Below, one piece after another: positions 1 through 39,530 of a stretch of DNA of 39,530 nt (position 1 is the first letter of the stretch; each line of letters begins with the position of its first letter). Position numbers and translations under genes: made by a program. The stretch comes from a virus: the IMG/VR virus record IMGVR_UViG_3300008261_000118, positions 1-39,530 of that record; one strand, given 5' to 3'. The notes under the pieces were generated by a model that searched no databases, had not been told where the DNA came from, and saw nothing but the letters and a program-made list of their open reading frames with translations.

Positions 1-865
1 AGAAGAAACAACACCAGCAAGTTGCCCTTGAATAGTTGCATTAATTGCGTAGGAACTTGTTTGACTTGCTAAATTATCAATACGAGCAGTTTGTCCTGCA
101 TCTACTGTTGCTAGTGATGAACTAAATGTAGAGTATCCAGTAGTTGCTGTAATGTCTACTTGACCAGAAGCACTTACTGTACCACCAGGAAGTAATGGTT
201 TTACTTGTGTTGAAGAAGAAACAACACCAGCAAGTTGTCCTTGTATTGTTGCGTTGATTGCATACGAACTGGTCAAACTCGCCAAGTTGTCAATACGAGT
301 AGTTTGTCCTGCATCTACTGTTGCTAGTGATGAACTAAATGTAGAGTATCCCGTAGTTGCGGTGATATCAACTTGATTTGATGCACTAACTGTTCCACCA
401 GGAAGAAGTGGCTTAACTTGTGTTGAAGAAGAAACTACTCCCGCAAGTTGACCTTGAATAGTTGCGTTAATTGCATACGAACTGGTCAAACTTGCTAGAT
501 TATCAATACGAGTAGTTTGTCCTGCATCAACTGTTGCCAACGAGGAACTAAATGTTGAATAGTTGGTTGTTGCTGTGATGTCTACTTGTCCAGATGATGA
601 TACCGTTCCACCAGGAAGTAATGGTTTAACTTGAGCCGACGATGATACGACACCAGCAAGTTGTCCTTGTATTGTTGCGTTAATTGCATATGAACCAGTT
701 GCTGCGTTCAGTGCGTTGATAGAAACATCTTGCAAATCATTTTTAGTTGCAATTGATGAACTAAATGTAGAGTATTCTGAGGTGGCAGTTAAACTAACTT
801 GACCAGAACTTGATACTGTCCCACCAGGAAGTAATGGTACTACTTGTGCAGAACTACTTACAACA
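1..865 (-). repeat. 213-bp (71-residue) tandem coding repeats in the fibre gene
   Basis: The phrase acaccagcaagttg, or a close variant, recurs at 11, 224, 437 and 650, exactly 213 bases apart; a related module boundary follows at 863. Each unit encodes a 71-residue module of the type QVDITATTGYSTFSSS, then LATVDAGQTTRIDNLASLTS, then SYAINATIQGQLAGVVSSS. The unit nearest 863 carries a variant centre (ATKNDLQDVSINALNAATGS). The exact codon-multiple period keeps the frame and suggests growth and shrinkage by recombination between units. Confidence 0.85.
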
Positions 866-3546
866 CCACTTAACTTGTTAGTAATATTATTATAATCTAT
901 TTGTGATGATGCAGTGACCCATCCTGGGTATTGTGCTGATGAGGAAACAGTTCCATCAGGAAGAAGTGGTTTAACTTGTGTGGAACTTGATACTACACCA
1001 GCAAGTTGCGATTGTATTGTTGAGTTGATTGCGTAGGAACTTGTTTGACTTGCCAAGTTATCGATGCGAGTGGTTTGGCCAGCATCTACGGTGGCTAGTG
1101 ATGAACTAAAGGTAGAATATCCAGTTGTTGCGGTAATATCAATTTGTGCTGAACTCGTGACCCATCCTGGATATTGTGCTGAGCTACTTACTGTTCCTCC
1201 AGGAAGTAGTGGTTGAACTTGTGTTGAACTACTGACGATACCTGCTGGAATATTTGATAAGGTATTATAGTTGACGCCAAATACTCCAGCACCGCTACCA
1301 GAAAGTGATGCGGATACTGCTGTTGCATTAATTGTTATTGCCGTAATACCATCATTTGTTGCTAAACTACCAGTAAGTGAATAACTACCATTTAATGACT
1401 TTGTATTATTCCACGTTGCCCCAGTATATACCAACAAGTCACCAATAGCTGGACTACTAATACCGACATCAGATAATCCTGCTAACGTGGTTGCTACTGG
1501 TTGTGTTCCACCCGATCCAACACCAGCAATGTTACGGAACAATCCAGCTTGAATAATAGTACAATCCGTCGCGTTTAGTAAGTCACGATTACTACCACCT
1601 TGAATTACGATGTATCCGATGAATACAGCATTAGCTGCCGTATCTGGTGCTTCCGTGAATGGTTCCGTATTAATTGCGTTAACTGCATTGAGTAGTGTGC
1701 TGTATGCGGTGTTACCATAATAGACAATAAACGCGTTGGTTGGTGACCCTGGAACCCAGAATACGCGTTGAATAGACCAATTACTTAAACCAATTGATGT
1801 TAATAACCCCGTTGCTGTATCAACGCGGTTTTGGTTATCGAGAGTGGGATATCCTGATCCACTAGCACCCGTATCAATAACAGGAGTTGATCCTGAGATA
1901 TAATAACGATATATCTTAGATATTGTAATATCACTTTCTTCTGTGACCGTGTTGGGATGGTTTGGATTATTTGCATAATTTGACCCTTCACGATATGATG
2001 TACCAGCGGTCTTTTTAATACTAAGTGATGGGCTACTACCACTTGCTTGTAAGGTGTGACCAGAAACTTTTAGTGGACCAAATGATCTAAAGAAGTCGTC
2101 CGCCTTTTGCGGAGCTCCATATGAAATTTGTGGAGCGTTATATGCTCCTGTTGATATTGATGCACTTGAATGTAAAATAACACCTAAATTGATTTGGGTA
2201 TCAAATTGATTGATGTCGGTACTACCCCAAGGAACAACTTGTTGTATAACATTACCTGCAACATCTAATCCAACGTAGGTAATCTTTGCTGAACCCGAAA
2301 ACGTAATAGGAACGTTGGTTTTTGCGTCCCATCGAACCAACTTAATTGTTGGATATGGGTCTTGGGTTGTTGATGCGTTAAGAGTTACAACAATACCTTC
2401 ACCTGCACTGATATTAAACGTGGTAGATCCTGTTGTTGTTGTTAGTATTCCACCCTTTAATAGACCCGTGTAGAGGTTACTTTCTAACCAACGTAAACGA
2501 GTAACGTTATTATATCCAGCACTATTTTGAGAGAAATATAAATCTTGGGTTGACCCACTAACATAAATGTAGGATGCGGAAATTGAGGTATCAATATTAC
2601 TGGTGACTGGGTTAAACTTTGCATATCCAGTAAATTCTGTATCTCCGTAAATTTGAATATTTGGAGTCGAGGTAATTGCTGCACCAGAGACAACTAAACT
2701 ACCAGATAACGTAGTGCTTCCTACTAAACTATTTGACCCACTAGTAAATAAACTACCTGTAACGGTTTGAGTACCATTAAATGTGTTTGATCCTGTAGTT
2801 GCAATTGTTGCAATACCTGTAGTATTACGTACATCAATTTGTGATGACGCAGTGACCCAACCAGGATATTGTGCGGAACTTGATACAGTTCCACCAGGAA
2901 GTAATGGTTTAACTTGTGTAGAAGAAGAAACAACACCAGCAAGTTGTCCTTGAATAGTTGCGTTAATTGCGTATGAACTGGTTGCTGCATTTAATGCACC
3001 GATAGATACGTCTTGTGTATCGTTTTTGGTTGCAATTGATGAACTAAAGGTTGAATAACCACTAGTTGCGGTAATATCTACTTGACCAGAACTTGATACT
3101 GTGTCTGCTGGTAAGTATGCTTTTACTTGTGCACTGCTTGATGCAACTCCAGCAAGTTGGCCTTGAATAGTTGCGTTAATTGCATACGAACTGGTCAAAC
3201 TTGCTAGATTATCAATACGAGTGGTTTGACCTGCATCAACTGTTGCCAACGATGAACTAAATGTCGAGTAGTTGGTAGTTGCTGTAATATCTACTTGATT
3301 TGATGCACTAACTGTTCCATCAGGTAATAATGGTTGAATTTGCGTTGACGAAGAAACAACACCAGACAGTTTATTTGTTATTGAGTTATAATCTACTTGA
3401 CCAGAACTTGATACTGTCCCTGCTGGTAGATTTGCGGCTACTTGGGCAGCTCCAGATACTATTCCAGAAGGAATATTAGATAGGAACGTATAATTTAACG
3501 AACCACTAAGTGCTGAACCTGTAATCTGACCTGCTATAATTGGCAT
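1..3546 (-). CDS. Repeat-built tail fibre-like protein (C-terminal part cut by window edge)
   Basis: An open frame runs from ATG at 3546 to the left edge without a stop at the points I checked; at least about 1180 residues are present. The start overlaps the TAA of the preceding fibre gene (TAATG). The protein is rich in Ser, Thr, Gly and Ala. It is made of short modules around phrases such as [34 protein letters not shown] and YSTFSSSLATVDAGQTTRID. A non-repetitive stretch of roughly 450 residues (about 2750-1250) contains segments such as ISYGAPQKADDFFRSFG. The modules also occur in the neighbouring fibre, so the two genes share building blocks. A long adsorption fibre or tail appendage is the likely role, by composition, repeats and position after gp18-gp19. 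No receptor-binding tip or chaperone is visible, because the C-terminus lies outside the window. Confidence 0.8.
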   Translation of the reverse strand, partial: MPIIAGQITGSALSGSLNYTFLSNIPSGIVSGAAQVAANLPAGTVSSSGQVDYNSITNKLSGVVSSSTQIQPLLPDGTVSASNQVDITATTNYSTFSSSLATVDAGQTTRIDNLASLTSSYAINATIQGQLAGVASSSAQVKAYLPADTVSSSGQVDITATSGYSTFSSSIATKNDTQDVSIGALNAATSSYAINATIQGQLAGVVSSSTQVKPLLPGGTVSSSAQYPGWVTASSQIDVRNTTGIATIATTGSNTFNGTQTVTGSLFTSGSNSLVGSTTLSGSLVVSGAAITSTPNIQIYGDTEFTGYAKFNPVTSNIDTSISASYIYVSGSTQDLYFSQNSAGYNNVTRLRWLESNLYTGLLKGGILTTTTGSTTFNISAGEGIVVTLNASTTQDPYPTIKLVRWDAKTNVPITFSGSAKITYVGLDVAGNVIQQVVPWGSTDINQFDTQINLGVILHSSASISTGAYNAPQISYGAPQKADDFFRSFGPLKVSGHTLQASGSSPSLSIKKTAGTSYREGSNYANNPNHPNTVTEESDITISKIYRYYISGSTPVIDTGASGSGYPTLDNQNRVDTATGLLTSIGLSNWSIQRVFWVPGSPTNAFIVYYGNTAYSTLLNAVNAINTEPFTEAPDTAANAVFIGYIVIQGGSNRDLLNATDCTIIQAGLFRNIAGVGSGGTQPVATTLAGLSDVGISSPAIGDLLVYTGATWNNTKSLNGSYSLTGSLATNDGITAITINATAVSASLSGSGAGVFGVNYNTLSNIPAGIVSSSTQVQPLLPGGTVSSSAQYPGWVTSSAQIDITATTGYSTFSSSLATVDAGQTTRIDNLASQTSSYAINSTIQSQLAGVVSSSTQVKPLLPDGTVSSSAQYPGWVTASSQIDYNNITNKLSGVVSSSAQVVPLLPGGTVSSSGQVSLTATSEYSTFSSSIATKNDLQDVSINALNAATGSYAINATIQGQLAGVVSSSAQVKPLLPGGTVSSSGQVDITATTNYSTFSSSLATVDAGQTTRIDNLASLTSSYAINATIQGQLAGVVSSSTQVKPLLPGGTVSASNQVDITATTGYSTFSSSLATVDAGQTTRIDNLASLTSSYAINATIQGQLAGVVSSSTQVKPLLPGGTVSASGQVDITATTGYSTFSSSLATVDAGQTARIDNLASQTSSYAINATIQGQLAGVVSS

Positions 3547-6500
3547 TAGTTAATCTCCGATAACATAAATCTAAACTTCTTACCAGACTTGTTATTGATA
3601 ATGTATAGATGTTCTTCACCTTCTTGAATAGTCCAGTTACCTGTTGTTCCATCTACGGTATTACCTGAAGAACCTTCATTAGATAATATTAAGTCACCCG
3701 TGTATATGTTTGCCCATCTCTTATCAGGTGCACCCAAGTTATAAGTATTATCTGCGGTTGGAGTGATATGATTTGAACTACTTACTCCAGCAAATGTTGG
3801 GGTATCAGATGTTTGTACACCCAAATCAACGTCAGTTAACTGAACACCATTTAATGTTAATCTTACAGTACCTTGGTTTGGTGATGCGAATGCCGAACTA
3901 CTGTATACACCACTCAACTTATTCGTAATAGAATTGTAATCTATTTGTGATGATGCAGATACTAGTGTTGGTTTACCATCAATATTTGTATATGCTACAT
4001 ATGATGCTGTATTTGCATTTTCTACGGTTCCTGCGGTTGCTAATGCAAATGAAGCTGTAGTTGCGAAACTTGCTGTTCCAAGTAATGAACCAGTAATACC
4101 ACCAGTTGATACCAATGAACCAGTTACGTGTGCTCCGTTATCATCTACTCTAAACTTTTCAGTCCAAGTTGCACCATTAAATGATGCGATATGGAAGTTT
4201 GCACCACTATTATTTCTAATATCATATACAAACTCTGCACCACCACGTTGATTTAGTGCCGTGTAGTTATTTCCAAATGTTTGATAATATGCACCGTAAA
4301 TGGAGCTACCATCAAAGAACCCAAACAACATATTGTTAGTGTTATCGTTATTATAAACTAATGGGAACGATGAACTTAAGAATACGTTTCCAATTATTGT
4401 TTGTGTTGCGGTAAATGTGTTTGAACCAGTAGTTGCAAGTGTTGAAATACCAGTTGTGTTACGAACATCTACTTGACCAGAACTTGATACTGTTCCTGCT
4501 GGAAGTAGTGGTTGAATTTGTGATGAACTACTTACCACACCACTTAATTTATTTTGAATTAAGTTATAATCAATTTGTGATGATGCTGTTACAGTTCCTG
4601 CTGGTAATACCAATCCACCACTAATTGTTCCAAGAACGCTTAATGAACCTGTAAATTGATGTGTATCGTCTGCTGTATCACCGAACTTAGTTGAACCAGA
4701 TTCGTAAATAATAGATGATGTTACGTATTCGGTTTGTATTTCTTGAGCGGTAAGTGTTCCAGCGACAGTTAAGTTTTGTGGGAAAGTAAAGTTTGCTGTT
4801 GCAAATGTGGTTCCTGTAATACTATTTAATTCTATTTGACTTGATGCGGTTACCCATCCTGGGTATTGTGCGGAACTTGATACTGTTCCGTTAGGAAGTA
4901 GTGGTTGAACTTGTGCACTACTTGATACAACATCACTTAACTTATTTTGAATTGAGTTATAGTCAATTTGACTTGATGCGGTTACCCATCCTGGGTATTG
5001 TACGGAACTTGAAACAGTTCCACCAGGTAAGAACGCCTTGACTTGGGTAGAACTACTGACCAAATCTGCTGGTTTATTTGCTACAGAATTCCAATCACTT
5101 GCTGCACCAGGAACATAACTTGCTGTTAATGCAAATGATGACGTTGCTGGTATAAATGTTATACTGGTTGCTGCGCTTGCGGTAGTTGCAAATGACGCCG
5201 ATGTTGCTGTAGTTGCACTACCCGTTAATGAACCAGTAAATCCACCGTTTAATACATTTAAACTACCAGTTAATGAAAGTGTTCCCGATACGGCCATCGA
5301 CCCATTGAAGGTCATTGTATCTGCGGTGGTAGTTAATGAACCACTAATTACTTGATTACCAACAAATGTATTTGAACCAGTTGTTGCTAACGCACCAATA
5401 CCAGTGGTATTTTGCACCACAATTTGTGCGGAACTAGTGACCCATCCTGGGTATTGTGCTGAACTTGAAACGGTTCCACCAGGAAGTAATGGTACTACTT
5501 GTGCTGATGCGGAAACTACACCAGATAATTTGTTGGTAATATTATTATAATCAATTTGTGATGATGCGGTTACCCAACCAGGATATTGTGCCGATGCACT
5601 TACAGTGCCACCAGGTAAGAACGCCTTGACTTGGGTAGAACTACTTACGATATCTGCTGGTTTATTTGCTAATGATGCCCAGTCACTTGCTGCACCTGCT
5701 ACATAACTTGCGGTTGTTGCAAATGATGCTGATGTACCACTTAATGAGTTAAATTGTGTTGATGAAGATATTACACCACTTAACTTATTTTGTATACTAT
5801 TATAATCAATTTGCGCAGAACTTGTGACCCAACCAGGATATTGTGCTGAACTTGATACTGTACCGAGTGGTACGTTTTGTGCATTTAGTGCAAATGATGC
5901 TGTGGTTGCAAACGATGCTGTTGTTGCTGTATTAGCATTTCCGATCAAATTACCAAGGAACGACCCAGTAAATGCACCAGATACAGGTGAAAGAGTCGAT
6001 GACCCCGATGGTGTTATAGATAATGTACCATTATTATCAGAGATTGCGAGCGTGCCAAGATATAAAGTAGAACCAGAAAGATATAAACTTCTAAACTTTA
6101 ATGATGGTGAACCTAGGTCAAATACAGAATCATTTGATGGTAATATACTACCACTGATATTTACACTACCTGTTATTTCGTGTTGATTACTTGCTTTTAA
6201 TGTTAACTTACGATTGGCGTAAGTGTCACCACCTGCGAAAATAGTAACGTTACTATTTGCGGTTGATGTACCAACTACTAAATTACTACCTGTGGTATAC
6301 AGATAACCGTCTCCTGGTAAATCATAAATTCTATTACCAACGTAGTTATCACTATTGATACCCATATCAATGTAACCAAAATCTTCTGTACCTAATGGTG
6401 TTACTGCAACTATGTCAGACGATACAGAAGAACCTGTACTTAAGTTACGAACATTGATTTGTAAGTAATTGTTAATTGTTGCGTGTGCAGTGATTAAATT

Positions 6501-9374
6501 ATATGAATTTGTTAGACCACCATATAAACCAAAGATATCTGGTGCGGTTTCGTCAAAGAATGTAGTTCCACCAAATATAATACTAGAACCAGTTTGATAT
6601 AATCTACTTCTAAATAACGTGTTTGCTGTATTAAAGAATGGAATATAGTTTGTAGTTCCACCGCTAACTGCTGTTGCAAATGATGCGGTCGTTGCTATAC
6701 CAGATAACGAACCAGTAAATCCTTGTGTTGCTGTAAGACTACCAGTGATGTCGTGTAAATTATTTGCTCGTAATTCTACTTTTTTATCCGATGGAGTATC
6801 ACCGCCAGTAAATAATACTACACTTCCTGTATCACTTGCAGAACCTACTACTAAATTTCCACCTACTGTATAAAGGTATGCATCACCCGCAACATCATAA
6901 ATTTCCGTACCAACATAATTGTCATCATTGATACCCATATCAATGAAGCCAGATGTTTCTGTTCCTAGTCTCTTAACCGCAACTATATCTGATGATGCAG
7001 AAGAACCTGTACTTAAGTTACGAACATTTATTTGTAAGTAGTTGTCAATTATTGCGTGCGCAGTGATTAAATTAAATGAGTCTGTTATACCACCGTACAA
7101 GCCAAAGATATCTGGTGCGGTTTCATCATAGAATGTCGTTCCACCAAATATAATACTAGAACCAGTTTGGTATAATCTACTACGTGTAAGTGTATTTGCT
7201 GATGACCAAAGTGGTATATAATCTTCTGTTCCACCACTTACTGCTGTAGACAACGATGCGGTAGCTGAATATGAGGCAGATGTACCAGTTAATGCATTAA
7301 ACTGAGTTGAGGAGGATATTACACCACTCAACTTATTAGTGATTGCGTTATAATCAATTTGTGCGGAACTAGTGACCCATCCTGGGTATTGTGCAGAACT
7401 ACTGACGAGTCCTGCAATAATTGGACCTGCAGGACCAGTTGGACCTGTAACACCTGCTGGTCCTGGTGCACCTGCCAAACTTACTTGCCATGCTGTGTAT
7501 GTACCCGAACCAGTAGCCGTTGTAATATTAGCTACTAATTGACCTGTTCCACTATCGTATGAGGTAACACTACCTTCCATTTTGTTACTATTATCGAATG
7601 CGATAATAACAGATTGACCAATACTATATGCAAGTCCCGTTGCAATAGTTAATGTTTTTGAACCAGTTCCGATAGAAAGTGATGTGCTACTGGTTGTAGA
7701 ATAGATGTCACCAGGTAAACCAGTTGCACCAGTTGGACCCGTGGTTCCTTGTGGACCTGTTGGACCTGTGCTACCTGTTGGACCTACTGGACCTGTTGGA
7801 CCTGTGGAACCTGTAACACCAGTTGCACCAGTAACACCAATTGGACCAGTTGCACCTTCTGAGCCTGTTACACCTTGTGGACCTGTTGGGCCTGTAGAAC
7901 CAGTAACACCTTGTAAACCTACTGGACCTGTACTACCTGTTACACCTTGTGGACCTGTTGGTCCTGTACTACCCGTTGGTCCTTCTGGACCAATTGGACC
8001 TGTGCTACCTGTTGGTCCAGCAGTACCTGCTGGACCTGTTGAACCCGTTGGTCCTGCAACACCTGTTGGTCCAGTTACACCAATTGGTCCTGTTGGACCT
8101 GTTATACCTTGTGGACCTGTACTACCAGTTGGCCCTTGAATACCTGTTGCACCTTGTACACCTGTTGGACCTGTTTCTCCTTGGTTACCTTCTGGTCCTT
8201 GTGGACCTGTACTACCAGTTGGACCTGTTGGACCTATTGGACCGACTGGACCTTGTGGACCAACACTACCAGATGGACCAGATGCACCTGTTGGGCCTTC
8301 TGGTCCTGTTGGGCCTGTACTGCCTGTTACACCTTGTGGACCTATTGGGCCTGTTGGACCTGTGGTACCTTGTGGACCTGTTGGGCCTGTAGAACCCGAT
8401 GGTCCGTAGATATCACCAACGTCTACCCAAGAAGTTCCATTATATACCCATAAATCTTGACCAATAATAAATGCAGAACCAGTTGGCGCCGATGGAGGAA
8501 GGCTACCCGTATCTGGTAAACTACCACTAATATTTAATCCAGGACCAATTGGACCTGTTGGACCTGTGACACCTTGGATACCTTGCGGTCCTGTTGACCC
8601 TGTTGGTCCTTGGATACCTGTTGCACCAGTAATACCAATATCACCTTGTGGTCCTTGTGGACCTGTGCTACCAGTTGGACCTGTTGGGCCTATTGGACCA
8701 ATTGAACCTTGTGGACCTGTATCACCTTGCGGACCTGTACTACCAGTTGGTCCTTGAATACCTTGAATACCCGTAGGACCTGTACTACCAGTTGGACCAG
8801 ATGCACCTGTTGGACCTTCCGGACCAGTTGCACCTATTGGCCCCGTGATTCCTTGTGGTCCTGTACTACCTGTTACACCTTGTGGACCGATAGGACCAGT
8901 AGATCCAGTAACACCTTGAATACCTTGTGGTCCTGTACTACCTGTTACACCTTGTGGACCAATTGCACCAGTTGGACCTGTGACACCTTGAATACCTTGT
9001 GGACCAGTGCTACCAGTTGGTCCTTGCGCACCAGTAGGACCTGTGGTACCTTGTACACCTGTTGCACCTTGTGCACCTGTTAAACCTTGAATACCTGTTG
9101 CACCTTGACTACCTGATGGACCTGTTGGTCCCGTTGCACCACCTGGAGAGCCTGCAACACCCGTTGCACCACGAGGACCAGTTGCACCAGTTGGACCTGT
9201 TGCACCATCTCCACCACCACCTCCACCACCACCATTTAATGCATAACTTGCAGTCAATGCATAAGAAGAACTTACTGCGGAATCAGCGACATTTAAAAAT
9301 GATCCTGAACCACCTAAGTTTCTGACAACTACATCTGGTTTTTGTATAACAACAGTAATATCTGGTAAGCTCAT
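3546..9374 (-). CDS. Giant collagen-like tail fibre protein (1942 aa)
   Basis: The N-terminus (about 50 residues) is non-repetitive and ends in a run of eight glycines. Two long collagen-like Gly-x-y tracts follow, mostly GPTGPTG, GPQGVTG and GATG triplets. They are separated by a short globular insert with the phrase [17 protein letters not shown] beta-rich insert, [13 protein letters not shown]-type modules, a duplicated domain of about 165 residues, and more SSSAQ modules come next. The C-terminal part carries [20 protein letters not shown], a phrase typical of phage fibre shafts, and ends near [10 protein letters not shown]. Collagen-like tracts in phage fibres form trimeric rods, so a trimeric fibre is inferred. 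The gene starts three bases after the small structural gene upstream; its SD is weak. It is very long for a fibre and has no visible self-cleaving chaperone domain. Confidence 0.88.
6171..7236 (-). repeat. Duplicated fibre domain, two copies offset by 573 bp
   Basis: Two copies of a domain containing [42 protein letters not shown] and DIVAV lie about 191 codons apart (copy one roughly 6744-7236, copy two roughly 6171-6663). For example ccaaatataatactagaacc begins at 6571 and again at 7144. The copies differ by scattered substitutions, so the duplication is not brand new, but long stretches remain nearly identical in DNA. Confidence 0.85.
7712..9209 (-). repeat. Collagen-like Gly-x-y coding repeat tract with one break
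   Basis: Nine-base coding repeats give mostly G-P-T, G-S-T, G-A-T, G-P-Q and G-V-T triplets. The tract is interrupted near 8400-8535 by a globular insert. Threonine or glutamine usually fills the Y position where animal collagens carry hydroxyproline, as in bacterial and phage collagen-like proteins. The same DNA read on the plus strand yields long Pro/Val- or Leu-rich spurious frames. Confidence 0.9.
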
Positions 9375-9377
9375 CTT

Positions 9378-9725
9378 TTATCTCGTTGCAGCTGGACGAA
9401 CGGTGAGTGGTCCTTCTAAAATACGACGATTTACTGGGGTGCCTGAACCGCTTGTAATTAAAATATCATACACATATCTACGTTGTGTAAGATTTATTGT
9501 TTGATCTTCATTTAATGTAATACGTAAACTACCAGATGTATATGGTAAAACTTTTGCTACATTAAATGATGTAGCAATTTCATCTGTTGTATAATTTTCA
9601 CGTACTTGACCAGTGATATTGTAATGTGTAATATCTAATGGTGTGCCTGAGACAGTTTGTAATAACGTTACGAGTACTTCAAATGTTTCCCCTTGACCCA
9701 CTCGTAATTCTGTTAATTGTGGCAT
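9378..9725 (-). CDS. Small virion structural protein, fibre-operon leader (115 aa)
   Basis: A compact, beta-rich protein beginning MPQLTELRVGQGETFEV, with a central DITHYNITGQVRENY and a C-terminal RRILEGPLTVRPAATR. I do not recognise a named family. The pattern (low complexity absent, alternating hydrophobics, TSGSLRITL and VYDILITSGSG strands) fits a small beta-sandwich adaptor or fibre-base protein. It is the first gene after the tail-tube terminator and promoter and lies three bases before the giant fibre, so a role in fibre attachment is inferred from position only. An in-frame GTG at 9734 could add three residues; the ATG at 9725 is preferred, with GGG eight bases upstream. Confidence 0.7.
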   Translation of the reverse strand: MPQLTELRVGQGETFEVLVTLLQTVSGTPLDITHYNITGQVRENYTTDEIATSFNVAKVLPYTSGSLRITLNEDQTINLTQRRYVYDILITSGSGTPVNRRILEGPLTVRPAATR

Positions 9726-9758
9726 ATTACACACCCAAGTTAAAAATATTTCTACCTC

Positions 9759-9786
9759 TATATAAGTATCATTTCAATTGATACAA
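9759..9786 (-). promoter_or_regulatory. Candidate sigma70-like promoter for the fibre operon
   Basis: On the minus strand TTGTAT (9786-9781), a 16-base spacer and TATATA (9764-9759), followed by GA, stand 33 bases before the ATG at 9725 and after the gp19 terminator. The same layout, TTGTCA-16-TATATAGA, occurs upstream of gp22. An inverted repeat GTATCA-7-TGATAC (9766-9784) sits inside the spacer and could be an operator. No exact late-type CTATTTATA is present; the nearest is CTATTTGTA at 9782-9790. Confidence 0.45.
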
Positions 9787-9800
9787 ATAGATTTTATAAG

Positions 9801-9845
9801 TAAAAATCCCCTTCGTGAGTATAGAACACCTGCATCACGAAGGGG
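9801..9845 (-). terminator. Rho-independent terminator after gp19
   Basis: On the minus strand an 11-bp perfect stem (CCCCTTCGTGA / TCACGAAGGGG, arms at 9835-9845 and 9808-9818) with a 16-base loop is followed by ATTTTTA. It lies 25 bases after the gp19 stop and before the fibre promoter, so it ends the sheath-tube transcript. The upstream side is also A-rich (AAAAAACTC), but its U-tract would be poor in the other direction. Confidence 0.85.
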
Positions 9846-9870
9846 ATAAATACATCCTGAGTTTTTTGGA

Positions 9871-10365
9871 TTAGTAGTTCAATACGCAGTAGTCTGGTTG
9901 AATTTCTAATTCAATTGCTACGTTATCACTGGTATCTGCCCATTCAAGGTCACCAAATGTTGCACGTGTAATTTGTGCACCCTTGATAATCCATTCTTCA
10001 ACCTTATCACCTACTGGGCCAAGAACTTGAAGGGTCAAATCTTTCTTATAGAATTCTGCATATCCGTCACGACCTGTTACTGATTCGTGGTGGAGACGAA
10101 CCCATTCCATTACTGCTTGTGCACCTGATGGTACAACAGGATCGTAAAGGGTCAAAGTCATTGGTTGCCATACAGACACACCCTTAACAAAACGAACGGT
10201 GTTGATGTGTGGAACTTTAATGGTATCTTGACGAATTTCTGGACGGCTGACCTTTCTTACGATGTAAGCTGGTACGCCTTCAATTAACATTAAAAAGCGA
10301 TTTTTAACTTTTGGTTCGAACGCCGTAAAGAAAATTTCATTTTCGGCTACGATATTGTTTGCCAT
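9871..10365 (-). CDS. gp19: Tail tube protein (gp19-like)
   Basis: At 164 residues it nearly equals T4 gp19 (163). Features include FEPKVKNRFLMLIEGVPAYI near the N-terminus, a central SVWQPMTLTLYDPVVPSGAQ, and RDGYAEFYKKDLTLQVLGP with KGAQITRATFGDLEWA towards the end, the standard layout of T4-type tube subunits. These stack as hexamers to form the inner tube through which DNA passes. It follows the sheath gene, as in T4. It has a strong SD (TTAGGAGATACACATG) and a CTATTTATA element 22 bases upstream of the start, so it probably has its own late transcript in addition to read-through from gp18. A terminator follows. Confidence 0.93.
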   Translation of the reverse strand: MANNIVAENEIFFTAFEPKVKNRFLMLIEGVPAYIVRKVSRPEIRQDTIKVPHINTVRFVKGVSVWQPMTLTLYDPVVPSGAQAVMEWVRLHHESVTGRDGYAEFYKKDLTLQVLGPVGDKVEEWIIKGAQITRATFGDLEWADTSDNVAIELEIQPDYCVLNY

Positions 10366-10387
10366 GTGTATCTCCTAACAGATTTAC

Positions 10388-10396
10388 TATAAATAG
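10388..10396 (-). promoter_or_regulatory. Candidate late promoter element (CTATTTATA) upstream of gp19
   Basis: The minus strand reads GACTATTTATAGTAAA, 22 bases before the gp19 ATG. It is one of five exact copies placed at similar distances before genes in this window. Here it is also part of a short palindrome (ACTATTTATAGT). Confidence 0.5.
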
Positions 10397-10420
10397 TCGG
10401 TAAGTTAAAAATATAACCTA

Positions 10421-12775
10421 TTAACCAGCGAATGTTGCACCAGTTGGAAGGATGTTGAAATCCAACTTGATGAATTCTGCGGTCTTTGTTGGTTGGAGAT
10501 ACAATGAACCAACCAATAAGTTGCGGTCGATTACGTCTGGTGTATTATTGGTTTCGTCCATAATAACACGGAATGCGTAGAGACCTGAACGTTCTTGTAC
10601 GTTTGCCAAGAATGGATTTACGATGTTGAGGAAACGACGACGAGTTGCTTCAACATTTTGTTCGAATACGAGGAAACGTGCTGAACTTGCGATGAACTTC
10701 TTAACAGTGATTAACAAACGACGAACATTTACGCGGTCAAGTGCTGATGAGCGACGTTGTAATGTCTTTTGACCCCATACACAGATACCTTGTCCTGGGA
10801 ATTGTGCGATTGGGTTAACCTTACCTTCGTATAGTGAATCACGTTGTGCTTGTGCCAAACGAACCTTAACACCTGCTGCTCCTGGAATTCCACCACGATT
10901 TAAACCTGCTGGTGCAAACCATTCTGCTGCTGTATTATCACTATATGCGTATACTTCTGGAAGTACCGCTGATGGTGGAACAAATGCAAACTTATTTGTG
11001 TTTGTATCCAACACTCTTACCCAAGGATAGTATGTTGCTGCGTAGTTACTATCAATTAATGCTGCGGTATTTACAGCTTCTGTAATTGTTGCACTTGCAC
11101 CCACTGTATCCATAATGTAGAAACAGTCACCACGTGTTTCACAAACACTTAATGCGTAGTTTGCAACATATGCGTGGTCGTTGTAGATAACACCAGGTAG
11201 TACCAACAAGTTAATATCGTATGCGTCTGGATTACTGATTGCATCTAATGCCTTCTTATATGCACGTGAACCAGCTGTTGTTGCTGAACTTAAGTTAAAT
11301 CCTTGTGTGTTTGTTGATGTAATACCATCGTACATATTAATCAAACGTGCTGGATTGTCACCATCAAATCCACCTTGGAATGGAACTGTAAACTTCAAGA
11401 GTGATGCTAATGTTGGTGCTGCACCTGCAAGATATTGTGCAACTGTATATCCAGTACCGTTTGCATCATATAATTCATTTGATGCTAAGTTTTCAAGATT
11501 GAAGTCACTACCACGAGTTATTGAACCACTTGGAAGTGGTGCCAAGTATGACATATTAGTAGTTGGAATATCAGAGAATTCAAATCCATAACATGCGTTA
11601 CTGTTGTATGTTGCGGTGGTACTATATCCACGACTACTACCAGATACCCAATTTGAACTAATGTATGTTGGTACTGGAACTGCTGAACCAGAATATCCAA
11701 TTGGTGACTTTAATGCTGCAAATCCAAATGGTAATGCATCTGGTGATATATTTTCCGAACCATCTGCCATTTCAACGCGAACATATGCTGAGTTATTTTG
11801 AAAATCACCTTGGAAATAACGTTCACCAGTATTTGGGTCGGTTACAGGTGCACTGTTACCGATACGACGAGCGATGAAATTTGCGTCAGATGGGTCAAGT
11901 GTTAAATTATCATATTGTTCTAGTACACTTGGATTTGCATCTGTGTCTGTAAAGTCACGTACTTGAAGTGAGAATGTTCCGTAAGTTCCAGATACAATTG
12001 CTTTCTTTGGACCAAGAACACTAATTTTTACTTGCTTATTTGCTGATGTGCCATCACTTAATGTATGAACCTTAAATAAGTTTTGGTTAACACCACCAAG
12101 TGTTTGTGATTGAATCCAAGGAGTTGTTGCAAATGAGTATGGTCCATATGTACTGCCAGTTAAGAACAATAAGTCTGCACTAAGTTCTGCTGACATTACT
12201 ACCGATGCACCACCACTTACTATTGCTTCTGGGAAGATAGAATAGATGTATCCACCCTTTGTACCAGTAGTTCCAAATCCAAAGAAGTTTCCGATATATC
12301 CACCTGCTGCTGTGGTTGATGTTAATCCTGTGCCGGTAAATGATCCATTTGAACTTGTAACGGTAACTGCAAAGTTTGTTGATGTTCCAGAAGCACTTAC
12401 TGCTGTAAGGTCGCTTCCGGACACGGTAGGATGAATAACAGCATATACAAACGAACCACTAGTACCAGTTGCTTTAATAATTGCTGGTGTGTGGCTTGTA
12501 TTACTATATCCGTCTAGACCAAGAACACGAACAACAGTTGCTCGTCCTGATTCACGAAGATAGTTTTTTACAGTCAATCCTAAGAATGACTTACCATCAG
12601 GTGCACCAAACTTGTTTTCAAAGTCTTGTTGACTTGTAACTACAGTTGGAATAAATGCTGGTCCTTTTGCTGTTGGACCGATAAATGCACCAGCAATTTC
12701 ACCAACGCCTTGTTCTAGAAAACTAAGGTCACGTTCTTGTGTGAAAACGCCAGGACTAACAATGCGTTCTGCCAT
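10421..12775 (-). CDS. gp18: Contractile tail sheath protein (gp18-like)
   Basis: A 784-residue sheath subunit, longer than T4 gp18 (659). The N-terminus has the sheath hallmark SPGVFTQERDLSFLE and GAFIGPTAKGPAF. The C-terminal third has LNRGGIPGAAGVKVRLAQAQ, NPIAQFPGQGICVWGQKTL, RRLLITVKKFI and the final LQPTKTAEFIKLDFNILPTG, which match the conserved sheath core. The extra length lies in the central Ser/Thr/Gly-rich region (about residues 100-420), where surface-exposed domains of sheath proteins vary most. It polymerises around gp19 and contracts on infection. The stop is followed 55 bases later by the gp19 start; the start sits 19 bases after the small coiled-coil gene. Confidence 0.95.
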   Translation of the reverse strand: MAERIVSPGVFTQERDLSFLEQGVGEIAGAFIGPTAKGPAFIPTVVTSQQDFENKFGAPDGKSFLGLTVKNYLRESGRATVVRVLGLDGYSNTSHTPAIIKATGTSGSFVYAVIHPTVSGSDLTAVSASGTSTNFAVTVTSSNGSFTGTGLTSTTAAGGYIGNFFGFGTTGTKGGYIYSIFPEAIVSGGASVVMSAELSADLLFLTGSTYGPYSFATTPWIQSQTLGGVNQNLFKVHTLSDGTSANKQVKISVLGPKKAIVSGTYGTFSLQVRDFTDTDANPSVLEQYDNLTLDPSDANFIARRIGNSAPVTDPNTGERYFQGDFQNNSAYVRVEMADGSENISPDALPFGFAALKSPIGYSGSAVPVPTYISSNWVSGSSRGYSTTATYNSNACYGFEFSDIPTTNMSYLAPLPSGSITRGSDFNLENLASNELYDANGTGYTVAQYLAGAAPTLASLLKFTVPFQGGFDGDNPARLINMYDGITSTNTQGFNLSSATTAGSRAYKKALDAISNPDAYDINLLVLPGVIYNDHAYVANYALSVCETRGDCFYIMDTVGASATITEAVNTAALIDSNYAATYYPWVRVLDTNTNKFAFVPPSAVLPEVYAYSDNTAAEWFAPAGLNRGGIPGAAGVKVRLAQAQRDSLYEGKVNPIAQFPGQGICVWGQKTLQRRSSALDRVNVRRLLITVKKFIASSARFLVFEQNVEATRRRFLNIVNPFLANVQERSGLYAFRVIMDETNNTPDVIDRNLLVGSLYLQPTKTAEFIKLDFNILPTGATFAG

Positions 12776-12794
12776 ACGGAATCTCCAATATTAC

Positions 12795-13070
12795 TTATTG
12801 CTCAGGGGTGAATACACCAGTTTCGACATCCAAAGAACCCATTCCATATTTCTTTAACAATTCATCAACTAATCCTTTTTCTTTAACTAGTAATGCTTTG
12901 TATTTTACTACTTCTTCTTCAAGCTTTGATTTTACCGATGTTAAATCTTCGTTCATTAAATCGTGCGTCAATTTTAATTGACCCACTGTGGAAATGGAAC
13001 CAATAATTTCTTCACGCAAACTTTTAACAGATGATAACTCTTCATCCGTTAACTTCGTAACTTCTGTCAT
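12795..13070 (-). CDS. Small coiled-coil protein before the sheath gene
   Basis: A 91-residue, mostly helical protein with heptad-like hydrophobics (LTDEELSSVKSLREEIIGSI, then VKSKLEEEVVKYKALLVKEK), ending in KKYGMGSLDVETGVFTPEQ. I do not recognise a named family. Its strong SD (AAGGAGGTTATATG) and upstream late-promoter-like element suggest good late expression. Its place between the tail terminator and the sheath fits an accessory tail-assembly or virion role, but no function can be read from the sequence. Confidence 0.75.
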   Translation of the reverse strand: MTEVTKLTDEELSSVKSLREEIIGSISTVGQLKLTHDLMNEDLTSVKSKLEEEVVKYKALLVKEKGLVDELLKKYGMGSLDVETGVFTPEQ

Positions 13071-13101
13071 ATAACCTCCTTATGTATATCTGTACTCGTA
13101 T

Positions 13102-13112
13102 TATAAATATAG
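13102..13112 (-). promoter_or_regulatory. Candidate late promoter element (CTATATTTATA)
   Basis: The minus strand reads ATCTATATTTATAATACG, 31 bases before the ATG at 13070. It is a looser match to the CTATTTATA family, with two extra bases (AT) inside, in the 65-base gap between the gp15-like gene and the coiled-coil gene. It probably drives the coiled coil and sheath. Confidence 0.4.
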
Positions 13113-13135
13113 ATTATTTTTGTGAAACACGACTT

Positions 13136-13945
13136 TTAACCCTCTTCTAATTCAGTAAAAGTGACGATTTTTTTAACTGAAAATCGTTCTTGAGAGGTCT
13201 GCATAATTTGACCTGTTTTATTGACCATTCTCTCTGGTAGGAGGTACGCAGACACATTTAATGTAAACGTAGTTCTGACCAATCTATCTTGTACGTTTGG
13301 TAGAGTTGTATCAGTTTTGTACTCATCAATTCGTGTTCTAAACTTGTACTGCCCTCTGTCACCCCAATACTCATCGTCCTCAAATGACACTTGTTCAATG
13401 ACTTTGTTCATCTGTTCCATATATTCTGTCCAGATTATACATTCATATGTAAGATCAAAATAGTCAGGAGTTACTGTTGTAATATACTTTTTAACTGGTT
13501 TAATACCATTTACTGCGGCAAATCTATCATATGGGTTATATTTGTTCCATCCAGTTTCAAATTCCCGTTCTAAATACTTGTTAACTGGTGAGTTTTGTTT
13601 TAAGTTCTTCTTTAGACCAGTTCTACGTATCATAATGATTGGTAGTTGTATCTTATTAAATTTATCACGTATAACACCATCTTTTTGAACACTTTTCCAG
13701 CGTTCAGGATTACCATAAATTATAGGTACCTTTACCGATTTACCATCTTGTGATAAAATAGGTTGTATTCTTGCAGATAAATACTTAATAAGTGTTTCAT
13801 CAATTGTTAATAATGTAACCGTGATTGGTGTATCCGATGCATCGGTTTTTGTGTCATACGCACGATTTTGGTATTCTGTAGTTTTTGTATTATCAACTAC
13901 TTGTTTTACTTTATCTGTTACTTTTCTGTTACTATAGTCGGCCAT
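13136..13945 (-). CDS. gp15: Tail terminator / sheath stabiliser (gp15-like)
   Basis: At 269 residues it is close to T4 gp15 (272). The phrases KVPIIYGNPERWKSV, then PDYFDLTYECIIWTEYMEQM, NKVIEQVSFEDDEYWGD, and LVRTTFTLNVSAYLLPE correspond in order to the T4 protein's VPITYASKEHF, IYELSIFTRYEDDMFQIVEQ and SLTFEVNGWMYP. In T4 this protein caps the tail tube and sheath and joins tail to neck. Its ATG overlaps the stop of the gp14-like gene by one base (TAATG), so the two are translationally coupled and act at the same interface. Confidence 0.85.
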   Translation of the reverse strand: MADYSNRKVTDKVKQVVDNTKTTEYQNRAYDTKTDASDTPITVTLLTIDETLIKYLSARIQPILSQDGKSVKVPIIYGNPERWKSVQKDGVIRDKFNKIQLPIIMIRRTGLKKNLKQNSPVNKYLEREFETGWNKYNPYDRFAAVNGIKPVKKYITTVTPDYFDLTYECIIWTEYMEQMNKVIEQVSFEDDEYWGDRGQYKFRTRIDEYKTDTTLPNVQDRLVRTTFTLNVSAYLLPERMVNKTGQIMQTSQERFSVKKIVTFTELEEG

Positions 13946-14403
13946 TATGTATTAGCCTCCTCAATTTGAATACCACTACGACGAGTTAGATGTGCTAAGC
14001 AAAGTAGTGATGTGGAATATTCTGGTTGACCTGCGATAAGTTGTGAATCTTGCGTCATGTCTATTTCATAGAATAGTCCGTTATACTCTACAATATCACC
14101 TGGTTCTGGATAGGTTTCTACTTCTGCCAACAATCTTCTCGCAAATCTAAATTCAACATTCTGTGTTACGTCTACACCGAACCCATCCCTTGTATCAGTT
14201 TGAACTTTTGGATATTTAACTAATGCTTTAAGTTCTACACCAGTATAACGTGCTTTTTCTGTTGATTCTCCATAGATGTTAATCGCAGTGGTTTCTAATG
14301 CAATCTTGTATAAGATTACATCTACGTCCACCACATCGACCAATAATTCACGGTTAATGTGTTGAAAAAAATTAAAATCTCTTTGAGATACGAAACGTGG
14401 CAT
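13945..14403 (-). CDS. gp14: Neck / head-closure protein (gp14-like)
   Basis: A 152-residue protein with MPRFVSQRDFNFFQHINREL at the start, TAINIYGESTEKARYTGVEL, a DGFGVDVTQNVEFRFARR strand region, and GDIVEYNGLFYEIDMTQDS. The EPGDIVEYNGLFYEI phrase parallels the KEGDLIYFPMDNSLFEI region of T4 gp14. It is much shorter than T4 gp14 (256), so gp14 is assigned on that motif plus its position between gp13- and gp15-like genes. The expected role is to close the DNA-filled head and dock the tail. Start and stop nearly abut the neighbours, in one translational unit. Confidence 0.72.
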   Translation of the reverse strand: MPRFVSQRDFNFFQHINRELLVDVVDVDVILYKIALETTAINIYGESTEKARYTGVELKALVKYPKVQTDTRDGFGVDVTQNVEFRFARRLLAEVETYPEPGDIVEYNGLFYEIDMTQDSQLIAGQPEYSTSLLCLAHLTRRSGIQIEEANT

Positions 14404-14404
14404 A

Positions 14405-15571
14405 TTATCCGATATAAATTAAAGTTGGGACTTTACCAAATAATTCTTGCATCATTTTAGCATTTTCTGCTTGCTTCTTCATTTGTGCTTGTAATCCGGT
14501 TTGTTCCAATGTTTCACGTATTTCTTTAATAAGAAGTTCACGTTCTTCTTTACCCTCACGACGAAGAAGGTCACCGTCCATTTTAATTATTTGGTCTGGA
14601 ATAGGTACATTGTCATATTTACCACGAACATTACCAAGCGTTTCTTTTGCTAATGCAAGTGTGTATCGGTATATCCAATTTTTACCTATGGAGTTTATAC
14701 TATAATATGGAATATGATTATATGGAACGTTTGAATAATCCGATACTAGTGATGTAGATGTATTATAGGTTTTACCTGCACCTTCTTTATCACCAACCAC
14801 TACGTAATCGAACCAAACTGTTGCACTTTGTTTAAATATCGGACTGAATCTTACGATGTTGTTTGATACTTCAAATGAATATTGACTTTTACGAATTAAA
14901 TCGTTTATTTCGATTGCTTGGATACGAAGTAAATCTTCGTATGCTGGCATCATTACGAAAGTAACTGGTGGTGAATATCCGTCAAATCCAAATTCACCCA
15001 TTAAATTTGTAAGACCAAGACCCGTGGTTGCAAATGGGTCATAATAACGTGCGACTGCTGATGGCATATAGTGATATATACGACGAATTTCTATTGCTGA
15101 CCCACTTTCGTATGTATCGGCCCACAATGTTTTTAAGTCATATGATTGTGTAAGTGCAGATGCGGAAATATATCCTTTTTTTACTTGCACATTACCACCA
15201 GATTGTGCTTCTACACCATATTGTGTTGACAAACGAATGATTTGCGGTAAAGATGACCCAATAATATTTCTTTGTGTTAAAACACTACCAGTTGACAATC
15301 CTTGTAATGACAACATATGTTCACGTGCTTGAAACTGATTAACTTGTGAACCATATGTGGTGACTGCTTCTTCGAAGCATGTGTAGATCATTTTGTCAAT
15401 TAATTCAACATCCAATACAGGATATCCTAAACGATTAGCTACATAATCAGCTACTCGTGGGGCATCTGTTCTAAATGCTGGTTCATCATCAAATAACGCA
15501 AATGGAGTGAGGCCGTCTGGGTCTTGTGGGTTACCATCGTAAACTATTGGATCATCACTTAGTATTGCCAT
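14405..15571 (-). CDS. gp13: Neck protein (gp13-like)
   Basis: A 388-residue protein, longer than T4 gp13 (309). The segment YVANRLGYPVLDVELIDKMI followed by YTCFEEAVTTYGSQVNQF matches the gp13 hallmark of a small helical domain with LG.P...VEL....I..C...A...Y. Later parts include GFDGYSPPVTFVMMPAYEDL and a C-terminal helix rich in Lys/Glu. In T4, gp13 and gp14 form the neck below the portal. The gene follows the gp23 terminator and has a CTATTTATA element 30 bases before its start, so it leads the neck-tail transcript. In T4, gp13-gp14-gp15 lie upstream of gp16-gp17; here they sit after gp23, a rearranged order. Confidence 0.8.
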   Translation of the reverse strand: MAILSDDPIVYDGNPQDPDGLTPFALFDDEPAFRTDAPRVADYVANRLGYPVLDVELIDKMIYTCFEEAVTTYGSQVNQFQAREHMLSLQGLSTGSVLTQRNIIGSSLPQIIRLSTQYGVEAQSGGNVQVKKGYISASALTQSYDLKTLWADTYESGSAIEIRRIYHYMPSAVARYYDPFATTGLGLTNLMGEFGFDGYSPPVTFVMMPAYEDLLRIQAIEINDLIRKSQYSFEVSNNIVRFSPIFKQSATVWFDYVVVGDKEGAGKTYNTSTSLVSDYSNVPYNHIPYYSINSIGKNWIYRYTLALAKETLGNVRGKYDNVPIPDQIIKMDGDLLRREGKEERELLIKEIRETLEQTGLQAQMKKQAENAKMMQELFGKVPTLIYIG

Positions 15572-15601
15572 AGTAATCTCATAAATGGAAAAACTCTATA
15601 G

Positions 15602-15610
15602 TATAAATAG
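15602..15610 (-). promoter_or_regulatory. Candidate late promoter element (CTATTTATA) for the neck-tail operon
   Basis: The minus strand reads TACTATTTATACTATAG, 30 bases before the gp13 ATG and directly after the U-tract of the gp23 terminator. A promoter right after a terminator is the expected arrangement for a new transcription unit, which supports a promoter function for this element. Confidence 0.55.
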
Positions 15611-15625
15611 TAGTTTAGTTTATAT

Positions 15626-15658
15626 AAAAAGAAAAAGGGGTGACCTTTCGGCCACCCC
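15626..15658 (-). terminator. Strong rho-independent terminator after gp23
   Basis: On the minus strand GGGGTGGCC-GAAA-GGTCACCCC forms a 9-bp stem (one G-U pair) closed by a GNRA-type tetraloop, followed by TTTTTCTTTTT. It lies 34 bases after the gp23 stop. It would insulate the very highly expressed capsid gene from the neck-tail genes. Confidence 0.93.
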
Positions 15659-15692
15659 AATTTCTATTGTGTTACCCTTTTACATCAAGAGA

Positions 15693-17273
15693 TTAGACAG
15701 TTGCTAATCCATCGATGAAGATCTTACCGAAGAATTCTGGACGTACGATCTTCTTCGCGTAGCGGGTCATTACGCCTCTACGTGGTGTGAAGTTGTTTGG
15801 ATCGTATACCAATGGAGTCATGATAAGTGGGATATATGGTGCGTAGACTGCACCAGTTTCGAGGAAGTTACTTCCACGGAAGCCCATTAACAATGTGTTT
15901 TCGGTCATATATGGGTTCTTGTAGATTGTGTAACGGTTTTGGAATGAACCAACCTTTGTTACGCCACCTGCAAATTCCATCTTATCACCGTCTGTTGCTG
16001 CCATAAATCCTGGGATTGTTTCCAAGATTGTTGCAACGGTTGGTGAACATACTGCAAAGTTTGCACCACCACGCATTGTGAGTTGGTGAATCTTGTTTGA
16101 TACCTTTTGCATCTTTTGACCAAGTGTTTGGAACCAAGTCATTGATGTCCAAGCTTGACCACTGAGCGTTGCACTTGCTACGAATGCTGAACCGTTCCAT
16201 ACCTTACCAACTTCTGCATTCCAGAATTCTGTTGTGGTTGCGTTTGCAATCAACATATCAAGAATTTCAAGGTCGATTTCAGTTGAGATGTAGTCACTTA
16301 ACATTGCTGTTAATTCTGCTTCTGCATCAACTGAGTGGTATGCGTTCAAGTCTTGTGCAAGTTCTGGTGACCAGACTGCCTTCAACTTACGGGTCTTTGC
16401 TACGATTGTTTCTGAACGAAGTTCCAAATCAATTTGTGGAATGTTCAAGTTTGTTACTGAGTTATCACGATCTTCAAAGTCACCACGGGTGGTGTCTGTT
16501 GGTTGCTTGTTGTATTCAACTGCTGACATTGATACCATTGAACCAAGAGCTGATGTTCCACTTACGATAAGTGTAACGTTTGTTCCGTCATACTTGGTGA
16601 ATTCTGGAAGAAGTGCACCACCTGCAACGTTTGTTGTTACGCGGAATGAACGAACTGCGTTGAAGTCAGCGTTTGAGAAACTTACTGCTGGAACAACGAA
16701 CTTGAAGAATGATGCAAATGATGATGAGTATGTATCGTTGTAGTTTACATCACCATAACCAACTGCTGAACCTGAACCAATTGCTGGTGCAAGTGTTAAT
16801 GTTGCATCATTTACTGAGTATGCGTATTCACCAGCACCGTAGAAACCACCACGTGGAAGAACACCTGAACCACTGGTTGTACCATAGAGTGAACCACCTG
16901 CGGTCTTACCGTTTACTGTGTTTGCATACTTGAAATCCATGAAGAATACCAAACCTGCTGGTAAGTTCATTGGTTGTACTGATACGAAGTTCTTACTTGC
17001 GATTGAACCGAATACCTTACGTACTAATGGAAGTGCGACACCTGCCCAGTTTTCACCAGCTGTGCCTGAACCACCTGGATTTGGGGTTGTTGCTTCTGAA
17101 AGAAGTTGTGTTGCTTGGTTTTCAAGCATTACTGCCATACCTTGCTTTTCGTGACCAGTTAAGCCTTCAAGAAGGCCTGACTTTTCCCACTTACCTGCCA
17201 ATTGGCGGGTTTGTTCAACTACTACGCGGTGTGCTGAACCGGCTTCGTTGATAAATTCTGATACACCTGACAT
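15693..17273 (-). CDS. gp23: Major capsid protein (gp23-like)
   Basis: A 526-residue precursor, similar to T4 gp23 (521). After an N-terminal propeptide come NWAGVALPLVRKVFGSIASK and VSVQPMNLPAGLVFFMDFKY, the T4-family signature at the start of the mature protein. Later come DLELRSETIVAKTRKLKAVW and SPELAQDLNAYHSVDAEAEL, and a C-terminal YAPYIPLIMTPLVYDPNNF. Cleavage by the gp21 protease is predicted after QLLSE (E60/A61), equivalent to the T4 cut after residue 65. A second I-N-E/A site occurs in the first ten residues (SEFINEAG), like a T4 capsid-targeting peptide. A strong SD (TTAGGAGATAAATCATATG) and the adjacent scaffold gene and terminator fit high late expression. Confidence 0.96.
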   Translation of the reverse strand: MSGVSEFINEAGSAHRVVVEQTRQLAGKWEKSGLLEGLTGHEKQGMAVMLENQATQLLSEATTPNPGGSGTAGENWAGVALPLVRKVFGSIASKNFVSVQPMNLPAGLVFFMDFKYANTVNGKTAGGSLYGTTSGSGVLPRGGFYGAGEYAYSVNDATLTLAPAIGSGSAVGYGDVNYNDTYSSSFASFFKFVVPAVSFSNADFNAVRSFRVTTNVAGGALLPEFTKYDGTNVTLIVSGTSALGSMVSMSAVEYNKQPTDTTRGDFEDRDNSVTNLNIPQIDLELRSETIVAKTRKLKAVWSPELAQDLNAYHSVDAEAELTAMLSDYISTEIDLEILDMLIANATTTEFWNAEVGKVWNGSAFVASATLSGQAWTSMTWFQTLGQKMQKVSNKIHQLTMRGGANFAVCSPTVATILETIPGFMAATDGDKMEFAGGVTKVGSFQNRYTIYKNPYMTENTLLMGFRGSNFLETGAVYAPYIPLIMTPLVYDPNNFTPRRGVMTRYAKKIVRPEFFGKIFIDGLATV

Positions 17274-17293
17274 ATGATTTATCTCCTAAATTG

Positions 17294-18553
17294 TTATAGA
17301 ATGCCTGCGAGTTGTTGTAGACGCTTTGCGACTGTATTTTCTTCTAAAATTTCCTTCTTTGGTGCTGTACTTGGGGTTGGCTTTGATGCCAAACCTTCGG
17401 TAACAACCTTACTTGATACGGTGCGTCCCTTTGCATTCTTAGCAGTTACAGTCATTGCTTCTGCTAATGTTGCATATACCATCTTGACTTCACGTACATT
17501 GATTGCTCTGTCGAATGATTCGAGGATTGCAACCTTTTGTTCGTTGGTCAAACCTTCCTTACGGAAGATCTTGTTGGTATAAAGGAGTTTTGCGTTTAGA
17601 AGATTTACTTCGTTAAGCTTGCCTCGTAGGACTTCTACAACCTTACGATATTCTGCTAGCTCTTTTTGAAGATCTGCCATCTTAGATGCCATTTGATGCT
17701 TTTGTTCTGTGTCCTTAGCATCTTGGGCTTCTAATTCACGAAGGATTGCTTCAAGATCGAGTTCTTCTTCGCCTTCACCTTCACCTGCGCCATAACCCAT
17801 TTCCATCTTTGGTTCTGCTGGGTTCATTGCGAACTTATGTGGGTCTGATGCATCTTCTGCACCTTCTGCCTTACCCATAGGATTTACTGCTGGAGCGGAT
17901 GGCTTGTCATCACCCTTCTTTTGCATTGCATCTGAATGTTTCTTAGCTGCTTCTGGTGGGGTGCCTGCATCTGCGGTTGGGTCTACAACCTTAGCTGCTT
18001 CGTCTGCCTTTTCCTCTTCCTCTTCCTTTTCTTCATCATCATGCATTTCTTCATTATAACCTTCCTTCATTTCTTCCTTCTCTTCTTCACCTTCATGCTT
18101 AGCTTCGTCGAGTTCTTCTTCTTCAGCTTCTGAAAGTGCGTTTACATCTCCTTCTAATTCCTTGATTACTTCGTCAAGGTCAAAATCTGATTCTGACCAA
18201 TCATCATACCAATCGGTTGATGAGTCGGTTTCACCTTCACCGCCTTGATCAATATCCGATGAGTAGTTTGCTGCATCGGATGGTTCCTTGTTGTCACCAG
18301 TTCCGATTGCGGAAGTATCTTCTGGACCACCACCTGTTACGTGTGTTGCGTCTTGGAATGGTTCTTCCTTTGCCTTTTCCGCACCTTCTGCTGTTTCCAT
18401 TGCTTCGGCACGTAAGCGCTTTGCAAGCATGGACTTGATTTGGGGTGTGAAGGTTTCTTCTAATGCAATCTTTGCATTTGCGATAGCCATATCACGGACT
18501 GCATCTGCATCTGCAATTGCTTGCTTTAGAAGTTCGTTTGTAATTTCTGCCAT
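17294..18553 (-). CDS. gp22: Prohead core scaffold protein (gp22-like)
   Basis: A 419-residue, extremely charged protein beginning MAEITNELLKQAIADADAV. Its long Glu/Asp/Lys tract (about residues 100-190) is followed by a Pro/Ala linker, a coiled coil (about 255-310), and a helical C-terminus (RKEGLTNEQKVAILESFDRA) ending near VAKRLQQLAGIL. Length, charge and position directly before gp23 and after gp21 fit the internal scaffold, which is digested by gp21 during maturation; several L-E-E or L-S-E sites are present. The frame is open 25 codons further up, but the ATG at 18553 has a GAGAGG SD six bases upstream and matches the family's start. Identification rests on composition and context more than on a motif. 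Confidence 0.85.
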   Translation of the reverse strand: MAEITNELLKQAIADADAVRDMAIANAKIALEETFTPQIKSMLAKRLRAEAMETAEGAEKAKEEPFQDATHVTGGGPEDTSAIGTGDNKEPSDAANYSSDIDQGGEGETDSSTDWYDDWSESDFDLDEVIKELEGDVNALSEAEEEELDEAKHEGEEEKEEMKEGYNEEMHDDEEKEEEEEKADEAAKVVDPTADAGTPPEAAKKHSDAMQKKGDDKPSAPAVNPMGKAEGAEDASDPHKFAMNPAEPKMEMGYGAGEGEGEEELDLEAILRELEAQDAKDTEQKHQMASKMADLQKELAEYRKVVEVLRGKLNEVNLLNAKLLYTNKIFRKEGLTNEQKVAILESFDRAINVREVKMVYATLAEAMTVTAKNAKGRTVSSKVVTEGLASKPTPSTAPKKEILEENTVAKRLQQLAGIL

Positions 18554-18619
18554 ATAATGCCTCTCGTTTGTTTCAATAGTTATTTTAACTATTATACGGT
18601 TATTAATACAAAAGCATAG

Positions 18620-18637
18620 ACACCCCAAAAGAGGTGT
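18620..18637 (-). promoter_or_regulatory. 5'-leader hairpin upstream of gp22
   Basis: The minus strand reads ACACCTC-TTTT-GGGGTGT, a 7-bp stem with one T-G pair and a four-base loop. If the -10 box at 18642-18647 is used, transcription would begin at or just before this hairpin, so it would cap the 5' end of the gp22-gp23 mRNA. No U-tract follows, so it is a poor terminator. A role in mRNA stability is inferred. Confidence 0.45.
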
Positions 18638-18641
18638 AATC

Positions 18642-18669
18642 TATATAATATATATTAGTGCTTTGACAA
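18642..18669 (-). promoter_or_regulatory. Candidate sigma70-like promoter for gp22-gp23
   Basis: On the minus strand TTGTCA (18669-18664), a 16-base spacer and TATATA (18647-18642), followed by GA, lie in the 129-base gap between the bS21 gene and gp22. TTGTCA is one base from the TTGACA consensus. The layout equals the candidate fibre promoter at 9759-9786. No CTATTTATA element was seen in this gap. Confidence 0.5.
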
Positions 18670-18682
18670 AAAACACTATTTT

Positions 18683-18901
18683 TTACCATTCTGAATTCTT
18701 TTTCTTCTCTACCTTCTTTTCTTCACGAATACGGCGACGAAGTGCTTCTTGTTGCTTTAAGATTTTTTTCTTTGACCTCTTGACATAAAACTCACGGCGC
18801 TTCACTTCGTTTACTATTTCTGCCTTTTTAACCATTTTAGAGAATTGTCGAAGTGCTCTATCTAAATCACCAAGACTGTCCCCTCTTACTTCTACATACA
18901 T
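18683..18901 (-). CDS. rpsU: Phage-encoded ribosomal protein bS21 homologue
   Basis: 72 residues, the normal size for bS21 (about 70). The pattern MYVEVRGDSLGDLDRALRQF, KKAEIVNEVKRREFYVKR and a Lys/Arg-rich helical tail matches the bacterial family signature of an N-terminal beta strand, ALR.F......KAG...E...REFYEKP and a basic C-terminus. bS21 binds the 30S platform near the anti-SD and helps initiation. A phage copy could replace or compete with the host protein to favour viral mRNAs; that is inference. It has one of the best SDs in the window (AAGGAGGTTGTATG) and lies between the holin-like gene and gp22. Phage bS21 homologues are known from other viruses, including Pelagibacter phages and very large phages. 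Confidence 0.9.
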   Translation of the reverse strand: MYVEVRGDSLGDLDRALRQFSKMVKKAEIVNEVKRREFYVKRSKKKILKQQEALRRRIREEKKVEKKKNSEW

Positions 18902-18913
18902 ACAACCTCCTTA

Positions 18914-19237
18914 TTAGCCACCTAATGTATTTGAGAATGATTGACCATCTTCTTCGTCCATCTTTTGTACTAACATCTTATCCTTATCGGTATCTGAGAA
19001 CCAGTAGTCAATAATCTTACCGTATGAACCAATAAATGCACCAAGCATAAGAAGTAAAAGTTCTTTCCATTCACCGTCAATTGGTGTTTGCATATACACT
19101 GCACCAGTGATGCCTGCAACGATTAACATAAATGTGACAAGAACGATGCCCGTGATATTCCAACGACGAGCCATCATCTTGAACAACATTTCTTGGAACT
19201 TACTTTCTTGTGATACTGGGGTTTCTTCTGTTGCCAT
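18914..19237 (-). CDS. Small two-helix membrane protein, holin-like
   Basis: 107 residues with two hydrophobic segments: WNITGIVLVTFMLIVAGITG (about 26-47) and ELLLLMLGAFIGSYGKIIDY (about 59-78). These are followed by WFSDTDKDK and a charged tail. The LLMLGAFIGSYGKIIDYWF segment resembles the C-terminal region of the holin_3TM-like family of phage and gene-transfer-agent holins. Holins form the inner-membrane lesion that times lysis. No endolysin is adjacent, so the call is moderate; a virion or other membrane role remains possible. The ATG at 19237 is chosen because GGAG lies six bases upstream; the ATG at 19249 overlaps that SD. Confidence 0.65.
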   Translation of the reverse strand: MATEETPVSQESKFQEMLFKMMARRWNITGIVLVTFMLIVAGITGAVYMQTPIDGEWKELLLLMLGAFIGSYGKIIDYWFSDTDKDKMLVQKMDEEDGQSFSNTLGG

Positions 19238-19263
19238 AACTATCTCCATTAATAAAACTTGTA

Positions 19264-19272
19264 AATAAATAG
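19264..19272 (-). promoter_or_regulatory. Weak late promoter-like element (CTATTTATT)
   Basis: The minus strand reads ACCTATTTATTTACAAG, 26 bases before the ATG at 19237, overlapping the 3' end of the HAD gene region. It has one mismatch to the CTATTTATA family at the same distance from a start codon, so it may drive the holin-like and bS21 genes. Confidence 0.35.
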
Positions 19273-19273
19273 G

Positions 19274-19957
19274 TTATTTCATATTTTTAGCGATATAATT
19301 CATCGCCGTCTTTCTGACTACCGAATCTGTTCCATAACCCAATGCACTCTTAACCAAAATATCACGGCCAGTTTGTGGATTTTTAATACGATGTTTTAAT
19401 AAATCTTTTAGTCGTGTTTGTTTTGTTGGTGTTCCACCAGCTTGTTTTGTATCTTTTTCTTGTGCTTGTTGCACGACCAACTTTGTTTGTGGATACTTGT
19501 CCATTAATGTTTTGACTGCTTTTACATTCTTTGGTGCATCGTCAACAAATGCTATTCTGGTATATCCATTTTTAATATGTTTTTCTATGTATCGCGCTTT
19601 TTCCATCGGGTCGCTATCACCTAATGCAGCAATTGTGATACCCGATGTGATACCTTGTGACTTTAAAAATTGCGCAATAGGTTTAGTATGACCACGAGCA
19701 GTTAAGACTACTACTTTATCTGCTTTCTTTTGATCAATGACTTTCTTTAATAGATTGACATATTTTTTTATAGGACGGGGATTTTTCAATTGTTCAAACT
19801 CTGAGTAGTCGAACGTATCACCAGGCTGTTTTTCGTATGATACGTAATCAGCGGGACTTATATCTTTTTTCTTTCCATCCTTGTCAATAACAATAACCCT
19901 AGCGTCTGTATGCACTAGGGTATCGTCAAAATCAGTAATATATGCGGTTTTACCCAT
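19274..19957 (-). CDS. HAD-superfamily phosphatase with a C-terminal adaptor-like domain
   Basis: 227 residues. HAD motif I is DFDDTL (D9, D11), motif II is VVLTARG (T86), a lysine follows in PMEKARYIEKH (about K120), and motif IV is FVDDAPKN (D139/D140), so all catalytic positions are present. The cap region is small, which suits protein, nucleic-acid end or small phosphate substrates; the substrate cannot be read from sequence. After a Gln/Lys/Thr linker, residues 183-222 form a basic segment (LLKHRIKNPQTGRDILVKSA) with an NPxTGRxI core that I associate with short adaptor domains in viral proteins. The gene is one base from its upstream neighbour and lies in the head-gene cluster. Confidence 0.82.
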   Translation of the reverse strand: MGKTAYITDFDDTLVHTDARVIVIDKDGKKKDISPADYVSYEKQPGDTFDYSEFEQLKNPRPIKKYVNLLKKVIDQKKADKVVVLTARGHTKPIAQFLKSQGITSGITIAALGDSDPMEKARYIEKHIKNGYTRIAFVDDAPKNVKAVKTLMDKYPQTKLVVQQAQEKDTKQAGGTPTKQTRLKDLLKHRIKNPQTGRDILVKSALGYGTDSVVRKTAMNYIAKNMK

Positions 19958-19958
19958 A

Positions 19959-20441
19959 TTAACGGGTTACTAACTTATATGCAGTTGCTACCATCTTTTC
20001 GGTTGGAAGGGACAACATCTTCTTTCTATTGTCTGGTGATAACTTGTGTAATACACGAGTCAATAATGCTGCGGTGTAAATGTCTAACATTACACCACCA
20101 ACTTCTGCTGGTTTTCTGTCCTTTACAATACTCAATATTTGACTTTGCTTAGAACTATAATCTTCACTAGTGGTGACCAAGTGTGGGTCATTCGATACAG
20201 TTGGTGTGGTATCGTCAGATGCTACTGGAAAATCGGAGATTGGGACTGCTCCTGCAACTTCGTCCTTTTTCTTTGGTAGTTTATCGTGTGGAGTAGATGC
20301 ATACTTTTCTACACTACCTTTTGCCACAGTCTGTGCTAACTTTCTTGCGGTTGGACTAAAATCACTTGCTTTTGCTCGTCCAGTTTGGATAGCTCTAACA
20401 ATACCAAATAATTTTTGTTGTGCTTTACTAACTGATGGCAT
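19959..20441 (-). CDS. DUF3008-like protein with helical C-terminus
   Basis: 160 residues. The N-terminal 60 residues (MPSVSKAQQKLFGIVRAIQT, AKASDFSPTARKLAQTVAKG, VEKYASTPHDKLPKKKDE) closely follow the DUF3008-like small-protein pattern of SK.QQ..f......k.G......S......a..m....v..fa.T.h..LP.k. A low-complexity linker and a helical C-terminal part (about 100-160, with YTAALLTRVLHKLSPDNRKK) come after. Function is unknown. Start is immediately after the zincin stop (TAA-ATG), with GGAGAG as SD, so the two are coupled. Confidence 0.72.
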   Translation of the reverse strand: MPSVSKAQQKLFGIVRAIQTGRAKASDFSPTARKLAQTVAKGSVEKYASTPHDKLPKKKDEVAGAVPISDFPVASDDTTPTVSNDPHLVTTSEDYSSKQSQILSIVKDRKPAEVGGVMLDIYTAALLTRVLHKLSPDNRKKMLSLPTEKMVATAYKLVTR

Positions 20442-20810
20442 TTATCTCTCCACGTACATTTCTGGTCGTAAGTATCTAAACTTACGCATTAATTCACCTG
20501 CTTTTGCATTTGCTTCGTTTTCTGTGTTTGACCCATCTTCACCATTCAACTCTTGATTACTGGTTCGTTGTTTGTGATGCACCATCTCGTGAGCCAAGGT
20601 TCGTAATACATCCGCAATATGACGATTACCTTTTACGATAATAATTTCGTCAGTTTGTGGATTATAGGTTCCAAAGGTTAAATTTTCTTTAGAATAATCA
20701 CTACCCACAAATTTAATATTGGCAGGTAGTGATTGAAGTTGTAGCTCTTTTGCGACAAACTTTACAAATTCATTTGTGATATTTTCATTTAGTAAAGCTT
20801 TAAGTCGCAT
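20442..20810 (-). CDS. Small zincin-type metallopeptidase with capsid-targeting-like N-terminus
   Basis: 122 residues with an HExxH zinc site, TLAHEMVHHKQ (H74, E75, H78), and a downstream acidic helix NTENEANAKAGELMRKF in which E97 or E99 could be the third ligand. This is the minimal gluzincin-like layout. The first nine residues, MRLKALLNE, end in L-N-E, a possible gp21 cleavage site like those of T4 internal head proteins. The preceding domain includes FGTYNPQTDEIIIVKGNRH, a usual beta-hairpin before the active helix. The target is unknown; it could act in the prohead or, if packaged, be injected. Its SD is poor. Confidence 0.75.
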   Translation of the reverse strand: MRLKALLNENITNEFVKFVAKELQLQSLPANIKFVGSDYSKENLTFGTYNPQTDEIIIVKGNRHIADVLRTLAHEMVHHKQRTSNQELNGEDGSNTENEANAKAGELMRKFRYLRPEMYVER

Positions 20811-20816
20811 AGAAAA

Positions 20817-21074
20817 TTATTTGGTCTTTTTCTTTGTTGTTATCTTTTTTGCCTTCTTAACAACCTTTTTACCAGTTGCTTCTACTGCCTTAACGGCTGC
20901 AACTGCGTCTTTGAGGTCAACCTTACCATCACCGTTGACATCAACAACCTTAACTGCAACTGCTTCAACCTTCTTGGTTGCCTTTAACAAAGGTGCTGGG
21001 GCTTCCATTACCTTACGATTAACAAAATAAATTACAACTGCTAATACGAATACTACTACTAAAAATGTTGTCAT
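20817..21074 (-). CDS. Small membrane protein with a dockerin/EF-hand-like calcium loop
   Basis: 85 residues. An N-terminal membrane helix (TFLVVVFVLAVVIYFV, residues 3-18) is followed by a Lys/Val/Ala-rich linker, a single 12-residue loop DVNGDGKVDLKD (D45, N47, D49, K51, D53, D56) with canonical EF-hand/dockerin ligand spacing, and a short helix. The tail is very basic (KKVVKKAKKITTKKKTK). One isolated loop is usual for dockerin-like repeats, but dockerins carry two. Function is unknown; surface or membrane anchoring is plausible. It lies between gp21 and the zincin. Confidence 0.75.
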   Translation of the reverse strand: MTTFLVVVFVLAVVIYFVNRKVMEAPAPLLKATKKVEAVAVKVVDVNGDGKVDLKDAVAAVKAVEATGKKVVKKAKKITTKKKTK

Positions 21075-21083
21075 AAAAACTCC

Positions 21084-21671
21084 TTACTTTAGTTCACCTA
21101 AAAAGTCATATATCAATGTATCAATACGACTATAGGGGGTGATAATTTGACCACCCTTGTTTTCGTTGATAAATGCCCCGTGAGTACTTGGATTACTGAC
21201 AATATCAAAGCAGATAAGTGAGAAGTCATCACCAACTTCTACAGTATTCTCACCGATTGGTTTGACAGAACCCATACCACGGGATGAAACACCCAATCGG
21301 ATATTGTTCTTGATGAGTTCACGAACGATATTGCCTGATGGGGTAGATAAAATTTCGATATTGCCCTTGACATCATCACCTTCGAACCAGAGTTCGGTGA
21401 CGTTGCAACAGACGTTTTTTAAGTTGACGACAGGACTTTCTGGATGGTCGAGTTCACCAAGTGCACGGCGTTGTGATACGAAGTTATTCTTGTATACCAT
21501 TGCTTCACGTGATAAGATTTCCTTTGGATATACACGACCATTCTGGTTCTTCATTTCTGCACGTTGAAGTAAAACATCTTTTAACATCAAAGGTTTACTG
21601 ATGTCTGCTGCTTCTTTTAATAAAGTAGTGTCATAAGAAATGACATTATATTCTACGAGTAATGTTTGCAT
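21084..21671 (-). CDS. gp21: Prohead maturation protease (gp21-like)
   Basis: 195 residues, near T4 gp21 (212). KNQNGRVYPKEIL, RRALGELDHPE (His76) and IRLGVSSRGMGSVKPIG (Ser129 or Ser130) match the T4 protein's NRNKRLYPKRIL, KQALGELNHP and GWIPGVSSRGLGS. The His and Ser are the catalytic pair of this serine protease family. It digests the scaffold and trims capsid proteins after I/L-x-E sites, making room for DNA. The frame is open 14 codons further up, but the ATG at 21671 sits one base after the upstream stop (TAATATG), as at other junctions here. The gene lies between portal and scaffold, as in T4. Confidence 0.95.
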   Translation of the reverse strand: MQTLLVEYNVISYDTTLLKEAADISKPLMLKDVLLQRAEMKNQNGRVYPKEILSREAMVYKNNFVSQRRALGELDHPESPVVNLKNVCCNVTELWFEGDDVKGNIEILSTPSGNIVRELIKNNIRLGVSSRGMGSVKPIGENTVEVGDDFSLICFDIVSNPSTHGAFINENKGGQIITPYSRIDTLIYDFLGELK

Positions 21672-21672
21672 A

Positions 21673-22170
21673 TTATTGCCCACGGATTTCACGGATGCGT
21701 GTTGCAAGTCCAAGAAGTCTTGATTCCAACTTCAATAATCCTTGTTGTGTACGCTTCCATAGTTGTTCACTTGCGATACCTGATTCAGTCTTTAAACGAC
21801 TATTCATTCTAATAACACGTTCAACTTCTTGTAAATTTCTATTAAGTTGTGAAATAGCTTCTGCAATCTTTCTGTGTGGTGTCTTTGATGTGTCGTTCTT
21901 ATATTCGTAATACTTGTTTTCGTTTAATTCCTTAGTGACAATTTCCATTTTATCGGCTGGACGATTTGCTTCTTCTTCACCCTTTGGAGTTAACTTAAAT
22001 CCTGTGGTTGCGGTGGCAATATGCTTAGAACGTGCTACACTCTTTGCTTTATTACCACGAAACGAATATGGAGTTAGGTATCCAGGAACATTTGCTGTCG
22101 TTGTCATTTCATCAAGTTTTTTCTTGATAATTTGTCGGACGCGTTCACGAATTTGTTGTGTTTTGTCCAT
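21673..22170 (-). CDS. Conserved helical protein between portal and protease
   Basis: 165 residues: a basic helix (KTQQIRERVRQIIKKKLDEM), a short segment TTTANVPGYLTPYSFRG, and a helical, charged C-terminal half with coiled-coil character (ISQLNRNLQEVERVIRMNSR). The TxxANVxGYxTPYxF phrase is one I associate with proteins next to gp21 in aquatic T4-like phages, but I cannot name the family. T4 has the prohead core proteins gp67 and gp68 here, so a core or assembly role is inferred. An L-D-E site occurs near residue 20. The stop is one base before gp21. Confidence 0.75.
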   Translation of the reverse strand: MDKTQQIRERVRQIIKKKLDEMTTTANVPGYLTPYSFRGNKAKSVARSKHIATATTGFKLTPKGEEEANRPADKMEIVTKELNENKYYEYKNDTSKTPHRKIAEAISQLNRNLQEVERVIRMNSRLKTESGIASEQLWKRTQQGLLKLESRLLGLATRIREIRGQ

Positions 22171-22173
22171 AGA

Positions 22174-23052
22174 TTAACTCTTTAAAGTGTCTAGTGTCTT
22201 GGTAATTTCCAAGGCAATTAATAACGCGGTCATGTGATTTTCCTTGACCATTTGAACTGTCTTTAACTTTTCCAATTGTGAAACAACTTCTGACAACTTG
22301 ATGGTAGTCACTTTATTATCAATTTTAGCTATCTTCTTTGTTATTTCGGCAATCAATTCTTTTGCCAAATCTACGGCATATGCTCGAAGAGCTGCTGAAT
22401 TGGATACGTTATAGATATATTCACGGAGAAGGTTTTTTTGCTTATCACTAAGGTCTACATACTTTTGATTGAACTTTTCCATCAAAATCTTGTAGGTTAA
22501 TAAACGTAAATCTTCTTCTTGGTTCTTTACGGTTTCAAATAATGCAGTTTCCTTCTTAATTTCCTTGTTGACAATCTTACCACTTAAATGTTCAACAATA
22601 GTAAACTTAGCTTCAACCATACCTTGAATTTCATTGAAGTCTTGGATTTCGTTTACTGCACCATCAAATACCTTATATACAGAAGCATAAACTTTGTAAG
22701 ACGGAATACGGGCATTTAAAAATTCTTTTAAATCGTAGTTGTTTTTAATTTCACGAATTAACTTGTATTTTTGTGTGTTTAATGCCACTTCATTTAACTT
22801 TTTACGTTGTGATATCAATACGTTGATAAGTTCAAATGCCTTAGTTTCACTGAGTTGTTGTGCATTGAAGAAGGAACGATAAAGTATCAATTCTTTACCA
22901 AGTTCTGTCTTAGAATTGAAATACTCTTTCATTAGTTTGACCGCAGTATCATTACTACGGTTTTCCAATGCGTCTGAGGTTATTTTACGGACTAATAGTT
23001 CAAATAGTATGCCCGTATTCCGAATTTTGTTATGCTTGACGTTTGCTTTCAT
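22174..23052 (-). CDS. All-helical protein after the portal, possible prohead core component
   Basis: 292 residues from the ATG at 23052; an ATG at 23058 would add two. It is almost entirely helical and rich in Lys, Glu and Leu. Phrases include VKHNKIRNTGILFELLVRKI at the start, KLMKEYFNSKTELGKEL, and a C-terminal LSEVVSQLEKLKTVQMVKEN. No catalytic motif is seen. Its place between portal and protease fits T4 gp67/gp68, although those are smaller. The start at 23052 is chosen because GGGA then has a usable spacing. A 57-base AT-rich gap precedes it, with no clear promoter. Confidence 0.72.
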   Translation of the reverse strand: MKANVKHNKIRNTGILFELLVRKITSDALENRSNDTAVKLMKEYFNSKTELGKELILYRSFFNAQQLSETKAFELINVLISQRKKLNEVALNTQKYKLIREIKNNYDLKEFLNARIPSYKVYASVYKVFDGAVNEIQDFNEIQGMVEAKFTIVEHLSGKIVNKEIKKETALFETVKNQEEDLRLLTYKILMEKFNQKYVDLSDKQKNLLREYIYNVSNSAALRAYAVDLAKELIAEITKKIAKIDNKVTTIKLSEVVSQLEKLKTVQMVKENHMTALLIALEITKTLDTLKS

Positions 23053-23115
23053 AAACATCCCATTTTAGTGACAGTATACCGTCATATATTAAATATAACG
23101 AATATTAATAAGACT

Positions 23116-25008
23116 TTAGTTTTCTAGGTCCAAAATATTACTTTCGTCTAATAAAGAACCAGTTGGTTCTTGGTTTTCCATTAAGACTTTCTTACTTGGC
23201 TTTTTTAAGTTTGCAACTAATGCCTGAACTTCTTTAGTAAGTGCCAACGGAGACTTTCTTTTATCATTTCGTTGTTTACTGACCGTCAACGAACCCATAT
23301 TTTCTTTGTGTCCGAGTGGGTCACGACCACGTGGGTGACTGTCTTGACCAAATTTCATTCCTGTTTTTGGACGGCCCATCTTAGCTTCTTCTAATTCAGC
23401 TTCTTCATCACCGTATCCTTCCAACTCACTTTCCTCACCACCATCTTCTAATGAGGCCAAAATACTATCAACATCAGAAACTTGTTGTTCCTCTTCTTCG
23501 GTTGGTGGTGCTTCATCTGTTGCTGGTTGTTCACCTGTAGCACCTGGTTGTTGTGGTTGTGCTGATTGTTCTAACTGTGCCATACGTTTTACATCTTCTG
23601 CAATCTTAGTACGTTCTTCCACGATTTCATCATCAGATAATTCAAGAATATTATGGTATATCCATTCTTGTGATAACATCTTACTGTTCATAATAGATTC
23701 TGCAACCCCAATCTTTTCCTTCCATAAGTTTAACTTTTCTTGTTCATAGACAATTGATGGGTTGGTCAACGATAATTCAAAGTCTATCAAATCTTCATCA
23801 GTAAATCCTTGAACGTATAAGTGGATAATTGCAATCTTGGTGAGTTCTGACACCATAATACGTTGGATACGTTCTATAGTACGTGCGAAACGTACATCTT
23901 GTGCCGCCAATGTTGCCTTACCACTTAAATCTTCTTCGTATCCTAAGAATGCTTTTGGTACCTTGAATGCTGCCATTAACTTATTACGGAGGTATTCAAT
24001 ATCTTCGATAGCATTAAATTGTAGACCTGGAAGGTTTTGGATGTCTGTTCCAGAATCTTTACCGCGAACAGGAAGATAAAAATCTTCTGTGATATTTTGC
24101 ATATTATAACGAAGATTATAATCACCAGTTGCAGGATCTACCAATGGTGTTTTCTTCATTCTATCCATAATACGATTCATAAACGTATCGATTTCTGCTG
24201 GTGGGATATTACCGATATCAATTAAAATCTTACGCTTATCTGCCGCTCTCATAATACGATGAATTAACATCGCATCTTCCATCAATTGAAGTTGTTTCCA
24301 CACACGACGACCACCTTCAACCATTGCCTTACCATATGGAAGGAAGTTGGTGTCCGAAAGGAGACGGAAGTGAGCTATTTCGTAATTATCGAATTCAGTC
24401 TTACCTAACGATAAGAAATCGTTTTCAATCTTGAACTTGACTGAGAATGGATTACCTGGGTCTTGACCTTCGATACGAATAGTTTCATAGACAGAAAGGG
24501 GTAATACATTTACAATTCCAAATTCTGGGTCTATGTCTAGGAATAAAAAGAAATCACCATACTTGACCATATTACGAATCCAAGGCCACATATTGAATTC
24601 CACATTCAATACATCATAGAATAAGTTATGTAAGATTTCTTGTATTTGTGTATTCTTCGAATGAATGGTAAGGAGATTACCAAATTCATCTTTGGTGGTT
24701 GATTCGTCAGCATAGATGTCCATCACCGATGAAATAATGGGGTCATTATCCATCATATCATAATCACGGAACAATTGCAAGCGGGAACCTTGGAACGCAG
24801 CCGCTGCTTCATATCGTCCATGGGCAGAACCATATCCACCCGTCATAGAAGAATAGACGCGGTGGTATCTATCAATACCGCGTCTATTGATAAACGATTG
24901 AATGTTATCTGTGTCGGCTACTTTAAGTCTTTTTCCACCAACATTACGAACTACCGTATTAGTAGAAAATAATTTCTTTAGTCTGCCAAATATGCTGTTA
25001 TCAGCCAT
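23116..25008 (-). CDS. gp20: Portal protein (gp20-like)
   Basis: 630 residues, longer than T4 gp20 (524). Family features are YDMMDNDPIISSVMDIYADE near residue 85, GDFFLFLDIDPEFGIVNVLP, VEGGRRVWKQLQLMEDAMLI, HRIMRAADKRKILIDIGNIP, and MAAFKVPKAFLGYEEDLSGK. The portal dodecamer sits at one capsid vertex, nucleates head assembly and carries the DNA channel for gp17. The extra length is an acidic, low-complexity C-terminal tail (about residues 480-630) with Gln/Pro and Glu-rich runs followed by basic segments and L-D-E near the end, which may be a gp21-trimmed tail. It has a strong SD (GAGGGG). Confidence 0.95.
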   Translation of the reverse strand: MADNSIFGRLKKLFSTNTVVRNVGGKRLKVADTDNIQSFINRRGIDRYHRVYSSMTGGYGSAHGRYEAAAAFQGSRLQLFRDYDMMDNDPIISSVMDIYADESTTKDEFGNLLTIHSKNTQIQEILHNLFYDVLNVEFNMWPWIRNMVKYGDFFLFLDIDPEFGIVNVLPLSVYETIRIEGQDPGNPFSVKFKIENDFLSLGKTEFDNYEIAHFRLLSDTNFLPYGKAMVEGGRRVWKQLQLMEDAMLIHRIMRAADKRKILIDIGNIPPAEIDTFMNRIMDRMKKTPLVDPATGDYNLRYNMQNITEDFYLPVRGKDSGTDIQNLPGLQFNAIEDIEYLRNKLMAAFKVPKAFLGYEEDLSGKATLAAQDVRFARTIERIQRIMVSELTKIAIIHLYVQGFTDEDLIDFELSLTNPSIVYEQEKLNLWKEKIGVAESIMNSKMLSQEWIYHNILELSDDEIVEERTKIAEDVKRMAQLEQSAQPQQPGATGEQPATDEAPPTEEEEQQVSDVDSILASLEDGGEESELEGYGDEEAELEEAKMGRPKTGMKFGQDSHPRGRDPLGHKENMGSLTVSKQRNDKRKSPLALTKEVQALVANLKKPSKKVLMENQEPTGSLLDESNILDLEN

Positions 25009-25022
25009 AACCCCTCAACTTG

Positions 25023-25373
25023 TTAGTAGATATACAATTCGTCTATTGACTTGATAACCATTTCAACGATGTGTGTATCTAATCCCTTAGCTGGTTTCTT
25101 CAATAGACTATTTAATGCTTCACGTAAATCACGAGCTGGCATTACTACGGTTGCCAATTCGGTCATATGCCATTCTGACATTGTGTTGTAGTTGTATGGT
25201 ATTTCATTGACCTTGGTGATTCCTGCAAGTAATTCTGCGGTTAGTTTTGCCAACTTTTCTTCTTGAGCTTCTTTAAGGGTTGGAGTTAACTTTTCAAGTA
25301 ATGCGACCAAACGCATTGAGTTGATGCGGTTTTCCTTACCTGCTTCTGTGATTAAATCTGTGAGCTTAATCAT
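25023..25373 (-). CDS. Small helical protein with capsid-targeting-like N-terminus
   Basis: 116 residues, starting MIKLTDLITEAGKENRINSM. The first ten residues fit the T4 capsid-targeting pattern, with I-T-E at 8-10 followed by Ala. The rest is helical (RLVALLEKLTPTLKEAQEEK, AKLTAELLAGI, and IVEMVIKSIDELYIY at the end). A central NYNTMSEWHMTELATVV segment is Met/His-rich. No named family is recognised. The ATG lies inside the end of the upstream gene (8-base overlap), so translation is coupled. The frame is open 28 codons further up, but those codons overlap the upstream gene. Confidence 0.72.
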   Translation of the reverse strand: MIKLTDLITEAGKENRINSMRLVALLEKLTPTLKEAQEEKLAKLTAELLAGITKVNEIPYNYNTMSEWHMTELATVVMPARDLREALNSLLKKPAKGLDTHIVEMVIKSIDELYIY

Positions 25374-25686
25374 GCTTTTTCTCCCTATCCAATGCTGTTC
25401 GCATTTTTTTAACATCTTGTGGTTTTGGTGCTGCGTTGATTGCCCCACCAGGTCCAACTAGTTGTTCATGCTTCTTTTCTACGTACTTCATTAATAATGA
25501 ATAATACTTCGGGTTTTCTTTCAAGTGTGCTGCTGCGATTTTTGCAGTCTTGACCACGTTTCCGTTGGTCACATCTTGGTGTTCCAACTCAACATTCATC
25601 CCTAAAAAGAATTCTGTTGGATTAAACTTATAACCCATTTTATCTAATATCTTGTCGGATTGTTCCCGTGAGATTTTCTTTTTCAT
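25366..25686 (-). CDS. DUF5661-like small protein
   Basis: 106 residues: MKKKISREQSDKILDKMGYK, then FLGMNVELEHQDVTNGNVVK and TAKIAAAHLKENPKYYSLLM. The G..VELEH....T......A.IA..HL.E.P.YY..L pattern is, from memory, that of the small DUF5661 family. Its conserved Glu, His and Asp residues would suit metal binding. Function is unknown. The start is one base after the upstream stop, and its own stop overlaps the next gene. Confidence 0.72.
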   Translation of the reverse strand: MKKKISREQSDKILDKMGYKFNPTEFFLGMNVELEHQDVTNGNVVKTAKIAAAHLKENPKYYSLLMKYVEKKHEQLVGPGGAINAAPKPQDVKKMRTALDREKKHD

Positions 25687-25687
25687 A

Positions 25688-26257
25688 TTACCAGGTACGA
25701 CATGCCCAGTAACGAGCTTTTGTTCTTGGACCTGGATTATCACAATTGTGTCTTGCACGGAACGACTTACGACGAGAAGGGATATTTTTTTTAATCTTCA
25801 TTGTCTTTTCACCTCGACGTTTTGCCGAAGTTCCACCATGACCAAAATTAACCTTCTTAATATTTCCACTCTTTGGGTCTTTGACGAACACCTTAAACTT
25901 CTTAACATCACCTCTCATAATCTTACCGAGAGCAACCTTACGACCACGATATTCTGCTTCACCGAGTTGATTTTCGTGTAATCCTTCAAGAACTTCAATA
26001 AGACATTCTGTGCAGTATTCACCATCGTTTATTTCATCTTCGTGACCTGAAACGTGTGTTTCCGAGCCGAATTGGTCACGTTCATTATCTTGGTCTGGCT
26101 TGAAATCACTATCCGATGTAACATCACTTTCTGGACGATGATAAAGTTCTTCTACTGGAACGCAGTTGGGAACCATCTTACCGTTCTTTTCCTTCATACC
26201 AACTTGCTTATATCCTTCCCAACAACCTTCGCAAAGAATATCAGTTAATCTAATCAT
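25688..26257 (-). CDS. Cys-rich basic-tailed phage protein with capsid-targeting-like N-terminus
   Basis: 189 residues. It starts MIRLTDILCEGCWEGYKQVG, with an L-C-E site at 8-10. GCWEGYKQVGMKEKNGKMVP with NCVPVEE is a motif I have seen in several phage small proteins. An acidic middle with ECLIEVLEG follows. The basic C-terminal domain is KVFVKDPKSGNIKKVNFGHG and SRRKSFRARHNCDNPGPRTK, ending ARYWACRTW; paired Cys and His residues suggest a small metal-binding or nucleic-acid-binding fold. Likely packaged head protein, by inference from the N-terminus and basic tail. The start at 26257 matches sister genes; an open extension of 21 codons lacks that pattern. Confidence 0.75.
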   Translation of the reverse strand: MIRLTDILCEGCWEGYKQVGMKEKNGKMVPNCVPVEELYHRPESDVTSDSDFKPDQDNERDQFGSETHVSGHEDEINDGEYCTECLIEVLEGLHENQLGEAEYRGRKVALGKIMRGDVKKFKVFVKDPKSGNIKKVNFGHGGTSAKRRGEKTMKIKKNIPSRRKSFRARHNCDNPGPRTKARYWACRTW

Positions 26258-26279
26258 TTTCTCTCTCAAAGTCAAGAGT

Positions 26280-26603
26280 TTATTTCTTTTTAAAGGTAGA
26301 AACCATTGTTGGTTTTCCACCTGGATTTCCTGCTTTTCTCTTTCTAACTACAGCCGAACGTTTTTCACCTTTACTCATCGCTGCTGCGGAACGAGCGGGA
26401 CGACACTTTGGATATTTTGCACTACCACCCTTTCGCTCTTTCTTACCAGCCGAAGCACCGCATGGTGGATGTTTTCCTTTTTTATCTTTGCGAGAAATAT
26501 CTACCCATTTTTGACGAAGCCATTTACCAAGATTACCTTTGGTTTTATACTTTTCGTCAAGTTCAGTTACAACTTCGTCTAAAAGGTCAGTTAAAAGAAT
26601 CAT
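26280..26603 (-). CDS. DUF5872-like basic protein with capsid-targeting-like N-terminus
   Basis: 107 residues, very basic. MILLTDLLDE gives an L-D-E site at residue 10 and closely parallels the T4 Alt leader as I recall it (MELITELFDE). The body has KWLRQKWVDISRKDKKGKHP, PCGASAGKKERKGGSAKYPK and CRPARSAAAMSKGEKRSAV; the WVDI.R..KKGK...CG....K......YPKCRP.. pattern fits the DUF5872-like family. The strong positive charge suits contact with packaged DNA, like T4 internal proteins. Its ATG overlaps the stop of the Dps-like gene (ATGA). Confidence 0.78.
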   Translation of the reverse strand: MILLTDLLDEVVTELDEKYKTKGNLGKWLRQKWVDISRKDKKGKHPPCGASAGKKERKGGSAKYPKCRPARSAAAMSKGEKRSAVVRKRKAGNPGGKPTMVSTFKKK

Positions 26604-26962
26604 TTTAAATATTTTAACTTATAGATAGTGGAATTCACCAACGCTGAGATTTCATCAACAATATTATTAAGGTCACCATCTTGTGGTAGTCCCTTACGAA
26701 CACTATCAATATAGGTTGATAATCCAGTAAAATACTTAATTACTTCATCGTTTTCAAAGTATTGTTTTTGTGGAGTATAACCACGGATAATTCCATAGCG
26801 ACCTTGGCAAGTTTCTGCGTAGCTATCAACCAACCCTACAACTGCATCATAATAATCGTTTAATGCTTTGTGAACGGCATACGATGATGTTTGGAGATGA
26901 AAGATATGTGCTTGGTCACGACTATTGAATAGTGTGGATAAAAACTTGGCTACAGTTTCCAT
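26600..26962 (-). CDS. Dps/ferritin-like protein with intact ferroxidase ligands (DUF5856-like)
   Basis: 120 residues, all helical, starting METVAKFLSTLFNSRDQAHI. Segment FHLQTSSYAVHKALNDYYDA then VVGLVDSYAETCQGRYG aligns with the Dps core HW.V.G..F..LH..FE..Y.......D..AER. The ligand spacing is exact: H19-x11-H31-x14-D46-x3-E50, as in Dps ferroxidase centres (H, H, D, E). Dps proteins are about 150-170 residues, so this is a trimmed version. Family membership in DUF5856 is from memory; the ferritin-like fold is my inference from spacing. Possible roles are iron/peroxide detoxification or a DNA-associated shell. It overlaps both neighbours (TAATG and ATGA). Confidence 0.7.
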   Translation of the reverse strand: METVAKFLSTLFNSRDQAHIFHLQTSSYAVHKALNDYYDAVVGLVDSYAETCQGRYGIIRGYTPQKQYFENDEVIKYFTGLSTYIDSVRKGLPQDGDLNNIVDEISALVNSTIYKLKYLK

Positions 26963-27432
26963 TACATTGTTCCCGATGGTGCTGGAACTGCACCTGCTGC
27001 TCCAGGAACTTCAGCTGTACCATTTTGGTCCTTTTCACTACTAATATATTGTGCAGCAGATTCAGTATATTCCTTAGCTAAAGAAATTTTATTTTGTACC
27101 CATTCTGGTAAGTTGGTGTCGTCTGCCAACATATCATGCAACATTTGTGCATTTCTAATAATGGTTTGTAATTGATTCTTTGCCATGTCACCTTCGTAAT
27201 CATATTCACCAGAATCAACTGCATCTTTAGGTCCGATTTCTTCCTTTTTTTCCATTGACTTACCGATAGCATCACGGCGAGCTTTTAAATACTTGTCTGA
27301 TGAATCTTTATCACCATCATTATCGATATCACCATCTTCTTTACCAACGGCGTCAAGAGCTTCTTTTACAGCTCCAACTGGCTTATCACCAATTCCCTTG
27401 ATACCAGCTACCAATCCCATAAGTCTAATCAT
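26962..27432 (-). CDS. Conserved small phage protein with EF-hand-like cassette
   Basis: 156 residues. After MIRLMGLVAGIKGIGDKPVG comes an acidic cassette, KEDGDIDNDGDKDSSDKYLK then ARRDAI, with DxDxDG spacing typical of EF-hand-like calcium loops. The main domain is YDYEGDMAKNQLQTIIRNAQ, MLHDMLADDTNLPEWVQNKI and SLAKEYTESAAQYIS, a helical motif I recognise from many aquatic T4-like phage structural or accessory proteins but cannot name. It ends with an Ala/Pro/Gly tail. The N-terminal MIRLMGL resembles its sister genes but lacks the I/L-x-E site. SD is GGAG eight bases before the ATG. Confidence 0.75.
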   Translation of the reverse strand: MIRLMGLVAGIKGIGDKPVGAVKEALDAVGKEDGDIDNDGDKDSSDKYLKARRDAIGKSMEKKEEIGPKDAVDSGEYDYEGDMAKNQLQTIIRNAQMLHDMLADDTNLPEWVQNKISLAKEYTESAAQYISSEKDQNGTAEVPGAAGAVPAPSGTM

Positions 27433-27450
27433 ATTACTTCTCCAAAGTGT

Positions 27451-27642
27451 TTAGAGGGATTTTTGTCCCTTCTTTTGTGCCACCAAATATCTCTTATACA
27501 AATCACGTTTTGCTTTTAACATTTTATCTATTAAATTTACTTTTCCATCATTATTTACATCTGCGTCCTCTTGACCCATTGGATCACGTCGCTTGTGTGG
27601 TATATGATATTCTTTCTTAGTTTTTCTCCAACCACCACCCAT
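27451..27642 (-). CDS. Downstream half of a frameshifted conserved small protein
   Basis: The first ATG in this frame, at 27642, falls inside a conserved motif. Upstream in the same frame and without a start codon comes KVYPSAYANLWAAKKYKSMG, a phrase very common in aquatic phage proteins, bounded by TGA at 27706-27708. The frame continues GGWRKTKKEYHIPHKRRDPM, then an EF-hand-like cassette DADVNNDGKVNLIDKMLKAK, and ends KRYLVAQKKGQKSL. It most likely forms one protein with the gene at 27555-27860, joined by a -1 shift near 27693-27705. Independent translation from 27642 would begin in mid-motif. Confidence 0.6.
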   Translation of the reverse strand: MGGGWRKTKKEYHIPHKRRDPMGQEDADVNNDGKVNLIDKMLKAKRDLYKRYLVAQKKGQKSL

Positions 27643-27860
27643 ACTCTTATACTTCTTTGCTGCCCAAAGGTTAGCGTATGCTGATGGATATACTTTGAAA
27701 TCTCTTCAGCTTTTTGTAATCGTGGATCTTTAAAATCACTCTCTGTTTCTTTATATCCAAATCCAGGATATCCCTCTTCTTGTTCTCCACAACCACAATC
27801 AGCTTCGTGGAGACAACCGCAATCCTCAAAAATGTAGGTGTAATATTCTTTATATTCCAT
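27555..27860 (-). CDS. Upstream half of a frameshifted conserved small protein (Cys-rich)
   Basis: It begins MEYKEYYTYIFEDCGCLHEA with a Cys cluster (CGC..., DCGCGEQEEG) and continues to DPRLQKAEEIS. The following reading in this frame (KYIHQHTLTFGQQRSIRVWV) looks like noise, because the same DNA in another frame encodes the conserved KVYPSAYANLWAAKKYK motif. A single missing base, for example in the GAAGAGATTTC stretch, would restore AEEDFKVYPSAYAN. The Cys-rich N-terminus may bind metal. The ATG follows the upstream stop by one base (TAATATG). The true product is probably about 133 residues, or a truncated one. Confidence 0.6.
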   Translation of the reverse strand: MEYKEYYTYIFEDCGCLHEADCGCGEQEEGYPGFGYKETESDFKDPRLQKAEEISKYIHQHTLTFGQQRSIRVWVVVGEKLRKNIIYHTSDVIQWVKRTQM

Positions 27861-27861
27861 A

Positions 27862-28122
27862 TTACTTACCTTTACTTTTCTTACTATCTATTGCCTTGTT
27901 GGTTGATGCTGCCCAAAGGTATGATTTCCAATCATCACCGAACTTATCCTTAAAATAACGGATAGAACGCTTGTTCTTTAACAACTTCTTGCCAATACCA
28001 TCACGCTTTTTGACTTGGGACTTATCCATTTTACGTGGTGGTTCACGGCGAGCTACGGTGCGTTCTGCCAATTCCGCTTCTAATTCTTCACGAATAATTT
28101 CTAAAAGTTCATCTTTGGTCAT
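27862..28122 (-). CDS. Small basic helical phage protein
   Basis: 86 residues: an acidic amphipathic helix (TKDELLEIIREELEAELAER) followed by a basic domain KMDKSQVKKRDGIGKKLLKN, RSIRYFKDKFGDDWKSYLWA and ASTNKAIDSKKSKGK. The KRD.IG..L......I..FK...GDDWK.YLWA..TN.A phrase is one I associate with small proteins of aquatic T4-like phages; no function is known. The gene sits three bases after the 28126-28284 gene and one base before the frameshifted gene, in the same small-gene run. Confidence 0.75.
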   Translation of the reverse strand: MTKDELLEIIREELEAELAERTVARREPPRKMDKSQVKKRDGIGKKLLKNKRSIRYFKDKFGDDWKSYLWAASTNKAIDSKKSKGK

Positions 28123-28125
28123 ATC

Positions 28126-28284
28126 TTATACCGGTTTTGATGTTGTTTTCCCACCACGTTTACGCTTTCTACGTCCAGCGCAATGTGCTTTTTGGCTGAA
28201 ACCCTTTGGATTACTACAATTTATGGACTTTTTGTATCTGTTTGTCCATTTTTCTGTCAACAAAATATCAACTAATTTAATCAT
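28126..28284 (-). CDS. 52-residue basic protein with capsid-targeting-like N-terminus
   Basis: Translation from ATG at 28284 gives MIKLVDILLTEKWTNRYKKS, INCSNPKGFSQKAHCAGRRK, RKRGGKTTSKPV, then TAA. It is short enough to be missed by length filters. The L-T-E site at 9-11 fits gp21 cleavage. The CSNPKGFSQKAHCAGR segment with two Cys and a basic run is a motif I recall at the ends of many phage proteins, probably a small metal or nucleic-acid-binding element. A CTATTTATA element lies 26 bases upstream, so this starts the terminase-portal small-gene operon. Confidence 0.75.
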   Translation of the reverse strand: MIKLVDILLTEKWTNRYKKSINCSNPKGFSQKAHCAGRRKRKRGGKTTSKPV

Positions 28285-28301
28285 AGATAAATCCAATAAA
28301 A

Positions 28302-28322
28302 ACACTACATTATAAATAGTGT
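28302..28322 (-). promoter_or_regulatory. Candidate late promoter element (CTATTTATA) in a dyad after the terminase gene
   Basis: The minus strand reads ACACTATTTATAATGTAGTG, then TTTTTATT. CTATTTATA occupies 28319-28311, 26 bases before the ATG at 28284 and five bases after the terminase stop. It is flanked by ACACTA/TAGTGT arms (6 bp) followed by a T-run, so the site might also act as a weak terminator. The promoter reading is preferred because the same element sits before four other genes. Confidence 0.5.
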
Positions 28323-28323
28323 A

Positions 28324-29910
28324 TTATCCTAGTAACCACCTAATATCTTCCTTTCCAGTTCCAACTTGCATCTCGTATGGATTTTGTGCTCTGTCTCTGT
28401 TTGTGTAGATGTGACCGACCACATTATACTTGGCCTTGTCTAACGCCATCTTCGTCAGTTCTATACCTTCCTGACGCAAACGGAGGGCAGTATCACGAAC
28501 CCACAGACCAATACATAATGCCATTGTCAAGTCATCATTATAACCAGATAATGCTTCTGGTCTACCATTCTTCCAAATAAATGTTTCTAATTCAGCACAC
28601 ATTCTTGCTGACCTAATAGTAAAACTATTTTCTAACATATATTCTTTTAATCGTGCAATAACTAACGGACGAGTACGTTGTGATGTGGTGAATCCAGGAA
28701 CCATTTGCCGTTCCTCTGCTCTATATCGTCCTGTCATTTGATGTTCTACGTCAACATATTGTAAATCTTTGGACATATAAAAGAGATTTTTATATCCACG
28801 ATCAATAATTTGTTGCACAGCGTTCCATCCTATACTACTATTTTCTGGGATGAGTAGTGCGTCATTATATTCGGTTGCGATAGATACCAACATATTACCA
28901 AACTGCTTAGTTTCTACCTTTCCTCTGTATTCTGCTACTTGGGTAGACGATTCTACATCTATTACGTGAAATGCCGAATAGTCCTCACCATCTCCACGAG
29001 CAACGTCAGCACAGACAATGTATGACCGACCAGGTTGTGCATATTCCCATACCCATAAGTTTCCGTCAAACCCACCTTTGGTAACTGGTTCTTGAACAAA
29101 CGATGCTTTGTAAAACTCAATAATTTCTGGCGGAACCACCGTATTACCAGAGAAGATAAATGACGCATCGTGTTCTTGTGACGCTTGCATTTCACCCATC
29201 AGTTCCGTTTGTCTATCACGCCATGCTTGGTCACGTTCTGGATGAACTCGCCAATCTAATAGAATAGGATTGAATCCGTTGGTCTTGACCTCCGCTTGTT
29301 GCCACATCTTGTGAAAGAAGTTACCCACACCGTTTGGAGTAGAAAGTAATATTGCTTTACCACCCGTTGATAATGTGGATGATGCTGCCGTCCAGATGAT
29401 ATCTGCGTCATCGATGAATGCAGCTTCATCGAGAATAAGAAGAGACAATGCTTCAGAACGTCCTGCGTCTGGTGATGATGCCACCGCTTTAATCTGTGAG
29501 CCGTTAGAAAATTGGAGTGATAGCTTATTATCCGTGACTACTTCACCACGTAACCATGTTGGGAGGTTTTGATGCATGAACTTAACTTTGGTAACTAAGT
29601 TCTTTGCGGTTTCTTGTTTAGTTGCGATAACAAGGATATTCTTATCTTTATGGAACAACATTAACCACAGAGCGTATCCTGCGACCAATGTAGAAATACC
29701 AATCTGACGGCCTTTGAGAACGATATTATAATCACTTTTCTCGAAGTCATATAAAGCGTTTTTTTGATATTTGTATAAATCAAACAACACCCGACCACGA
29801 ATCGGGTGTTGAATGTATGAATATTTTGATAAGAAGTAATCTGGCTGTATTGCACACTTCTTATATTCTTCTTTAATACGTTCACGTAACTGCTGTGCTG
29901 TTGCGTTCAT
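28324..29910 (-). CDS. gp17: Terminase large subunit, packaging ATPase-nuclease (gp17-like)
   Basis: 528 residues (T4 gp17 is 610). The ATPase domain has the Walker A-like LKGRQIGIST (about 65-74), Walker B LSLLILDEAAF (about 156-165), and a coupling motif near LLSTPNG (about 188-194). The nuclease domain has ADVARGDGED (D302), LIPENSSIG (E356) and a late SGYNDDLTMAL acidic pair. These are the expected active-site residues of the RNase H-like nuclease. The protein pumps DNA through the portal and cuts the concatemer. SD is AGAGGT. No small terminase (gp16) is seen nearby. Confidence 0.96.
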   Translation of the reverse strand: MNATAQQLRERIKEEYKKCAIQPDYFLSKYSYIQHPIRGRVLFDLYKYQKNALYDFEKSDYNIVLKGRQIGISTLVAGYALWLMLFHKDKNILVIATKQETAKNLVTKVKFMHQNLPTWLRGEVVTDNKLSLQFSNGSQIKAVASSPDAGRSEALSLLILDEAAFIDDADIIWTAASSTLSTGGKAILLSTPNGVGNFFHKMWQQAEVKTNGFNPILLDWRVHPERDQAWRDRQTELMGEMQASQEHDASFIFSGNTVVPPEIIEFYKASFVQEPVTKGGFDGNLWVWEYAQPGRSYIVCADVARGDGEDYSAFHVIDVESSTQVAEYRGKVETKQFGNMLVSIATEYNDALLIPENSSIGWNAVQQIIDRGYKNLFYMSKDLQYVDVEHQMTGRYRAEERQMVPGFTTSQRTRPLVIARLKEYMLENSFTIRSARMCAELETFIWKNGRPEALSGYNDDLTMALCIGLWVRDTALRLRQEGIELTKMALDKAKYNVVGHIYTNRDRAQNPYEMQVGTGKEDIRWLLG

Positions 29911-29917
29911 AATACCT

Positions 29918-30544
29918 CTACTTGATTACGAGAACTCCTGCTCCAAGACCCATTGCTAATCCAACTGCGAATGATGCCTTACGACTTGGGAGTTTGATAC
30001 CAAACATACGATTTGGGTTCTTTGGTGCTGGTGGAATAAGATTGATGACCGCTTGGAGACTATCTCTACGTATCAATGCCATACGTAGTGCGTTGTCTTT
30101 ACTTGACAATGCACTTTCTAATTCTTTTACTTGACCACCCTGCACATCAATTGTTTCCTTTTGCTTTGCAATAATTGAATCTTTGAGTGGTAATAATTGA
30201 CGAGCTAAAACAAGAGTGTCTAAAAGTGTTTCTTTCATTACTTCTGCACGTTCTTCCATACTCAACGTTTCATCTCGTAAAGTATTAACTTGACGACTCA
30301 ATACCTTTGCTCGACTTTCTGCTGCTCGTGACTCGTTATCAGCAACTACAATTTCTGCTTTTAAACTATCGGCTAACTCGGTGACTGAATCTGCCTTAGC
30401 TTGAAATACTTTGTATTCCGCAATATACTTGTCCACTTCGTCTTGCTTTGAATTACTGACGAAGAAAAATATAGCTAGTGCTAAACCGAAAAAAATACAA
30501 AGATTTACAACGAATGTAGTAATATTATTTGTTATTCTTGACAT
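29918..30544 (-). CDS. Membrane-anchored coiled-coil protein
   Basis: 208 residues from the ATG at 30544. One N-terminal membrane segment (NLCIFFGLALAIFFFVSNSK) is followed by about 130 residues of heptad-rich coiled coil (ADSVTELADSLKAEIVVADN, VLSRQVNTLRDETLSMEERA), a Pro-rich hinge (LIPPAPKNPNRMF), and a glycine-zipper hydrophobic C-terminus (SFAVGLAMGLGAGVLVIK). Type II anchor plus coiled coil recalls inner-membrane spanins or tape-like accessory proteins, but the second hydrophobic end is unusual for a spanin. The start at 30544 has AGGA nine bases upstream and follows the previous stop by one base; an open extension of 15 codons is less likely. Confidence 0.72.
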   Translation of the reverse strand: MSRITNNITTFVVNLCIFFGLALAIFFFVSNSKQDEVDKYIAEYKVFQAKADSVTELADSLKAEIVVADNESRAAESRAKVLSRQVNTLRDETLSMEERAEVMKETLLDTLVLARQLLPLKDSIIAKQKETIDVQGGQVKELESALSSKDNALRMALIRRDSLQAVINLIPPAPKNPNRMFGIKLPSRKASFAVGLAMGLGAGVLVIK

Positions 30545-30545
30545 A

Positions 30546-31160
30546 TTATTGTTCCTGTGTTTCGTAGTATTGTCTGATTTCTTCTTCACTCATTCCAGAC
30601 TCAACCATTTCTAAATGCTTTTGCAGCTTGGTAATTTCTTCCATCAAATCTTTTTTGACCGTATTGATATCCATATCCCACTTTTCAATCATCAATATTT
30701 TTTCATTGTCTGCGTGAATAAATTCTGGTTGTGAGAGATTATCGTGATAGCTTTGTAATTCTTGTATCTTGTCTCGTATTATCGCCATATGATTTTGACG
30801 ACCTTTTTCAATTATTACGTCATGCCATTTACCAGACTTTTTTAATTCCATTTCTTCTTTTAACATACATTCGTGGCAATGCCCTGCTTTTTTGTATGCT
30901 TTAAGATGAATACCGTTTAGTGGAGTATTACATTTTGGACACCACCACGGAGTTTTAAATCCATCAAGTTTTGTAACGGTTTGAACAAGACCATTCTTCT
31001 TTGTCCATTTTTTACCATCATGATCTTCCCACACTTCACCTTCTTGTCGCTCTACTTGTTGCGGACGCCATCCAAATACAAGTTTTTGTTCTTGTTTGTT
31101 CATTACTTCACCAATTCTTTTTCTTACATCTGCTACTGCTTTTTCATCCATGCGTGCCAT
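30546..31160 (-). CDS. Zinc-ribbon-like protein of unknown function
   Basis: 204 residues. A four-cysteine module, WWCPKCNTPLNGIHLKAYKK then AGHCHECMLKEEMELKKSGK, forms a probable zinc ribbon (CPKC and CHEC) at about residues 74-98. The N-terminal part has FGWRPQQVERQEGEVWEDHD and GKKWTKKNG. The C-terminal 90 residues are helical and charged (MIEKWDMDINTVKKDLMEEI). No catalytic motif is seen. Its place just upstream of the coiled-coil membrane protein and gp17 is the only functional hint. It has a good SD (AGAGGT) nine bases after the preceding stop. Confidence 0.75.
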   Translation of the reverse strand: MARMDEKAVADVRKRIGEVMNKQEQKLVFGWRPQQVERQEGEVWEDHDGKKWTKKNGLVQTVTKLDGFKTPWWCPKCNTPLNGIHLKAYKKAGHCHECMLKEEMELKKSGKWHDVIIEKGRQNHMAIIRDKIQELQSYHDNLSQPEFIHADNEKILMIEKWDMDINTVKKDLMEEITKLQKHLEMVESGMSEEEIRQYYETQEQ

Positions 31161-31169
31161 AGTAACCTC

Positions 31170-33983
31170 TTATGATTTAGCGAATTTGTCTGCTCGGTCC
31201 TTTGTACCAAAATATCTTACTTGATTCTTTTTATTCTTGCCACCAAAGTTTCCAGTTTCAGTTTCCCACGATTCACCAGGTTTGTAAAATGATGGATCTT
31301 TTGGTTCTGGTTTTACTGCTTTTTTTCTCACACCTTTTTGTGGTTCTCCCGCTTTCTTTTTTACTCGTGGTTTTGCAGCTTTTTTACCACCATGCTGTTG
31401 TGTAAGTGCCAATGCTTTTTCTGAGTCCGTAGTAGTTTTAACAATCTTTTTAAATATGTCTGGGTCGAACTTACCATATATCATTGTGAATATTTCTTCT
31501 TTTGCTTCGTCAGTAATATTTGGATTACCTAACAATGCTCTAACTTGAGTTCCACTAATGTTTTTGCCTTGAAGTTGTAGTTGCATTTCTGGTGCAACTA
31601 TGAAATATCCTTTATCTTTAAATCCTTGTGTCGCTGTTTCACCATCATACGGTGTAAAGTATTTACCACCCGTTAATCGTTCTGAGTCTTTTTCACTGAC
31701 TGCAGTTACCACAACTGTATTGTCTGGCATATTACCGGTGATTTCAACTGGTGCGTATGGATTTTTTACTTGTACCACCATATCTTCCGGAATATCAAAC
31801 ATTCTTGTGATAATGTCTTTCTTTTCAACAAACCCAAATGGTGATTTGGTTGGGTCGGTCTTATCACTGGTTGCGATATAAACATTTTCTTTACCAAACT
31901 TTTCGACCAAAGCACGATAGATACTGTAATGTCCTGCGTGGAATGGTTGAAAACGACCAGGAAAAATAGCAATGGTTCGTTTTTCACCAGTTGGTGTAGT
32001 TGTTGTTTGTGTGGTTACTTGTGGTTCTTCTGCTGGTTTCTTTTCTGGTTCATCAACAACTTTAGCTTTACCTCGTTGAAACTTCATCATACCAAGGATT
32101 TGATTGACTGGTGCAAATGCTCCAGTAAATTTATATGGTTTACCATTATAGATAAAGACCAACCCTTCGCTTGGAACCACACGTTCAATACCAAGGTCAT
32201 CTAACCGTTCTATTTGTTGCTGTAACATTGCCAATTGATTTTCATCACCAGCGTCTTTAATCTTTTCTATAGCATCTCTAACTTCTTGTTTTAATTGTGC
32301 TGCCATCTCTGGATTATTAGCTCCAAGAGTATTAGTGACGCGTAGTAACGTATCTGCACCAATACGTAAAAAAATACGTTCTATTGGACGAGTAGCAGCC
32401 TTTTGTTTATCTTTAAGTTCGTTTACTTCAAATTGTCTAAATGCCTTTTTCTTTTCAGGATCTTCAATATCTTTGACCCCAAACTTCTTTTCACCCATTG
32501 CCCAACGACGAATAAGACCTTCACGTTCTTGTGGAGTCCAATCGATACCCATATTATCAATTTCTCTATTCCACCATGCCACCTTGTAATCTTCTAATGT
32601 AGAATTATCATCAAGGTCATATTCTTCTTGAATACGTGCAATTTCTGCACCGTATTGTTGTAATCGTTCTTTATTGCGTACTGTGTCGGCATCATTAAAT
32701 GTAATAGGTTGTGGACCTGATATGCCAAATGTGCGTTGTTTTTGTGCACTAACTGCTTGAAGTTGTTGGTCCAAAATTTTTGCATCATCTACATTACGAC
32801 CAATCTCTTCCCCTGCATCATCATATTCAATAGTTCCATGAAATACCAACACTGGTTTACCGTATGGAATAACATTTTTTGTATCTGGGAATATAATTTC
32901 TACATTCATAAACTTACGACCATCACCGAACATCGCGTCTCGTTGTTCTTGTGGTAATGCGTCTACTGCTGCTTGTAAGTCATCTGCTGAGTTTCCAAAT
33001 GCTTTTTCTATATCACCACGACCAGCAAACATTTGTCGTAAGTCTGCTGCTGGTAATGCGTTCTGTCCACGATTTTTGACTTGACCTTTATTACGAGCAA
33101 ATACCACACGACCATCACGTACACTAAAGGTGATGTTCTGTCCGTCAAGTTTTTCGGTGACTGGACCTTCTGCATCTAATCCACCGACCAAACCACGTTT
33201 TGCCATTTCTTTTAAATCTTTAAACGTCAAACTATCATCTTCGTATGGATGCGCTAAATGTCCTGCTGCTCCACCCTCTGATAACAATATCCACGGACCA
33301 TTTGGTACATTACCTTCTAATAACTCGGAGAGATATACGTACTCAATATTTTCGTTTTTCTTATCTCGTCCATGATCTTTACGTACCAAGCGAGCACCAC
33401 CATTATGTGGTCCGTTTGGATGATGTACGTCATGGTTCTTCATCTTTGTTTTGCCGTATTTCTTTACTGCTTTTTTACGGTCGCGGTTACGGGCAACGCG
33501 GTCATCCTGAGTCTTTTTAAGGTACTGACGAACTTTTTCGGGGTGACGCTTGTTGTACCTACGCATCCGTTCCGTACTTGATAGTGCTTCTTTTTGTAAG
33601 AATTCATCATCTTGCTCCGGACCAAGTGAATAAGGAAATGCAAATGCGTTATCTACATTTTGTGGCTTAATTTCATCCACACCACCAGTATCACCAGCTC
33701 CAGCATCACCACTATCGGTTGGTTCCGTTGGTGGTGTTGTTGGTTCTTCTTTTGGTTGTTCACCAGTTTTAATTACACGAGGATATAATGGATAGAAAAA
33801 TCCATATCGTTTAATCTTTTCTTTTGCCTTCTTACGCTTCTTTTTTGCTTCTTCCAATGTATCAGTCGTTGTAATAGCTAATTCTTCCACAAGTTGTGGT
33901 GCAAGTGTCTCTACCAAGAAATTGTGTTGCTCAACATAATCGTCAAGTGCTACTATTTGTTCAAATAATTTGTTTATGTTCAT
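31170..33983 (-). CDS. Fusion of ligase-like nucleotidyltransferase and NMNAT-like adenylyltransferase
   Basis: 937 residues. Residues 130-210 contain a basic helix and NHDVHHPNGPHNGGARLVRK, resembling an HNH-type motif. About 270-620 form a covalent nucleotidyltransferase domain as in ATP-dependent DNA/RNA ligases: motif I EKLDGQN (K278), VEIIF near 361, EGLVF (606-610) and KPYKFTG (motif V). After a Thr-rich linker, 669-845 is an NMNAT/NadR-type domain: FPGRFQPFHAGH (HxGH at 682-685) and ISGTQVR (809-815). The tail is Lys/Pro-rich. Combined activities could serve end repair plus NAD metabolism; the substrate is inferred, not seen. The ATG overlaps the previous stop (ATGA). Confidence 0.82.
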   Translation of the reverse strand: MNINKLFEQIVALDDYVEQHNFLVETLAPQLVEELAITTTDTLEEAKKKRKKAKEKIKRYGFFYPLYPRVIKTGEQPKEEPTTPPTEPTDSGDAGAGDTGGVDEIKPQNVDNAFAFPYSLGPEQDDEFLQKEALSSTERMRRYNKRHPEKVRQYLKKTQDDRVARNRDRKKAVKKYGKTKMKNHDVHHPNGPHNGGARLVRKDHGRDKKNENIEYVYLSELLEGNVPNGPWILLSEGGAAGHLAHPYEDDSLTFKDLKEMAKRGLVGGLDAEGPVTEKLDGQNITFSVRDGRVVFARNKGQVKNRGQNALPAADLRQMFAGRGDIEKAFGNSADDLQAAVDALPQEQRDAMFGDGRKFMNVEIIFPDTKNVIPYGKPVLVFHGTIEYDDAGEEIGRNVDDAKILDQQLQAVSAQKQRTFGISGPQPITFNDADTVRNKERLQQYGAEIARIQEEYDLDDNSTLEDYKVAWWNREIDNMGIDWTPQEREGLIRRWAMGEKKFGVKDIEDPEKKKAFRQFEVNELKDKQKAATRPIERIFLRIGADTLLRVTNTLGANNPEMAAQLKQEVRDAIEKIKDAGDENQLAMLQQQIERLDDLGIERVVPSEGLVFIYNGKPYKFTGAFAPVNQILGMMKFQRGKAKVVDEPEKKPAEEPQVTTQTTTTPTGEKRTIAIFPGRFQPFHAGHYSIYRALVEKFGKENVYIATSDKTDPTKSPFGFVEKKDIITRMFDIPEDMVVQVKNPYAPVEITGNMPDNTVVVTAVSEKDSERLTGGKYFTPYDGETATQGFKDKGYFIVAPEMQLQLQGKNISGTQVRALLGNPNITDEAKEEIFTMIYGKFDPDIFKKIVKTTTDSEKALALTQQHGGKKAAKPRVKKKAGEPQKGVRKKAVKPEPKDPSFYKPGESWETETGNFGGKNKKNQVRYFGTKDRADKFAKS

Positions 33984-35797
33984 CGTCTTGAACCTGTAAA
34001 GATAGTTGGAACTGACTGAATATTTAAATCTAATGCATTATTGTTAATATCAAACAAATCTGTTTTAAATATCAAACTTGACGTATTTGCCGCATCGTTT
34101 GGAATCGTAACGATAACTTCGTCGGGGCTAAATGCATACTCTTCCGCAACCTTTAATGAAATATTTGCAAATTGCCAGAACCCATTATTTACTACAAATC
34201 GTAATCCAGCACTACCACTACGTGGAACTGTAAAATTAAACTGTTTATTTGGGAAATATCCTGCTTTGCCCGTAGTGGTGATTGAACCTATTTTTTGACC
34301 AAATAGATTATTACCAGCGATAGCGGAACCAGTTATATATACGTCTGTATTATAGGCACTTGCTGTGTATGCGAATGCTCCAGATGTAGTATATACATAA
34401 CTATCAAATTTTAGTGTATACTCAGATGTTGGAAATAAAGCAAATTCTTCTCGTGTTCCTATAAAGTAGCTACTTGTAGCAGTGACCGCATATCCTGCAT
34501 CCAAGATATTACTATCATCAAGACTTAAACTAATATGCGTAGATGCATTTAACGTATCATCACCATATGAGGTATCAGGTATACCAGACCCCGTAACATT
34601 ATGTGCATACCAACTTGCAGTTAATATCGCATGAGTGTTAAATATACCAATTGGTTGTTCTCTATCATCTTGGTCTGTAGAACTGGTTATTAATAGTTCA
34701 CCTACTGTAGTTGGTGTATCTGCTATGAAACCGAAATCTGTTTGTGCACCTGCTTGCTTACCCGACGCCTTAATTCTAAAGATTTCACCACTAACTGTAT
34801 CTAGATTTATGATACGAAGTTTCGCAAACGATAATATACTACTGGTTATCAATGTAGAACTTTCACTTATAAAACTGTAGTTAAGTGAGGATGTGATTGA
34901 TTTTGCAGTTCTAATATACGTGGTAGATGACGCTGTATATAATGTTTCACCTATTTCGTATTGTCCATTTCTTACTGGTGTAAAATTAAGTATATTATTA
35001 TCTGTCGAGCTAGTAATATTTACATCGGTAAATGACCGTGATGCATTTAAATGAGAAAGTGGTAAATCTACGGATGCTGTGTGGTTTGAAAGTATCTGTA
35101 TTGATTCAGTTGTTGCTGGTATTGTCCCCGTATATTTACGTTCTTGTAAACTAAAACTTCCTGTTATTTTTGGTGTTAAATGAAATCCTTTGAACGCACT
35201 ACCACTATTAAGAGTTACTATATAACCACGTTGTTTATTTAATACATTTTTTGGTGTTAATGTAATTTGACCTATAGGATTATTGATACGAGATTGACTG
35301 AGTAATGAACCTGTCAATAGTAATTCACTTGTAATAATTTCAGGTTGTCTTTTAATTCGTATTGGTGTGTTGTTTCTTGCTTTTGGTTCTACAATGAGTT
35401 TCTTTTGCCAACGTAAATTAACACGACCTTGCCAAATATCAGGTATAGATTGTCCGTTTGCTAAACGTCTAGCAGTTCCTAATATCGTGAGAATAGCTGG
35501 TCCTCGTGGTGTGTTTTCGTATATTTCAACTACCACCACACGTGACCCTGCTTCAGAAAAATTACGTATAGCTTCTACATAAATACTGTTTCCATCAACG
35601 TCTAATATTTCAATTTGAATGGTGGTGTTTGGTTCCAGTAATCCTGTTCCAGTAACAAGAAAAGCGTTCTTACCACCAGTGAAATAACTATCTAATTTTT
35701 TTATATTAAAATACACAGATTCCTGACTTGAATCTTCAATCAAGACAGGTACCTGGTTTAAAAATTGCTTTCCTAATGCTTTTCTAGTTCGTGCCAT
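33980..35797 (-). CDS. Large beta-rich putative virion structural protein
   Basis: 605 residues, rich in Ser, Thr and Ile with many ITGS, LTGS and TSS phrases like the fibre genes. The N-terminal 160 residues look like Ig-like beta domains (FLVTGTGLLEPNTTIQIEIL, DVDGNSIYVEAIRNFSEAGS, RGPAILTILGTARRL). The middle has SGSAFKGFHLTPKITGSFSL. The C-terminal part has SGSAGLRFVVNNGFWQFANI and NNALDLNIQSVPTIFTG. I cannot assign it to a T4 gene; a baseplate, fibre or head-decoration protein is the best guess from composition. It starts a transcription unit, with a CTATTTATA element 26 bases upstream, and overlaps the ligase-NMNAT gene by four bases. Confidence 0.7.
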   Translation of the reverse strand: MARTRKALGKQFLNQVPVLIEDSSQESVYFNIKKLDSYFTGGKNAFLVTGTGLLEPNTTIQIEILDVDGNSIYVEAIRNFSEAGSRVVVVEIYENTPRGPAILTILGTARRLANGQSIPDIWQGRVNLRWQKKLIVEPKARNNTPIRIKRQPEIITSELLLTGSLLSQSRINNPIGQITLTPKNVLNKQRGYIVTLNSGSAFKGFHLTPKITGSFSLQERKYTGTIPATTESIQILSNHTASVDLPLSHLNASRSFTDVNITSSTDNNILNFTPVRNGQYEIGETLYTASSTTYIRTAKSITSSLNYSFISESSTLITSSILSFAKLRIINLDTVSGEIFRIKASGKQAGAQTDFGFIADTPTTVGELLITSSTDQDDREQPIGIFNTHAILTASWYAHNVTGSGIPDTSYGDDTLNASTHISLSLDDSNILDAGYAVTATSSYFIGTREEFALFPTSEYTLKFDSYVYTTSGAFAYTASAYNTDVYITGSAIAGNNLFGQKIGSITTTGKAGYFPNKQFNFTVPRSGSAGLRFVVNNGFWQFANISLKVAEEYAFSPDEVIVTIPNDAANTSSLIFKTDLFDINNNALDLNIQSVPTIFTGSRR

Positions 35798-35807
35798 AGT
35801 TTCTCAC

Positions 35808-35840
35808 CGTAATAACTACTCAATATAAATAGTTATCACG
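35808..35840 (-). promoter_or_regulatory. Candidate late promoter element (CTATTTATA) inside an 11-bp inverted repeat
   Basis: CTATTTATA occupies 35832-35824 on the minus strand, 26 bases before the ATG at 35797. It is flanked by CGTGATAACTA and TAGTTATTACG arms (10 of 11 paired, 11-base loop). The dyad overlaps the end of the nuclease-ATPase gene. It marks the switch from replication genes to virion genes, so an operator-like or hairpin function is possible in addition to the promoter element. Confidence 0.5.
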
Positions 35841-38800
35841 ACTGAATATAGGAGAATCCGTCCTCTCTTTTTATCTCAATTAAGTTGTCTACCATATCTC
35901 TGACCACATCCAAATGACTGATGACGATAAGGAAATCAAATTGAGCCTTTAAGATACCGAATAGGGTATGCATCGAAGTCATATTCTCGGCGTCTAATGT
36001 CCCCAATCCTTCATCAATAATCAAGAAGTTGGACTTTGGAAGGTTCGAAGCGTTCATCAAGGCTACACGGATTGCCAGACTACTAATGAAGCGTTCCATC
36101 CCAGATGAGTTTTCCAGCGGCCATACGCGGTCATAATCGTAGTTTAACTTACCGACGATGTTCTTTCCATCCACTTCGAGTGAGATAGTGAAGTCCACAA
36201 TCTGACTTAAAATATTATTTATTTCAGCTTCGATGTTCGGGATTGCCTTACTCATCAAGTCATATGGAATACCATCACGACCCACCGCTTCCATATAATA
36301 CTTGTACGCCTCGTAGGTTGCTTCTAACTCCTCAGCTTCCTTAATCTGGTTCATAATGTCTGTCTTGGTGGCTTCTAATACTTTAATCTCACCATGCAAG
36401 TCACGGACAACCTTTTCCATGTGGTCGGCCTTCTTTTTAGATGTAGTGATGTCGTATTGGATATGGTCAATACGTTCATCTATCTCAATATTATATTCTA
36501 TATTTTCTTTGTTTGACCGATGGAGTTCAATGTCCTTTTCCACTTGCTCACGCTTGCGGTCACACTTTTCGATGTTGGTCAATATCTTTTGGATGTCAAG
36601 TTCAATCCCACTTGCCTTTTTCTGGAGTTGTTGGACTTCACTCTGTATCTTCTCGTAGTATGCACAGAGATTAACCTTTTCGACCAGTGGTTCCATCTGC
36701 TGTTTGATTTCTTCGATAGCAGCTGTTTGCTTGATTCGCACCTCTTCCAACTCCAACAACTCTTGTGCTACTTGTTGTTTATCAGAAATGATTGTTTTAT
36801 TGTTGTCAACACAAACATCACAATCTGGATTGTATTTGTAACTATCAAGTTTGATTTGGAACTTTACCTTTTCCCCAATCTTCGAGGTGGTTAACTTCAA
36901 GGCATTACTACCCTTATTAAAGAGGTCAGATAATCTATTATATTCTTCAACAGAGTTCCGAAGTTCTGGAATATTTGCATCTACTACTTCCTTTGTTTTC
37001 TCTGCGATTGTATCGTGAATATATTGTAATCGTCCTTCTGCTTCACCCTTATCTTCTTCGTAGGATGCCGCAAGGTCAACCACCTTATCCTTCGTAGATA
37101 AGAGGGTATCAATATCCAACTCAATATTCGGAACAGGTCGTTTTTGTTCCTGTAATCCCTTTAACTTCTCGTAGAGGGTTTCCTGTTCCTGTTTAATGTT
37201 AGAGAACAACCCTTCTACCCGTTCGTGTTCCTCACGGGTGGCATCCAACTTACTCTGGGTATCGGATAATGTCTGAGAGAAATCGACCTTCTTAAACTTA
37301 CGGAGTGCCCCAGAGATTTCCTTCATCTCGTCGTTGGCGGTGTCACATAACTTGTCAAAGATACTTAATCCCATAAACTGGATAAGTAGGTCTTTACGTT
37401 CAGAGTGGGACTTGTCAATGAATAACGCATTACTATTCTGACTACTGAGTGCCGTTAGGACGAAATCTTCATAGGTGCCGACATAGTTACGGATATTGGC
37501 ATTGGTATCACGGCGGTCCTCACCATTTAACGACTCGTGGGTTCCATCCTCGTTTTCCCGCCAGAATGAGACATCAACCTTGACATCACCCGTCTTTTTA
37601 CGGGTACCTGTTCTACGGATATAGAAGATTTCATTGTTGATTTCAAACTTTAACTGGCAGGTAAAGGTATCCTTACGATTATTCATTATATGGTCACCAC
37701 GGAACGCACGTGGAGTCTTATCGTAAAGGGTAAAGATGAGGGCATCCATTGCGGAACTCTTACCCGATGCGTTATTGGCAAAGATACCATATATACCCTT
37801 CATCTTGCCAAAGTTGATGATATTGTCCTCACCATACGAGAACATATTCGAGAACTTCAGTTGAAGAGGGCGCCAGTTCACATTACGGGAATGGTCATCG
37901 TGATTGATTTGAGCATTAAGGTTCTTGTTGACATCCAAGATTTTGTCCATTAACGGCTTGTCAATCGTATCGTCATATTGTCGTTCTAACCAATCTTGGA
38001 TAAGTTGGTTCTGGTTGTTGATGTTCTGGACATCTACAATCTCAATCCCACTCTTCATCTTTTCTTGATTGGTATTGTCGTATCTGGACTTGTTGATACT
38101 TAACTCAATAATGTTGTATTGCTTTCGTAATACCGCCGTCAACTTCTTGACCGCAGAAGTATCAAGGTTCCCCGTGAATATGCGCATACGAACATTCTTC
38201 GGGACATCATTCAATACAGGTACCTTTCCACCCTTCACCTCTATTGTGTAGTAGCCATAGTTGTTTGGAAGTGGACGGAACTCGAACGAACAACTATTCA
38301 CATCCCACATGCACCATCCGTGATTATCGACACTTTCCCCGTGGTTCTGTTGGATAAGTGACGATGCGTATACGACGATAGGTTTCTTGCTTTCTGTGTC
38401 TCGTTCTTGCAATACTTGATGTCTATGAATGTCTCCAAGTAAGACCATATCGAACCCGTTGAATGCCGAGACTTCGACATGTCGGTTCGTAATGGTATAT
38501 CGTGCATCCGTAGTTGCGCCGTGAACAGGTCCGTGATAGAGAGCCACCTTACGACGAGAATGACAATCCTTGTGGGACGGCCACTTCTCCTTGTCATCAA
38601 GAATGGAGTATACGGCAAAGTCGGTGTCTGCAATCGTGTAAACATCAGAGTGCTTAAAGTAATGCAGGTCTTTGTGATTGATACTATCGACGATAGGGGT
38701 CAAACTATCCAATCGGTTCATATTGGATAAGTTGAGGTCGTGATTACCTGCGATAATAATGGTCGGTGCCATGTCAGCTAACGTCTTTAAGAACTGCGTA

Positions 38801-39015
38801 GCCATCACCACCATCTCAGGACTCATATCCGTCTTAGCATGCACGATGTCACCAGCAACAACAATAACCGAGTCGGTCAAATCTTCTTGACGCAACTGGT
38901 TATAGAGGGTCTGGAAACATTCGTTGTATTCGTCGTGTCGCTTAAATAATCGAATATGAATATCTGCGAGGTGGACTATTTTCTTTAGTTTATTAAATGG
39001 GACACTTATATTCAT
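35836..39015 (-). CDS. Single-chain Mre11/SbcD-Rad50/SbcC recombination nuclease (gp47-gp46 fusion)
   Basis: 1059 residues. The N-terminal 250 residues are a calcineurin-like nuclease: HLADIHI (D18, H20), VVAGDIV (D56), IIAGNHDL (N91, H92, D93), YHGPVHG (H161) and LLGDIHRHQ (D195, H197, H199). About 380-560 begin a Rad50-like ATPase with Walker A GIFANNASGKSS (about 410-421). Long coiled coils flank a zinc hook, CDVC (C732, C735). The C-terminal lobe has signature SSGMERFISSL (about 970), Walker B NFLIIDEGLG (about 996-1005) and H-loop ISHLD. In T4, gp47 and gp46 are separate; here no stop or restart occurs between them. It would resect DNA ends for recombination-dependent replication. The ATG overlaps the primase stop (ATGA). 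Confidence 0.93.
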   Translation of the reverse strand: MNISVPFNKLKKIVHLADIHIRLFKRHDEYNECFQTLYNQLRQEDLTDSVIVVAGDIVHAKTDMSPEMVVMATQFLKTLADMAPTIIIAGNHDLNLSNMNRLDSLTPIVDSINHKDLHYFKHSDVYTIADTDFAVYSILDDKEKWPSHKDCHSRRKVALYHGPVHGATTDARYTITNRHVEVSAFNGFDMVLLGDIHRHQVLQERDTESKKPIVVYASSLIQQNHGESVDNHGWCMWDVNSCSFEFRPLPNNYGYYTIEVKGGKVPVLNDVPKNVRMRIFTGNLDTSAVKKLTAVLRKQYNIIELSINKSRYDNTNQEKMKSGIEIVDVQNINNQNQLIQDWLERQYDDTIDKPLMDKILDVNKNLNAQINHDDHSRNVNWRPLQLKFSNMFSYGEDNIINFGKMKGIYGIFANNASGKSSAMDALIFTLYDKTPRAFRGDHIMNNRKDTFTCQLKFEINNEIFYIRRTGTRKKTGDVKVDVSFWRENEDGTHESLNGEDRRDTNANIRNYVGTYEDFVLTALSSQNSNALFIDKSHSERKDLLIQFMGLSIFDKLCDTANDEMKEISGALRKFKKVDFSQTLSDTQSKLDATREEHERVEGLFSNIKQEQETLYEKLKGLQEQKRPVPNIELDIDTLLSTKDKVVDLAASYEEDKGEAEGRLQYIHDTIAEKTKEVVDANIPELRNSVEEYNRLSDLFNKGSNALKLTTSKIGEKVKFQIKLDSYKYNPDCDVCVDNNKTIISDKQQVAQELLELEEVRIKQTAAIEEIKQQMEPLVEKVNLCAYYEKIQSEVQQLQKKASGIELDIQKILTNIEKCDRKREQVEKDIELHRSNKENIEYNIEIDERIDHIQYDITTSKKKADHMEKVVRDLHGEIKVLEATKTDIMNQIKEAEELEATYEAYKYYMEAVGRDGIPYDLMSKAIPNIEAEINNILSQIVDFTISLEVDGKNIVGKLNYDYDRVWPLENSSGMERFISSLAIRVALMNASNLPKSNFLIIDEGLGTLDAENMTSMHTLFGILKAQFDFLIVISHLDVVRDMVDNLIEIKREDGFSYIQS

Positions 39016-39530
39016 GCGTTTGATAACCTATTTTGTATAAAGTCCTTAAAGGTAGTTGCCTTCGAGTCATTGATAAACTCCCAGGTCTTTTGGAACCCAA
39101 GGTCAGCGGCGTCACCACCACTCACCGACACCTGTGATACTTGTATTCCGTATGCCGACAACTTGCGTTCCAGCTGTATTGCTTCCGTCTTTGCATCATC
39201 ATCAAGAAGAATATATACTCTCTTGACACGATTTTCAAGTAGTTTGACTTCCAACTTCTTCGGTATAAACTTCCCCAACATCGGGATTGCATTACGACGA
39301 ACCGCCAGTGCATCAAACACTCCTTCCACCAACACAACAGGTTCGTTCCAGTTGATTTGTTCCTCGAATACTACCACATTCTTCGAGACTGGTGGGTTCT
39401 TATATTTCATACCCGAGTCGTGATATGCGCGGGCAATAAAGTAGTTGAGTTTCCCATATACATCATAGGACGGGACAATGATACGACCACCATAGGTGCC
39501 TGTCTCACAATATCCCATTCTGTATCGAAT
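39012..39530 (-). CDS. TOPRIM-domain DNA primase, C-terminal part (cut by window edge)
   Basis: The frame is open to the right edge, so the visible 172 residues are a C-terminal part. YCETGTYGGRIIVPSYDVYG followed by KLNYFIARAYHD and KYKNP is the DnaG-type lead-in with its conserved GRI..P..D..G. The TOPRIM core is VVLVEGVFDALAV (catalytic Glu), VYILLDDDA (DxD) and a following VSVSGGDAADLGF. The sequence ends QNRLSNA. It makes RNA primers for lagging-strand synthesis with a helicase that is not in view. The ATG at 39518 is internal and should not be taken as the gene start. It is translationally coupled to the recombination nuclease downstream. Confidence 0.85.
   Translation of the reverse strand: MRYRMGYCETGTYGGRIIVPSYDVYGKLNYFIARAYHDSGMKYKNPPVSKNVVVFEEQINWNEPVVLVEGVFDALAVRRNAIPMLGKFIPKKLEVKLLENRVKRVYILLDDDAKTEAIQLERKLSAYGIQVSQVSVSGGDAADLGFQKTWEFINDSKATTFKDFIQNRLSNA

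Follow-up and report, generated by a model that had tools for sequence, protein, structure and literature searches.

Introduction

Do short hydrophobic leaders that end in I/L-x-E send otherwise unrelated proteins of a virus into its head? This question is raised by a 39,530-nt stretch of DNA from a T4-like phage (hereafter the window), for which the original prediction proposed a set of packaged proteins sharing such a leader as a sorting tag. In phage T4, gp21 cuts after L/I-x-E, and in the internal protein IPIII residues 4 and 7 serve targeting and residues 8 and 10 processing (PMC9026906). The internal proteins of T-even phages are diverse, with the capsid-targeting sequence (CTS) alone conserved (PMC3012670), and the CTS has been proposed as a general route by which T4-like phages package varied proteins (PMC9026906). 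In the accessible parts of the open-licence literature, the CTS is described for T4, taken up in discussion of giant phages and proposed for T4-like phages at large (PMC9026906); we did not find it described there for cyanophages, nor the cargo families treated here. The principle is already known from the T4 internal proteins; the cargo and its polyprotein layout are new.

We consider it probable (about 0.8) that the leaders of the window act like the T4 CTS. Their hydrophobic residues 4 and 7 would dock each protein onto the scaffold core in the prohead, a gp21-type protease would then cut after the Glu of [I/L/M]xE, and the body released within the head would be packed alongside the DNA and probably injected. 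As a sorting tag, the leader is well supported for the proteins starting at 28284, 26603 and 26257. It needs qualification for the protein at 25373 and for the major capsid protein gp23, and it is doubtful for the zincin-like protein.

Leaders and head genes in the window

All six proposed leaders (6/6) are present on the minus strand with the predicted starts: MIKLVDILLTE (28284), MILLTDLLDE (26603), MIRLTDILCE (26257), MIKLTDLITE (25373), MRLKALLNE (20810) and MSGVSEFINE (17273, gp23). Hydrophobic residues 4 and 7 combined with I/L-x-E at residues 8-10 are exact in 26603, 26257, 25373 and gp23; the leader of 28284 has both hydrophobic residues but its site at 9-11, and that of 20810 is offset by one. 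Residues 4, 7, 8 and 10 coincide with the positions of published T4 capsid-targeting mutagenesis (PMC9026906). MKTYQEFIAE, given in the original prediction as a T4 internal-protein leader, is indeed the start of IPII and IPIII, which share with the window's leaders hydrophobic residues at 4, 7 and 8 and Glu at 10; T4 alt.-1 begins MELITELFDG. The bodies behind the leaders, claimed to be mutually unrelated, gave a best E value of 0.089 in an all-against-all BLASTP and only self-hits in phmmer at E up to 10.

The window also encodes a gp21-type prohead protease (21084..21713, minus strand; Peptidase_S77, 9.1e-27; phrog_207 head maturation protease, 1.3e-48). An S77 protease occurs in 9/9 large relatives, which were picked from searches with the protease and with the BAS body described below. 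Between the protease and gp23, at the position of gp22, lies an acidic protein (17294..18553, minus strand) with 12 [IL]xE sites and without a Pfam match, which its position and composition suggest to be scaffold-like. The gene at 23116..25008 (minus strand) we take to be a portal-like gp20, from its position and family features. The large terminase gp17 (28324..29910, minus strand) was identified by tblastn against annotated terminases, the best listed matches showing 51.7-52.5% identity along 99-100% of the length.

Occurrence of the leader pattern

As a signal, the bare I/L-x-E proved weak, whereas a fuller amphipathic pattern was far above chance. An [IL]xE with its Glu at residue 9, 10 or 11 occurred about 2-fold over background with or without the protease (110 counts versus ~61 expected in nine protease-plus genomes; 27 versus ~13 in six protease-minus genomes). 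The fuller pattern, defined after seeing the window and T4 leaders, consists of hydrophobic residues at 4, 7 and 8 and Glu at 10. With Glu at 9-11, it fitted 5 of the 35 genes called in the window by the gene finder, which do not include the 28284 gene, versus 0.08 expected. The gene at 27862 also fits, with Glu at residue 12.

Across genomes, the Glu-10 pattern was found in 29 of 1544 distinct protease-plus N-termini from nine phages and in 3 of 1795 N-termini of the complete control set, in which 66 of 160 contigs lacked a protease test (Fisher, 2e-7). Shuffled N-termini gave means of 2.2 and 1.2, respectively. When the control was limited to 94 protease-tested contigs and six complete phages, many control records being fragments, 3/1397 remained (P 6.6e-6); leaving out the window's clade gave 14/1042 versus 3/1397 (P 0.001). 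Co-occurrence of the leader pattern with a gp21-type protease, which the original prediction proposed to look for, was observed in other genomes (29/1544 versus 3/1397), in comparisons that all confound protease presence with T4 ancestry and use sets from different fetch queries, the protease-minus set having been fetched with leaderless proteins. In a 148-kb relative, all matches (8/8, Glu at 9-12) fell among the 23 gp17-gp23 genes of 162 (P 5e-8). The T4 genome yielded seven matches to the same pattern, IPII, IPIII, gp24 and gp2 among them.

The 2-fold enrichment of the bare motif at residues 9-11 in protease-minus phages is what would be expected if the leaders were ordinary amphipathic N-terminal helices, with Glu placed by chance or by the fold. 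We regard this explanation, already disfavoured, as very improbable: the full pattern splits the two classes of phages, and domain boundaries keep an invariant P1 Glu behind differing upstream sequence, as follows.

Predicted cleavage sites at domain boundaries

The 189-aa protein 26257 (25688..26257, minus strand; leader at 26228-26257) contains a CW module (CWEGYKQVGMK..PNCVP, minus strand) in an acidic first half (pI 4.3) and an HVA1-like basic domain (25691-25957, minus strand; phrog_7595; mature pI 11.4). We read it as a two-module precursor because of an internal site, LGE|A (LGE100; 25958-25966, minus strand), between the modules, where a second cut would separate them. The predicted tag and gp21-type cut are well supported for this protein, but the internal site had been missed.

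The strongest evidence is a natural experiment with the HVA1-like domain, which is preceded by [ILMVF]xE at 28/28 distinct protease-plus boundaries. Four of these cases come from phages outside the window's clade, with LTE|A in C48C1, LEE|A in HTVC008M, LDE|G in immuto and MME|S in Melnitz. In protease-minus phages the protein starts with Met-Ala at that residue in 10/10 filter-passing boundaries (site in 0/10). Because the predicted cut coincides with the boundary of the domain, the freed domain would have the N-terminus that protease-less phages translate; cutting would recreate what other phages get from a start codon. Two copies depart from this picture: in HTVC106P the N-terminus has diverged, and CRP-6 is an ambiguous case, without S77 yet with LEE before a diverged HVA1-like domain fused to a different head protease.

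Before the CW module a site was present at 29/29 distinct protease-plus boundaries, and in three further cyanophages with the protease [VFL]xE stands one to nine residues ahead of it. In some CW relatives the lead-in is reduced to six residues, e.g. MENLTE if translation begins at this Met, which would be too short for docking under the T4 model.

The 52-aa protein 28284 (28126..28284, minus strand; leader at 28252-28284) carries a basic PKG module, WTNRYKKSINCSNPKGFSQKAHCAGRRKRK, with a mature pI of 11.5. Its P1 Glu lies at the same place in 20/20 distinct protease-plus boundaries, with [ILMVF]xE in 19/20, which agrees well with the predicted tag and cut; the exceptions are RGE in L101 and AKE in S-CAM9. 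The 107-aa protein 26603 (26280..26603, minus strand) has a leader (26553-26603) with both LDE10 and LDE17, followed by a basic two-Cys BAS body (phrog_23735; mature pI 11.1). The boundary reads LDE then K, R or E in 16/16 distinct protease-plus sequences, with a site in 0/12 protease-minus ones. Tag and cut thus stand here as well, except that the conserved cut is the LDE at residue 17 and not the one at 10. The HVA1-like, BAS, CW and PKG boundary counts did not change when recounted.

The original prediction overlooked conserved sites on two further proteins. An 86-aa protein (27862..28122, minus strand) with a basic body of pI 10.6 has LAE20|RTV at 28063-28071; [ILMVF]xE|[RK][TS]V occurs in 19/21 distinct protease-plus boundaries, and two do not match this expression. 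A 937-aa protein with a cytidylyltransferase/NMNAT-like domain (31170..33983, minus strand; CTP_transf_like, 1.6e-5) has LFE8|Q at 33960-33968. LFE was kept in 10/11 distinct protease-plus sequences, about 35 residues further in for two of the ten because the ORF is longer.

Upstream of the kept sites stands either an own leader or the C-terminal end of another protein, and these sequences differ widely among protease-plus phages. This speaks against the idea that each leader was inherited with its body and merely lost in small phages, unlinked to the protease. Protease presence is inseparable from T4 ancestry in these data, as such descent would have it. However, the 129-kb phage DSL-LC01, without an S77 match, has CW embedded in a 347-aa protein that lacks a site ahead of the module, and we find this alternative improbable.

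Possible core protein, zincin-like protein and major capsid protein

The 116-aa protein 25373 (25023..25373, minus strand; leader at 25344-25373), encoded directly ahead of the portal-like gene, has a clearly conserved leader, with Glu in 11/11 distinct protease-plus N-termini and a dN/dS of 0.27 versus 0.96 for codons 21-60. As basic cargo the protein fits poorly: it is near neutral, has six [IL]xE sites, and its gene lies 14 bp from the portal-like gene. Searches of Pfam and PHROGs gave no match. T4 gp67/gp68-type core proteins combine many sites throughout with a gene adjoining the portal or protease, and among the leader-bearing proteins only 25373 does so; judged on sites and position, it is possibly a core protein that shares the docking signal.

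The leader-bearing proteins in general could be such core or scaffold parts, docked, chopped and lost rather than injected as cargo. T4 core proteins are cut to fragments (PMC9026906), the stretch at 21673-22170 adjoining gp21 also has six [IL]xE sites, and in the acidic CW half of 26257 three are bunched at residues 88-100. Against this, the window's PKG, BAS, CW, HVA1-like and 27862 modules contain no [IL]xE downstream of their sites, and all of these but CW are strongly basic. Moreover, the HVA1-like and BAS bodies stand alone in phages without an S77 match. We think this account unlikely for the leader-bearing proteins as a whole.

The zincin-like protein (20442..20810, minus strand; leader at 20784-20810; Peptidase_M78, 5.7e-4, below its cut-off) had been predicted to be packaged. 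Of 31 distinct protease-plus N-termini, no more than 12 show the leader pattern, and one of these 12, MKLAKEFIKFVTEE, is probably a false match. Among the other 19, at least four keep I/L-x-E near the start, e.g. MDSRDKFFLNE. This part of the prediction is partly contradicted, because most orthologues lack the pattern; the protein may or may not be head cargo.

For gp23 (15693..17273, minus strand; Gp23, 1.4e-72; leader at 17244-17273), the leader was found in 24 of 29 distinct N-termini, with residue 10 being E in 20 and D in 4, and the leader unmatched in 5. Its role as a cut tag is questionable: Asp at this position is unlike a required cut site, and in T4 Asp at 10 is reported to block cutting and not targeting (PMC9026906), so the gp23 leader may only dock. 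The protein's own cut is probably the propeptide site LSE60|A (17094-17102, minus strand). T4 gp24 (MAKINELLRES) and gp23 are likewise shell proteins cut by gp21 near the N-terminus; gp23 of the window has both a leader and the later LSE60.

Virion proteomes of relatives

In the available parts of published virion proteomes, four of six patterned proteins were detected in S-CREM2 and one of three in S-SZBM1. The leader-bearing proteins of S-CREM2 virions (mass spectrometry; PMC10665884, Table 3) are a SAM hydrolase, a kinase, a cytidylyltransferase and one small protein. The fuller pattern occurred in 4/51 detected versus 2/167 undetected proteins (P 0.028), a looser pattern in 5/51 versus 4/167 (P 0.034) and the bare motif in 6/51 versus 7/167 (P 0.083). 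In S-SZBM1, one of the 26 detected proteins compared was patterned, and two undetected ones have textbook leaders. These data link the pattern to virion presence modestly.

Predicted fate of the freed bodies

Docking, cutting, packaging and injection are steps that we infer from the conserved sequences and their coupling to the protease. Cutting would free three small, very basic bodies: the PKG module of 28284, the BAS body of 26603 and the HVA1-like C-terminal half of 26257. A fourth would come from 27862, whose site is of this kind as well; the predicted mature pI of the four ranges from 10.6 to 11.5. Such charge is consistent with bodies that are cut and packaged but merely neutralise or condense DNA in the head, with no role in the host. 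According to a review, lysines of T4 internal proteins touch DNA phosphates (PMC3012670). The T-even internal proteins of known role, however, work in the host, where IPI counters GmrSD and IPIII is needed on ECOR17 (PMC9391042), and enzymes of S-CREM2 bear the leader; both points are indirect for these bodies. A purely DNA-condensing role is a less likely alternative.

Homologues with the same HVA1-like or BAS body occur in Pelagibacter phages HTVC023P, HTVC026P, HTVC111P and Kolga and in Roseobacter phage CRP-902. These have no S77 match and no leader, and the domain begins at or near the initiator Met. At about even odds, aquatic phages share a kit of small basic modules, which protease-plus phages would place behind a boundary cut site as head cargo and protease-minus phages behind a start codon. 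The protease would restore one fixed mature N-terminus and thus act as a post-translational start site. The module could then travel in the head alone or within a polyprotein, and anything fused behind such a site would be cargo, including the SAM hydrolase and cytidylyltransferase of cyanophage virions.

Since some of the same proteins are made tagless in protease-less relatives, head cargo may be readable from sequence. If so, one could predict which proteins many uncultured T4-like phages package and probably inject, either from the pattern at residues 4, 7, 8 and 10 or from a domain boundary with a P1 Glu where other phages have the start Met. 'Hypothetical' genes near head genes would become predicted first-contact proteins, like the T4 internal proteins with their roles in anti-restriction and host range. 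It would also offer an explanation for enzymes in cyanophage virions, which their authors suspected to be purification leftovers (PMC10665884, PMC9602691).

Comparison with T4 and giant phages

Like T4 IPI, IPII, IPIII and Alt, the window combines an N-terminal leader of about ten residues with diverse bodies and an S77 protease in the genome. It differs in its small basic two-Cys modules, in the leader form MI[KR]LTD[IL]LxE and in the two-module precursor with a predicted internal cut. In the giant phages phiKZ and SPN3US, a distant gp21 relative likewise cuts after Glu in a short motif, and several sites per propeptide are reported for phiKZ (PMC9026906). In SPN3US several propeptides are longer than 100 residues (PMC5694885), whereas the window's leaders are T4-sized, and phiKZ cuts at S/A-x-E, unlike the sites in these leaders.

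Predicted cut sites at protein boundaries

The window, a complete IMG/VR record of 39.5 kb, carries T4-like phage head genes on its (-) strand, namely a terminase, a portal-like gene, a gp21-type protease, a scaffold-like gene and gp23. The terminase has ~52% identity to the best annotated matches listed (Microcystis phage Mel-JY01 and Flavobacterium phage immuto), and a 148-kb relative (L006, G001) has a protease identical to that of the window. An ORF at 27451-27860 spans 101 aa in the window and 161 aa in this close relative (G001, 66269-66754); there may be a frame change in the window.

Phages were classed as protease-plus or protease-minus by a match to the gp21-type protease (Peptidase_S77, PF03420). 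The search was positive in 9/9 relatives. PF03420 was found in 0/9 complete phages that carry an HVA1-like or BAS body (Pelagibacter phages HTVC023P, HTVC027P, HTVC106P, HTVC026P, HTVC111P and Kolga, Roseobacter phages CRP-902 and CRP-6, and DSL-LC04), in 0/50 protease-minus IMG/VR records, which are fragments (25 of them 30 kb or longer), and in 0/44 shorter records. Among contigs with a leadered BAS, 23/50 contained S77, and the remainder were mostly short. Contigs L106 and L119 were classed as protease-plus by likeness to tested contigs; their omission alters no HVA1-like, BAS, CW or PKG count.

The gene at 25688-26257 encodes a precursor with two halves, CW and an HVA1-like domain, the latter named after the CRP-901/CRP-902 records and thus assigned by record name, not by a profile. 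In protease-plus phages, [ILMVF]xE directly preceded the first residue of the HVA1-like domain (A, G or S) in 28/28 distinct boundaries passing our filter. In contrast, Met stood immediately before Ala in 10/10 distinct protease-minus boundaries passing the filter; nine of these came from contigs no shorter than 30 kb, and the tenth came from a complete phage. Diverged homologues were missed by the filter and some of these were read by eye: the domains of HTVC026P, HTVC111P and Kolga have a Met-Ala start, and the HTVC106P copy has a diverged N-terminus. Ten of the 28 HVA1-like phage records were read. Short or unchecked records gave 40 distinct boundaries, 11 with and 29 without the site. The same site precedes the domain in four protease-plus phages that do not belong to the window's clade. 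Removal of the start Met is a general property of Met-Ala starts, and nearly all sequences of either class have this Ala. Hence, a cut after Glu or removal of the start Met would yield an identical HVA1-like N-terminus.

BAS, the body of the protein starting at 26603, was preceded by LDE and then Lys, Arg or Glu in 16/16 protease-plus boundaries, whereas the site was absent in 12/12 protease-minus boundaries. For CW, the site was present in 29/29 protease-plus boundaries versus 0/3 in leaderless short contigs. It lay at most nine residues away in three further protease-plus cyanophages, and no such site was found near CW in DSL-LC01, which has no S77 match. PKG, the body of the protein starting at 28284, had the P1 Glu in 20/20 and the full [ILMVF]xE in 19/20 boundaries, with S-CAM9 as a further exception at P3. 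The body of the basic 86-aa protein at 27862-28122 had the site in 19/21, and the remaining two failed to match the search expression. Ahead of the sites, some proteins have a leader of their own, others a stub of six residues (MENLTE, provided that this Met is the start) or the C-terminal end of another protein. A constant site despite this changing upstream sequence argues for selection for cutting and is hard to explain otherwise.

CW and BAS are separate genes in the window's group; in leaderless contigs L286, L289, L292, L293, L336 and L352, CW is fused straight to BAS with no cut site between them. In Roseobacter phage CRP-6 (L411, 1135-1824), the N-terminus of another type of head protease (XkdF-like, Peptidase_S78_2, 7e-18) carries a fused, diverged HVA1-like domain, which hints independently at a place for this domain in the head.

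Leader pattern and protease

All six leaders of the original prediction (6/6) were present in the window, at (-) strand starts 28284, 26603, 26257, 25373, 20810 and 17273. The expected co-occurrence of leader and protease in other genomes depended on the definition of the leader. Bare [IL]xE at residues 9-11 was rejected as evidence, being ~2-fold enriched at N-termini whether or not the phages have the protease. In contrast, a fuller pattern with hydrophobic residues at -6, -3 and -2 relative to Glu did co-occur with the protease. With Glu at residue 10, it was found in 29/1544 distinct N-termini from nine protease-plus genomes versus 3/1795 in the control (Fisher 2e-7), in which 66/160 contigs were never checked for the protease; shuffling of residues 2-14 gave mean matches of 2.2 and 1.2, respectively. 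Restricting the control to 94 protease-checked contigs and six complete phages gave 3/1397 (P 6.6e-6), and removing the window's clade from the protease-plus side gave 14/1042 versus 3/1397 (P 0.001). An initial control of 419 genes from six phages (5 matches at 9-11 versus 0.9 expected) was too small. The pattern was set after the window and T4 leaders had been seen, and its count is therefore not fully independent.

In G001, 8/8 matches to the fuller pattern (Glu at 9 to 12) fell within the gp17-gp23 stretch of 23 genes (P 5e-8), and the head-region share in three further relatives was 5/6, 4/4 and 4/6. T4 has seven matches, namely IPII, IPIII, gp24, gp2, gp61.1 and two others. For the capsid-targeting sequence of T4 IPIII, a review of T4 work (PMC9026906), consulted after the pattern was set, names residues 4 and 7 for targeting and residues 8 and 10 for processing, which are the positions of the fuller pattern. 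T4 gp61.1 (54 aa, hypothetical; L423, NC_000866 18966-19130) starts with MKTFKEFIKED, which closely resembles the IPII/IPIII leader, and is by its sequence a predicted packaged protein.

Virion proteomes of cyanophages

Cyanophage S-CREM2 has the protease, and its virion contains 52 proteins according to Table 3 of PMC10665884, of which 51 were counted here (all but the long tail fibre gp85). The fuller pattern occurred in 4/51 detected versus 2/167 undetected proteins (P 0.028), and a looser pattern in 5/51 versus 4/167. The four virion proteins with the fuller pattern are a SAM hydrolase, a kinase, a cytidylyltransferase and a 78-aa protein; together with a Cas9-annotated protein, they lie at L416 3837-12846 and L418 17709-18569. 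This Cas9-annotated virion protein has a leader-like stretch, RFASFMAE, near residue 25, and a Pfam search of it found no domain at E up to 0.01.

For S-SZBM1 (table of PMC9146016), the fuller pattern occurred in 1/26 detected proteins, a cytidylyltransferase, and in two small undetected proteins. Here the counts cover 26 of the 30 virion proteins (all but ORFs 74, 207, 208 and 209) and, for undetected genes, the (-) strand over the initial 148.4 kb (of 177.8 kb). A putative cytidylyltransferase is also reported for S-SM1 virions by Sullivan et al. (PMC3037559). The proteomes lend thin support to the link between leader and packaging, with weak support from S-SZBM1, and the published results used here list no processed N-termini.

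Proposed packaging mechanism

By analogy with T4, we infer docking, enclosure, cutting, retention and host entry for the window's proteins. Leader residues 4 and 7 would dock the protein on the core, and the docked protein would then be enclosed by the shell. The cut after the leader Glu would follow enclosure, after which the freed body would be retained alongside the DNA inside the head and probably pass into the host. For T4 internal proteins, this sequence of events is described in PMC9026906 and PMC9391042. The packaging tag is known from T4; new are the different lineage, the new cargo, the polyprotein layout and the Glu/Met switch at a domain boundary.

Properties of the individual proteins

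The predicted freed bodies of 28284 (pI 11.5), 26603 (11.1), the HVA1-like half of 26257 (11.4) and 27862 (10.6) are basic compared to the window median of 6.2; the CW half of 26257, by contrast, has an acidic pI of 4.3. Anti-defence and DNA binding are the leading ideas for the role of the basic modules. No [IL]xE after the own site occurs in the window copies of the PKG, BAS, CW, HVA1-like and 27862 modules, to which their low Glu content contributes. AlphaFold models of the HVA1-like domain (mean pLDDT 56, pTM 0.33) and the BAS body (mean pLDDT 62, pTM 0.50) were too poor for a structure search. NCBIfam profiles did not match the PKG, BAS or HVA1-like bodies, and Pfam gave only a sub-threshold match of BAS to DUF5872.

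The prediction that the leader is a packaging tag cut after Glu held in its core, but was too simple for two proteins. In gp23 (17273), Asp replaces Glu at the leader site in 4/24 leaders, and Asp at the T4 site is reported to permit targeting but not cutting (PMC9026906). The 25373 protein kept its leader in 11/11 protease-plus N-termini, with a dN/dS of 0.27 in the leader versus 0.96 in codons 21-60 (from two unlike sets of pairs, and perhaps affected by saturation). As a near-neutral protein with six [IL]xE sites, it may be part of the core. The zincin-like protein (20810) may or may not be packaged; at most 12/31 sequences retain the fuller pattern. The 937-aa protein with a cytidylyltransferase-like domain (31170) has LFE in 10/11 related sequences, in two of these ten further in.

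Three [IL]xE sites are clustered at residues 88-100 of the 26257 linker. In the linker before LGE|A (residues 70-100), relatives repeat a CPxCL or CxECL segment and have a helix-like stretch, possibly a second docking element. A possible further cargo module is a 'GFGRW/GFGYW'-like stretch found repeatedly in leader-bearing proteins (L110/G003 79674-80891; L416 10579-12846, the kinase of S-CREM2 virions); L094 (3047-4103) has a similar stretch upstream of its HVA1-like domain. Finally, a cyanophage family with the sequence MKS[FY]..F[LI]SES..I.GDFNG (L425 2839-3165, L426 3600-3908, L422 23812-24129) adjoins a virion structural gene; its members in S-RIM8, S-CAM9 and S-SZBM1 carry a textbook leader.
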